This document shows positions 1 to 64,000 of a DNA stretch of 64,000 bases, one piece after another. Made by a program: the position numbers and the translations under genes. The stretch is from Rhytidiadelphus loreus (lineage: Eukaryota; Streptophyta; Bryopsida; Hypnales; Hylocomiaceae): the NCBI GenBank assembly GCA_947034895.1, contig OX344763.1, positions 76,589,093 through 76,653,092 on the forward strand, in the 5' to 3' direction. Position 1 is the stretch's first letter. Every line of letters starts with the position of its first letter. Below the pieces are notes generated by a model. The model had not been told where the DNA came from and ran no database searches. It saw nothing but the letters and a program-made list of their open reading frames with translations.

Positions 1-42
1 GGGTATTTTGTAAATTTGTAAACTTTGCGTTGCTGTCTCGCG

Positions 43-927
43 CGATTTAGGTGGGGTAGACCTGAAATGCACAAGATGTACTCTAGCATTTTAATTAAAG
101 AAATAAAGTCGATAACAAATGCAGCACAACAGAAAGATTTTTCGCCTTATGTAATTCAGGTGGCATCAGCCTGAATTGCACAAGTACAGTCCATTGCTAT
201 TCTAAAAATAAATCAAAATATAAATCAGATATTTTTGCTAAAAAACCTAAAACATAGTGAAGAAAAATAGTAAAATTATAGAGCTAGTGTGCAATTCAGG
301 TAGCATAGACCTAAAATGTACACAAAGAATGTCACTTGTGAATACATCATGCTCATCTATCACAGACAAGAAGACACATTCAACCGCAATCACAAAAAAA
401 GACGCTAACAACCCAAATCTAATTGATCAATTTATTTTGAGTGTACTTAAGAAAAAACTAACAATCTTGAGGTGTCTATGAAGCAGATAAAGTTGTACTC
501 AAGCATATATAATAAAAAAATAACAAAAAAAACAAAAACGGCACGACAAGGAGCATTGAAGCCTTAGGTAATTCAGGTGGCATCAACCTAAACTGCACAA
601 GCATAGAACATTGCCAATCAATAAATATATTTACAATATAAATTGTCTAGCTATTGCCTAAAAATCAAAACAAAGCCATGGGAAAAAAGTTCTTATTAAG
701 GTGCACGTCGCTAGTATGCAATTAAAGTAGTAAAGACCTAATATGCAAATAAATAAAATTTAAGACTTATCCTTCAAAGACAAGACAACACATGCAAAAG
801 AAAATACATCCAAAAATTCTAACAAACCACAATTAATTGATAACTTATTCATAAATAGACAAAATAAAAAACAAATAAAAAACAAGTCCATAATGAGCAA
901 TTCAGGTCACACCCACCTAAATTGCGC
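43..927. repeat. Palindrome family A array upstream of the ParB-like gene
   Basis: Six copies of a short interrupted palindrome lie at about 43-70, 152-179, 291-319, 568-598, 717-746 and 897-927. The consensus is RYAATTCAGGT, then 6-9 bases, then ACCTRAATTGC. The copies sit in two diverged units of roughly 415 bp (about 118-534 and 535-950). No convincing coding sequence lies here. The array immediately precedes the ParB-like gene, and more copies lie in that gene's introns. A regulatory, protein-binding or hairpin role is an inference. Confidence 0.75.
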
Positions 928-2498
928 ACGTGAATATCCTCGAGAAAAAAATAGGTTGTCATTCCAAGTTCCCTTCAACAAAGCTCAAAAAATCCATCAA
1001 AACAAAACCATGTTCATAGAAGGTTAGAAAAATAAAATGTAATTTCTATTTATTTTGCAGCATGGAGGACCAAGTCGAAAATCTAAATGCGTACTTCAAA
1101 AAGAGCACAACAAAGACTCCTGAAGTCTACGACGAGGATGAGATGATGGACGATGGAGATTACTGGGAGTTCAAGGACCCTAAGGAAGTGGAATCCTGGG
1201 GTCTGGCAATGATTCCTTTCACGGACCACTTTCATTTTACTATGAAGTACACAAATGCTCAAATCTATATTCCAATCTCGTTTCACGAGAGAGTGAAGGA
1301 CGTCATCTACGACATTTATCCACAAATTCTCATACGATGTGTCACAACGAAGACGGGGGTCCAGAGCAATGAACCATATCACTTCACCATTCTTGTAAAC
1401 TCTGACAAGATCAACTTCAACATGATGCCCCTTCTCAAGAGTTTGGAGCCCACCCCATACAACAATGAAATTAAGCAACTGGAGAAGAAGGTGGACGATG
1501 GGTATTATTGCAATCAGGATGGATCACCGCTGACCGGGAAGAGACTGTGTGAAAAAATACGGCTGTTGTTAAACTCCTTCGAGGTCCTCAAGGAAAAGCA
1601 TGCCATGCAAAAGTCTTTCATGGCTTCTCGCACAATTTCAGTGGAAACAGCAAGCCAAGCAGGAAGTCAACTCTCCATGGGAAACCAAGGGGCTGGATCA
1701 CAGGGGCGAGGTACAAGGAACAAAAAACCTCCACTAACACATGGAACACGAGGGAGTCCCCTAGCGTCAACGTCTGCCAAAAAGCAAATTGATCGAACAT
1801 CAGAACAATCCGGACAAGGAGAATTGAGCTACGCGGACATGATGCTTAATGTTCCACAAGCATTAAATACCGAGCGAAAACCAGATTACAAGGTCGTCAG
1901 TGCAGTGTACCGAAAGTATTGGGAAACATGCTCAAGCGCGTACGTTCTTCCTGCTGACGTGAAAAAAGAACTTCCACTGAAGCAACTCATTCAAGCACCA
2001 CCAGAGTTCAACATACGGGTCCTCGAAGACAAAATGGTTAGGGATATGATGAACTGGCTTGTGAACATTCCAGACAAGAGTGCTAAGCAAACCCTCTGCG
2101 TTATGCCCATTAATCAAGTGCAAAAGCCGGAGAGGTGGGAAGGCATTGCAGATGGTGAATTCTACATCATCAACGGTCAACACAGCATTGTGGCGAGCAG
2201 GCTGATGTTGGATGAAGAAAGTGGAATTGACAGAGAGACTAGCGAGCAATTCGAGAAGTGGAATTGCTTCATTGTTTGGTCTGATAATGCTGAGCAGTTG
2301 CAGTCGATTTCAGCTTACTATAACCGCACCAATCACTTCCAGGCGATTCAACCATCATGGGCAACAAACATTCTCGGAGCCCGGACAGTGTGGGTGAAGA
2401 TGGGGAGTTCAAAAAATCCCAAAGAGGCAGCTGCAGTAGGGACTGTGACAATTACAAAAAGAACTAGAGAATCAATGCGAGAGACAACAAAATTCAGG

Positions 2499-2688
2499 GT
2501 GTGTAATTCAAGTCCCTTAGAGCTGAAGTGCTCAATTTTTTTTTGCATTGTCATTAAGTGTGCAAATCAGGTCCTGTAGAGCTGAATTGCTCACTTGCTT
2601 TGTGCTTTGTAATTGTTTTGCATAAAATGACTACATTAGAATTCTTTAAAACTTGATTATTGATTCTCAAGTGCTCAACTTCATACAG
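2499..2688 (+). other. Intron 1 of the ParB-like gene, with family A palindromes
   Basis: The exon ends TTCAGG and the donor GT is at 2499-2500; the acceptor TCATACAG ends at 2688. The boundaries preserve phase 0 and match the intron at 11533-11736 in the second copy. Two family A palindromes fill it: one begins next to the donor (about 2500-2532), the other lies at 2561-2590. Confidence 0.7.
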
Positions 2689-4040
2689 GCTTTTGAAAAA
2701 GCAATGCACCAACGTTTTGCAATGATCGATGTCAATAAAAATCACATGACCGCTAAGAGAAAAGGTGCAGACGAGAAGCTAAAACTCGTCAACGAACTCA
2801 AGATTATAACCGCACCGGATGAAGTTTACAATTTGTGGAGCGAAGTCATTACGAATGCAGCACATGGGGAGCTCTTTGATCTTGATACCTTGATGAAGTT
2901 CAACGAGAAAGAGAACTGGAAACAAGAGAGCTGCTCCCTCAGCCGTGACTTCTTCAAGCCTCTCGGAAATCTCAGCTACAATGACCTCGAGAAGCTGGCA
3001 AAACACATCCTCAACCAATCTGGACCCAAGCGCACTAAGGATTATCCAAAGGTGACTATCAAGACCACAACTTCGGTGCTTGACAGTTGCTACAATACAA
3101 AGGAGTGGGTCGAAAGGCGCAAACAGAAGCAGCTAGTGAAAAAAGCACTCCAAGAAATTGACCCTAACCTCGGATTATTCAGCACAAATGGTGAACTCAT
3201 TGCCGCAAACTGGAGGGAATTCAAGCGAAGTCACAACATTACAAGTGCGACAATGAATCTCCTCGTAGAGAGGCCCGGGGATAAATTCTTTGGAACTGGA
3301 AAGCAACTCAAGGCCAAAAACATGTCCGCGGAGCAGATATCACCACGAGCGACAGAGTTCTTCAAGGTTTTCCTGCAAAGGAAAAAAAACTTTAAAACGC
3401 AAACTGGGATTGCATACTTGAAACCCTATAGCATTGGCAATAACACGTGGTCGAAGTGGCCCCCAAAGGCGTGGAACGCGGAGACCCAAAACCAGATAAT
3501 GCTAGGCGTGATTGACTTCAGAAGTATTCCAGGGGCCTTAAAGAAAGAGAAGTCCAGTATTGAGAATCCTTTCTTCAACGTAGTCCTCACCTCCATGTAG
3601 AATGAGAAGAGTCCTCTACTTGAAGATATCAAGTCCTGGCTATTTATTTGTGCCGACGAAGTAGATCAGACACAAGTGTTGGCATACGTGGAAAAAAATG
3701 CGGTCCTCAAATCCTTCAGCTTGAATTTTGCCGACTACTACCCGGCCAAAAATGAACGCTTGATGGACCTGCCCGCAAACAGCGCCAAGGCATTGAAGAA
3801 AGTGCTTTTGATATTCTTGCAGAGTCCAAACAACAATATGAAGGCCAAATACAAGCAGAGTTCGTAGCTCCCAATACGTCCGTATATAGAGATGCAAGAA
3901 AATATAATGAGCTTCCATTTTGCATGTATAATATGGAGCTTAGGATGGAATTCTACCTTTGGGTAGTGCAAACGTTTTGCCATCCCAGATCAAGTGTGCT
4001 CTCGGTATTTGCTGGAGCAAAATTGACATGTGCAACACTG

Positions 4041-4256
4041 GTAAGTAACATTTCACATTTTAGGGCGCTCCCACCTAAATTGCACACCATTGCTCATAAA
4101 TCTCTGCTTCAGTTTTCCTTCTTTTATTTCCATTGTACTTCATTTCAGGTTGCACCTACCTAAATTGCACGCTATTTGAAAGATTTCTAGATAAATTCAA
4201 ATCATGTATTTGAATGCTTAAATCACTAAACGCCTCTTCATGTCAACGCCATGCAG
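4041..4256 (+). other. Intron 2 of the ParB-like gene, with family A half-palindromes
   Basis: Donor GTAAGT at 4041 and acceptor ATGCAG ending at 4256 join ...FAGAKLTCATL to MSGMNVYAS in frame. The second copy has an intron at the same codon (9898-10208). Family A copies lie close to the donor (about 4054-4083) and at 4141-4170. Confidence 0.7.
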
Positions 4257-5272
4257 ATGAGCGGTATGAATGTGTATGCATCAGTTCCCAATATTGAATC
4301 GGATATATGGAGCGATGCTATTACTAAGGCAATTATGTTAGACAAAGACGATTTCTTGGATACAGGGTATCACGTCGATGAGGCACAGTATCCCACGGTT
4401 CCGGTGTCGCAAACAACGTCAAGAACGATAAACAGAAAATCAGCTACAAGTTCCCCAAGTAGCCGCGCAAGCAAAAAACAAGTGGTAGTCGATGAAGATG
4501 ACGAGGAAGAAGATGAGGACGAGCAAGAAGATGACGGTCTCGAAGCAATGCCCACGCCAGGTGCGCGTTCATCGCAAGACATGCCGGGCTCATCAACTTC
4601 ATCAGGTTTGCCTTCACCAACTGTTGAGGCTGCATTTCCACCCTCTCCCGTGACTCGAAAACCCCTGGCAAAAAAAAGAAGGGTAGGCGCAATGGATACC
4701 CTTGCGCAAACCTTGGCATTTGTAATGCAGCAGCAAGAAAACATTCGACTTGAGAATTTGAACGGGCGGAAAACAGGAGGCTCCACGAGGAGTCGAACAA
4801 GAGGATCGAAGGCCTTACAAAGAGTTATATGAATGAGACAAAGCAAAACAGGGAAATGTGGCAAAATTATATTACCATCAAGCAAGCCACACCATTAGCA
4901 ACGTTGGATCCCGCCTCAACTTCCCAAGTTCTTCTTCTCCAAAATCACCCCTCCGTGTCAAGTGACGGCGCTATTTCCATTCCGCAGGGCGTTGAAGCAA
5001 TAGTACCTCCTCTTCCTCTTGGAGGACCAGTGCTTGATCCTCCTCCACCAGAAGAAGTTGTTCAAAGTCCTAAGGCACCATCCCAACATGCAGATGCCAC
5101 GGTAGAAGAGAGTGTATGTGTTGACGTCAAAACACCAACAAAGACGGCAGAGGTGGATGACATAGGGCACAACCTGCAGGTGGAAACACTTGAAGTAGTA
5201 CAAGAGAGTGAAGGCGTTTCCACCGACGTTCAACAAGCAGGTTGTGCCTTGTAATCACTCGATGTCATTTGT

Positions 5273-5296
5273 TTCAGCTCGACTCGAGCTGATTTG
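5273..5296. repeat. Palindrome family C, single copy
   Basis: A near-perfect palindrome with core AGCTCGACTCGAGCT sits between the end of the ParB-like gene (5254) and the FCP1-like gene (first ATG 5534). It matches the family C copies at 29.6-30.4 kb. Confidence 0.7.
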
Positions 5297-5533
5297 ATGT
5301 ACATAGAGCATAGATAGTAGAATCGTGTTTTGTAAGATGAACTTCTAGGACATTGAACTACTTTGTTTGGAGCTTGAAAACTCATTTTTGTATGACCAAA
5401 CTCATTTTCTTGAGGCAGTTATATATTGATTTCTTACAAAATATGATTTCATATTTACTGAATCACAAGGCTTGTGAGTTTGACAAATTTATCCGATCCT
5501 ACCTCACCTTCACATCCGTCATCCCTTCCACAC

Positions 5534-6629
5534 ATGACAGTCGATGATATTCCTCGAAACTTTGAAAACGCATCACGCGAAGAAAAGAAGAAGGTCAATC
5601 CTTCTAGATTGACGACAACATTGCATGATAATTCCCTAGCTACCGGTGAATCCTCCCAGAAGCAGGTATGGTTCGATTCATATTCTATCTATCCTACATT
5701 CTATAGGTAGACTTTGTTGTTTGTACACTTATAATTCTCAAGGATTTTGTTCTCTGTTATGTCATCATGAACCTTCGATGAAGCCGTAGACGATCGTAAC
5801 CGCTTCCACATTCGTCCGTTTGGTAGCAGGGATTTGGCCCTCCATCTCGTCATGAAGGATCTTCGGAGGTTGTCAATCGACCATTCAAGTCCAGGGTTGC
5901 AGAGAAGTGGGTCAATGTTATCCTGGACCTAAATGGCATTCTATGTGTCTGCGAAGATTGGAAGTCGAAGGGGTTGTCTCACAAAAAACTCAGGAACTCC
6001 TCAGAACCGCACTCTGCAACCGAACCCGCTCTAGTGGGACCCAAAGCTATGTGGGTGCGACCCGATTGCTCCAAATTTCTTTCAGAGATAGGAAAAATTG
6101 CAGTCATCTCAGTGTGGAGTTCCATGAAGAAGTCCACTACTGAATTGATAAGCAAGTATCTCTTTCGAGACGTACATGAACCCTTTCTTATTCTTGGGCA
6201 GGATGCATGTGACACAATTAAACACAGAGATAAATCAGGAAGGCTGACCACTTTCAAGGAGGCAGCGACTGATAAAGACTTGTTTCTTAAGAATCTTGAT
6301 ACATTGTTCAAGGGTTCCAGAGGAAGCTTTATAAGTGACAATATTGTTGTAATCGACGATAGCCCAACAAAACACATAACGAACAAGCCTGATAATGTAG
6401 TACTACCAGAGTCATGGAGCTATAGGGAAACGGCCCAAAAGACACATTTCTATTTGATGTATTGCTTCCCTGGTTTCAACGTCTGCACGCTTTTGGCAAT
6501 CAAGGGTTGAAATCATTTAGGGAAAATGGTCCTGGAAGAATTGGGCGGTGGATGCTTTGCGACGAGAGGAATCGGAAGGAGTACGATAGAATTATGGATG
6601 CAATTCGTGCATCCTCTTGTGCTAGTTAG
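5534..6629 (+). pseudogene. FCP1/NIF-like HAD-family phosphatase, 2 exons, one frameshift
   Basis: Exon 1 runs to 5665, open from about 5474 with first ATG at 5534. Exon 2 starts at 5830 and the join keeps the frame. Exon 2 encodes the HAD motif region VNVILDLNGILC, then MWVRPDCSKFL and VISVWSS (motif II region), and NIVVIDDSPTKH (the terminal acidic DD motif). This order matches NLI-interacting-factor/FCP1 phosphatases, which dephosphorylate Ser/Thr, including on the RNA polymerase II CTD. The catalytic DxDxT appears as DLNGI: the second Asp is Asn, a variant I recall from plant NIF-domain proteins, so activity is doubtful. Near 6432 one base seems missing: the expected ending (LLPWFQRLHAFG, then stop TAG at 6627-6629) continues in another frame. 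It sits downstream of the ParB-like gene, so it could be cargo or a captured host gene. Confidence 0.65.
5666..5829 (+). other. Intron of the FCP1-like gene
   Basis: Donor CAG|GTATGG at 5666 and acceptor TAGCAG ending at 5829. Removing these 164 bases joins SSQKQ to GFGPPSR in frame and leads straight into the HAD motif, which strongly supports the junction. No palindrome is present. Confidence 0.75.
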
Positions 6630-6852
6630 GCTAGGGCTTTGACGTGTGTAGTTGACATGGGACCAATTTGCCATTTTAGCTCGGCACAACCTGATATGTA
6701 CATTGTTGATTATATATGTATGAATGAAAGTTCTGTTCTCGGTGTACAACTTCAACTGTGCAGCTGGATTGAATTTGGCTCTAGTACATTGTGTTTTATT
6801 CATGTTTGCACTTCATGACCTTTCATTTGAATATGGAATTTTTTTTCAGATT

Positions 6853-7467
6853 ATGAGCAGCACATCAACCCATGCTGTAGAAGGTGGCCTTGCTTGCGCA
6901 GCGTCCGTGGATTCTATTATGGACTATGGACAATACGTAATATTGAGCACCGGAAACTTCCTTTGCTCAGCGGCTACAGCAAATTCCACAATGGACTTTT
7001 CAACACAGCCTATGGATGATAACGTGGTGGACAGTCCCCCAAGTGGAAGGCCACGTCCGCCACTATCTTGCTCCCCGTCTCCTCTGAGGTCTACAAGTCA
7101 TCCTACTTCTTTGTTGCCCTCCGATAGAGTGCCTCCAAGGAAACTTTATGGGGATATTGATTGTTCATTCCATCCAGCAACATTGAAGTCCGAGGTACCA
7201 ATGCATACATGCCCGACATTCCCTCCTATTGCACCATTGCTTCCACATCAACGAGCATTGTCTGAAGGGTATCAAATGAAGCGTTCACATGGCGAAGTCT
7301 CTTGTAGTTGTTGCTCTATTCCAACATGGGATGCGTGGGAGCGGAAGTCATTGAAATTGCAACGGCGTCAATTCAGTCGTGAATACCGGAAGATGGACAA
7401 TGGATATAGTAGAGGACCGGAAATTTTGAAGGCACTGGAGAAGCTAAAGAGTAAATCTCACACATGA
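6853..7467 (+). CDS. Hypothetical protein (about 204 aa)
   Basis: The reading frame opens at 6724, but an acceptor-like TTTTTTTTCAG ends 3 bases before the ATG at 6853, so 6853 or an upstream exon is the likelier start. The protein begins MSSTSTHAVEGG, has a Ser/Pro-rich centre (SGRPRPPLSCSPSPLRS), a CSCC cluster and a charged C-terminus (LQRRQFSREYRKMD). It ends TGA at 7467. I do not recognise the family. It follows the FCP1-like gene by about 220 bases on the same strand and may be a later exon or a separate cargo gene. Confidence 0.45.
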   Translation: MSSTSTHAVEGGLACAASVDSIMDYGQYVILSTGNFLCSAATANSTMDFSTQPMDDNVVDSPPSGRPRPPLSCSPSPLRSTSHPTSLLPSDRVPPRKLYGDIDCSFHPATLKSEVPMHTCPTFPPIAPLLPHQRALSEGYQMKRSHGEVSCSCCSIPTWDAWERKSLKLQRRQFSREYRKMDNGYSRGPEILKALEKLKSKSHT

Positions 7468-8305
7468 GACTTGTTCATATAATTCACTGGATTTACGTAG
7501 ACCAATAATAATGGTATAGAGATATTTTGTAGTTCAAACACATAGGCTTCTATTTCACTAGCACTTGACTGGAAATGTTGGTTGCCAATTTATTGTGTAC
7601 TTGTAAATTGGAACACATTAATGGTACATTTCCTTATACAAAGTCGCATTTCGTTGTGATTGTACATTTATAGATTACATATATGTACATCCATTGGCTC
7701 CTTTTAGTAAATGGATATTTAAAATTTAATAAATGCATGATATTCGGTCATCTTGTTATTATATGCACGCTTCATATGACTTTGCATTGCTTATTTTGTA
7801 TATACAGTGACAAATTTCTCTTCAATTTTTGGATTGTAGTGTCTCTTAAAACACTCATTTCAGTGGAAAACTCCCATTTTAATGAATATGATGTTAATGC
7901 AGAATCAGGTGAGCCAGACAATGGGAAGGAGCACTGAAATCCACTAATCAATTGCTTGCCCCCCTTAGGAAAAGCTTTCATTGCCATCGGGTGGTGCAAA
8001 CTTCTAGGAATGTTTGGCTAAGCAACATAACATTGTCAAGAAAATGCAATTAGATTGACGCCTATGGAAACTGAATCGCATACATATTATTTATAAATAT
8101 TACAAAGTACATTTCGACCATGCTGCTCTCATCTGAGGCCGGAAAACATCACAAATGAATGCTATGCTATACTAGTCTACACGGGGCACTGTGAAGACGA
8201 CTTCATCACGATTTCAATACCAAACAATCAAAGAGGACCGTCCTGTCAAGCAAAATGCATACAGTATAAGTGACCGAAAGAGTGACTCACCCACATCTCT
8301 TAATT
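7468..8305. other. No gene recognised
   Basis: AT-rich DNA between the + strand unit and the converging - strand copy. A short open frame (7683-7937) has no recognisable motif and looks like chance. I see no element terminus here. Confidence 0.5.
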
Positions 8306-8325
8306 TTACCCTCAAGTCGAGGATA
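8306..8325. repeat. Palindrome family B, 3' of the second ParB-like copy
   Basis: TTACCCTCAAGTCGAGGATA is a family B palindrome (consensus TTATCTTCGASTCGAAGATAA). Another copy lies at 8630-8653, within the open tail of the neighbouring gene. Confidence 0.65.
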
Positions 8326-9897
8326 CTGATATCAGAATGCGGAGACTACGTGATCGACAACGAAGAGGTGACCTCTACGTAGAGACAATGTAGAGATGTA
8401 GAGAAAGTCAAAGGAAATAAGGAGAGCATACCTCAACCGAGCCGTTCAGGCTGTTGATCTCCTCCATCCTGCAAGAAGTCATCGTAGTCGCCATAGTCGA
8501 CTTGTTCCTGGTTGGCAATACCAACAGGAGTCGTGTCTTCCATCTCCTACTTGGACGGTGTGCACTATGGAGCATCCACGGAAGCATCACCAACCCTCTC
8601 ATCTGGGGGCAAGGAAGGTCCCACTTCAGATTTATCCTCGACTTGAGGATAAATCCCAGCAACTTGACCAGGGGATGTGGGAGAGGGAACATGACAACTC
8701 CTTGAATCGAGTCCATCACCTACTTGAGCAAGAGCAGGATTCTCGTCAAGATTACCCTTGTGTCGAGGATCCGTCATCCCTGAGACCAGTTCACGAGCCT
8801 GCTGCGGTAGACCCGGTGTGGAAGGAAGTGGGATACGGGCAGACTCTGAAGGTGGTAGGCTCGGAACATGAGCTGACTAGGATTCCTTTCTTGCAAAGTA
8901 GTCAGGCATTTGTTTTTCAAGAATTTCCAACCGTTCCGTTGTGGCCTAGCTCTTGGCCTCCGATTCCTTGCTAGTAAGGAGAGTGTCTGCAATCTGCTTG
9001 TCCTTTTTGTCCAGCTCTTCCTAGACTGCCATCCTCTTCGCCGCCTTCCTCGCCTTCCACTCGACCATCGCCTACCACCACCCGGTCTGAATCTTTCCGG
9101 GGATGGGAGTCGAAGGGACATCGGGAATTTTGTCGTCTTCGTTGTCGCTGTCATCAAAATCCGACGAGTGCGGGAGCGTATCTGTGTCAATGTTGCTGAG
9201 ATTTTCCACGACACGTTCCACTTTCAATTTCAGCTTTTTGCCGCCCTCGCAATTTTGACGACTGGGACCCTCGGTGTCTCTAGAGGTTTTCGATGCCGAC
9301 TTCTTCTCCAACTTGCGCCTCTCCCGCAAGCGCTCCAGGCATTGCTGCTCCTGGAACTCCGTGTCAGTCTTGACATCTTCGAGCACAAGGTTGGGCACTT
9401 CACCATCAAGTCGAGGCTGAGCTTCCCATCGCACCATCGCATCAGCATTGGTGCCATACTCGTCAAGGCCTCCGATGCCAACACCGGAGTCCCTATGTTC
9501 TTCAGGGGGAGAGACATCGTCCCTTCCCGCATCCCTAGCTTCAGCAGGAGGTGACGAATCCCTCGTTGAGTTAGTTGGTTTTGAACTAGAAACGTCGTTG
9601 CCATCCCCACTCCCTGACTAATCTCCCTCGTCTCCACTTTCAGTCCCTCCCCCCCTCAAATGCAGTACTAGTCTCATCACTACTGGAATAAGAAGACTGT
9701 AGGTCCTCTTTCAAGGGCGAAGAGACAGATGTCAATACTGGCGCTTTGATGTACAGAGGCCTCAAGTACTTAACCGAGTACGGTGAATTTGAATGCAAAA
9801 AATCATTCATATCCAAGTACTCTGCCGATTTTGTCATGGCACGGTGCAGCGTGCCCTTGTTCGTATCGACTAGGCCATAGTAGTATGTCCCGAACAT

Positions 9898-10208
9898 CTG
9901 AGAACCAAATTTCAATAAGAAAATGTAAGATTTCAGAACAAGTCAGAATTTACCTTCGACTCGAAGCTAAACTCTAGACCTATAATAGCACTCGAAGACC
10001 ACGATACAACAATAAGCATTTACATACAAACGGGATACTGAGGAATGCCCGTTTAGGTGGACAGCAACACAACGAAATAATTAAACATGATTCATGATAG
10101 CAATTACCCTCGAGTCGAAGATAATTGACTGATTCTAGAAGAGAATAATGAAATATGAGTGGAGGCAGAAGATGACAGATAGTATCCTCAAGTCAAGGAT
10201 AAACTCAC
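9898..10208 (-). other. Intron 2 of the second ParB-like copy, with family B palindromes
   Basis: On the minus strand the donor GTGAGT is at 10208-10203 and the acceptor TTCTCAG ends at 9898. It joins ...FAGAKIALAAK to MFGTYYYG, the same position as in the first copy. Three family B palindromes lie inside, near 9949-9971, 10103-10126 and 10191-10205, the last adjoining the donor. Confidence 0.7.
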
Positions 10209-11532
10209 CTTGGCGGCCAACGCAATCTTTGCTCCAGCGAAAATTCCCAAGACGTTTTCCTCACGAATTGCAAAGCATTGGAGCATGTCAAAGTAGAACT
10301 CCATTTGGAGTTCGTAGGCATATATCCTCCACTTTGCCTCGTTGTTGTACTTTCTTTCTTGGTAATACAAAATTTCAACAGGACGGTATTCTGCCTTAAC
10401 TCTGTCCCGCACTTCGTTGGCATGCCTGTCACCTCTCTTGAAGAGGAACAACATACGCACGTCAAGAGCGGTCTTAAATCAATTGGACACATTGTCCAAC
10501 CGCTTCGCGCGGGACGCAATGTATACAGACTTCACGATGTCGAAATTTGGCATGTCGATAGTCACGAATTTGTATGCGGAGTTGAAGTCCTCATCTCCAC
10601 CGAGAATCCAAAACCAGACGCTTGCGTCTGTTGCCTAGGGTTCCAGGCTGGTAGCCACGTACTCGAGGAACGGGTCTAGATTGGACGTGTTATCAAGGAT
10701 GGCGGGTCTATCCATGTACCGGACGTCCAAGATGGCAAATCGAAGGGGTCGGCTGAAGTACTTGTACATTCCAGTCGTTACCAGTACTCTGGACTTTGTG
10801 TCCAGACCTCTGAACTCGAACCCTCCAGATTGTTTTTGAAGCCGATATTTCGACTTCATAAACCTCTGAAACATCGTTGCCTCGTCCGCAAACTTCTCGC
10901 CAAGATCCTTGGCCCGCTTCAACTTTGCATCGTTTGTAAGCCGTCTACTAAAGTATGACGGCTTTGGGTAGGAGAGGAGGAAATCCCACGTCAACGACGA
11001 GAAGTTGTGCCTCTTCTTCCATGACCTCTAGACACTCAAGTCAGTGTCGTTGTTCTCATCTCGCAGTTTCAGACTGGGCTTTATTGTCATCAACTCTTCG
11101 TGGATGATTTTCTTCTTCTTCCTATGCTCCACCTAGTCCTGCGCTGTTTGGTTACCCGGCACAAGATATTTTGTCTTGCCAACGGACACCTTTGGGTGCT
11201 TCAGCCTACAATCTTTGGTTAGATTGAGGAGGTGCTTTGTAAAAGTCTCGAGATCGCAGTCTGTGAAGTGCCCCAAATGCTTGAAGAACTCTCTTCAAGA
11301 AGAATGACTTTCGACTGAAGTCATTCAAATCCCGGAAGAGCTATTGGAAAACAAGCTCCACAAGATAGCCCTCGGGGTACTTGGTGAGGAACTCCTTCCA
11401 GAGCCTCCAGATATCATCACGTACTGTGATAATCTTGATCTTGCTCTTCAGGTCACCAACATGTTTTATATTTTTGCCTTCTTTTTTGGGATTGATTTTT
11501 TGGAATCGTTTCACCATCGCAGTATTGAAACT

Positions 11533-11736
11533 CTGTAGCACAGTAGACACATTGCGTGAGCTCGGAGTATTGCAGTAGTTATCTTCGCCTCGAAGATAAT
11601 ACAACACATACACAAATTCATAGAAAGACGAAGTAGTAGTGAACCAATAATCAACCAAACAATCATTGTAGTGGCGTACCAAGAACTCAAAAATTTATCT
11701 TCGAGTCGAGGGTAACGGGTCAGGAGGAGAACTCAC
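11533..11736 (-). other. Intron 1 of the second ParB-like copy, with family B palindromes
   Basis: Minus-strand donor TGGAAG|GTGAGT at 11736 and acceptor TGTGCTACAG ending at 11533. Palindromes at 11695-11715 and 11579-11600 sit near the donor and acceptor ends respectively. Confidence 0.7.
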
Positions 11737-13204
11737 CTTCCATTGCCCTTCACTAAGAACGGACGCATTTCTCTACTTCACTGGCTCATCGGCAATAAGA
11801 GTTGGTCGGAGGCAGTTTATCCAAACGTTGCGGGAGCTTAGTATCTGGCTCCCCTATGTTGGTTGTGCGTGGTCTAGGTGATTTGTGGAGTTGTAAAACT
11901 CAGATATATTCACCAATTTTGATGTATCAAGGGTCCACACAATGTAGGCTTCCCAGGTCTTGAGTTCAACTCGACGTTACTCACAACACTTCTCTTTCTG
12001 CAAGTCTTTGGAAGCTTGGACACTATGTTGACCATTGATGATCATGAACTTCCCATCCTTGATCTCCTCCCATTTCTTGGGCGGCTCTTTCATGAGATTG
12101 TTGCATTTATGGACAGGAATCAGACACAATGGTTGGTGCTCCCGAATGTAGCCTAGCGCAATGAGGTTGCGCTTCACCGATTCTAAGATCCGGTCTTCCA
12201 TACCCCGAATGACATAGTCGTCTCTTGTAGGGATGCACTGCTTGATGCCGACAACTTTCGGATCTTGACCCAGTACGTAGCATCCTTTGTGCATAGCCCA
12301 GAAGTCTCGCTGAATGCGGCCAAACTTGTCAGCGTCATCCTTGGGACTCATGGGTTCCTCTTGCTGGGCAACATTTGTTAGAGCTGAACCTGAGCTTCCA
12401 GCAACGGTTATTATGGTAGCTCTAATTGCCTTCAATCGCTTAGATTTGGAGCTCCCTGCCTGCGTTTCGTCAACGGATTAAGTCCCTGCACGTTTCCGCG
12501 GCTCTGACCGAGCTTGCCCTTGACCGGTTGTTGTACTGCCTGACAGTAGGGTAGCTGACCCACTGGGCTGCCCCTCCAGAGATGGCCTCTGCTTCTTCTT
12601 CATTTGATGGCCTATCGGTGGTCTGGACTTCACATACTGTCGAGCATGCTTGTCCAACGATTTTCAAATGTTGAGGAGCCTTCGGCAGTTTACTTTGGCA
12701 ATCCCTTCAATCCACGGTATGTATTTGGTTGTTTTAAATGTGTTGATGAGATAGTCTAATTTTGCGTTTTGGAGAAATGACTCTAACTCCTCCATTTCAA
12801 ACTTTGCCCTCATGGCATTCACGTCCATTACAATTGAGTAGATGTGCTCCTCGCTTGTGCCATCTTCTCATGCCTCCTACAGGACAATCACAACGAAGTT
12901 CTCGCGGACGGATTCAATGTTTGTGACCTTCTCCTGAAGATGCCATGGAAAAAAGTCTGGCTGATTGTAGACCCGGTACCGTAGATGCACGAAGTCTTGG
13001 AACCAGTTTAAGCCAAATGACCACACAGCGACATGCTACTTGAACTGCCAAAGGTCCCCAAATGTTTCTGGCATTTCATCAACGAAGGGCTCGTCTCCAA
13101 ATGGGTTTATGAATGGCTTCATAAAGGGTAGCGTGCTAGAGTAGTCATAATTTGCTCCTTCCACCATCATGTTGTCAAGTCTGTAATAATTGAGGCCACT
13201 GTTA

Positions 13205-13746
13205 GTTATCTTCGAGTCAAGGGTAATATGATAGTGTGTATGGTTTGGTCAAGAAATACTGTGGATAGGAAATGGAGGGACACTTACGCTAGTAATCAGT
13301 TCAATCAGAATTACCTTCGAGTCGAAGATAATTGATAGTATAATCATATCACGTTTTAGTGATATGTTTCTTAATTTTGCGTTCAATAATTTATTGACCT
13401 CAAATTTTTTCTACAGTGAGTATTAGTGTGATATTGTTATTGCATCTTACATTAATTCATGAACTCAGTAGTACTTGTTTTTGTTCACTTCGATACTAAT
13501 GTTGGTGTAATTTTCTCAGGACTGACCATTGTTATTTCATTATCTTCAACTCGAAGGTAATAGTATTTGGAGGTAGTAATTTATATTACTCATCTTTTCT
13601 GGCTTTAATCATTTTAATTTCAAATGTGCATTGTTACTTCATTAGTGTCGTCCTCATGGTGATCAGGGCAATGGTCATTGTTTTCTAGTCAATGCTGTTG
13701 GAATCTATAATGCCTGTATCTCTATTATCTTCGACTCGAGGGTAAT
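13205..13746. repeat. Family B palindromes upstream of the second ParB-like copy
   Basis: Copies lie at about 13205-13226, 13310-13333, 13538-13561 and 13726-13746, each close to TTATCTTCGASTCGARGGTAA. They occupy the DNA immediately 5' of the minus-strand gene that starts at 13170, the same relative place as family A for the first copy. A promoter or regulatory role is inferred from position only. Confidence 0.7.
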
Positions 13747-13803
13747 CGAGTTTGAAGCTCTAGTTCTGGGTAGACATTTTGGATGGTCAAACTAACTCTG
13801 ATA

Positions 13804-14068
13804 GTCCGTTTAACTTTATCTTTGTGTTGAGGGTAATTAACCTTTATTAGTCCGTTTAACTTTATCTTCATGTCGAGGGTAATTAACTTTGATAGTCCAT
13901 TTAACTTTATCTTCGTGTCGAGGGTAATTAACCTTTATTAGTCCGTTTAACTTTATCTTCGTGTCGAGGGTAATTTACTCTGATAGTCTATTTAACTTTA
14001 TCTTCATGTCGAGGGTAATTAACTCTGATAGTCCGTTTAACTTTATCTTTGTGTCGAGGGTAATTCGT
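13804..14068. repeat. 45-46-bp tandem repeat built on degenerate family B palindromes
   Basis: Six tandem units begin at 13804, 13850, 13895, 13941, 13986 and 14031 with GTCCGTTTAACTTTATCTT or close variants. Each contains a weakened palindrome TTATCTTCGTGTCGAGGGTAA followed by TTAACYTT. The left half-arm has lost complementarity at the centre, but the ends are kept. Confidence 0.8.
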
Positions 14069-15224
14069 GACGTGAATCCTGAATGTCTAATGCATAAATC
14101 CTAGCTCATAAACCCTAAACCTAAATGTATCTTTAGTGCATTTGAATTCATACAAGTTGAATCTGTTGCAAACATTCAGTGCTTCTCAGCACTTGAATTG
14201 CCAATGTGTGAAGTACACCAACATAGAAACCCTAAACCCTAAACCTCAAGCATGAGCACACAAAATTGATAGAATGCATAACTAAATGGAGTTCCTGATT
14301 TTCACAGCTGCTTCTTCAGAAGTTCCTCCCTGGCTCACTTTCCACAACTTTCCTAAACTTGAATCTAGACAAAACTAAAACCTGAAGTACTAGAACTCTA
14401 GAACCTGGAAATCCGAGAGAAAAAGGAACATAGAGAATAATTGCAAAATTATATGTGACAGTGAATGAAAAATCCGGCCATGGCCATTGGCAAAAACCCG
14501 CCTGAAAACTCAAACTGTAAAATCCCAAAACAAGGACAATAAAATGAAATGAAAAGAACCATATCTGAACTTCATGTCGTCAACGTCTTCTCAAATGCTG
14601 AAGAATGCAGATGTAGAACGAGTGCCCTCAAGAATTTCCAATAAACTAACCGGATCTCTACAACTTCCCGACTCAGGCAGATCACGTTTGAACGAGGTCG
14701 GGCTAGGCTCTACTCACAACGAACGAGGTCGGATTGGGCTCCACCCAACGGAAGAATCCTTCAGCAGAAGTTACCAAGAGCTAGCGATTTTGTAAATTAT
14801 GTACGCTATCACTTGTCTACATGACCCACAACCATTGCAACCCCTTCCATAAACTTCTGCAGCCCAAGAATCACAACACATGCCAATAACAAAAAGGCTA
14901 AGATCACGATGCATACAACGACAAGCGACAAGCAAAACTGAGTGGAAGGCAAACAATTCCCTTGAGAGAAGATTACCAAATCCGTGAACACAAAAGTAAT
15001 GAGGTGCAAGGTGCGTACTTGTGATCCCCATAGCGACTCAAATGGTTCCGTCCCGATGTCAGATTTGCATGAAACAAACAAGCGGGGGACAAAAATGGTG
15101 CGCCCTCTCTCTAGCTCCTGCAAATCACGACAAAGTCACCGCAAGTCCCGATGCACACACCGCAAATCACCACAAGTCACCGAAGTGACGACACAGACTG
15201 CACTCACTCAAACACAAATAGGCG
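14069..15224. other. No gene recognised; short telomere-like tracts
   Basis: AAACCCTAAACCT tracts occur at about 14113-14125 and 14226-14245, too short to be a telomere and common in plant-type DNA. The small open frames here (14574-14795, 14809-15123) have no recognisable motifs. Confidence 0.4.
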
Positions 15225-15315
15225 GGGCGCAAAACAAACGAGGACGTGAGGCGCAAAACAAACGAGGACGTGAGGCGCAAAACAAACGAGGACACGGGGC
15301 GCAAAACAGATGAGG
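15225..15315. repeat. 24-bp tandem repeat, about 4 copies
   Basis: The unit GGCGCAAAACAAACGAGGAC plus GTGA starts at 15225, 15249, 15273 and 15298. It is open in one frame as an 8-residue repeat (AQNKRGRE), but I see no support for a real gene. Confidence 0.75.
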
Positions 15316-16539
15316 AAGCGGAAGAACACACGACAACAGTCCAACCACTCTCTGTGACTCACGGAGGGAAATGAATGCCGAACCCTCGCCGAGCCATCAA
15401 CCCAGCTTTGGGACCTCCGGTTCGGTTTAGATTCGGTAAGTTGGTGTGGGATGCCAAGCTGACAATGCAAGAAGGAATGCAAGTTCGGTTTATGTTCGGA
15501 TCGAGCTCGGAAAGAAAGTTTGGGATGCAAAGTTGCAAATGCAAGTTCTAAATGTAAATTCGGAAACCGGCACAATTTCTAAATGTTGGTTTGGGATGCA
15601 GGTTCAAAATACAAGTTCAAAATGCAGCTTAGAAAATGATGGTCACAATCCCGGTTCGAATGCAAGTTCAGATAAAAGTTGGGGAATAATGTAGTTTTAA
15701 ATTGCAAATTACTTAGGAATGCATATTATTTAGGGATGCAAGTTTGTAAACAAGTAATTTATAATTACTAGGCTTCCAATCCTTAAACATCGGTTTGGTC
15801 CCCATGCAAATCATCCCTTTTGGAATCGTGTGACATAATCTAGTTTAAAAAATCATAAATATTCATTGGGAGTCAAGTACTTGTAGAAGATTTATCCTTC
15901 TATCCCTAATTCCGAAGATGAATAGTGGGATTTTTGTCCTAATTATACAAGAGAATTTCGGGTCATTCATTAGATGCAAACCACCCACCTCAATGTTAAA
16001 GGGCTAAACAAAAAAATAATGTATTGCCAAATCTAAACATGAAGTTGTTCTTCGTGTGCTCTGGCAAAATTGGCAAAATTAATTATCATGAAATATATAA
16101 TTGTTTTTAAATTGTTACACTTCATGAAATTTAGAACCCTATTATATTAATTTTGTTGAAAGTTTAAGTGAAGTAACTTTGCACTAACTAAAAAGACATG
16201 GAACAAGATTGAATCAATAATTTTGCTAATGAACTTCCAGTGAAACTTCATTCAATGGAATTCAATAGTCAAATTATCAAATATACCAAAATAATGAGTT
16301 CACATGCATTCAATACAAAGTTTTGAATATACTTCTATAGTCAAAGGCTATTTTTACATTATTTGCGACTATAATAGCATATTAAAGTAGACTCAAAATT
16401 TTACATGCTAATAAATCTAAAATCCAAAGTTCTAAAAACGTTTTCAGATTTAGTTTCTTATTTCTTCTGTACCTCTTTACACAAGATCCACCTCATGGAA
16501 ACACCTCTAGCAAAAAAGTTACTAGTGTTCTGAGTTTAA
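15316..16539. other. No gene recognised
   Basis: Between 15430 and 15670 imperfect repeats of ATGCAAGTTC occur; the rest is AT-rich with no gene signal. Confidence 0.4.
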
Positions 16540-17250
16540 TTGGGACAGCCATGGATCCTACAACTCTTACACATTTGCAAGTTCTACGAATTTCATGATT
16601 TTATATTTTTTTGGACATTATTTAAAGTACATGGCAGCCAAGTATGTAGTCCCAATATTTTATTTTCACATACAAAGTCATTCAACGTGACCCCCAATTA
16701 TATATATTTTTTGAATTCATGAGTTTAGGAGAAATTGCAACTTGTACAACCTCTTTCTCATCTTTTTTAATGTGAATTTGATGAGATTACAATTTTATGG
16801 ACATTAAAGTGATAATTAAAGTACATGGCAAGTTTGTAGTCCTAATTTCTAGTTTCAAGTAGGTCATTTCAAGTGACCACCAATTGCATGTGTTTTTTGA
16901 ATTCTTGTGTTTAGGAATAATTGGAAGTAGCACAATATGTTTCCTATTTCTTTTTTAACATGAATTTAATGACTTTGTATTTTTTTGAACATTAGAGTAC
17001 TACATCGTAAGGTTCTTGCCTTACTTTTTAGTTCTAAGTGCAATATCATTAAAAGTGACCACCAATTGGATATTTTTCTAAATTAGTTTAGGAATAATTG
17101 CGAATTGCATAATATCTTTTCTCATGCACGTCATGCAACATCTCTAAGAAAAAAAAATAGTGCTTCAAGTTCATTTGGGACAGTCATGGATCCCACACCT
17201 CCTAGTACACCTTTCCAACTTGTACCTATTATTTTAATTTTCCTTGATTA
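16540..17250. repeat. Diverged ~175-190-bp satellite-like repeats
   Basis: About four diverged units share blocks such as TTCATGATTTTATATTTTTT, GGACATTAAAGT, GACCACCAATTGCAT and GAATTCTTGTGTTTAGG, in the same order as the repeats at 31640-32016 and 58258-58495. These look like an older, more diverged cluster of the same satellite. Confidence 0.6.
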
Positions 17251-18976
17251 TTTCTCACGCAAATTCCATGGCATTCTGAATTTGGCGTTTAGGAAATAGC
17301 AGGGCATGGTTCTTGTTTTTTAGTCCTTACTATTGATTGAATGAATGATTACGAATATTTTGTTATTCAAAGGGTCATTACAATTTCAATTCTGCTATTT
17401 TTATTTAAGAAACACATATTTATAAGAATTATTTTACCACTATTTAACATGATTCTCTATCATTCATTGTGTCTTTCAAAGACATTATTAGTCTGATATT
17501 TAATTGGCATCAAGTTGCACCATTATTGTCCTACGACATTGCAATGTATAAATAATGATTGACCTTTCCTTTAATTAGGTAGCATTGAATCATAGTCATA
17601 GTGACTTCAAGTGACTATAAGTTACTTAGTAACTATGCTTTAACTAATTATTCCATCTTTCATTAACAATCAAAGTTGACAAGGAGGTTCAAACACTTCA
17701 AAATGATTGTCAATTATCCTATGCATCCATTTACGAAAGTCTTATGTATAAAAATAAATAATTTATTGTACAAGTTTCTAAAGTTAATTATTGATGTTGT
17801 ATTTACTTAAAATACGAAGTTAAAGAAAATTATACCTTAGTTAGTTAAAAGAAGGCTTCAATTTACGAATTCCTGTGGTCTACATTTCATAATTCACCTC
17901 AATTGATACATTTTTCTTCTATAATTTATTCGAAGAGGAAATTTAGGTGTCAATGAAGAGAATAAACAAAATTATTGTTATTTTTCAATGTTCATTAAGT
18001 ACACTCTGAATGCGTAGGCCCGGAATAATGTATTTATCCATATAAGTTTCAAACTCTTTGTGGATTAAAACTTTGCGAAATTTCATCGCCAAAAACCTAA
18101 ACCCTAAATCCATAACCGAAACCCGAAACCCGAAACCCCGAAACCCTATTTTACAGTGGAAGGTATGACAAGAGGATCTCAGTGAATCCTTTCTTTCTAC
18201 ATTTTATCGTGGAAACCCTATTTTATGACAAAGAATCTATTGTCCGCAATTCTGAAAAAGATCGCTTTCAATTTAGAAACTCTCTTCAACGTTCAATTCC
18301 ATGTATCACCCAGAATTTAGCTAATGTCCAATAAATTTTCCTCCATATAAAGTTTAGTTTGACTTGTATATGATCTTTTTCCACCTCAGGTCACATAATT
18401 CACTCAAGTTATTCTGCAGTCCCGCATTTCCAGTGGAAAATAGTGCACACACCGCGACATTTGCTTTCGCTTTTTCCATAAATTGATGACTGACAGATTC
18501 GTTGACGGCTCCTCTCAATTTGAAATTTCATTTTTTGCTGCTTCTTTTGTTCCCCGCCTAGTCTTCTCCAGTTTGTTTCCCTATTGTTGCGAGTTTCCCC
18601 ATTCCGATGTTGTCATCGCAGGTTCGCATTGCTGAGAATATTTTATGCAAAATTGTATCATGTCGCTCCTTCCTTGAATCTATAGTTCTTAGTTTTGGCA
18701 GGAAGTTTTTTTGTAGGTTTGTGCTTAAGATTTTGCGGAGAGCCGAGGAGTTTGTGAAGCCTCAAACAATTTCATTCCGTAGGACTGTTTGTAAGTGTCG
18801 CTTCTGTTTTCCCTCTCCATTCAGTTTTTCTTCGTTTCAACAATATAAACTAGTGAGATTGTTGTCCACTTATTACAAGTTCATGCACTCAATGTGTCGG
18901 TTATGAGACCATTTTCATTGTGATTAGAAATTCCATTTGCAAGAATCCAAATTCAAGCCTCCAAAAATTAAGGCGT
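17251..18976. other. No gene recognised
   Basis: AT-rich. A degenerate telomere-like run (CCTAAACCCTAAATCC, then CCCGAAACCCGAAACC) lies at about 18092-18150. An open frame at 18607-18906 has no recognisable motif. Confidence 0.4.
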
Positions 18977-19568
18977 AAATTTAGGACATCATCCTGAGTG
19001 CGTGGAGTTTGATACTTTATCTTTGAGTCGAAGATAGAGAGGTACCTTAGGACTGCGTACATTTATCTTTGTGTCAAACATAAGGATAAATTTGAAATGA
19101 TCTTCTTTGAGTACTTTCAGAAGCACAAATAGCTTGCTTTCCATTTTCTATTCTGATTTATCTTCGACTCAAAGATAAAGTAGCTCACTCTATGGTGCAA
19201 TCGTGATGGTAATGGTATCCGGATACGTGAGTTTCATGTCCATTTACTCCCATTTCTGGTAGCAACACACATAAATTTAGGACATCATTCTGAATGCGTG
19301 GAATTTGATACTTTATCTTCAAGTCGAAAATAGAGAAGTACCTCAAGACTGCGTACATTTATCTTCGTGTCGAAGATAAGGATAAATTTGAAATGATCTT
19401 CTTTGAGTACTTTCAGAAGCACAAATAGCTTGCTTTCCATTTTCTATTCTGATTTATCTTCGACTCGAAGATAAAGTAGCTCACTCTATGGTGCAAATGT
19501 GATGTTAATGGTATCCGGATACGTGAGTTTCATGTCCATTTACTCCCATTTCGATAGCAACACACGTG
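18977..19568. repeat. Two-copy 296-bp tandem duplication carrying family B palindromes
   Basis: The block starting AAATTTAGGACATCAT at 18977 recurs at 19273. Each copy holds three family B palindromes (first copy near 19015, 19057, 19158; second near 19313, 19361, 19455). The duplicate lies upstream of the DUF7869-like gene. Confidence 0.75.
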
Positions 19569-19648
19569 AATGTGTCGTTTTTAAATATTCTGTTTGCAAT
19601 CAACATTGTTGAGTTGGCAACAACTGATTTGCATAGGGAGATACCAAT

Positions 19649-20334
19649 TTATCCTCGAGTCGAGGGTAATTAGCGAATCTAAACTACATAAACTGATAGA
19701 TATTATTGTGAGTGGAATTATACTATGTGTAGTTCCCTATTGTTTAATTCCAACTTCTATATTTTGTTTCCGTTTAGCATTTAATTACCAATCGTAAAAA
19801 TGTTGGAATGACCGAAATATACTATGCAACTAAAAATGTTGTCACTAACCTTGCCAATCACAATTAGTGCTATTGTTGATAGCTACTGTAGCCAATATTA
19901 TTTACCAATTTAAGTGTGGACACTCCATCCGGTTATCTTCGAGTCGAAGGTAAGCTCTTTAGTTGTTAACATACTAGTTCCTTGACTTACGTTACTATCG
20001 AATGTAAAATCTAGATCGACTCATTCTCGAAGGCTATGAGTTCACTATTTCAATGTACCTACATAGTGTAATTCTGGTATTCGTAAGCCTGTTGGGTTGG
20101 TTTTAGTCTCTGAGGTAATGTGGACGATAGCAGGAAGTTCGAATGTTAGGATTTATCCGATGCAGGATTTTGTTTTCATATTCTCTTGTTGTGAGAATGA
20201 CATTATCCTTGCAGCGATGATAATATTCTTGTCAGTCTGTGATCTGAGCTTCATATCCTTTGTCAGATGCTCGTCTTCAATTTAGGAATTCCGTCCGTTC
20301 TATTGACCCTACCTTATCTTTGAGTCGAGGGTAA
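19649..20334. repeat. Family B palindromes upstream of the DUF7869-like gene
   Basis: Copies at about 19649-19670, 19931-19952 and 20313-20334. The last ends GAGGGTAAGTTGG, so its right arm contains a splice-donor-like GGTAAGT, and an acceptor-like TATTATAG precedes the ATG at 20400. A 5' intron of about 65-70 bases is therefore plausible. Confidence 0.6.
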
Positions 20335-20399
20335 GTTGGATGACTTCATTTATCATTCAATTCTTGTTTATGACGTGGAATACTTCTTTGTATTATAGA

Positions 20400-23270
20400 A
20401 TGGACATCCATGGTCCAGATGACTTTACCATTCCGGTGCTTGTTCTTCCTGTGGGGGTTGCACCTTGCGACAATATTCCTCGTCCATCGTGGATCTCGAA
20501 GTGCGTCACCTTGAGGAATGATGATGGTGATGACGTTGTGAATGGGATTTGTCGAAGCGTTGACGCGGACCTCGTCATTGACATGAATGGTCAACCTCTT
20601 GGTGACGACCGTGTGGCAATTCAAATTGCGGAGTCCTTATGCGAGGATGAAGTACCATCAGGGTGGATGTGGTCCATGCACTCTTGGCACATTAAAAGAG
20701 TGTTTTTGAATGGTATTTGTCTATATGACCATGATCAAACTAGCATTTATAACACTGTTGTCAATGCTTTGAACCGCCATGCACGTGTGGGAATTAGATC
20801 GTATGAAAGTTCTCGTGTGAGGATGGAGGTGGATGTACTTCCCAAAAAAGAATCGCTTTTCACAACACAAGCGATCACTAAGGTGTCCACAAAGCCATGT
20901 TGCCCCAAAAATTGCTTGTAGCTGTTTCCATGTCGAGAAATTCAAGCCATACGTTCTCAACTGCATGTAATGGATGGTGTGTATAATTGCAATAAGTACC
21001 TTTTTGAAGTTCATCGACAAATGCACAAGGACTAGAATGGAAAAGATTGGATTATCTTGAAGAACTTTGAAGTGTGTCCCACTGCTTGGTGGACAATACA
21101 CGGGATTTTAAAAGCTACATTCTACAAGTACAAAGAGAAGGCCAAATTTGGGATGCAAGCTAAAGCCCATGGTAATTTGGGGTTGAAAAAACCATACACG
21201 CAAACTGTACAAGCTATTGCCATACTTCAAATGTTGATTGTAGGTGAAGTAGAAGCAATGCCGCACAAGACAAGAACTTTAGCATCTGGGGAAAGAGTCC
21301 CTGCAATGGTATTGTCGTCAGCCTTCCGTTGGAGTGATCAATTACCAAAAATCAATGAGGCAAATGCTGCATTTAATTTGTCACCGATTTCTTCTAGTGG
21401 ATTGAGTAACATCCGTCGTGCGTCTTTCCTTGAGTTTGCTCCGAAGGCACAAGGAGATACTTTTTCGAGGTGTGGTATGTGCAATACATATAGGCAGTTG
21501 AAGACCACTTGTACTCCTCTCTCTACTACGCAAGACAAATGGAATAGAATTTTGACCACACACCTTTCAGGGCAAAAGGCACATAGGGAACTCTATTACG
21601 GAAATAGACAGTATTCCATGATGTATCCTAAGAGGATGCTCTGCATCATCCATGATAAAATGGATCACTCCAAGATTGCTTCTCCTCACTTTTCTCACAA
21701 GACTAAAGTGACGGATTCTTTCATGAAAATGCCCATTGCTGTGACTGGTATGATTGCTCATGGTCATGGTGACATTCGGTATGCGCACTATGGGTTAGAC
21801 ATTTTCCCAACGGACTCCAATCACACCATTGGCTCCATTGCTAGATTGTTGCGTGATCTTGAGGGATTGCCCAAAAACTCATCACGGATCTTATTTTCTG
21901 AGGACAATGACCAATCCATGCTAACCAAGGCTATGCTAGCTGGCCGGGGAATTTGCTTGGACTCCCTCGTTCCTCCACAAGAACCTATCCCTGCTCAGCC
22001 CTTAACGCCTATATTGACTTTGCAATTGGACAATGCATCGGGAGACAACAAGAACCGATGGGTTTTTGCTTTTTGCTCTCTATTTGTATTCAAAGGCATT
22101 TTCCGCGAGATATACATCAACTTCCTTATAGTTGGACACACACATGAAGACATTGATGCTTTGTTTGGTCGATGGAGCAATATGTTGAAGACCAATGACT
22201 ACCAAACACTTCCAAAGCTCATGAAGTCCTTCATGGATTGTGAATCCCACCCGGTAATTCTTCATCTCATCAAGGAAGTCCCTGACTTCAAAAGATTTGT
22301 GCACGGGTACTTGGGAACAAGTGGGGATTTCTTAGAAGGTCATTCCTCGGGCCAGCAATTCAAGTTCCACATGGATTCTAGTGGCTGGCCCATTCTGGAG
22401 TACAAATATCTTTGTACAGACAAGGATTGGCTTCCACTACACAAGAAAGGAATTTGCTTGTGGTCGGAGACCGAAGACGGGCGTCTCCTAGTACCAAGCG
22501 GTAGTCCGCTACCGTTGCCTCCACAACATATGAAAGCAGTGCTTGAGATCAAAAAGGGTTTGAATGGTTTTATTGCACATTGGAGTGCAATGTCAGACGA
22601 AGACCGATCTGGAGAGTTCAGGAGGAAGATTGACCCCATAAAAAGTTATTGGAAAGGTGTGAGATCTGCCCTAGATGCCCCTCTACAAGTGCGTGAGACA
22701 TTACAAGATGGATTTTGGCCAGCTTCTAGGATTACCAATGAACCGGAAGACCAAATGCAGAGGGATGGTACAATACGTGAAGAGTTTGCACGGGATGCAC
22801 CCTTCATTGGACGTAGGCGTGACCGCCCACGTCCTTCATTTCGTGTTGATTGTGATGTGTTTGCAGGTTATTTTGTTGCAGTGCGCCCCGCAGATGACGA
22901 CCCAAAGCCATTTTGGCTTGCGAGGGCTCTTACAAATCCAAATCCAAATCCCGGACATGTTCATTTGATCCAAATCCAATATTGGACGCCTGCTTCAAGT
23001 CGTCACATCAATATGGATACGTATGCTGGATGGGACACTAAAGCTGGAAATGTGTGGCGCGAGGATCGTGTAATCCCTCCGTGTTGGTCCAACACGGACT
23101 GTACCATGACAGCTTTCAAGCCACGTGGAAGAAGGGGGGCTGAAGATCAACCTCAAGTTATTACAAAAGTTACAATTCCCAAGATGCAAATGAACATCAT
23201 CAAATCATCCCTGGCGCCCTTTAATTCTAATTCGGAGAACAAAGTGTCTTCCGCGGAAGGTGAGGAATAG
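20400..23270 (+). pseudogene. DUF7869-like (DDE/RNase H-like) transposase candidate, copy 1
   Basis: One frame runs from the ATG at 20400 to TAG at 23268-23270, interrupted only by TAG at 20919-20921 and TAG at 21033-21035. The first stop aligns with CAG (Gln) in copy 2, the second with TAT (Tyr). About 956 codons in all. The N-terminal 170 residues (SKCVTLRNDDGDDV...) align with the start of copy 2. The core carries MIAHGHGDIRYAHYGLDIF (about 21750-21807), LDNASGDNKN (about 22025-22055) and VGHTHEDIDALFGRW (about 22131-22176). This D...N / GHTHED pattern matches proteins I recall as DUF7869, thought to have a DDE-type fold. The C-terminal part (GYFVAVRPADDD) is conserved between copies. The ATG lies just after an acceptor-like site. 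Confidence 0.65.
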
Positions 23271-24019
23271 TTTATAGGTCTGTTGGTGGTTTCTTATTTT
23301 AGGAAGTGAGGTTCAATGTGGTTTTACATTTTAGTGTTTGCAGTTGTTTCTTTGATTGTTTCTATCATGATGTGGCAGCTATGTAACATTTTTATTGCTA
23401 TTAATAGAATATATTTTTCCCATATTATTGCTTCTATATATATTACACTTACATGTGTCTTCAATTAGTATTTGGTTGAAGTGTATTTAATTTAAAAAGT
23501 TTGGTGTGAGAAGTATGGGGATTAGTTTTTTAGATTTAAGGTAGTCTCAATTTAAAGAAATGTCTCAATTTATAACTTCATGGTCTATAGTATGTAGATA
23601 GTAATGAATAAATTAAGAAATGAAATAGTAAATTGTTGGTTAGAGATACTTTTTGTAGAACTCGAAAAATCTATAAAAAAATATTTTGACATTGTGAAGT
23701 CTTAATTTATTGAAGAGTCTCAATTTATTGAATACTAATTTCATTCTAAATATAGAATGCATTAAAATGAGACCCTAATTTGTCTCAAATTAACGAATAA
23801 GCCCTTTTAGGCACTTAGGGCTTAATTAGTAATGCACTCTTATTGTTAAATTAAACTCATCTTTTGACTCTAAATAGATTATGCAAATTCCCCTCTTGTA
23901 AAGTTAAATTTCATTTGCAAGTACTTATTCATCATTGTCCATAATGACTAACAATTCTAATTAAATAAAGATTTAGCACAATTGAATTCTAAAATACTCT
24001 ATATCATTACGAATTAGTT
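23271..24019. other. No gene recognised
   Basis: Very AT-rich 3' flank of the DUF7869-like gene. No coding signal or clear element end seen. Confidence 0.4.
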
Positions 24020-24340
24020 ACTTTAAAGTTTCAAAAAATCCCGTGAAGACCTCGTTATAGGCTAGGTGACGTGCTTTGAGGATTGGACCAAGGACCATTT
24101 TGAGTACAAAACCAAGATGTTTCTCATCTTCGTTCTCTATTCGAAGTGGTCCTTGACTGAACCCGTAAGACCAAACCAGAACGTCGTACATCATGTACAC
24201 CGGGTTGGGAATTGAACCGCAGACCTTCCAAACTCCACTTGAGTTCGAAGAAGTCGACCCTTGTGTGAGAATCCCTTCCACTACTTCACCTTCCCGTTGA
24301 TCGCATCGGGAATCAACTTTGATGCACCGCTCCTTATTTA
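24020..24340 (-). mobile_element. Possible tRNA-derived SINE
   Basis: On the minus strand GGTTCAATTCC (24218-24208) matches a pol III B box, with a weak A-box-like TGAAGTAGTGG upstream near 24285. No poly-A tail or target duplication is evident, so this is only a candidate. Confidence 0.25.
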
Positions 24341-24414
24341 TCCCATCTTTATTCTTTTTTTTCTTTAATTCTATGGGGCTTCAAAATACCATCAACTGTC
24401 CAACACAAAATAGT

Positions 24415-24857
24415 CTCGAAGTCGCCCCACCCAAAGTCGCCCAAGCCCCCCCAAAGAGGGAATTACAAATGCGTGAATTTTCCCTCCTTTCTAGATCCGC
24501 GGTCACCCCACCCGAAGTCGCCACACCCGAAGTCGCTGACCCGAAGTTGCCTACCCGATGTCGCCCCAGTCGAGGTCGCCCCAGCACCCCAAAAGAGGGA
24601 ATTAAGAAGTCTCGGCTGGAATTCCCAAGTTCTAGGGCGACCTCTGGTGTACGGGGCGACCTCGGGTTCATTGTTTTAGGACCGCTTTGGTACCCGCGGT
24701 CGCCCCACAATCGCACGCGCCCTGTCACCCGCACGCGCCCCTATGGCGACCGCGGGTATTTAAGCGGTCGCCCTTAGCCGCATTCGCCACTCTTGGTCCT
24801 ATGCTACGGCTTTCATCCACCTTGAAGTGGCTGAATGCGAGCTTGTGGGCCAAGGTA
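24415..24857 (+). promoter_or_regulatory. Repeat-type promoter of the truncated kinase-like locus
   Basis: Many copies of CCCGAAGTCGCC / CCCGCGGTCGCC lie at 24415-24720, then a GCACGCGCCCC box, then GCGACCGCGGGTATTTAAGC at 24746-24765, which places a TATTTAAG stretch between two repeat halves. A leader CCACCTTGAAGTGGCTGAAT at 24817-24836 matches the leaders at 45.2, 50.6 and 41.3 kb. The layout equals that of the genes in the 26-kb insertion. Confidence 0.7.
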
Positions 24858-24940
24858 GTGATTGGGGGGTGGACTTGTTGCCTTTTTTTTCACGACTCTA
24901 TTTATTCATCGACTGTGGGTAATTTTGTGAAGGAAGAGCT

Positions 24941-25633
24941 ATGTCTAATCCAGGGGAAGGGAGTAGTACAATGCGTCCGTCCCTATGGGATATTAACCAC
25001 AATGACCCCCGGGAATGGGAGAATGCTACAAGGAAATATGTAAGAGGCATTGACCTTGACAATCCCGCAGAGTTCCAAGTGACTATTGACTCGTATGAGT
25101 CAACGGGCGTAGAGTCATCATCAAAGTTGAAGAAGTCAAAGACGGCACATGATAAGGACCCAACTTATCCTCCACGGGATTATTCAATATTTGCACAATG
25201 AGTGTGTTTCAAATGGTACGAGGAACGTACTGTAGAATTCCTCGAGTCTACATACTTGAGGCATAATGAATCAGGCATAATTAAATTGAAGAGAGATTTG
25301 AGCACTTTTATTCTGAAAAAGTGCAAAGAATCCCCGAAATATGCTAATGTGGACGAAACGTACTTTGGCAACTACGAGAAGTAGATGGAGAACGTGCTTA
25401 TGGAAATCATTTTCAATACCAAAAAAATCATTGTAGAGCACCGACCTATAGTCCCTGGGTATGAAAATAAAGAGACCATCGAATTCCACGCAAAAATGGC
25501 ATGGTGGCAGAAAGCGGCTTCTAGACTATTGAAGATTGTATCTAGGGCAATGGGGTGGCAGTTGGACGCATTGAAGGTTGCTCTTTTTCAAAACAGTGGA
25601 TTGTCTCTTGTCGTATGCGTAGTACGGTGGTAA
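24941..25633 (+). pseudogene. Truncated N-terminal part of the kinase-like gene, copy 1
   Basis: One frame with stops TGA at 25199-25201 and TAG at 25382-25384. It aligns with the N-terminal part of the gene at 45328-46893: TAHDKDPTYPP, then WYEERTVEFLESTYLRH, DVDETYFG-like NVDETYFGNY, and AMGWQLDALKVAL. Similarity stops near 25620, just where the kinase domain should begin, so the catalytic domain is missing. It lies outside the 26-kb insertion and shows that related elements exist elsewhere. Confidence 0.65.
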
Positions 25634-26318
25634 GCGCTCTTAGTCACAACTACGTGGTAAGATGACACGGAATATCATCCCAAGGAACCCCAGAGGGTGT
25701 TCTAAACTCCTTCTAATCCGGTTGCAACATAAATCTCTTCAAATCTCACTCCTCACGTAGATTCTACTACTTTCCGGAATCACTACCGGATCTGGATTCT
25801 CACTTGTCTCCAAACCCGTAACTCCAAACTGGTTTGTTATACCTCTGTTTTACCCTCAGAGTGTCCTCACTTGCTCTTTTACGAGGGGTAGGGACATCAC
25901 CACTCCTTGTTTTCTCACAAACTCTAACTTCCTAATGACACGAACCCAAAATACTTTCCGTCATAAACAAGGTACAGACTGGTATACTCTCACAACTCTC
26001 GGATTACTCCAAAAAGCAGGTCACTCAGAATACAACCCGTCCCTTCTTACTACAACGATAGATACAAGACCACCCGGAAAACACTATATTCAATATTTTG
26101 GGAGGATCGGACCCTCTCAAAATGTAGTCCATTTAGACGATAACAATTGAGTTTTAATTCTAGCGAATATCCATTCATAAACACAAAATCTATTAGTTGC
26201 AAACTGTAGTTTCCATTAAAATGAGAGTTTTGATAGTTAGACATATGGTTAATTGATTTTCTTTTGTATAATACTAGTCTTTCAATTCATATAAGTAAAG
26301 ATCAAGTCCTATGTTGTA
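25634..26318. other. No gene recognised
   Basis: The sequence type changes abruptly at about 25630, where the kinase-like copy is cut. The insert may be part of another element, but I see no identifiable domain or terminal repeat. Confidence 0.35.
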
Positions 26319-26479
26319 CACCAAGTCATGAGCTCCGTGGTTGGTTGTAAGGGGTTATTTATGTCATCCATGTGGTCCGGGTTTGATTCCAGTTCAATTC
26401 GTATGAGCGCATGATAGAAATACATGACTTGGTGCTGCTAAATGAGCTTTGCAGGCAGGAAAGTCGTAACAACCAACCA
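26319..26479. repeat. Interleaved inverted repeats around a B-box-like motif
   Basis: CACCAAGTCATG (26319-26330) pairs with CATGACTTGGTG (26423-26434). TGGTTGGTTGT (from 26339) pairs with ACAACCAACCA (to 26479). The two pairs interleave. A pol III B-box-like GGTTTGATTCC lies at 26382-26392. Possibly a small folded element or SINE remnant. Confidence 0.35.
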
Positions 26480-26873
26480 CCCCCCTACCCAAAATGTGAC
26501 AAGTACTTTATATATTATCAAAATAAAAAGTGGATATGTCCACTCCACTTTTTTCTAATAATTACTAATATAATTTCAAATGAAATATACTCAATGATAC
26601 AAAAAACAAAAAACAAATTGAAAAACTATGATAAACAAAACACGACAATATAATAGGAAGTATATAAATATAGTATGAACATTTCATTGTCATCTAAAAA
26701 CAAAAAACACACTCCAAAACATCTATATAGCAGCAAAAATTAAATCAATAAAAAATCAAATGAAACCTATATCACATAAATATATAAAAACACATCTGTT
26801 ATATGAATGAAGAAGTTGGTAAAATCATAATTAAACCAAATTCACACCATCAATTCATATAAAACTTCACATA
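26480..26873. other. No gene recognised
   Basis: Very AT-rich DNA 3' of the minus-strand DUF7869-like copy. Confidence 0.4.
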
Positions 26874-29466
26874 TCATGTGTATGATGCAAGACTTTGGTT
26901 GATGACTTCAATTTGAGCCGCCGGAATCTTAATCATGCATTGCATAGTATCTCTTCTGATTTGAGACTTCCATGCTATCATCAAGGCGTATGTTTACTCC
27001 CAAACTGGTGGTTCAGCTTCATCGACCTTTCATTGTCCCATCCTATGTAGTTGTTCTAAAGATCCTCATTTCGGGATGTTGGACGAAAGTATTGAATGAG
27101 CACACAATTTGGTTTCTCTAGATTACAAAAAGGGTCAGACAAAGTCCTTGCAATCCAAACTAGTCAAGTATCACCATCCGCGGGTCGAATTGCAACAAAG
27201 TAGCCTTCAAAGAGATCTCGAGCGATCCTAAAGGATGGTAATGGGCAACCTCGTAAAGGCCCAACATAGGCGTCATCTTCCCCGAACTCTTCACGAACCT
27301 CACCATCTTCATTTAATTCGTCAGTAGCAGTTGCTTCAACACGAGTAGTCGGCCAAAAACCATCCTTCAAAATCAAGGAAGGAGCTACTGGTTCCAGCAA
27401 TGCTTCCTTCACACCACGCCAATAGTGTATCAAATGCTCATACCGTCTTCGATACTCTCCACTTACATCTGAGTCGCACAAATTTTTCCAATATCTCACA
27501 AATCCAGATATCCCTTTCAGAATGTCCTCCACGCCTCTCATTGACCTTTGTGGAACTGACGAAGGTACTCCATGAGGCCACAAACTCCATCCTCCAACAT
27601 CTTCTTTCCACAACTTAATGCCTCTACCTTATTCCCCTAGCCATTCTACGTCAGTGCACAACATTTTGTACTTCATGACTGAACACCCTGCTGAATCTAG
27701 GTAGAACTTGACTTGTTGTGGCTTGGTGTGTCCAATGAGTTTGTCATCACCATCTACAAATGATCCTTCAATAAATCCCTTGAAATCGGGCACCTCCTCT
27801 ATAAGGTGAGGGATAGTGGGAATGGATTCCACATCCATGAATGACTTCATGAGAGTAGGGATTGTTGGAAAACTCTACTTCTTAAACAGCATGCTCCATC
27901 TTCCGAACAACGCATCAATGTCATCATGCGTGTGGCCAACAATCATGAAATTCACATATACTTCACGAAAGATTCTATTTGCTACAAGTAGAGACCAAAA
28001 ACCAAACACAAATCTATTCTTGTTGTCCCCTGTGGCGTTATCCATTTGCACATTAAGAATGGGTGGCAACGGTGTTGCAAGAACCAATGTGTCTATTGCT
28101 GGGGGTAGCGAGGCTTCACGCATCTCTGAGCCTTTCAAGACCGCATCAAACAAAGAGGTAGATCTCGAATTCACAAACATTTGCCGAAAAGAAGACTTTG
28201 GTGGTTGTTCGAGTTCTCGCAATAACTTTGCCATTGAACCAATGGTGTAATTCGAATTGTGGGGGAAAAGGTCTAAGCCATAATGTGCATAACGCACATC
28301 AGTATGACCATGTGCAATCATGCCAGTCACAGACAAAGGCAACTTCATAAGGCTATCCATACTCGTGGAGTACCTTCGTCAGTTCCACAAAGCTAGATAG
28401 CGTCATACTCTGAGAACCTCAAAGATCTAATCTTGCTCAAGTTTGATGAAGAGACCTCCTTGAGTCCGAAAGCAACATTGGTTTCGTTAATTTTTGCCAT
28501 CTATCCCTTCCATTGAAATGTTGCCGGGAGAATCATGGAGACGACCTTGTCTCCTGACTTGAGAGTTCGAGTACGATGTGGCATGTGATCTACCTCTTTT
28601 TCAAGAATGCACTTCAACGTAGCAGTAGCTTGTTGAGTATGCATCCTAGTCTTCACTTGCCCCGTATTGCCATGAACCGTTGCTTCACGACCTTCCTTCT
28701 TATATGCTTGGTAGCGGTAGAAGGTAGACTCTGGGACCCCAGAGATCTACATCCATGCTCGCATGCAAACATCTATCCCATCAATCGTCACCATCCTTCT
28801 CCCTGTATAGTCACGATGTATTTGTCTATGCACATCGATCTTCATGAAAGCTCTGTGTTTGAAAGTAGAATTCTGGTACATGCGTTCACGGAAGGCTCGA
28901 ATTTTCTCCCTCGAAAACGGCTGCACACAATTTCTGTTGCAGCACACCTTGCTTGAAACTGCATTGATAGAGTTTGGAGTGAGAAGACCTTTTGTTTTTA
29001 TGCATGTCTCACGTGGCGGGTTTTGAACGTCACTTGTATACGATCGAACACATGTTCTAGATGGTGGGTTCAAAAGTCTTACTTGCAAACGGTTATAATT
29101 ATCTCGGGCTTCATGGTCATGCAAACTTGCTCCTTGGCAGTGTACTAGTGTGATTGGCCAGACTATCAATGAGTACACTTGTTCTTCAGGGATGTCAGCC
29201 TCAGAAAATGATTTACAAAGGTGAACAGCCACGTTCGCATCACCAAGCAGACCATTCGCTCCAAGCACCAAGTCTGAGTAATGGCTATGATAGGTACCTT
29301 CACCAACAAGTACTCCTTCCGGGTTGTATAGAGTTACACACTTTGTGTTCCACAAACGACAAGGAAGACCCTTGCATTCGGGAACGTCAACAACTACTTC
29401 TCGAGGCACTTGATCCTCAATGTCCAAAAAGTTTAAGTCACTAACATCAACAGCCGTGGGATTCAT
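26874..29466 (-). pseudogene. DUF7869-like transposase candidate, copy 2, with internal deletion
   Basis: Minus-strand relative of the gene at 20400-23270. It starts MNPTAVDVSDLNF at 29466 and its end (IKIPAAQIEVINQ, TGA at 26874) aligns with the C-terminus of copy 1. Stops: TAG at 28747, 28501, 28393, 27875 and near 27055, TAA at 27629, TGA at 27164. About 250 bases corresponding to 21450-21710 of copy 1 are absent near 28370, shifting the frame. A further shift lies near 26990. The core MIAHGHTDVRYAHYGLDLF and VGHTHDDIDALFGRW are intact. The two copies are clearly diverged, so this is an older relative. Confidence 0.65.
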
Positions 29467-29593
29467 GATATTTGTAGATTACAATGAAAAATTACATAAT
29501 TAAAATATTTAAAGTCATTTTAAGATCCACATAAACAAGGATATCATTATATCCGATGCAACTCAATACCAACAGGACAATACAATGTAGCAA

Positions 29594-30406
29594 GTCAGCT
29601 TGAATCGAGCTAATGAGTAAGGCCGAGAAATGAAAACGTCTACTGGTCACATTGAAGGTCAACAACTTCAAGGACACTCCAACTTAAATGGAGAAACTTC
29701 ATTGTCAAATCCAAAGAAGTAAAGAACTAGAGACCAGGCTTTAACTGGAAGGCAGTTTATTGGCAAATCCATGACTCATGAGGAGGAAATCTAAATCAAA
29801 TTGATGTACCAACCAAAATACATGTCTACACTCTTATCAATTACTAGTTTAATTAAGAGAAATCATGAATTCACTCTAAATGAGGATGTCTAGAGAGGAT
29901 GTGTTGAGACTTGCATATCAGTGCGAGTCGAGCTCACTTGCAAGGTCTACTGCAATATTATTACTCGAGATGATACAGATGGTATAGAATGTAGACATTT
30001 ATAGTGGGAACAATTAAAGTAATAAAAGGAAATACAAATTAATAGACGTAGCGACTGATATGATCGACCTCCTGTATGCAAAGGTCCATTTCCATAAATT
30101 CAAGAACCCTGCCAATCAGCTCGAATCGAGCTGATTGGTATGACTTAATATATCAATGTTATGAAAATCAGACACCAGAACCTACCGACTTATTTGGCGA
30201 AGAGACTGATATGTCCGACCTCCTTTGTACAAAGGTCCAGGTCCATAATTTCAAGACCCTTTGAAAATCAGCTCGAGTCGAGCTGATTTGTAGGACTTGC
30301 CGCTACCACAGATCTCACCTTGGGTTGAACCCGAGGTACACCATTCTTAGCTATATCAGTTCACGTATTCTGGAGCATGTAAATCAACTCGACTCGAGCT
30401 GATATG
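29594..30406. repeat. Palindrome family C array upstream of DUF7869-like copy 2
   Basis: Copies at about 29594-29614, 29917-29940, 30114-30138, 30266-30290 and 30381-30406, close to ATCAGCTCGASTCGAGCTGAT. Two of them sit in a direct duplication (about 30053-30140 and 30204-30292). The array lies 5' of the minus-strand gene starting at 29466, the same relation as family B to copy 1. Confidence 0.75.
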
Positions 30407-31639
30407 TGTGATCCAGTATTTCTCACTTCACTGAATTAAAATAATTACTATTAATAGTAATCCGGATTTCAAGGTGCAATAAAAGGAATAATTATTTTGT
30501 TCACACTCGTTGCGATCACATTGGAATAATTGTTGCGTTCACACTGGAATAATTAGTTCGTGAAACGATGTGACGGAATCAATATGCATTGCAAGGAGAA
30601 TGCAACATCACAATCGTCCATGAATCGTAGAAGATAGAAGTATGCACTTCAATATGAACATAAAATGCAACTAATACCAAACTGGAAACTACGAAAGGTC
30701 CCATAAACGTAGAACAGTGCATGGCAGTGACTGAAGAATTGGAAATGACGTACAATATTCAACTTCAGTTGCAGTGAAGCACCTCCTTCTTCTATGCGAT
30801 GACTGTAGCCAATTTCTCAAACTTGCTGTGAGCTTCGACCTAGTGACCAAGCAACGATCTTGAGTCTCGTTGGCGCCTACACAAAACTAATCAATACAAG
30901 CAGAGTACAAACGAGAAGGAAGAAATGTGCACGAAGGTCCATAGAGTTGAAGAGAAAGGAGGAAAGTGAGGCTTGCAATTGCGATGACGACGTCCACTTG
31001 ACTGACTGGCGGGAAAGAAAGAGCGCCATCTTCAGGATCAATTTGAAATGAGAAGTTTTGGAAGTCGGGAATCCTCGAATGCCGTGGGCCTACCCACTTT
31101 CACCCCACGAAACGACATCAATTGTTAAGTAAAGTGATTGACCCCACGCAAATTGTGGGGTCACCAAAGTTGCTGAGACTCTTTTTATAAGAAACTGTTG
31201 ACTTCTCTTGACAAACGTGGTTGTACTCTGGCTCCGCGGCCTCTAGGTTGTCATCTACAATGTAAAAGTCCTCGAATCTTGAAATTACAAGTATTTAATA
31301 CGACAGTCCGCTAGAATCGTATTTTCAATTTTTAGTGTGTTGGCATATTTTTGGCTCAGACTTTTAAAAAGAAGGGTATCTTTCAGTATATCAAAAAAGA
31401 AGGATCTAAAAATTTCAAATCTTCCAAAACAAATGACGTGTTTCTGGATATTAAGATTTTAGGGTTTAGGGTTTAGGATTATTATTTTATTGCATGGTCC
31501 TAAAAAAAATCAAAACATTTGCACGCTACAATGGAAAAATGATATTCATGTCCCAATAAAAGGTGGGAAATGTCTGCGAAATGTTTTGAAACAAATAATC
31601 GTAACAAGTACTCACTGGTTTAAATTGTGAAAGTTCATT
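30407..31639. other. No gene recognised; one telomere-like tract
   Basis: TTTAGGGTTTAGGGTTTAGG at about 31458-31477 is the only plant-telomere-type tract of note. Open frame 30860-31051 lacks motifs. Confidence 0.4.
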
Positions 31640-32016
31640 TTTACTTCTTCAACTTCCACAACATGTTTTCCATTTTTTTTGCACGTGGATTTCATGACTT
31701 TATATTTTTTTGGACATTAAAGTACAAGGCACGGTTATTGCCCCAATATTTTGTTTTACGTAAGAGGTCATTCAAGGTAACCTCCAATTGCATATTTTTT
31801 TGAAATCTTGAGTTTAGGAATGAATGCAACTTGCACAACATGTTTTCCATTTTTTTTGCACGTGGATTTCATGACTTTATATTTTTTTGGACATTAAAGT
31901 ACAGTGCACGGTTATTGCCCGAATATTTTGTTTCACGTAAGAGGTCATTCAAGGTAACCTCCAATTGCATATTTTTTTGAAATCTTGGGTTTAGGAATGA
32001 ATGCAACTTGCACAAC
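31640..32016. repeat. ~175-bp satellite, left flank of the 26-kb insertion
   Basis: Two full monomers (GCACGTGGATTTCATGAC at 31678 and 31858) are followed by a third that is cut at 32016 after CTTGCACAAC. The missing continuation of the monomer (ATGTTTTTCATT...) appears at 58266, on the far side of the insertion. Confidence 0.85.
32009..32016. repeat. Left 8-bp target-site duplication TGCACAAC
   Basis: Identical to 58258-58265. Joining the flanks with one copy restores the satellite monomer. Eight bases is the standard hAT target duplication. Confidence 0.85.
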
Positions 32017-32203
32017 CAGGGTTGTCTTGTCAGACAGGATTTTGGGTTTTGACGTCTAATAGACGTGTCGTGTTGAACAAGTGTTGAGTACGCATGTCGT
32101 ACTCGTCGAGTAGGAATTTGTTGAGCGTTTTTTTTTTACCCCGGGGTAAATAACTTTTGCCGACGTGGCTGGACAGTAAGAGTGACGTGGATAGGTTACC
32201 TTG

Positions 32204-32490
32204 GGCGACCTCAGGTCGAGGGGCGACCGCGGGTCCTTAAAATGGGCGATTGCGGGTCCCCAACTGGGGCGACCTCGGGTCGATGACAAGGGCGACCGCG
32301 GGTAAAAAGACTGGGTGACCGCGGGTAGAATGTAGAGGGCGAACGCAGGTCTGAAAACCGGGGCGACTTCGGGTCCAAAATGAGGGCGACTTCGGATCGG
32401 GAATGGGCGACCGCGGGTCTGAAAAATGGGGCGCCTTCGGGTCCAAAATGAGGGCGACTTTGGATCGGGGTACGGGAGACCGCGGGTACT
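32204..32490. repeat. Left subterminal GGCGACCGCGGGTC repeats
   Basis: About ten copies of GGCGACCGCGGGTC or GGCGACTTCGGGTC, all in one orientation, about 190 bases from the left end and 3' of the hAT gene. They mirror the cluster at the right end (57660-58085). Subterminal repeat arrays typically bind hAT transposase. Confidence 0.75.
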
Positions 32491-32840
32491 GTTTAAATTC
32501 AATGTACACATGTGACAATAACACGTGATAACAATAGTGAGCCTAAGCATAACTTTTATAGTCATGCAAAATAATTTCTACACACAAAATTAACGTGTAT
32601 TCAATAATAATATGAACAAAAGTAACATTATTAATAATAAATAGGTTTATAATAGATAGATAGTATTAAGGAATGTATATTTCAATTGAGTTGTCACATT
32701 AACATCTCTAATGAGATGTCACCCAGTCACCCGATACTCAATTGTACTCCTAGCCTTAACTATTTGGCCGAAAAATCATATACCTCAAAATGTAGAAACA
32801 AAACCAAAACTATTTGAATCCTTCAACTTCTAGAGTTGTA

Positions 32841-35800
32841 TTAATCTAATTCGAAATCGTCATCGTTTGACGCTTCATCATCGTCGTAGTCTGTAGGGTC
32901 CTCGGTCTCGTATCCCCTGCGCAATTCTTCATCAGTTGCGTTCTCGTCATCAGCGCCTTCTTGGGTTATGACTGCATTCGAACGTACCTCACGTTCTACC
33001 TCAGAGTTCAAATTGCGCACCTCCATATCAATGGTGTCTCCGATTTGAGTTTGCACCAATCGCTTTTGACGCCGATTTTGATCAGTAATTCCATCAATGC
33101 TAGGCACACTACCACGACCTGGTCCATCAATGTTAGGCACATTGCCACGACCTCGTTCACGTCCTCTTCTACTGCCTTGACCAATGTTGGCAGTGCTGTT
33201 GGTCTCTCCAATACAAAACAGTTGGACAACATAGTTCGGCCGTTTAGAATCTCGTTGGTTTCTCTCCTCTGTCATCAAGATACATCTCTTTCCTTTCCTA
33301 TTGCGTCTACGTGCTGCTTCGACTGGTGATTCTCTAGTACCGGTTGGACTAGAGTCACCAGACGTCATCGAAGGTTGAGTGCTTCTTTGGGTGGGTGCTG
33401 GTGCTGAGCCATGGTTACCTTCGTCCACGGTTTCCGAGGGACCCCAATGAACTGGCGGCCTCGAGGAAGATGGTCCTGATGTCAAGGGTGTCCTATCGAC
33501 ATGTATTGGTGCTCGTCGGTTTACGATTCCAGTACCGCCTCCAATCCTGATAAAGGCTAGGGGCACATTATCATTGTCGTCCGCCTCGAATTCCGTCGCT
33601 GCAACCACTGGAATTGGCGTAGTGTTACTTGCTAAAGGGAGCGGATGTTCTGCATTTTCACCTTCTTCCGCGGGGGCTTCTTGTTCTTCATTTCCACTGG
33701 CCCTATTAATGCGTGTATTACTGCGAAGGGTCCTAGCTCCATTTGGATTCAAAGGTACTGGTATGGGAGATCTTGCATGTTCTTCGACCGGTTGCACTTG
33801 AATATTTTCTCCTTCAGTGTTTGGTTCTTGAATCATTGCGTTTCTTGGAGGTAAAAAAGCGAATGGATCTACGTCCCACGCAGAGACATGGGGAGGTCCA
33901 GGGCGCATCAGGTTTTCTTTTCTACGTTCAATGTCCTCCTCTGAGCGTACGTCATCCTCTAAAGGCATTTCTTCCTCAGAGGAAACGTTTAGCTCTGGTT
34001 GAAAGACCTGCTCTGGTTGTTGTGGGGGATTGACCTGTACATTCCCCTGACGAAACACATTTGGATAAGGTCGTCGTACAGGGTGAACTACGTCTTCCTC
34101 AGGGCGATTGAGCTCAGCCTAGGGATTTCCATCCAAACGCTCCCTTTCCAAAATAGCGTTATCACGCCTACGGGCATAGGTTGTAGTGTTAGAGTCTTCT
34201 GAGCCTGAAAATAGTGGTTCTTCATTTTCTTCATCCGTTAAGCCATCCTCAAGGTACTTTTCATAGAAAGTAGCTGGATTGTGCCCATGTTTTTCACGTC
34301 CAAGTTTGCTGTTTGTGTAGATGTACACCAAAGCTTCTGCTTTAGATGTGGTCAATCGATTTCGCACTTTGTTGTGTACAAACGAATACATGCTCCAATT
34401 CCTCTCGCATGATGATGCCAAGCACGTCAACGACAATATTCTCTTCGCTATTTTTGGAAGCGCATTACCACCCACTTGATTCCACCACTGATGAGGTAGT
34501 AGAGTAGGCTGCGCGTTGATATCAGGAGCCTCCACTAAGGGATCAAAAGGGCCAGTCTTCTCCGTAAATTGCATCCATTTAGCCATAGCTTCTTGGACAT
34601 CTACACCCAATGATCGGCCTAGATTTCGGATGACTTTATTGAAGGCGCTCTTAGCATTCCCGTCATTATGAAGCTCTTCGACATCCTGCAAATACGGGTT
34701 CAGTAGTGCCCCTGCATAATGCAAGTCTGTGCGCATCAATTTCCAACGAGCCTTGAAGTTCTTCTCAAACTTCCTCGCAGTGACTGGATCTAGAAAATAT
34801 GGCGGCCTCGCTAGAGAATAGACGTGTTGTCGAAGGCTCTTCATTACTAACCAAGCTTGAGGCATTGCTGGGGTTTTGCCATCAAACACTCTGAGAGCAA
34901 TAAGCGCTGGCTCTATCAGGTGCTTGAAATTATCACACTCGTTCCAAAACGCTTCTGAACGAATGTCCCCTCGCACCACCCGTGCTCGACATTGAATATT
35001 GTGCCCATTCCTTCTAGACGCCAAAAATAGCTCAAAAGGCTGATATTTCTTGTCTCCTAGCAAGAGGTGCAATGCTTGCTTGACCTCCACCAAACGGTCT
35101 ATCATGAGGAAGTGAACAACAAAGCGTGTAGAGCAAGGAAGTCTCAACGACTTATTCGGTGAGTACTTCCGAAATAGAGCCAAAGTGAGATGATACTTCT
35201 TCACAAACACCACAATCTATTTACATCTTGCCACCAAAATCTTCACACGTGGATCCTTCCCCCAATCTTCTACAAGTAAATCCATAATGTGTGCAGCACA
35301 TCCTTGCATATACATGTGAGGATACCTTTCTTTCAACCTTGCCAAGGTCCCTGTCATTACCGAGGCATTGTCCGTACATAGTTGCACAACATTTGAAGAA
35401 CCAACTTCATCAATGTATTTTGCCATGACATTCGCCGTGTAAGCAATGTCCTTCTCTCCAGTGGTGTCAACCGATTCCCAAAAGACATCACCGGCAGGGC
35501 AAACGAGCATTACGTTCAGCAAAGGGCGAGTGTTCGTATCAGACCAGCCATCTAAACAAATTGTTGCTCTGTAATGGTTGATAGAGGTCTTTGTACGCTC
35601 AAAGACCATCGTCTTCACCGCATCCAACTTATAGTCTATCATCTTCGTATGCACCGCATTGTAGGATGGTGGTTGGTAAGCAAATCCAGCTGCTGTAGTT
35701 TCCTTCACTACTTTCACAAACGCAGGATGATGAACAATGTTGAATGCAATGTTCACTTCATAGAAAAAAGATGCCCACAACTTGTTTAACTTCTGTCTAG

Positions 35801-36287
35801 TCCCCACCTGGAATGCCTCATGCATACTCCATTGACGAGAAACCTGAGGCATAGTCCTCCTTGTTTGAACCGTTGTCGGCGTGGAATCTACGGAATTTGG
35901 ATTATTAGGCGTTCGGTGACTTGGTTCTGCCTCATCTGGAGGCCCCACCACAATAGGCTCGTCCACAGTAGGTTCTTCAATTGACTCAGGAAGAAGTCGA
36001 ACCTCCGAATCCGAAACTGCCGCCTCTACCTCATCCAAAACCATGGCCTTTAGAACAACTCCTCCACAATTCCGAAACTTCTGCAATACCGCATGCGGAA
36101 TTTGTGGACAACGCTCAGATGTGGCCGTACCACCATATCCAAAGTGACTGAATGCCTTCTTCCGCACGAAGACTTTTGTCCAACCGCAAAATACACATGA
36201 TCTCGAGTTTGCGCTGAAGCCGTCTTCTACTTCCAAGTGCAACCAAGGGTCCCATTCTTTTGTAGCCCTTCTTGTATCGCTTAGCAA
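32841..36287 (-). pseudogene. hAT transposase (BED + DUF659 + dimerisation domain) with acidic tail, two in-frame TAGs
   Basis: A single minus-strand frame of about 1149 codons is broken only by TAG at 35217-35219 and TAG at 34119-34121, ending TAA at 32841. Order: a BED-type zinc finger (SCVFCGWTKVFVRKKAFSHF), a DUF659 domain (TICLDGWSDTNTRPLLN; VVQLCTDNASVMTG; GCAAHIMDLLVEDW), and the hAT C-terminal dimerisation motif (CERNWSMYSFVHNKVRNRL). A disordered acidic, RG-containing tail of about 420 residues follows. No ATG is visible in this frame near the 5' end, so the start is lost or in another exon. hAT transposases excise and reinsert DNA, making 8-bp duplications, which fits the ends of this element. 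The long tail recurs in the second hAT (59471-62757). Confidence 0.8.
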
Positions 36288-36540
36288 CGCTCTCCTTCAA
36301 ACATCACGGTCTGCCATATGGAAGATCTTCAATGAAGATCACCCAAAAAAACAGTTACCAACTGAAGTAACCAATCGAAAGAAGTTATGACAAAGACACT
36401 TGCCTCAGGATTCTTTCGAAGCCCTTGAAACAAAGTGGTTGCCTCCCGAAGACTTAAACGTACGCAAGAAGCCTCTTTCAAAGGTTCCAGACAAGAGTTT
36501 GTCAACGGAGCAAGGTGAAAAAGAAACTATAACCCTCTGG

Positions 36541-36790
36541 CTTTTATAGTCCCATCGCCCTTCAACCCGAGGTCGCTCTTCAGCGACTGCCCGACTTCTG
36601 TCTACCCGCGGTCGCCATATGGGCGACCGCGGGTCCATGACGACTTCACATAGGGCGCATGCGGGTAAGGAGGGGCGACCGCGGGTCTAGTGGGGGCGAC
36701 CGCGGGTACGGAGGGGGCGACTGCAGCTCAAGGGGCTAAAAAAAGTCGACCACAGGTCCAACAGGGGATACAACAAGGGCGACCATGGGT
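36541..36790 (-). promoter_or_regulatory. Promoter region of the hAT transposase gene
   Basis: On the minus strand, several GACCCGCGGTCGCC copies are followed by ACCCGCATGCGCCCTATG, repeat halves, and GGGACTATAAAAG at 36553-36541, a good TATA box about 255 bases 5' of the open frame. The shared leader of other genes is not evident here. Confidence 0.65.
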
Positions 36791-37048
36791 CTTGAATAAG
36801 GCGAACTGGTGTTGAAGATGCTAGAACTGAACTTCAGATAACGTTTGCAAAAATTTCATACTAATTTCATTTCATACTATCATACTACTAAAATCATAAC
36901 TCCCTCTGTAATATCACAAATGCTAGGGTTTAATTGTAGGGGCTTATGCTTGCTACTCTACACATTTATTGTATCACATAATTATTACTATATTAGTAAA
37001 AGAATTATATATTTGAATAAGATGCATGATAAGAATTTCAATAAGGCT

Positions 37049-37927
37049 TTAACCCCTAAAGGACCATCATGTTTACGGGCCCAAAACTGCTTCAAAATAC
37101 TCATCCCCAAAGCAAGGTCAAAATCTTCATTAATAATTATTTTTTAACAAATCCAAGCATAGGATCTTTTAGTTGACTTGATTTACCACATTGTCTTAGA
37201 ATTTGAGACAAAATATCCCCACCAATTGCAAGTTCCATGTGCCTAAACTTCAAAATGTAGGCTTTTATAGCCCTTCCAAAAGGTGAAATTTATTCTTTCA
37301 ACATTTTTAGAAATGAAGACATATGTCCTATAACTTGTGCATTTAGTCAATATGCTGAAAAATGGGTTGAGAACATATGCAAACAAATTTAACCGAAAAA
37401 ATGGAAGGTAGTACTAAATGAAATAAAAAACTAATATCCTAATAACTCTTACAAGAAATCAAAAATTGTTAATCCCAATGGTGAAAACGTTCTAATTAAC
37501 AATTATTATCCTTTATTTTTGTTTTTACTGTAAAAATTTAAAAATTGAGAGCTATAGACGACTTTATATGTTTTTTCTACCTTCATTGCCCGCAAAATAA
37601 AACTCCTCATAACTTTTGCCTCATTATTCCGAATTAAATGGTTCAAATACTTTTGAATAGGTATCAATCTATACAATTCCAAGAAAACTATAGATATTTT
37701 TTGAGGAATATATTTTTTGCTGCCCGGTTTGACATTGAAATCAGAAAATTCCTTCTAACTTTTGCAATATTGATCAAAATGATATGAAACAAAGCTTCAC
37801 ACGTAGATTATGATGAGTAGCAGACATCCTAGAAATTTCATGCTAAAATTCCAAATTTAGAATTCAATAGAAGCTGACCAAGTTTTCAAAAAGCACAAAG
37901 TGGGCTCCTTGGTCCTTTAGGGGTTAA
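37049..37927. mobile_element. MITE M1, piggyBac-like, TTAA-flanked
   Basis: TTAACCCCTAAAGGACC at 37049-37065 and its exact reverse complement at 37911-37927: TTAA target duplications with a 13-bp perfect terminal repeat CCCCTAAAGGACC. The 879-bp element has no coding capacity. TTAA with ends starting CCC is the piggyBac signature. Confidence 0.8.
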
Positions 37928-38045
37928 ATTTCAATTTAATTTCAATAAGGCTTTATCATAAAACAAGTTTTTCTTTTCAAGATTCAACAATTACATTGGA
38001 TGAATGACAAATTTGTTAGACGATAAAAGGGTTCAAAATTCTTTG

Positions 38046-39015
38046 TTAACCCCTAAAGTCCCAAACCCCATTTTGGGGGATTATAGATATTTTGGGCAGC
38101 TCACTACGGATGGAATTTTCATTTTTTTTCTTTGAAATTTTCACAGAATATGTGGTCGAGGAGTATCTTGAAGGCCCAACAATTTTCATAACTTTTGGTT
38201 ACATAGTTCAAAAGTTATTGCATGATATGTGGTTTTGTTTGAACTCCGGGCAGTTCGGGCAGACCTGAAAAAATCACTTTTTTAAGAAAAATAAATTTGA
38301 AATTGGTTCTTTAGGTTTATATGTATCTAGAAAGCTTTGAATCATTCCATTTGGATTAATGAGGTGAAAGTTATGAGGAATTTTAGTTTGCGGGCAATTG
38401 TAGATTCTTGACTATAAAATAAACTTTGGAATCCTTTATTTAACTCAATTTTCAATATTTTTTGAAAAAAATAAATATGTAGGATGAATATTCTTTATTA
38501 CAACATTACTACCGTTGGGATTGGCATTTTTTTAATTTTTTAATTAAATTCTTAACAATTTAGTGTTTTAAAACATTCTCTACTTCTATCTACTTACTAT
38601 TTTTTTCCTCTATGTTGTACAATTCCAAACGATTTGAAATTTTTTTAGCACTTAGTCAACTTGTCTTGAAGAATGAAACAAAATAGGCACAACCATTTTG
38701 GAGATTTTTTCATACAAATGTGACCTTGTGAAGTGCAGCTGCCCGTATTTTCACAGGGCCAGAAAATGGATTTTTATTAATTCAAACGCTAATACCTTGC
38801 AATCTACATGGTGGAAATTTCTGAATTTTTTTTTACATATTCTCAAACCACTCTACTACAAGATCCTACGGTTACATGTGTAAAATTTTGTTTTTAAAAA
38901 TGAAATTTGGTACTTGCACTAGACATGATAGTTTTGGAGCTTTTTTGGTGGAAACATAGTCAAAAACCTTTAGGTGTTAATCTAGAATATGGACGTCGGA
39001 GCGCTTTAGGGTTAA
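38046..39015. mobile_element. MITE M2, same family
   Basis: Left end TTAACCCCTAAAGTCCC (38046-38062); right end CTTTAGGGTTAA (39004-39015), one G short. About 970 bp, non-coding. Internal sequence near 38510 is inverted relative to other copies. Confidence 0.7.
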
Positions 39016-39518
39016 AGTGCATTCGATGGACACGCCTAAAAATTTGTAGTTTAATAAATTGCATTTCTCATGTCCTGCATTAATGCAATGGATTTACCAT
39101 TTTTTGAAAAAAAATAAAAAAATTTAGTCCTACATTTCTAGCTAATTGCACATCACATTTCATACAATCACCATGAATGCCAAAAAATAATGTCTATGCA
39201 AAAAACATTAAACCTTTTCAAATATGAGGGGCCTTTGCTAGTTTTTAATCTAGTGATTCTTATTAAGGCTTTCAAATCTTTTTCTCAGCAAGTTCTTACA
39301 TTCATACAGTAATGACTTCATTTACCAAAAAACACATTTTAGCAACATCAAATATAAACACACATTTGACATACTTGTGGGTCAAAAGAAGCAAAAAAAT
39401 TCGTACCAAAATTATATATATATATTCACATTTAGGAAATAACAGAGTCATTCCGATATCTACCACCCTAGTCGGGCAATATCCATATATAGTTTGCAGA
39501 CCTTGACTGCCACATTCT
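39016..39518. other. No gene recognised
   Basis: AT-rich 3' flank of the minus-strand WCHI gene. No terminator or element end identified. Confidence 0.35.
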
Positions 39519-41102
39519 TCATTGCTCATTTGCGGGCTCCTTTAAGGCCTTCTCCTTCAACATTTGTTGTTTCGCAAGCTCCTCGTTGCAACGCTTGGAT
39601 TTAAAATAAGTTGGAACGAATGACTTGTTCGTGATCAAAAATTTCTTGACCAGTCTATTCAATGAAATGTAGGAATTTTTCCATTGAATGCTCTTCTGAT
39701 ATTCGTCTTCCAACATCTTCAAAGAAACAAACATATTCTTCAATTCACCTATTTCTGATGGTGAGGTTTGTTGTTGCCCATCCATAGACGCCACATCCAA
39801 CTCCAAAGTTCTAGCAAGGGGGCCTTTATCTTTGATGGAATGGAGGTGATTCAACCGAGATCGGGCTGCTTCCAAATTTTGCCTTGCCTCGTTACCCCGA
39901 TTCTCTTCAATCCTGCAAGCTTCCATGATTTTGTGTAGTTCTGTCTTTCTAACTTGCTTTGGATTGGAACTCGATCCTCCATCTTGCCCTTTATTGAAGT
40001 TCAAATAGAAGTCTTCCAACTTGACCATTTCGTCTTGTTGAACAGCCAAGCAATTGATGCCGACATCTATTAGATCTTTTAAGCTGCGCACATCATTAGT
40101 CTCAATATCATCTGTGGTCCTGTCTTGTAGAATCTGACACTCCAATTTGACTCCTTCAATTTGAACAAGCAGATCCTTCAATTGTGCCTTGTAATATTTC
40201 TTCATTGATTTCGTATTGCTATGGTCATTGTATACAATATCTTCTGGCTCTCCTTGGTTCTGCACCTCTGGGATCCAGTCATCAACTTCATCCTCATACG
40301 GCTTTAACATTAAGAGCGGTGTAGATTGGGGTTCAGTCTCAAAATAGAAATCATCCTCAGCCATTTCTCTCAAGCATGCATTCACATGTCTCTCCACTTC
40401 ATCTATTCTGGGATGAGAGACATGCCCTGGTTCCATTGATGCAAGAGGTGTCACATCCATTGCTACGTCCCCTCTTACATTCCCTCCTTCAAATACTACC
40501 AAGGCTGTATTTTCGGAGAATGTTGCTTCTGCCATAGGGGACCCAGGATCTGAAAAATCTTCTTCCATGGAGTCATCCGAGCTTGACCATTGGTAGTCTT
40601 CATTTGGCACGCCTTCTATAATGTGCTTCTTAGGCCCCAATCCATCTCGTGGATTTTTGGAAAGATTTGCCCTTGGAATGTCTTTGGCGGTTGGTCTGGA
40701 CAACTTCTTCGAGGCCTTCATGCTACGCCAATCCACCGTTCGTTCCAACTGCAACTCTACATACACCATTTGGCAAATGCCCAATGAAACTTCACTCCGT
40801 GGGACTTTCTCCGTTTTATACAACCATTGGTACACTTCGATACATCGTTGTACAAATGCATTATCCTTGCAATAATGAAGATTTGCAAGGTTTTGATTCA
40901 AATGAATCTTGTGCCGATAGTAAGGGAAAAGTTTGTCAATGTGACACCATCCCACAAACGTCTTACACACTGGCAAGGTCCAATCTTCTTCTACATTGCG
41001 CCATCCTCGAAAAGCCTTGCTCGCAGGGTCAAGTAGGACTCGTCGATTTCTGTCGTGGCGCTCTCCTTTTTTCTTTGTCTTCTTCACTTTCGGAGGGGCC
41101 AT
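39519..41102 (-). CDS. WCHI-domain coiled-coil protein, paralogue 1
   Basis: Intact frame of 527 residues; the ATG at 41102 (MAPPKVKK) is chosen over a GTG 3 bases upstream. The first ~150 residues hold a domain shared with 50894-52305 and 55056-57540: KAFRGW, then GWCHIDKLFPYYRHK, NLHYCKDNAFVQRCIEVY, CQMVYVELQLERTVDW. The N-terminus is very basic (KKTKKKGERHDRNRR), followed by an acidic middle and a long coiled-coil-like C-terminal half (LEDFYLNFNKG; LKMLEDEYQKSIQWKNSYIS). I do not recognise the family. It has the common repeat-type promoter and lies inside the giant element. DNA binding is possible from the basic N-terminus but unproven. Confidence 0.7.
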   Translation of the reverse strand: MAPPKVKKTKKKGERHDRNRRVLLDPASKAFRGWRNVEEDWTLPVCKTFVGWCHIDKLFPYYRHKIHLNQNLANLHYCKDNAFVQRCIEVYQWLYKTEKVPRSEVSLGICQMVYVELQLERTVDWRSMKASKKLSRPTAKDIPRANLSKNPRDGLGPKKHIIEGVPNEDYQWSSSDDSMEEDFSDPGSPMAEATFSENTALVVFEGGNVRGDVAMDVTPLASMEPGHVSHPRIDEVERHVNACLREMAEDDFYFETEPQSTPLLMLKPYEDEVDDWIPEVQNQGEPEDIVYNDHSNTKSMKKYYKAQLKDLLVQIEGVKLECQILQDRTTDDIETNDVRSLKDLIDVGINCLAVQQDEMVKLEDFYLNFNKGQDGGSSSNPKQVRKTELHKIMEACRIEENRGNEARQNLEAARSRLNHLHSIKDKGPLARTLELDVASMDGQQQTSPSEIGELKNMFVSLKMLEDEYQKSIQWKNSYISLNRLVKKFLITNKSFVPTYFKSKRCNEELAKQQMLKEKALKEPANEQ

Positions 41103-41333
41103 CACGGTAGATTGGGCTGGAAATGAACTTAGCCAAAATCTAACAAAGGGCTACACTATACGAAGAGTGTACTGGCAACTCTCTAACGACTGCGAAATTT
41201 AATTTCAGTAATTACATCAACACTTGTGCATTCAAAATATGCCAACAAGTGTATTTTCGAAATCACTGAATCCCTATAGTACGTGTCGGTGCATAGGATG
41301 TGGTATAAGGGTTCAAGACCCTACGTTTTAGCA

Positions 41334-41580
41334 CACGTGCATGCATCCAGTCGCTTCAAGGCGGATGGAAGACAGAGCGCAGCGCTAGAAGTGACCAAAA
41401 AGAAATGCGGACCGACTTTTTGTACCCGAAGTCGCCCGGGGCGACTGCACAAGGGCGCGCGCGCAAATCAGGGCGACCGCGGGTCCCAGAAGATTGACCG
41501 ACTGTCTCAGAACGAAACAGGGCAACCGCGGGTGCCACAAGGGCGACTGCGGGTCAGAATGGGGCGACCGCGGGTCAGAG
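41334..41580 (-). promoter_or_regulatory. Promoter and leader of WCHI paralogue 1
   Basis: Minus strand, in order: GACCCGCGGTCGCC repeats (41580-41460), a GCGCGCGCGCCC box, GCGACTTCGGGTACAAAAAG (41435-41416) with an AT-rich TATA-like core, and the leader CGCCTTGAAGCGACTGGATG near 41361-41342. The order is the same as at 24.7, 45.1 and 50.5 kb. Confidence 0.65.
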
Positions 41581-42365
41581 CAATCATGTCACTACGAAAA
41601 AGCAATTAATGAAATTGCCACCAATTTCCCTATTTACATAGGAGGGAATCCATTTGAATTCAAACTTTTCAGTTCTCCCCCTAAATACCCTACGCTCGGG
41701 TCAGATAAGTTAAAAATTAATTCAAAAATAAATAAAGAAGGCATGGAATGAAATTTTCAGAAATTATAACCTAGCATAAATTGAAATGTCAAAACATCTT
41801 GATGAAAATAAATTGAAATCTCAAAATAAATCTTGATGAAAAATGAAAAATGAAAAGTAATAAACATAATAAGGTCATTGTTTCATGAATGTAAAAAATC
41901 AATATAACAAATTAACTTACTAACTTTAGTTGTTTTTCCCCCTTAAGAGCTACACTATATTCACAAAAAATGATTCAATGTCGTAAAAGATGTGAGAACC
42001 TTGCCATTACAAGGGGCAAGGGGATTGAAATGTGAGGCTACAAACCTTCATTGTTATGTAAAGCGTACTTATGTTAAATGTTTTGTCAAGAATGTATGAC
42101 CCTGCTATTACAGATTCTAACATCAATCAAGATTTGATAAAGTCCAAAGTAATGGTAATGTAGTTTAGTTGTAATACTACTAAAGTTAATGAAATATTCC
42201 ATATTTCATATAGTTATATGATGAAATCCAAAAATTTCAAAATTGACCTAATGAAAGGGAAATTCAATGAAAAAAAAATGATTTCGAATGAAGTTAGATG
42301 AACCTGACCCCAAGGTACGGTACTATACAAGTAACCCTGAATTGCCCAAGTCATGAAAGTTTGAT
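41581..42365. other. No gene recognised
   Basis: AT-rich spacer between the promoter of WCHI paralogue 1 and the 105-bp tandem array. Confidence 0.4.
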
Positions 42366-43857
42366 GATTGCCCAAATAAATGAAATGGGGTATTCCATCT
42401 CAACCCCATACCAACTAAATGAAAGAAAAAAAAAGGTGGTGAGAGCTTGTTCATTTGAATGAAATCAAGTGAACCCAAATAAATGTAATGAGGTATTCCA
42501 CCTCAACCCCATACCAACTAAATGAAAGAAAAGAAAAAAGGTGGTGAGAGCTTGTTCATTTGAATGAAATCAAGTGAACCCAAATAAATGAAATGAGGTA
42601 TTCCACCTCAACCCAATATCAACTAAATGATAGAAAAGAAAAAAGGTGGTGAGAGCTTGTTCATTTGAATGAAATCAAGTGAACCCAAATAAATGTAATG
42701 AGGTATTTCACCTCAACCCCATACCAACTAAATGAAAGAAAAGAAAAAAGGTGGTGAGAGCTTGTTCATTTGAATGAAATCAAGTGAACCCAAATAAATG
42801 AAATGAGGTATTTCACCTCAACCCCATACCAACTAAATGAAAGAAAAGAAAAAAGGTGGTGAGAGCTTGATTATTTGAATGAAATCAAGTGAACCCAAAT
42901 AAATGAAATGAGGTATTTCACCTCAACCCCAAACCAACTAAATGAAAGAAAAGAATAAAGGTGGTGAGAGCTTGTTCATTTGAATGAAATCAAGTGAACC
43001 CAAATAAATGAAATGAGGTATTTCACCTCAACCCCATACCAACTAAATGAAAGAAAAGAAAAAAGGTGGTGAGAGCTTGTTCATTTGAATGAAATCAAGT
43101 GAACCCAAATAAATGAAATGAGGTATTCCACCTCAACCCAATATCAACTAAATGATAGAAAAGAAAAAAGGTGGTGAGAGCTTGTTCATTTGAATGAAAT
43201 CAAGTGAACCCAAATAAATGAAATGAGGTATTTCACCTCAACCCCATACCAACTAAATGAAAGAAAAGAAAAAAGGTGGTGAGAGCTTGTTCATTTGAAT
43301 GAAATCAAGTGAACCCAAATAAATGAAATGAGGTATTCCACCTCAACCCCATACCAACTAAATGAAAGAAAAGAATAAAGGTGGTGAGAGCTTGTTCATT
43401 TGAATGAAATCAAGTGAACCCAAATAAATGAAATGAGGTATTTCACCTCAACCCCATACCAACTAAATGAAAGAAAAGAAAAAAGGTGGTGAGAGCTTGA
43501 TTATTTGAATGAAATCAAGTGAACCCAAATAAATGAAATGAGGTATTTCACCTCAACCCCATACCAACTAAATGAAAGAAAAGAAAAAAGGTGGTGAGAG
43601 CTTGTTCATTTGAATGAAATCAAGTGAACCCAAATAAATGAAATGAGGTATTTCACCTCAACCCCATACCAACTAAATGAAAGAAAAGAAAAAAGGTGGT
43701 GAGAGCTTGTTCATTTGAATGAAATCAAGTGAACCCAAATAAATGAAATGAGGTATTTCACCTCAACCCCATACCAACTAAATGAAAGAAAAGAAAAAAG
43801 GTGGTGAGAGCTTGTTCATTTGAATGAAATCAAGTGAACCCAAATAAATGAAATGAG
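42366..43857. repeat. 105-bp tandem array, about 14 copies
   Basis: The marker GAACCCAAATAAATG recurs every 105 bases (42471, 42576, 42681, 42786 and so on). Variants recur at spaced multiples: GATTATTTG at 630 bases (6 units), an AATATCAACT variant at 525 bases (5 units) and AGAATAAAG at 420 bases (4 units). This implies duplication of multi-unit blocks by unequal exchange. No coding capacity. Confidence 0.9.
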
Positions 43858-44654
43858 TTTAAAACCAAGTACTCCCTATTAACTCCAAACTATTTGATTG
43901 AAGTAAACACTTTTACATTTCATAATATGGGATATGCTCCACCTAAATTGGTCCATGTCAACTTTCATCTTTAATTGTATAAAGTTATAAATCAACCATT
44001 GTACTAATGAACTCTAATTCTTCTTAAATTATTTCTAATTTTCGAATGAAATGAAAGCATTTGGTTTCCATACTTTATCCTTCCACCAAGTGGGTTCAAC
44101 AATTCATTCATGAAACAAGTGAAGTATTTCATTTTTTAGAGTAAGGAAAAGACATATCAGAAGGGGAGAAAATATGTCAAGCAGACGCCCTTCAATATAT
44201 TAGAGTTTTCATTGCAAAATATTAGTAGTCAACTCCAATTCTTTTTGAGTTACATTAAATATAAAACTAAACTTTTGCATTGAATATGACATGTTTTGCT
44301 ATGTAGGTTTGCAGGTGGGATGTTTGAATAGTTCACCTTTATGGAACTATAGTGACGAAATATTGGCAAGAAATACACTAAGTACAAATATAATACAATC
44401 CAAAATATAAATATAAAAGTGATTCTTCCACGAACATATATATAGAAGAAATTTGTGCCATCAGAATTATAGTATTGGGTACAAAATTTAGACTTAGGGT
44501 ATAGCGTATTGGTTTTGCGAAGACCTTTTACTCCACTAAATAATACACACCATAGAATTCTACCTAGGTGTATTCTGACATTAGAGATATAATCAAAACA
44601 CCCTACATCATAAATGTAAAATTCAATCTATATTGGTGGACATCTTCCCTGACC
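43858..44654. other. No gene recognised
   Basis: AT-rich spacer between the tandem array and the promoter of the kinase-like gene. Confidence 0.4.
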
Positions 44655-45257
44655 ATTAGGGGCGACCACGGGTCTGGAGCATGGTTCCGCGGGTCCGCGG
44701 GGATGCAACTTTTTTTCTGGATTTCAAGAGCGACCGTGGGTCTGGATGAGTGTAGGTGAGGGCGACCGCGGGTCGAGGAAGGTGAAGGAGGACCTCGGGG
44801 TCCCTTTTTTTTGGACTTAGGGGCGACCGCGCATCTGGGCGACTGTAGGTGTAGGCGACCGCGGGTCGAGGAGGGTCAGGAAGGATTTCAAGTTCTCATA
44901 GTTTTTTACTTCAGGGGCGACCGTGCATCTGGGCGACTGTAGGTATAGGCGACCGCGGGTCCAGCTGGGCCGATTCCTGGGGTGACCGCGGGTCGAGGCA
45001 CGTGAAGGTCTGGGCGACCGCGGGTCCGGTGGATTCTAGGTTCAGTTGCCCATTTCCAGACCCGTGGTCGCCCCAACAAACCCATGCTCGCCCAGACGGA
45101 CCCGAGGTCGCCCCTTAATCGAAGCCAATGGACCTGCACGCGCCCCAGGGCGACTGCGGGTATTAAAGGGTGCCCACACCTGAGGTTGCCATTCTTGGCC
45201 TTGCGCATTGCCTTCCACCCACCTTCAAATGGCTGGATGCGTGCTCGTGGGCCAAGG
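44655..45257 (+). promoter_or_regulatory. Promoter and leader of the kinase-like gene
   Basis: A dense cluster of GGCGACCGCGGGTC and variants fills 44655-45120, including a near-duplicated block (about 44740-44860 and 44860-44960). Then come GCACGCGCCCC (45137-45147), GGGCGACTGCGGGTATTAAA (45148-45167) with a TATA-like core, and the leader ACCTTCAAATGGCTGGATGC (45231-45250), ending about 70 bases before the ATG. Confidence 0.7.
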
Positions 45258-45327
45258 TCTGAATTTGTAGGGGGGACCCTTGCAAATTTTTTCTCTCAAA
45301 CTTCTTAGTAGCGGCAAGTCGGCAACC

Positions 45328-46893
45328 ATGGCTACTCCAAGGAAGTCCATTTGGGATAGAGATCTTGATGATCCGTCGAGGTTCCAGGTGGAAATATCTA
45401 CAAGTGCATCAACAGGGGGGCCCAGTTCTTCTCAGCCGAAGAAGCCAAGGACAGCCCATGACAAGGATTCAACCTACCCTCCTCCTCGTTATTCAAACTT
45501 CGCATATAAGGTTTGCTTGGACTGGTATGAGGGCCAAACCGTACAGACTTTGGAGAGCAAGTACTTGAGGCATAAAGGGCCAGGCATTGATGCATTGAGG
45601 AGGGATTTAGAGTCCCTAATCATAGAGCACTGCCAAAACTCCACCGATTATGGCGATGTGGATGAAACATACTTTGGTCAATTCTAAAAATGGATGGACA
45701 ATTGTATTCAAGCATGCATATTCAACACCAAGAAATTGATGGGAGAAATTCATCCTGTAGTGCCTGGATTTGCTGAAAGTGATAAGTCCAAGGAGTTTCG
45801 CAATATGATGGAATGGTGGCAAACAACAGCAAAAAGACTTTCTAAGGTTGAATCGAGAGGGTATGGGTGGCAAACGGATGCTTTGAGGGCTGCATTGTCT
45901 CAAGATGGTGGATCGTGTATCTTGTAGATCTACTCTATAGTGAAGGTAGTTCCCCTCACTGGATATGACAATGAAGGTGGGTATGGAAAGGTGCGCAAGG
46001 TACGTTTCGAGGGAATGAATACCATCCCAGCAAATGTACAATTTGCTGCAAAAATGTCAAAGGCCAGAAACTTGAGTGATGCGAGGGTGCAACGCTCTAC
46101 AGAGGCCTTGGTGTGTTCTTTGAATCATCCAGCCATCATCAAATTTTTGGCTATCCATACTGATACAATGGAGGCCTATACGTTGTGGTGGAATGGAGGT
46201 CATTTGCGCCAATTAATTGGGCTCAACGACAAGGTGGTGCCACATGCGGAGTGGCATCAAATCAAGTTGGTCAAGGAACTTCGAGATGACCAAAAAAAAG
46301 AAATTACATTGTATCGAAGGCATAGGGCAAAGCTGGCATGGGCCCTTAGTTATGTGATGAGTCTTGTGCATAGTTCAGGGGTGCTACACAACGACTTATC
46401 CCCCATGAATATTTTGCTCCACTATCCTGGATATTCAGACGAGGCTATTAACATTGGGATTTGTGATTGGGGAATTGCAAGTCGTATTCCGGAAGGAGCT
46501 CTTTCGCACTACGGTTATCAAACGGAGAGTGAAAGGCATAAGGTGATGTCTTCAAAATGGTGGGTGGCTCCAGAGTTGTTCTATCATTTTGGGCCACAAA
46601 ATTCAGCAACCAGTCTTGAAAAGGTTCGACCGCAACACAAGTATTCGGTCAAATCAAATTCATTTTCAATTGGGAAATTGTGCCAAGCAATGAAGATTCA
46701 AGACATTGTTGAAGTCGATCACGACTTATTCCCCCGTGAAGATGGTTTAAGGTACTTTGCAATGAAGGTGCGGGAGCTTTTCAAGCCAAAAGTTGATAAA
46801 AGAGCAACATGTGTCCAAGTGGTGGACTCCTTGTTGGGCAAACCATGGAACATGAATCCCCCGGAATTTGTTTTCCGCGACTTTGTCTTGTAA
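45328..46893 (+). pseudogene. Protein-kinase-like gene with unknown N-terminal domain, two in-frame stops
   Basis: One frame of 521 codons from ATG 45328 to TAA 46893, broken by TAA at 45685-45687 and TAG at 45925-45927; the relative at 24941 reads Glu at the first position. The N-terminal ~200 residues (WYEGQTVQTLESKYLRH; DVDETYFG; GYGWQTDALRAAL) form an unknown domain. From 45940 a kinase fold follows: glycine loop GGYGKV, FAAK (Lys), a helix-C Glu (STEAL), the catalytic loop VLHNDLSPMN (HND for HRD), CDWG for DFG, and WVAPE. All the canonical catalytic residues are present, so the domain itself looks functional, unlike the upstream frame. Eukaryotic-type protein kinases phosphorylate Ser/Thr; the substrate is unknown. 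It has the element's standard promoter. Confidence 0.7.
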
Positions 46894-49081
46894 TAACATA
46901 GGATGTTACAACTTGTAGTAGAGTATTAAAACTACAATGTTGGCATAGTTAAATGCTACCTTTTTTGATATATCCTTGTCATATATAAATATATTATAAT
47001 ACAAATTACATTTTTTGCCTAGTTCCCCCAAAATGTGCAAGAATTCCCCGCCCCCTCATTTTCTTTTCCATTCAAGATTTGGGAAAATAATAATTTGTCT
47101 TTATTTACTCAATTTGAAGTAAAATTACATGATTAGAATTTGTAAACCCCTAAATGACCCTGAGGACACAATGTGCCCTTGACCAAATTTTAAAGTTAAA
47201 CAAAACCTTACCAAATGATTATTTTTAGTAGTTTATATTTTTGATAAATTCTTTTTGAAGTTTAGTTTTTGCTTCACAAATCTGATTTTTAAAATGATTT
47301 ATTATGAATTTTCAATTCCAAATTTTGTGCATGTGTGTCCATTGCAATCTTGCCTTTTGTTGTGTTGAGGGCTCTTGGGAATGAGACTCAAATACATTAG
47401 ATCTTTGATAAAAAATCACATTAAAAATTCATTTTTCAAATTTAATGAGTAGTTTTTGAAAAGTTACAATTTCATTGGGGTTATGCATGTTGGGCCCTTT
47501 CGCCTCATATTTTTTGGTGACCAACTTTTTAGATTTAACATGTAAAAAGAGGACTGAAATACTTCAAATCACTTTCACAGTTTTAACACACTCGTGATCA
47601 AACATTATAATCTTTGAATCAGTAAGAGATAATGTTGAGTTTTCTTTAATAATGTTATCTGTAACATGTCTAGTTTAATTTTATATGGTTATAATTCAAA
47701 AGAATTGATACAATTATACAAAGTATCAAAATGTTGACATTTTTTTCAATTTAGAGCAAATTCTAGAAGCTAAGGAAATTCCAGGGTCATTTTGGGCTTA
47801 GTAGTCGAAAATGTATATTGAATTGGTAGATGGGATTTTTAATAATAGTAATGTTGTGATCACAATGTATTCCCTATACATTTCTCTTATATAAACTATG
47901 TGTTCAATGTGGGACTTGAAAGACCTAAATCAAGAATTATGATGAAATAATTAATGAAATATTTTGATTTTGACTATGGATACCATAAATGTATAGCCCG
48001 CAAACTAGTCCCATGGTACTTTTCAAGTGTTCATTAAAAATGGAAAGCGAAAAAGGTTTGAAGCACTACACATGTAGTATTGTAGTATGGAATTCAAAAG
48101 AACTAGAACATTTATTTCAACATTTTGCCACAAACTACCGTAAGCTCGGGTTAGGTTTAGGAAAAATAAATTTATAACATTTGAATAGGGCCTATGATGA
48201 AAAAAATTATATATATAGTATCCTATTTAGAAAGTATAGATAAAGTCATGAAGATTGATTAAATTTAATTTAAACTTACAAAAAGAACCCTATGAAGAAT
48301 GAAAAATATTAATATACCAAGGTGATTGCTTTATAAATGTAAGAATCACTTGATTTAAAAATATCTTTTTGTTGTAATCTTTAATCCTTTAGTGACCGGT
48401 CAACCACTTTGTGGTCGATTTTGGGACTTTTGGTTAGATGCTATTCAAAATACATTTGATCACAAAAAAATCAAAGAATAACGCAATTAGAGTGTCTTCA
48501 TTTGCTTCAAACAAAACCAATTTTAAGGGAATTGGAGCATTGATGAATTGACTATGAGGTTGCAAACTCAAATGGCTTGGACCTTCAAATGAGAAGTGTT
48601 TAACAAAAATACCACAAAAATGTAAACCAAATTGTGAGATTTTTTTATAACTTCATGTCTTGACAAGGCATAAGTGTTTCTTTTTAATCTCATGAATGCC
48701 CAAAGTAAATTTATGCATTGGTATTTATGTAGCGCAAATTCTAAAGAGTCATTCAAATCATTGATTTTTGAGAATTAAGGAAAGCAACTCAAATTCCAAC
48801 AAGGCTCTAGAAGCAATCATGATGTAGAGGTCCATTTCACTTTCTTCAATGTACCAAATCTGAACATTTTAGAAGGGTATTTGGCTATTTGCATTGATGA
48901 CCTTAGATGCAAATTTTTAGTGAACTTAAAAAATTGGTAACTCATTTCACAAACCTTGCAAAAATATGAAAGAAGTCGGGTTAGATGCCTAGTAATGTAC
49001 CTGTCTTTTGAACAAAATTTACTAAAAAATATTTAAAGATGTTTCATTTTCCTCAAGATTTATATTGAATTAATAGATGGG
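46894..49081. other. No gene recognised
   Basis: AT-rich, with stretches resembling the TTAA MITE family, for example CCCCTAAATGACC near 47147, but no complete element could be delimited. Confidence 0.35.
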
Positions 49082-49225
49082 ATTTATATTGAATTGGTGG
49101 ATGGTTATTCCCTTGAGGTGGGACAAGATGGTCACAAGGTGTACACGTTCAATTTGAAGAGGCTTAAAAACCAACCCCCATTAGACACTGAAAAGTGGAA
49201 ACGTCTCAAGAGTCTCAAGAAATGA
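49082..49225 (+). pseudogene. Possible coding fragment (about 47 codons)
   Basis: A frame with protein-like composition reads GQDGHKVYTFNLKRLKNQPP, then TEKWKRLKSLKK and TGA at 49223-49225. It has no ATG or partner exons and is not in a recognised family. It could be a gene remnant. Confidence 0.25.
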
Positions 49226-50339
49226 GTATCTCAAGTGTCTTAGACGTAGGTAATTTTTCGTCTCTCTGCCACATTTGGTTGCATACTTTGATTCAATACG
49301 GGTAGGGCTATTTTTTGCTTAAGAGGATCCAGAGGAGGAAATCTTATTAGGTTTTCTTTCTCCAAGCCTGATGTCTTGAGGAGATGAAGACTGGCAATTC
49401 TGGTTTCATGCTGTTCCTCAATGACCCTCATAAATTGCAGATCTTATAGTGTAACTTCCTAGTGAGTAGGATTTGTGATAACGCCCAAACTGCTGCTAGG
49501 TTGGGTAGGGTCCAATACATGTGTTTACAAGAAATTTTTCTTTAGGGTTGATCTCATTCTTTGAAAATATCTCATAGATGGGATTGAAACACAATAATCC
49601 CAATGGTGATATTGTTCTAGCAAACAAAATCAACCTTGCCCAACAATTTTTTTTTTTAAATTGTGAAAATTGCATTCACAAATGAATCCTATAAGTTATT
49701 GGTTCAAGAAGATGCTTAGATTGCCCGAAAAACAAGATTATTCATAACTTTCACATCACTAATCCAAATTGAATGAATCAAAGCTTCATATGTAGACAAA
49801 AATATGGTCTATAAGGGGAAACAAAATACAATTTTTTTTTCAAGTTTTTATATTTTTTTTTTTTGCCCGATGAAGTGAAAATTATGTTTAGGAATTAGGA
49901 TGGCATAACTTTTGTTCATGAGCACCGATTGAAATAAAAATTATATTCCCACATAGATAAGAGGTTTTTCTATCTCATGGGAAAGTTTTAAAAAAATTAT
50001 TAGAAATTGAAGTCGTAGGAACCTGCTTGAAATTCATTTGTCCCCCGAGGGGACAACGGTCCTTTAGGGATTAAGCTCTCGAGGTTCAGATTTTGTGCTC
50101 ATGATGGCTACTCTCTTGAGTTCGAAATAAATCCCACGGTTCTTATGAAGTATGGTTTGCCTGAAGCTCTGTTTTGCGTATATAGGGCTTCGTTGTGAGT
50201 GTTTTATATGATAAATTAGTACATTGAATATTGCAGTAACACCAAATCCAACCATTCTATTGGCCAGTTGTTAAAAATTTGAAAAGAAAAAAAAGGAAAA
50301 AAAAAATGGGAAAAAAGAAAAAGAAAAAAATGATCCTGG
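49226..50339. other. MITE-like remnant, no gene
   Basis: GGTCCTTTAGGGATTAA at 50058-50074 looks like a right end of the TTAA MITE family, and the block near 49560-49625 resembles M3/M4 internal sequence. A matching left end was not found. Confidence 0.4.
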
Positions 50340-50615
50340 ACCCCAGGACCCCAGGTCGGCACAACCCGCCCCGATATCCATGGTCGCCCCAGGGCCTAGT
50401 ACCCGCGGTCGCCCCAATACCCAACCCGAGGTTGCCCCAGTTACCCGACCCGCGGTCGCCTTGATTTCTTGCACGCGCCCTGATTCCATAGACCCGCGCT
50501 CGCCCCGGTGCGACTTCGGGTACTAATGCCGGTCGCTCCCACTGCAGGTTGCTACTTCCACCTCCGTCTGTGCATTGTCTGTCAACCACTTAGTGGCTGA
50601 TTGCATGCACGGTAG
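50340..50615 (+). promoter_or_regulatory. Promoter and leader of WCHI paralogue 2
   Basis: CCCGCGGTCGCCCC repeats (50355-50465), GCACGCGCCCTG (50471-50482), GTGCGACTTCGGGTACTAAT (50508-50527) with a weak TATA-like core, and the leader CAACCACTTAGTGGCTGATT (50583-50602) with TGCATGCACGG. Same order as the other genes. Confidence 0.65.
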
Positions 50616-50893
50616 TTGGGCTTGAGTGTGTAAGGGGATGTTTTGCACCTCTTTGCACCTTTTTTTTATCTACGCTCTCACTTGGACCCTCACTTGCCAA
50701 CACACTTCCAAACATTATTGCCACTGTAAATGTGAAACATTGCATATTTGTAAATGTGAAGTACAAGTTTGAGACTTTGGTATAGTTTGACTTGGGTAGA
50801 ATAAGGGCAACTCTGACTAGTAATCGACTAAGACATAGAGTCTATTAGTATTGGTTGGGTAATTTCCAGCACTCTAGCAGTAAGTCCTAAACC

Positions 50894-52305
50894 ATGGACA
50901 ACAAGCCACCACCATCACTCTTTCATAGCCTTGAATCCCTTACTCCGAAGCAGAGAAAGGAGCTTTGCAACAAAGAACGACAACGGGCTGGTAAAAAACA
51001 CAAAAAGCGCGTGGCAATCTTGATCCATCCCAAGATCAAAGCATTCAAGGGTTGGAGAACCGAACCAGAACCTTGGAATTATGTAATGGTTAAGAAATAT
51101 GTGGATTGGTGCCACATCTCGAAGCTGTTTCCATTTAACCGTCATCGTAAACACGTGAAAACCAACAAAGTGAATCTTGCATATTGCAAGAACATAGCTT
51201 TCATGCGCAGATGCTATGAGGTATGGTTTGTTCTGTACTTGGAGGAGAAGACATTTCGCAATGATGATTTCTGCTTTTTTCTCGTGCAAATGGTCTACAT
51301 AGAAGTAATATTGAAGAAGGAAGTGGACTGGACAACTTTGAAGGAGCTTCCTATTGGTGTCTGTCTTGAGGAAGCCCAATTAGTAGGGATTAAATTACCC
51401 CAGGATTGGCAAATGATGTTGCGCCCCGTGAAACTTGGGAAATCAGTTGTTCCCGATGAAGAGGTAGTGTGGTCAACTACTTCAAGCGATGATGAGCATA
51501 CTCATGAATATGACGGATATTCTTTCTTGAATGAAGAATCTGAACATGAAGACATTTCCATGGAGGATTTTTTGAAGGCATTATATGGAGGAACTGCTAA
51601 GAAGGGGAAAGGTATGGAGGACCCTATGACAATTGAAGAAGTAGGGCAAAGTGGTGGTACAAGTGGCTCTGAGGACGATGAAGAGTTCTTGCTAGCAAAA
51701 GTACGTAGCACAACGTTGACTTTGGAGGCCAAGAAAGAAGAATTGAAGAGTTTGAAGGAGGGTGAGGCCAACCGTGGCTACATGGATGAATTGAAGCTGA
51801 AATTGAAGTCCATAAATAAGGCCATTGCTGATAATGATGAAGATTTTGATTCCTTCAAGACCAAGCACGATATGTACTTGAAGAAATATAGAAGTGGAAA
51901 GGCTTATGTAATGGATGAGTATATGGTTTGGGAATCAAAGCTCGAAACCCTTCGACGTAGACGTCGGGTGGTAGAACAGAGAAGGCAAGCCTTGAATGTT
52001 CAAATCCAAGAAAAAGAGAAAGAATATATTGATATTGCTGAGCAACATTCTTCCCAGGCAGACCTTCTAGCTATAGATCCTACGTATAGAGAGAAGGATG
52101 GAGAAATCCAAACGCTTTGGGAGTTGGTGAAGTTCCATAAAAAAAATTGGCAATTATGAAAGATGAGGAACGAAAATTGGCTGCCAAGTGTCAGTACTAT
52201 ACAACTTGGAAGAAGTGGGCTTTCCATACCTTCGGGAAAGAAGACCAGGACGATGTAGAGGAACTGCAACCTGAGCCTAAGATGAGTGACTTCATCATCA
52301 GTTGA
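50894..52305 (+). CDS. WCHI-domain coiled-coil protein, paralogue 2 (one homopolymer frame break)
   Basis: Starts ATG 50894. Basic N-terminus (KERQRAGKKHKKRVAIL), then the shared domain KAFKGWRTEPEPW, DWCHISKLFPFNRHRKH, NLAYCKNIAFMRRCYEVW, VQMVYIEVILKKEVDWTTL. An acidic linker and a strong coiled coil follow (about residues 270-420: SLKEGEANRGYMDELKLK, ETLRRRRRVVEQRRQAL). The plain frame stops at 52159, but an A8 run at 52139-52146 just before it suggests one missing base: the next frame continues MKDEERKLAAKCQYY, with KKWAFHTFGKEDQDD, to TGA at 52303-52305, and the resemblance to the tail of paralogue 1 persists. Family unknown. Confidence 0.7.
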
Positions 52306-52477
52306 ATAAGTCACAATTAATCCAATGGACAATTGTAAATTCTTTTTGCGGCACTACAATTTTCTTTGATATCATGTACATATGTAATCTTGTATGTCAA
52401 GTAAATAAATAATACAAGGTTTCACTGGCAATGTACAGTCTACAGTGCATATGGCTCCTTATTCCATCTTTTAAGTT

Positions 52478-53422
52478 TTAACCCCTAAAGTCCAAGGCCT
52501 CTTTTCTGTCAAAAACCACTCAAAATTGTCATTTCTATAGCAAAGTGCAATAAAAAAATTAAAATGCTCTTTTTGGCATATCTAACCGTAGGATATTGTA
52601 CTAGACTAGTATAAGTCTATAAGAATGTATGGAAGAAATTTTAAAATTCTTGACTTTGTAGATTGCAAGATATTTGCGTTTCAAGTGAAATAAATAAAAA
52701 AATTGGTACCTTATTCAACTACAATTCCTGGTTTTGAAGCTTCATAACTTAAAATTTTGCTCTATTGATTTTGAAATTCTAATTTTATATGTTAGATATT
52801 TGAGTTGAGACTGTAGGAAAAAAAATTAAGGAAAAAATCACTTAGTTTTCACTCATTAAAAAATTGTTAAGTAGAAGTAGGTTCAAGATTGAAAGAAAAT
52901 CTAAATTGTTAATAGCTTTAAGATGGAATTGAAATACACCAATCTCAACGGTGAGATTGTTCTACCTAAAGATCTTAACCTTGTGAAACTTGTTTTTTGG
53001 AAGAAATGCAAAAATTGAGGTCAAAAATGAATCCTACAAGTTGTTTTTTCTGGAAGGTTCTCAAATAATTGCCCCCAAAACAAGATTGTCTATAACTTTC
53101 ACATAACAAGTCCAAATGAAAGAAATTAAAGCTTCCCATGCACATAAAAATATAATCTATACAAAATTATAATTATTTTGAATATTTTCCTTGAAGTTTT
53201 TTTGAAGTTTTTTTTCTGCCCGCCAAACTAAAAAAAGGGCTTCTTGTGCCATAACTTTTGCTCCCAGACTCCGATTGAAATAAAAATTATATTTTCGGAA
53301 AGCTTATGACTTTATCTATCTTCACTCAAAATTTCAGAAGATTACATCAAATATTGAGACCGTAAGAGCCTGCCCGAAATCTATTTTGTCCTCGGAGGGG
53401 TTAATGGGACTTTAGGGGTTAA
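52478..53422. mobile_element. MITE M3, piggyBac-like
   Basis: TTAA at 52478-52481 and 53419-53422, with perfect 12-bp ends CCCCTAAAGTCC / GGACTTTAGGGG. About 937 bp between the TTAA sites, non-coding. Inserted 170 bases 3' of WCHI paralogue 2. Confidence 0.8.
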
Positions 53423-53795
53423 CCCACTTTTTTTTGTAGTGAGGTGCCTATAATGCAAGGAAATAGGCTTTGGGCCTTTAGGGATTATTAGTTTTGTCTC
53501 ATCAATTTATACGAAGGAAATAGCGGATTAGTAGTATTGTCCTATTGTGTAATTTGGGGCTTTGGGGCCACAAATTGGATATTTTCTTGCATTCCTTATC
53601 TAGTTATCTCTTGACATATAATTGTGTGTTTGTATTTTTTTGGATTTATGAAAATTACTAATTTCAATTTCAAAATAGGTATAAGGGGCTTGTGACTTTT
53701 TATGGAGGTGACTATAGACTTGTAGTATACTTGTTCATTTGCAAACTGTATTTCCAATTTCTATATTTTTTGACCACAAAGAAGGGATGGTTGTC

Positions 53796-54762
53796 TTAAC
53801 CCCTAATAGACTACAACCCTTTTTTTGGTCAAAAGCCACTTAAAACTGTCATTTCTGCTCCATTCATCCATGAAAACAAAAAAATAGTGAAATTTTAGAA
53901 TCTAACCATAGGATCTTGTACTCTACTTACCTAAGATGATGTGATAAAAATATCAAGAAGTTTGACCGTACAGATTGGAAGATATGAGCATTCAAAGTTG
54001 GAAAAGAAAGTTTTCTTAAACTCTGGTTTGCAACTTTAGACGACTTTGTCCTCCATTTGTGGAAGTTTTTTTCACTAAAGAGTAAAGACCTTCAATTTAA
54101 TTTTTTTTCTATTGGCGGATTGAGTTGAGAGATTAGGACAAAAAATTCAAAAAAAGAAGACTTTGTTTTCATTCTTTCAAAATTTATTAAATAGATGTTG
54201 GTTCAAGATTGAAAGAAAAACTAAATTACAAATATCTCATAAATGGAAATGAAACAAAATAATCTTAATGGTGAAATTGTTTGAGCAATCAAAACCAAGG
54301 TTTTCCCAAAAAGAAAATTGGAAAATTATGAAAATTGCATTTACAAATGAATCGTACAAGTTGTTTTCCTATATGATGTATAGTTGTATGATTCCTAATG
54401 ATCTCAATTTTTTTCAGGCATGTATCCAAGAAGATGTGGAAAATGAATCCAAAGAGTTTCAACCATTTTGGACATTCTTTCATACCAAATTACCAATGAG
54501 GCCTTCAAAAGTGCAGCTGCACAAATTTCCATAGGGCCCTAAAAATAAATGAACACTTCAAATGTTAATATCTTGCAATCTACATGGTGCAAATTTCTGA
54601 AATTTTTTCCACACGTTTTGGAACAAGTTCAAGAGAACATCCTATGGTTACACATTTTTGGAATTTTTATCTTTCTTTCTTTGGATACATGTACAACAGT
54701 ACAAGAAGTGGTAGTTTGGAACCTTTTTTGGTGAAAACATAGACAAGACCATTTAGGGTTTA
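53796..54762. mobile_element. MITE M4, piggyBac-like, decayed
   Basis: Left TTAACCCCTAATAGACTAC from 53796; right end ATTTAGGGTTTA, where the target is TTTA instead of TTAA. Internal blocks (AAGATTGAAAGAAAAACTAA; a motif near 54240-54285) match M3. Confidence 0.6.
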
Positions 54763-55055
54763 GTCAAAATTACCATTGACCAAAGATTTGGAATCAAAAA
54801 TAATATAGATAATATTCAAAATGAAAGCAATATAAAATTGCAATACGCGAATACATTCACCACATTGAAGAATGAAGAGGAATCTTCAAATAACTCTAAA
54901 CCACGGAGAAGGATAAGTGCATCTGCATACTTTTATACCATATAGGCATTTGACCGTTCTAGTGGCCTTACATAACATAAATTTTTACGATAATGCTTAT
55001 CTGACTATATGTACGTAGAACTAACTAACAATCCTTACAACTTATTCTATAAGAG

Positions 55056-57540
55056 TTATTTCAACATGTGAACCACTTCTTGACCATGTGATTCACTATT
55101 TGATGGCCTGCCTACCTCAAGCCGACGCTTGCCATGTGTTCGCGAAGCGGGTTTGTCTGCATTCAAAATAGACTCCAACATGTTGGAGTCTTTTAGAGCT
55201 TCGAGGGTCCTCTTTGTTTGTGGGGAGTGTTCTTCGAGTAGATAGTCGAGCGCTTGACTTTGGTAATAAGGCCCGTATGCAGACTCAAGGTATTGCATGT
55301 CATTCAATTCTTCCAGCGACGCATTTCCGTGGTCGGCCACTCTTTTTCCTTGTAAATTCCAACGATGACCTTGCGGATGAGGACCCCACTTGAAGGATTT
55401 TGAATTGATGTCAAAATATCCACCAAGGCATTGGTAGAAAAATGCCCTCCTACCTTCATTTTAAGGGCCGCTTCCCATGAGCCTCGGAGCAACTCTAGTA
55501 ATTTCAGCTCGGTCGGTTTCCCAATTGAGTTGCGAGCTGGCAATACCTTTTTCCAAATCATGTTCCACTTGTCTCCAGCTCCAAAGCAAATCTTTGCCCC
55601 AAAATTTGGTCACCCCCATTGTGTCACTATTGTACTCCCAAGAAGGTGGCATGTAAGTCTTCAAATTGAACATGGCATATAGACGGTCATGGAAGGGTGC
55701 TGAACAAATCACACAACGCCGTCTAATTAGACATTGCGTGATGAGACATTGAGGATGGTAGATATGTGCACAAGATCCAAGTGCCCATCCTCCTTCAGGT
55801 CCAAATTGCTCTAGACAAATAGGGCATTTCGTGTGGTCCAAGACAAACTGTGCGGGCTTTGGCCACAATAATTTCTGCTCCTCCTCTTTGAAGTGGCATG
55901 ACTTTTGGTTTAAATGGTCCCAACCATTGCGTGTCCAATCTATTACATCCTTTTCAGGAACCATGGGCATATATCAGGATACATGTCTTCTAACAAAGGC
56001 CACGACGTCAGTCTATTCTCTCGTTTTGGAGCATTTGCAATGAAGTTTTTGGAAACTTTTTCCAATTCCTTTGCAACTTGCTGTGATCTATCCACTGAAA
56101 GAATGCAAGCAACCTTCCAATGGTAGTATGTAGCTGCCAACTCTGCCAACCGGCCTTGAAGTGTCGAGTTCTCCGCTTGAAGTTCCAATCCCTTTTCTGA
56201 GGCTACCAAGCTCGGAAGCGCGGGGAAAGAAAGAGAATCTTCGGTCTCTTGGAGGTCACATACAGGATTGGACCTATCTCCCATGATGGCAGCAGGACTT
56301 GCAATAGGGAAGTGTGTTGCACGTTTTGAAGCAGGAGAAGGGTGATCGATGTTATTTGTAAGATTCCCTACCACTTTGTCTAATTGCATCGGATCATGGT
56401 CAATTAAACTATCGTCCATATCCGACAAAGAAAATTGCTCTTTTTCTCTAAGGCTTTTCAGCTCCGAACATTGCTGAGAAATGATGGTTTTCTGTTGTTT
56501 GCCTTCATCTTGCAATTTCTTCAATGCACATTGCAAGGAGGCAATCATGGTATCTTTGGTCTTCAATAAAACCAAAGCTTGTGCCAAAGTCATAGAGTTC
56601 ACCCTTGTGGCCACTTGAGGTTGAGGATCTGGAGCGGCATGAGCTACTTCCATGGTGGTGTCATCGTCCTGTCCAAAGTCAAAGACTGTGCTGGCATCTC
56701 GTTGTGGCAAAACATCATTTGGAACAGCTGCCGATGTCAATCTAGAACCAATTTGTGTGGTAGATCGTTGCACTTTCGAAGGTTGTTTAGCTCTACGTCC
56801 TCGTGATGGCCCAACTCCATCGTCCATCACAGCCTGACCCTCAGAAGGGACAACAACCTCCTCAATAACTCGTGCGGTCCTAGTAATTCGAGTACCATCA
56901 GAGTCATTATCTTCTTCAGATTCCTCAATGTCTACTTCCTCAGGCTGGATAGCTTTATACGCACTTTGAATTTGTTCCAACCCTCCTTCCAGGAAAGGCA
57001 AAACACCTCTTGGTATTAAACCACTTTCTGGCCGTTGTACGTACGTGGTCTCTTTAACTGTTGTCCAATCAACCTCCTTGTTCAGTGCCACCTCAACGTA
57101 TGCGCCTCGAGCAAGGAAAAGAGACACCTCATTTCTTTCAACAAACGGGGTCCGGTAGAGGGTTTGCCACAATTCGAAGCACCTTTGTGTGAAAGCCTCG
57201 TTTTCACAGTACTTCAAATTGGCCTTGTTGGTGTGACGGTTATAATGATGTCGCCATGCCGGAAAGAATTTGTCGATGTGACACCATTCAATATAATCTT
57301 CGCACATCTGCATAGTCCATGGCTTCGGCTCGTCTTCCCAGCCTTTGAAAGCGAGGTGGTTCTCGCTATTTAGTACGTGCCATCGCTTTTGGTGAATCGT
57401 GCCCTTGCGCTTCCAAAGCTTGTCTTTGGTTGCCTTCCTGATTGCACCTGCCGTGCGTGCAACAGCGGAGAGAGGAAGCGACCTTGTGACGTTGTCGTTG
57501 ATGCCCGTAATTGATTGTTGAAATGAAGACCTAGTGACGA
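55056..57540 (-). pseudogene. WCHI-domain protein with RING-H2 finger, paralogue 3, frame-broken
   Basis: Minus strand. The first ATG of the main frame is at 57313 (MQMCEDYIEWCHIDKFFP), but homologous coding continues upstream without ATG (AFKGWEDEPKPW; KRKGTIHQKRW) to about 57530, where an acceptor-like AG suggests a missed first exon. The shared domain (WCHIDKFFPAWRHHYNRH) is followed by an acidic/Ser-rich linker and coiled coil (LSDMDDSLIDHDP). Frame switches occur near 55955, 55555 and 55335. The next frame (55970-55461) holds a C3H2C3 RING: C-x2-C-x14-C-x-H-x2-H-x2-C-x10-C-x2-C (KCPICLEQF ... CVICSAPF). RING-H2 domains usually act in ubiquitin ligases. Two short segments (55561-55304, 55340-55056) continue the tail to TAA at 55056. 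Confidence 0.6.
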
Positions 57541-57588
57541 TACCGAGAAATGTGATAAAATAGAAGAAGTTAAAGTTTCAACAAATAG

Positions 57589-58085
57589 GGCTCATGCATG
57601 TAGCCATGAATGGATACAAGACACTAAGCCAAAATGATGAAAAGTGTTGATGAAGACACGGGCGACTGAATATATAGGGGCGAGGACAGGTCGGGTGACC
57701 AAGAGTCTTGGGAGGCGCATGCGGGTAAGGGCGACCCCGTGTGTCTTTAGGCGACCGCGGATCCACTTGGGGCGCATGTGGGTACATGTGGGGCGACCTC
57801 GGGTCAATGGGCGCGACTGTGGGTCGATAAGGGACGATTGCGGGTCGAAAAGGGCGACTGCGGGTCAAGGGGGGCGACAAGGGGCGACAAGGGGCGACTG
57901 CGGGTCGTGAAGGGGCGACCGCGTTTCGGGTGGGTGCATTCGGCTTGTAGGAGGCGACCGCGGGTCTAGGAGGGGCGACTGCGGATTCCTTATCGCACCA
58001 AAGGTCGCCCCGAACCCGCAGTCGCCCACACCCACGGTCGCCCATTACCCGTGGTCGCCCCTCCAAGTCATACCCGCAGGCGCCC
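57589..58085 (-). promoter_or_regulatory. Promoter of WCHI paralogue 3 and right subterminal repeats
   Basis: GGCGACCGCGGGTC-type repeats fill 57660-58085. On the minus strand the GCATGCGCCTCC box (57724-57713) is followed by CCCCTATATATTCAGTCGCC (57680-57661), a clear TATA box abutting a repeat half, then a leader-like CATTCATGGCTACATGCATG (57612-57593). The cluster serves both as promoter and as right-end array of the giant element. Confidence 0.65.
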
Positions 58086-58099
58086 TAAAAATATGCCAC

Positions 58100-58257
58100 G
58101 CGGCTGCCAAATAGGCTATGGTAAATAAAAGTAATTCCAGAAAAAGTCAAAGGGTAACATTGACTCTATTAGACGGACGGGGGGGTCTACTACCCCTATT
58201 AGACGTTGAACAAATTTTGTCTGTCGAGTTGTCCGTCTGTCAGGGTAGAGAACCTTG
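58100..58257. repeat. Right terminal inverted repeat of the giant element
   Basis: Read inward from 58257: CAAGGTTCTCTACCCTGACA, then GACAGACAAAATTTG, AACGTCTAATAG, and further in a GTGGC-containing stretch. The left end at 32017-32190 has CAGGGTTGTCTTGTCAGAC, GACGTCTAATAG and GACGTGGC in the same order. Divergence is high, with a length difference of about 15 bases. Confidence 0.6.
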
Positions 58258-58495
58258 TGCACAACATGTTTTTCATTTTTTTTGCACGTACATTTCATGA
58301 CTTTATATTTTTTTGGACATTAAAGTACAGTGCATGGTTATTGCCCGAATATTTTGTTTCACATAAGAGGTCATTCAAGGTAACCTCCAATTGCATATTT
58401 TTTTGAAATCTTGGGTTTAGGAATGAATGCAACTTGCACAACATGTTTTCTATTTTTTTTGCACGTGGATTTCATGACTTTATATATTTTTCAGG
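58258..58495. repeat. Right target duplication and resumed satellite
   Basis: TGCACAAC (58258-58265) is followed by ATGTTTTTCATTTTTTTTGC, continuing exactly the satellite monomer interrupted at 32016, then one further monomer start near 58436. Confidence 0.85.
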
Positions 58496-58910
58496 CACTT
58501 TAAATTGGAAGGCACTTTGAATGTTCTTGAATAGGCACTTTCGAATATCTTCATTGGTAGTTTTTAGTAGCAAAAACAAATAAGATATTAGAAGAACTTC
58601 AAGTTAATATTAGCAAAATATTGCGAAAATTATAGCGATGGCACTGTAATTGTTTGCTTCTTTGCATGTTCAAATCCCAAATAAACCTTGTTGCGTGCAA
58701 TTTCCTAGAAAGCATAATGGAAATCCACTTTGAAAATAGGCAAGTGGGGCAAGAAGCACATTTGTTGATTTCAAAAACTTTGTTATGAGGTCTACACCAG
58801 GAATGCCCACCTCTTGTAGCTTCGTTGTTGGAAACCGTGTTTCTTGTTGTGTTACTATTTATTAGCCTCCACTTTGACTACTACAATTACTGCAGAAAAG
58901 TAGCTACCAC
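58496..58910. other. No gene recognised
   Basis: AT-rich DNA between the satellite and the GC-rich end of the second hAT element. Confidence 0.4.
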
Positions 58911-59215
58911 CAGGGTTGACGAATTTCAACGTCCGGGGCAAAATCACGTCCATTTTTCGGACGTCCGGACGTCCGGATGTCCACATTTTCGAGACGCGCG
59001 GACGATGTGGACGGCATCCGGCGGCCGTTTGGACGACGCGGACGGGCGGTCAGCACGGTCGGCGTGGTCGGCGGACGGATTGATGGCGGACGAAACGCGC
59101 GGATAGCGGACATGTCCGCGCGGATGGCGGATGGATGGCGCAGACGGCGGACATGTCTACGCGGACGGCGGATGGAAGGCGTGGACGGCGCGGACGGGTG
59201 GACATCCATAAAACA
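58911..59215. repeat. Left terminal/subterminal GGACGG-rich region of the second hAT
   Basis: CAGGGTTGACGAATTTCAAC at 58911 resembles a hAT end. It is followed by ~250 bases of GCGGACGG repeats with CGGACGTCCGGACGTCCGGA near 58956. The preceding 8 bases (GCTACCAC) were not found again at the right edge, so the target duplication is unconfirmed. Confidence 0.5.
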
Positions 59216-59470
59216 ACAGTACATGAAGCCAAATTTGATGCATTATACTATTACATTTTTGTAGGTAATACTTGATCTAGAAAATGATGCACACAATGTA
59301 ATTTCAGTCAATAGTGCTTGACTATTGAAAAACCAGAAAACCTTGATGATATTTTGAACATCATTAAGTTCATGTGCATTACAATGATAGGTTCAAAAAA
59401 TAAATTGCCGTTACATGCTTCCATGTAACAATTCATCATGAACACTTGAATAATGAATTATACATCCCTT

Positions 59471-62400
59471 TCATCCCGAAGGCTGGTAATCACTATCTCC
59501 TTTCACCTCTGCCCCGCTACTATGACCTCTAGTATCCCATCCCGAATCTTCATCTTCATCGTTGTCTGACTTTTCCATATCCTCTGATAAAGATTGTACA
59601 ATTGCCCCTCCTTGTACTTGCTTGGATGCAACTGACCTCGTTGGTCGGCCCTTCCTTTGCTCCTGTTTGGCTCTTAGTATAGACTTTCCTATGCCTTCTT
59701 TAAGGCCATGAATCGGTTTTAATTTACTCTCTGAAATTGGTTGACATACATCAGGAGGGGTTTTACCAAGACTTTGTCTCTTTGATGGGGAAATTGCAAA
59801 AGCCTCCATTAATCTTTTATTTCGAGCTTTGTGGGACTCTTTCACTTTTGGTGGTCTTACTTGCGATCCTCCATGATTGGGTATCTTTGCTCCATTCATC
59901 TGCTGCAATGTTCCATCAGACGATTTGAATGAATCACGTTTTGTTTGGCCAGAACGTTGACCAAACATTGATGCCAATATCTCGTCCTTCTCATCATCGC
60001 TACATGATGAATTGAATGGATCTGGATTGACACGAAGGTGCATTCCGGTCGGACTGCTCAAATGTTGTTCAACTTGTTTCCCGAATCTTGAGCCTCCGGG
60101 ACCATTCAAAGTTGTACTACCTCTTGATGTAGTGCTGATGGACGATCGCTACGTGGTCGTAATTGGAGATCTTGCACAATTTGCTTCTGGGCTTCGACGT
60201 TGTGAACTAGCATTGGGTGATCAAACTCCGTCACACGTGCATCTACATTCGATGGTACTTCCACACATTCAACACTTGTATTATCCACATTCATGTTGGA
60301 CTTCACCCTACACTCTCCCATGTCATTGACTTCGGGATTTTCTTCTACAAGTGCCATTGTCATGGATAGACTCTCGAGAATTGGAATCACTTCATCTGTT
60401 TGGGGGATGCAAACATTGACAAACATTGCCTCATTTTCCTCCACTATTTGCACATGAGTGTCCTCCGTATTGGCTAGAATCCTTTTGCTAGTCAACAACC
60501 CGGTTCCATCTACAAATTTAGCTATAGAAGGGCCACCTTCATCATATTCACAATTGTCCTCATCCAATGGAAAGTTGTAAATGTCTTCCGCATTTCTATC
60601 CCCATCTTCATTGTTCTGATTTGGGCTCCGGAGCGGTTCATCATCCAAATTGGTGATGTCATCGTTCATAGCATCTTTGTCATCGAATAGAGGATCACCA
60701 TCTTCACCATCTTCATCACGCTCGTCCTCCGACATAGAATCTTCCAACTCTACATTCTCGGTGTATCACTTCTTCTCATCGTTTTCCTTTGATGCAGAAA
60801 GGACTTTGGAATTGGTGTACACATACACCAAATCTTGGGCTCTCTGTGGCTTCAACTTGTTTCGAAATTTGTTGTGAACAAATGAATAGCTACTCCAATT
60901 TTGTTCACATGAAGACGAAGATACCGGTTGGGCCAAAATCCTCTTAGCAATTGGAGCAATGAGCTTCCCACACGCACCTTCAAAATCCCACCAAGCGTGC
61001 GCCAACAATTGTTGCTCGTCCGGGTTCAACATGTTGTGAAATGGAGGTTCCCTGTGGCGGAAGGCTACAAATTCTTTCACGACCGAGGCGTACTCCCCTT
61101 GTTTGCAAATTTTCATTAGAACACGCTTGCATGCATCCATTGCATCTTAGTCGTCGGCTAGCTCTTGATCTTCAAGAAGGTAGGGGTTCAACAAAGCTCC
61201 TGCATAATGTAGATCGGTCTCCACCAATTCCCGTCGGGCATAATACGGTTGCACTAGTGGAATGGCAAGGTCTAAGGATAAACAAAAAGGTGGTTTATCT
61301 ATAGAAAGGACATGTTTCTCTAATTTCCTCATTATATGCAACACCTTGCCCATGTATGGCCTCTTTGTATCCAAGTCACGTAGACCATTTACAATGGGAG
61401 CCGACAAGTCCTTGAAATTCTGACAATGGCGCCAAAAATGCTCGCTCAAAATTATCTTCTTCACCATTCAACATTCATTGCGGGATTTGGAGTTCCGCCC
61501 AAACTTCCTTGCGTATTCATCCCATTGCGGGTCCGTCACCGTTTGTTGCAACTTCCCATTGACCTTCAACATGCGCCCAATCATGTTGTAATTAGAGGCA
61601 AACCTTGTTTCCACCGCCATCAACAAATTATATTCCGGTGAGTACTTCCGAAATATTGCAAGTGGCATGTGCCGCTTCTTGAAGAATTTCACCATGATAC
61701 GGGCATTTTCCACGACCTCTTCAATCCATTGTTCATTCCCCCAATCTTTCAGCAACAAATTGAGGGCGTGCACCACACAACCTTGAAAAAAAATGTGGGG
61801 ATATTTACTAGAAATCAAATTCCATGCTGCAAGGTTCACTGACGCATTATCTGTACTCACTTGCACCACATTGTTGGGGCCTACTTGTTCTACGAATCTC
61901 TCAAGTATGCCAGCCAAGTATGTTGCATTTTTTTCGTGCCCTGTCGTATCCACCGCTCCCAAGAATTGCTCACCCGCAGAAGACATGAGCATGGCATTTA
62001 TCAACGGCCGATTCGTAACCGATGTCCATCCATCAATAGACAATGTTGCTCCAAACTTCCTAATGTTGTGTTCGGTTCGCTTTTGGAGATTGACCTCAAT
62101 GTCTGCCTTTGCTTGGTCAAGCAATTTATGGCGTAAGTCATGATAAGACGGTGGGATATATGGCCGTTGAAACTCGGCGGTTCGCTTCACCGCTTCTTTG
62201 AATGCTGGGTTCCTCGCAACAGCAAATGGTATGTTTGCAGCATAAAAGAAATTGGCCCACACCGCATTCAACTTGCGTTTATTTGCTTCTTCAAATCCAT
62301 TCACCAGACTACTTTGCTTCTGACTAATCAAAGGCCTACTGCTTGATCCCCGCGGAGTACCACGTTCACTTGATCTTTGTGTATTGAGGTTCATTTCAGA

Positions 62401-62757
62401 AGACAATGGATCCAAATCCTCCGGTGTAGTGCATGAGTCGGAATGTGTAGACCGTGCCATGTTTCTTCCATTTGAATTATCGCATTCCCACATAGCCATA
62501 GATGTGCCACTGCCATCCACATTGTTTAGAGACGATCTTCATGGGATCGCCCCTTGGCAACCCAAAAATAAAGCTCGAACTTGAGATGTCATTTTTGAGC
62601 AAAGGCTAATTCCTTTGTCATGAGACCCCGATGTGCCTTGGTATCCTAAGTGGCTAAACAACCGGCTTACTTTCTTGGCAAACACCAAGTTGCAAAACCG
62701 GCATTGCACTTTACCAACCTCTGGGAAGCCATACCAAGAAGACCAATCCTTGCTCAT
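59471..62757 (-). pseudogene. Second hAT transposase (BED + DUF659 + dimerisation), decayed
   Basis: From ATG 62757 (MSKDWSSWYGFPEVGKVQCR) one minus-strand frame runs down to 60106, with stops TGA 62539-62541, TGA 61468-61470, TAA 61147-61149 and TGA 60766-60768. A frame change near 60106 then leads to TGA at 59471. The domains match the hAT at 32841-36287: BED (QCRFC...LFSHLGY), DUF659 (ATLSIDGWTSVTNRPLI; VVQVSTDNASVNLA; GCVVHALNLLLKDW), and the dimerisation motif (CEQNWSSYSFVHNKFRNKL). An acidic tail follows. The TGA at 61468 aligns with CGA (Arg) in the first hAT, a CpG transition. This is the older, dead relative, with its own GGACGG flanks. Confidence 0.75.
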
Positions 62758-62766
62758 AGTGATCAC

Positions 62767-63100
62767 CTCCGATTCCGTAAATTGGATTCAAATTAAAAAT
62801 GTAACCGTTGGATAAGATTAATAAAAAATATTAGAAACAATGTGTGAATGAAGCCTTGGAAACCAAAGCCCCCCTGTCCACTAAACTATGCATTACCAAG
62901 CAAGGGACACAAAATAAATTGCAACTCCTAGCCCTTGGAAATCTTAGCGTTCAGTTTCTCAAGAGTGCTTGTTAGTCTGAAATTCTAAGAACTTATAGAA
63001 TTCAGATCAGGCCCATTCCTCATGAATGTTGAGCAGCAAAAACTAAAACATTTCTAAAGCCCCAACGGTTCCGAAAACAAAAATGCGGACGGCAACGAAG
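62767..63100. other. No gene recognised
   Basis: 5' flank of the second hAT gene up to the 42-bp tandem repeat. No TATA or leader like that of the giant element is evident. Confidence 0.4.
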
Positions 63101-63345
63101 GAATCGTGGACGGCGACCTGCGACAAGCGGACAGCAGTGACAGAATCATGGACGGCGAGTTGCGACAGGCAGACGGTAGCGACGGAATTGCGGACGACGA
63201 GCTGCGCCAGGCGGACGGCAGCAACGGAATCGCAGACGGCGAGTTGCGACAAGCGGACGGCAGCGTTGGAATCGTGGACGGCGAGCTCTGACAGGCGAAC
63301 GGCAGCGTCGCAATTGTAGGCGGGTGGTGGACTGGCGGACGGCTG
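63101..63345. repeat. 42-bp tandem repeat, GGACGGC-rich, about 6 copies
   Basis: Units start GAATCRTGGACGGCGA at 63101, 63143 and every 42 bases after. Translated, this is a 14-residue repeat (DGELRQADGSDGIA). Its composition matches the region at 58911-59215, so I read it as the right subterminal array of the second hAT, not as a gene. Confidence 0.7.
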
Positions 63346-63677
63346 CTGGATTTTGACTAATTCTACAAGTTTTAATTTTAGGGACTTAGTTTAGAGATGC
63401 GTGATATTTTAGGAATTCAACAATTAATGAGATAAAATTATGTTGAGGGATAGGCATGTCCAAAATCATACTTGACAAAAAAGTATTGCATAAAATATCA
63501 AAAACTTAGGAGAGTAAATTCAAAAACATTTGAGTAACCCACATATTTTTATATTAATGAAAAGCAACTCATAGCATACTATGAGTGTTGTGAATTAATA
63601 GTATTGAATCCTCTCGAGATTCAAAATTAACAACACTCCATAATGTCATATCGAAATACAAACAAGGTGTAACTACC
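63346..63677. other. No gene recognised
   Basis: AT-rich spacer. A hAT right terminal sequence matching CAGGGTTGACG was looked for here and not found. Confidence 0.4.
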
Positions 63678-64000
63678 CTATATATTATCCGTGCTACCTC
63701 CCTCAGAAAGACGCGACGAACCCTCTTTATCCTTCAGCCTTACACTTGCGCGGCGTGTTTGAGGACCAAGACCTCCGCCATTCATGGGCCCCCTAGACGC
63801 AGCTTCCATGTCTACTGCGGAAAAGTGTCGTTTGGTATCCGGAGAGTAGTCATCCTCGCCTTCAATCTTTCGTTTATTCTTCCGTTTTGGAGTCAAATCC
63901 ACGTCTTCTGCCTTCAACGCTCTCAAAGCAGCATCCACTTTATCTACCAAAAAGTTGACCACGTCATCATCATTTTTCATGGAAAACCACTTTGGTTCTT
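63678..64000 (-). CDS. 3' end of an unknown gene, runs off the window
   Basis: The frame is open to the right edge (EPKWFSMKNDDDVVNF upstream of the first ATG at 63980) and ends TAA at 63678. The visible ~107 residues are charged, with a basic cluster KRKNKRKIEGEDD that could be a nuclear localisation signal, and a Ser/Gly-rich end. Too little is present to assign a family; strand and composition resemble the tails of the other element proteins. Confidence 0.45.
   Translation of the reverse strand, partial: EPKWFSMKNDDDVVNFLVDKVDAALRALKAEDVDLTPKRKNKRKIEGEDDYSPDTKRHFSAVDMEAASRGPMNGGGLGPQTRRASVRLKDKEGSSRLSEGGSTDNI

What the first reader, a model, noticed from the sequence alone, without database searches (positions are those of the whole stretch)
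32009..58265. A 26.2-kb giant hAT-type transposon with cargo, proven by a satellite that reads through
Seen: TGCACAAC at 32009-32016 and 58258-58265; ends CAGGGTTGTCTT / CAAGGTTCTCTA in inverted orientation; the ~175-bp satellite monomer stops at 32016 and resumes at the same monomer position at 58266. Known: hAT elements make 8-bp duplications and usually span 2-5 kb. Inference: one element carrying transposase, kinase, RING and three paralogous cargo genes, enlarged by nested MITEs and a tandem array. I know of no described hAT element with this gene set.
Basis: partly seen in the sequence, partly recalled or inferred. Interest (0 to 1): 0.95.

Follow-up and report, generated by a model that had tools for sequence, protein, structure and literature searches.

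The report
Giant hAT transposon with conserved genes
A 26,000-base jumping gene of the hAT kind carries four extra genes, including a protein kinase and a likely ubiquitin ligase, and relatives with the same genes in the same order occur elsewhere in this photosynthetic organism's genome, so the extra genes look like working parts of the transposon rather than chance passengers.

Summary
In detail: a 26,241-bp element (32017-58257) is flanked by a perfect 8-bp duplication, TGCACAAC, inside a ~177-bp satellite that resumes in phase. It is one mobile unit: a second copy on another chromosome (26,042 bp, 95-97% identical) has the same two ends and its own 8-bp duplication (7 of 8). Two diverged relatives, 22,068 and 24,757 bp, have perfect 8-bp duplications; one sits inside gene A of another copy. 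All four have the gene order hAT transposase, A, kinase, B, C. The RING is not a separate gene but the end of C. A, B and C share an N-terminal domain without Pfam or PDB match. Between subfamilies dN/dS is 0.14-0.17 for C and the kinase domain and 0.17-0.20 for the transposase (dS saturated), so these accessory genes look constrained like the transposase. GGGCGACCGCGGGT arrays lie at the ends and upstream of each gene in the window element and in one relative. The window copy is broken (transposase, kinase, B and C); open frames are common among related copies. New variant of a known kind: a giant multi-gene hAT family. What the extra genes do is inferred. Nine literature searches showed no such hAT.

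The parts
32009..32016 (.). 8-bp target-site duplication, left copy (TGCACAAC)
32017..58257 (.). the whole element, 26,241 bp
   Evidence: ends shared to the base with copy K2
32017..32037 (+). left terminal sequence CAGGGTTGTCTTGTCAGACAG
   Evidence: 875 matches with up to 3 mismatches in the genome, reversed control 1
32203..32474 (+). GGGCGACCGCGGGT array, left subterminal
32841..36296 (-). hAT transposase (DUF659 plus Dimer_Tnp_hAT), broken by two in-frame TAG codons in the body of the frame; a TGA lies near the N-terminus
36565..36777 (.). GGGCGAC array upstream of the transposase gene
37049..37927 (.). MITE-like insert, TTAACCCCTAAAG ... CTTTAGGGGTTAA
   Evidence: superfamily is inference
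39519..41150 (-). gene A, open 543-codon frame, no Pfam domain
41424..41562 (.). GGGCGAC array upstream of gene A
42371..43857 (.). 105-bp tandem array, about 14 units here
44660..45148 (.). GGGCGAC array upstream of the kinase gene
45271..46893 (+). protein kinase gene, interrupted by in-frame TAA (45685) and TAG (45925); kinase domain in 45928-46893
50401..50492 (.). GGGCGAC array upstream of gene B
50891..52159 (+). gene B, 422-codon frame; the 3' part appears to continue in another frame (frame change near 52150, read by eye)
52478..53422 (.). MITE-like insert with the same TTAA-type ends
55056..57577 (-). gene C: N-terminal domain shared with A and B, coiled region, C-terminal RING; frame change near 55950 and one TAA at 55461
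57729..58072 (.). GGGCGAC array, upstream of gene C and right subterminal
58233..58257 (-). right terminal sequence, inverted CAAGGTTCTCTACCCTGACAGACGG
58258..58265 (.). 8-bp target-site duplication, right copy (TGCACAAC)

Best explanation
It is one copy of a genome-wide family of giant hAT DNA transposons (22-26 kb in the four elements with both ends read) whose normal content is five genes in fixed order: a large DUF659-type hAT transposase, gene A, a protein kinase, gene B, and gene C with a RING domain. SHOWN: unit of insertion, 8-bp duplications, shared ends, shared order, and low dN/dS of C, the kinase domain and the transposase between subfamilies. INFERRED: the transposase binds the short TIRs and the subterminal GGGCGACCGCGGGT arrays and moves the unit by cut and paste; the same arrays upstream of the genes let an element protein (transposase, or the A/B/C domain as DNA-binder) co-regulate them; and the kinase and the C-RING protein act on host or element proteins to help the element move or escape silencing. 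The window copy looks unable to make its own transposase and could move only in trans.
For: Perfect 8-bp duplication inside a satellite that resumes in phase. K2 on C4 has the same ends and its own duplication GTTCCTTC/GTTCTTTC, 7 of 8. M1, 22,068 bp, GATGTTAG on both sides, same gene order, transposase open over 1137 codons. An M2-type element of 24,757 bp sits in gene A of K5 with TCTTCTAG on both sides, the uninterrupted window gene A (TCTTCTGG there) being the empty site; it too has a transposase. Among best hits, 64 of 80 A hits have a kinase hit within 20 kb (random mean 0.82) and 72 of 99 B hits likewise (0.92), clustered in distance and strand; 13 of 41 M1-type transposase hits, M1 included, have a C hit within 60 kb, all on the same strand (about 1 expected). 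dN/dS of window and K1-K5 against M1: C 0.14-0.16, kinase domain 0.14-0.17; transposase (window, K1, K2) 0.17-0.20. Residues K42, E59, D156, N161, D180 of the kinase invariant in the 13 sequences aligned: window, M1 and 11 of the 107 database proteins. Array clusters: 6 of 6 in the window element and 6 of 6 in M1 lie at an end or upstream of a gene.
Against: The window copy is decayed, and the M1 copy read has one stop each in kinase and A; none of the copies read here has all five genes open. dS between subfamilies is saturated (about 1.3 to infinite), so the ratios are rough. Within the K group ratios run from 0.26 to 3.65 on few differences, and the 3' half of A is weakly constrained between subfamilies (0.39-0.42). 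The hit lists are cut to best hits (80-124 scored of 1309-2387 candidates), and many hits have no listed partner: only 28 and 36 of the 100 listed ends have an A or a kinase hit within 20 kb, 63 of 124 kinases have an A, and 28 of 41 M1 transposases have no listed C. In M2 the kinase is on the other strand, and one array cluster there (C3:60321851-60322063) is not next to a known gene start. The RING of M1 scores below its Pfam cut-off (24.5 vs 27 bits), that of the window above. No expression, binding or mobility data.
Confidence: 0.93

Rival explanations
1. Pack-type capture: an ordinary hAT picked up host gene pieces as passengers, which mean nothing to the element.
For: The window copy is decayed and gene capture by plant TIR transposons is well known (recalled). 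A kinase in a transposon suggests a host origin at some time.
Against: Same four accessory genes in the same order in three subfamilies about 30% apart in DNA. Kinase domain and C are as constrained as the transposase. The genes are whole in M1 apart from single stops, with their own arrays upstream.
Confidence: 0.04
2. Composite or macrotransposon: two ordinary hAT copies moving the DNA between them, as with paired Ds elements.
For: Ac/Ds macrotransposons of tens of kb are known (recalled).
Against: The 21- and 22-base end patterns with up to 5 mismatches match the window only at 32017 and 58257; 10-base patterns with one mismatch gave scattered single matches, one of them exact at 41994 without further end sequence. 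The transposase sits once, and M1 and M2 repeat the layout. Strongly diverged inner ends could have been missed.
Confidence: 0.01
3. Nest: an ordinary ~5-kb hAT (32017 to about 36.8 kb) into which, or beside which, other multi-gene elements landed.
For: The GGGCGAC arrays at 36565-36777 and elsewhere look at first like subterminal repeats of separate elements.
Against: Each inner array lies upstream of a gene, and I saw no end sequence with 8-bp duplication beside one. K2 and M1 have the same layout.
Confidence: 0.02

Closest known systems
hAT superfamily elements with DUF659 plus Dimer_Tnp_hAT transposase (plant type)
   Same: 8-bp duplications, short TIRs starting CAGGGTT, GC-rich subterminal repeats, transposase with both Pfam domains; four plant-named proteins (Vicia twice, Sorghum, Hibiscus) match over under half of the transposase at 27-33%
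   Different: 22-26 kb instead of the usual few kb (recalled); four conserved accessory genes; transposase frame of 1137 codons in M1
ToxhAT, a 14-kb hAT-like element of fungi with cargo (PMC6737239; passages read)
   Same: hAT-like transposase, TIRs, several other genes inside
   Different: 74-bp TIRs, other genes, fungal; the paper reports its individual components in other genomes, whereas here the set recurs together
Giant KDZ, EnSpm and Sola-1 DNA transposons of Ectocarpus (PMC12477816; passages read)
   Same: 10-30 kb elements carrying extra genes and nested inserts, transposase often broken and copies presumably moved in trans
   Different: Other superfamilies; the passages seen list hAT at 0.05% of that genome and name KDZ, EnSpm and Sola-1, not hAT, as the giant families
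Pack-MULE / gene-capturing TIR transposons of plants (recalled)
   Same: Non-transposase coding DNA between TIRs
   Different: Captured pieces vary from copy to copy (recalled); here the set and order are fixed

Membership tests
hAT superfamily | 8-bp target-site duplication | tested here: met
   4 of 4 elements with both ends read: three perfect, K2 7 of 8
hAT superfamily | short TIRs of the hAT type (CAGGG..., motif recalled) | tested here: met
   9, 11, 9 and 11 of the first 12 bases identical in window, K2, M1, M2
hAT superfamily | hAT transposase with C-terminal dimerisation region | tested here: met
   window DUF659 2e-30 and Dimer_Tnp_hAT 2.4e-07; M1 3.9e-36 and 8.4e-05; all above their cut-offs
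hAT superfamily | DDE catalytic triad in an RNase H fold | not tested
   residues not assigned; no fold made of the transposase
hAT superfamily | excision and reinsertion | not testable with these tools
   needs strains or an assay; the satellite and gene A give natural empty sites only
Composite macrotransposon | complete ends at both sides of the cargo inside the unit | tested here: not met
   no inner ends found with 21- and 22-base patterns, up to 5 mismatches
Pack-type gene capture | variable, mostly partial host gene pieces | tested here: not met
   same genes in the same order in three subfamilies; dN/dS
Maverick/Polinton-like element | protein-primed polymerase, integrase, capsid genes | tested here: not met
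   no such Pfam domain in 10 window frames inside the element or 9 frames of the M1 region, 2 of these outside M1; short frames were not scanned

The most novel reading that the evidence does not exclude
A hAT lineage that has become a self-contained multi-gene mobile unit: the kinase and the C-RING protein are obligatory parts of its life cycle, for example modifying the transposase or marking host silencing or repair proteins, and the A/B/C domain is a new DNA-binding fold that reads the shared promoter and subterminal arrays, so that one repeat serves both transposition and gene control.
Probability: 0.3. Interest if true: 0.88.

Novelty: new variant of a known kind. Interest (0 to 1): 0.8.

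Why it matters
hAT elements are usually thought of as small one-gene transposons (recalled). A high-copy family of 22-26 kb hATs with a fixed, apparently selected gene set, including a kinase and a likely E3 ligase, would show that hAT transposases can carry and keep large multi-gene units, and would give a tractable case for asking what accessory genes do for a eukaryotic DNA transposon. It also means that many predicted kinase and RING genes in such genomes belong to transposons.

Tried and rejected
Rejected: nest of small hATs, composite macrotransposon, Pack-type capture, assembly chimera (see rivals). Rejected: a candidate inner right end at 41994-42003, one exact match to CAAGGTTCTC without further end sequence. 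Considered and left: an altered genetic code with TAA/TAG read as an amino acid. Many other copies have no stop over the aligned part (18 of 41 M1-type transposases; 99 of 119 kinases of the 63-65% group; counted), TGA also occurs as an in-frame stop in copies, and database relatives have the frames open, so decay is the simpler reading. Led nowhere: the structure of the shared A/B/C domain (164 residues, pLDDT 77.6, pTM 0.71) gave no PDB or viral match; NCBIfam gave nothing of use for 5 proteins; a profile search of the PDB matched well only at the RING (RING finger protein 24, 2.1e-07). Dropped from the dN/dS comparison: K3 for A and the M2 part for A (each met another paralogue, the A gene not being in the stretch held), and K5 for the transposase (86 codons, another place). 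Literature: nine searches showed no giant hAT with this gene set in their listings; PMC9594970, listed, was not opened; the review PMC6431247 has no whole-word occurrence of hAT in its main text. Most subscription papers and preprints are not in the library. A count of right ends by pattern was asked for and never answered.
Full report
WHAT WAS CHECKED. The window lies at C3:76589093-76653092 of a 407-Mb assembly of 489 contigs; the five contigs met in the searches, C1-C5, are 51-94 Mb long. The element runs from 32017 to 58257, 26,241 bp, between two copies of TGCACAAC. The 177-bp satellite before it (31650-32016) continues after it at the next base of the monomer, so neighbouring monomers show the site before insertion. 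The left 21 bases occur, with up to 3 mismatches, 432 times on one strand and 443 on the other, against 0 and 1 for the reversed pattern. In 8 of the 8 such loci fetched (one is the window's own), the inner side holds 6 to 16 GGGCGAC motifs in 1.5 kb and the outer side none.

ONE UNIT, SHOWN BY OTHER COPIES. Searching the first part of gene C against the genome gave 80 scored matches of 2387 candidates: the window, five copies at 93-95% and 74 at 57-60%. I fetched 29-30 kb around the five close copies and around one distant copy. K2 (C4) matches the window from one edge of the element to the other in pieces of 95.4-96.9%; it starts and stops at the same bases, is 26,042 bp and has GTTCCTTC / GTTCTTTC at its two sides. 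K1, K3, K4 and K5 have the same right end with different flanks; their left ends were not reached. K1 has a 3.5-kb insert in its transposase gene.

RELATED SUBFAMILIES. M1 (C3:77289420-77311487, 22,068 bp) has GATGTTAG on both sides and the same genes in the same order at roughly 67-71% DNA identity: C with RING (855-codon frame), B (501), kinase (one stop), A (one stop), transposase (1137 codons, open). A third type, M2, was caught as an insert: 24,757 bp at C3:60306141-60330897, inside gene A of K5, with TCTTCTAG at both sides; the uninterrupted gene A of the window, which reads TCTTCTGG there, shows the empty site. It holds, in order, a broken transposase, A, kinase, B and C; its kinase is on the other strand compared with the window. 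I did not read its middle 7.8 kb; the A and kinase there come.

GENOME-WIDE CO-LOCATION. The lists are of best hits only: 80 of 2308 candidates for A, 124 of 1309 for the kinase, 99 of 2291 for B (106 matches; 7 second pieces dropped), and 100 listed of 875 end matches. Within 20 kb, 64 of 80 A hits have a kinase (random mean 0.82), 72 of 99 B hits have a kinase (0.92), 63 of 124 kinases have an A (0.76), 28 of 100 listed ends have an A (0.88) and 36 of 100 a kinase (1.18); distances and strands cluster (for example B on the opposite strand about 7 kb from the kinase in 58 cases). For M1-type transposases, 41 were scored of 1686 candidates, all full length, M1 itself and 40 at 96-98%, 18 of the 41 without a stop; 13 of 41, M1 included, have a listed C hit within 60 kb, all on the same strand, 10 of them at 17.0-19.4 kb, about 1 being expected; 28 of 41 have none in the list. 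A 4-kb piece of an M2 copy matches the 30 other places scored (of 7864 candidates) in main pieces of 94-99%, so M2 probably spread recently. I give no total copy number, since the lists are cut and the ends include partial copies.

GENES. The transposase has DUF659 and Dimer_Tnp_hAT. The RING frame and gene C are one gene: database relatives and M1 have both in one frame; the RING is above its Pfam cut-off in the window and just below it in M1. A, B and C share an N-terminal domain with 25 invariant columns in 14 sequences, no Pfam match and no structural match. The kinase keeps lysine 42, glutamate 59, aspartate 156, asparagine 161 and aspartate 180 in the 13 sequences aligned, which are the window, M1 and 11 chosen from 107 database proteins; that these are the catalytic residues is recalled. 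dN/dS by Nei-Gojobori against M1: C 0.14-0.16 and kinase domain 0.14-0.17 (window and K1-K5), transposase 0.17-0.20 (window, K1, K2), first part of A 0.09-0.16 where dS is finite, second part of A 0.39-0.42; for B and the kinase N-terminus dS was infinite except one pair of B (0.16). Within the K group ratios run from 0.26 to 3.65 on few differences and stops are scattered, as in dying copies. Rows dropped are named under what was tried.

ARRAYS. GGGCGACCGCGGGT with up to two mismatches occurs 54 times in the window in seven clusters, against 0 in five Markov shuffles. Six clusters lie in the element: left end, and upstream of transposase, A, kinase, B, and C (the last also being the right end). 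M1 has six clusters in the same places. Of the five clusters in the read parts of M2, four fit this pattern and one (C3:60321851-60322063) is not next to a known gene start. The one cluster outside the element in the window (24495-24744) lies by a kinase remnant of the same family.

STATE OF THE WINDOW COPY. Transposase: two in-frame TAG codons in the body. Kinase: TAA and TAG. C: a frame change and a TAA. B: a frame change near its 3' end. A is open. It could move only with transposase from another copy; this is inference.

HOST. 

MECHANISM. Shown: insertion as a unit with 8-bp duplication, hence hAT-type integration, and low dN/dS of accessory genes between subfamilies. Inferred: transposase binding to TIRs and arrays, co-regulation through the arrays, and a helper or counter-silencing role of kinase and C. 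I put the first of these at about 0.7 and the helper role at about 0.3-0.4.

KNOWN OR NEW. Papers were seen as passages only: PMC12477816, PMC6737239, PMC6431247; others only in listings. Giant DNA transposons with accessory genes are known in other superfamilies, and a 14-kb hAT with cargo is known in fungi; I found no hAT family of this size with a fixed gene set in the listings of searches. I call it a new variant of a known kind.

Noticed in passing
window 58911-63400: A second, different hAT (DUF659 transposase on the minus strand, several stops) starting CAGGGTTGAC at 58911, with GCGGACGGC-type arrays near 58940-59190 and 63085-63343; its right end was not found in the window.
   Followed up: partly
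window 23800-26150: Remnant of an M2-type giant element: array and broken kinase gene; part of it 80-85% identical to a piece of an M2 copy, L043.
   Followed up: partly
window 16588-17122: Diverged monomers (about 71-77% identical) of the same ~177-bp satellite, 15 kb away from those at the element.
   Followed up: no
window 37049-37927, 38046-39016, 52478-53422 and others: MITE-like inserts with TTAACCCCTAAAG ends; the TTAA edges suggest piggyBac-like elements. Related stretches occur in M1 and M2.
   Followed up: partly
L021 (K1), about 2440-5900: 3.5-kb insert in the transposase gene of K1, with TG...CA edges and ACATC repeated at both sides, as from an LTR retrotransposon.
   Followed up: partly
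L038:8375-9820: Another kinase-like 481-codon frame just outside M1 (Pkinase 3e-05, below cut-off); may belong to a further giant element family.
   Followed up: no
window 21036-23270: 744-codon open frame with DUF7869 (2.3e-41), probably part of another mobile element.
   Followed up: no
window 42371-43857: 105-bp tandem array; K1 to K5 all match into it, apparently with different unit numbers; could serve to tell copies apart.
   Followed up: partly
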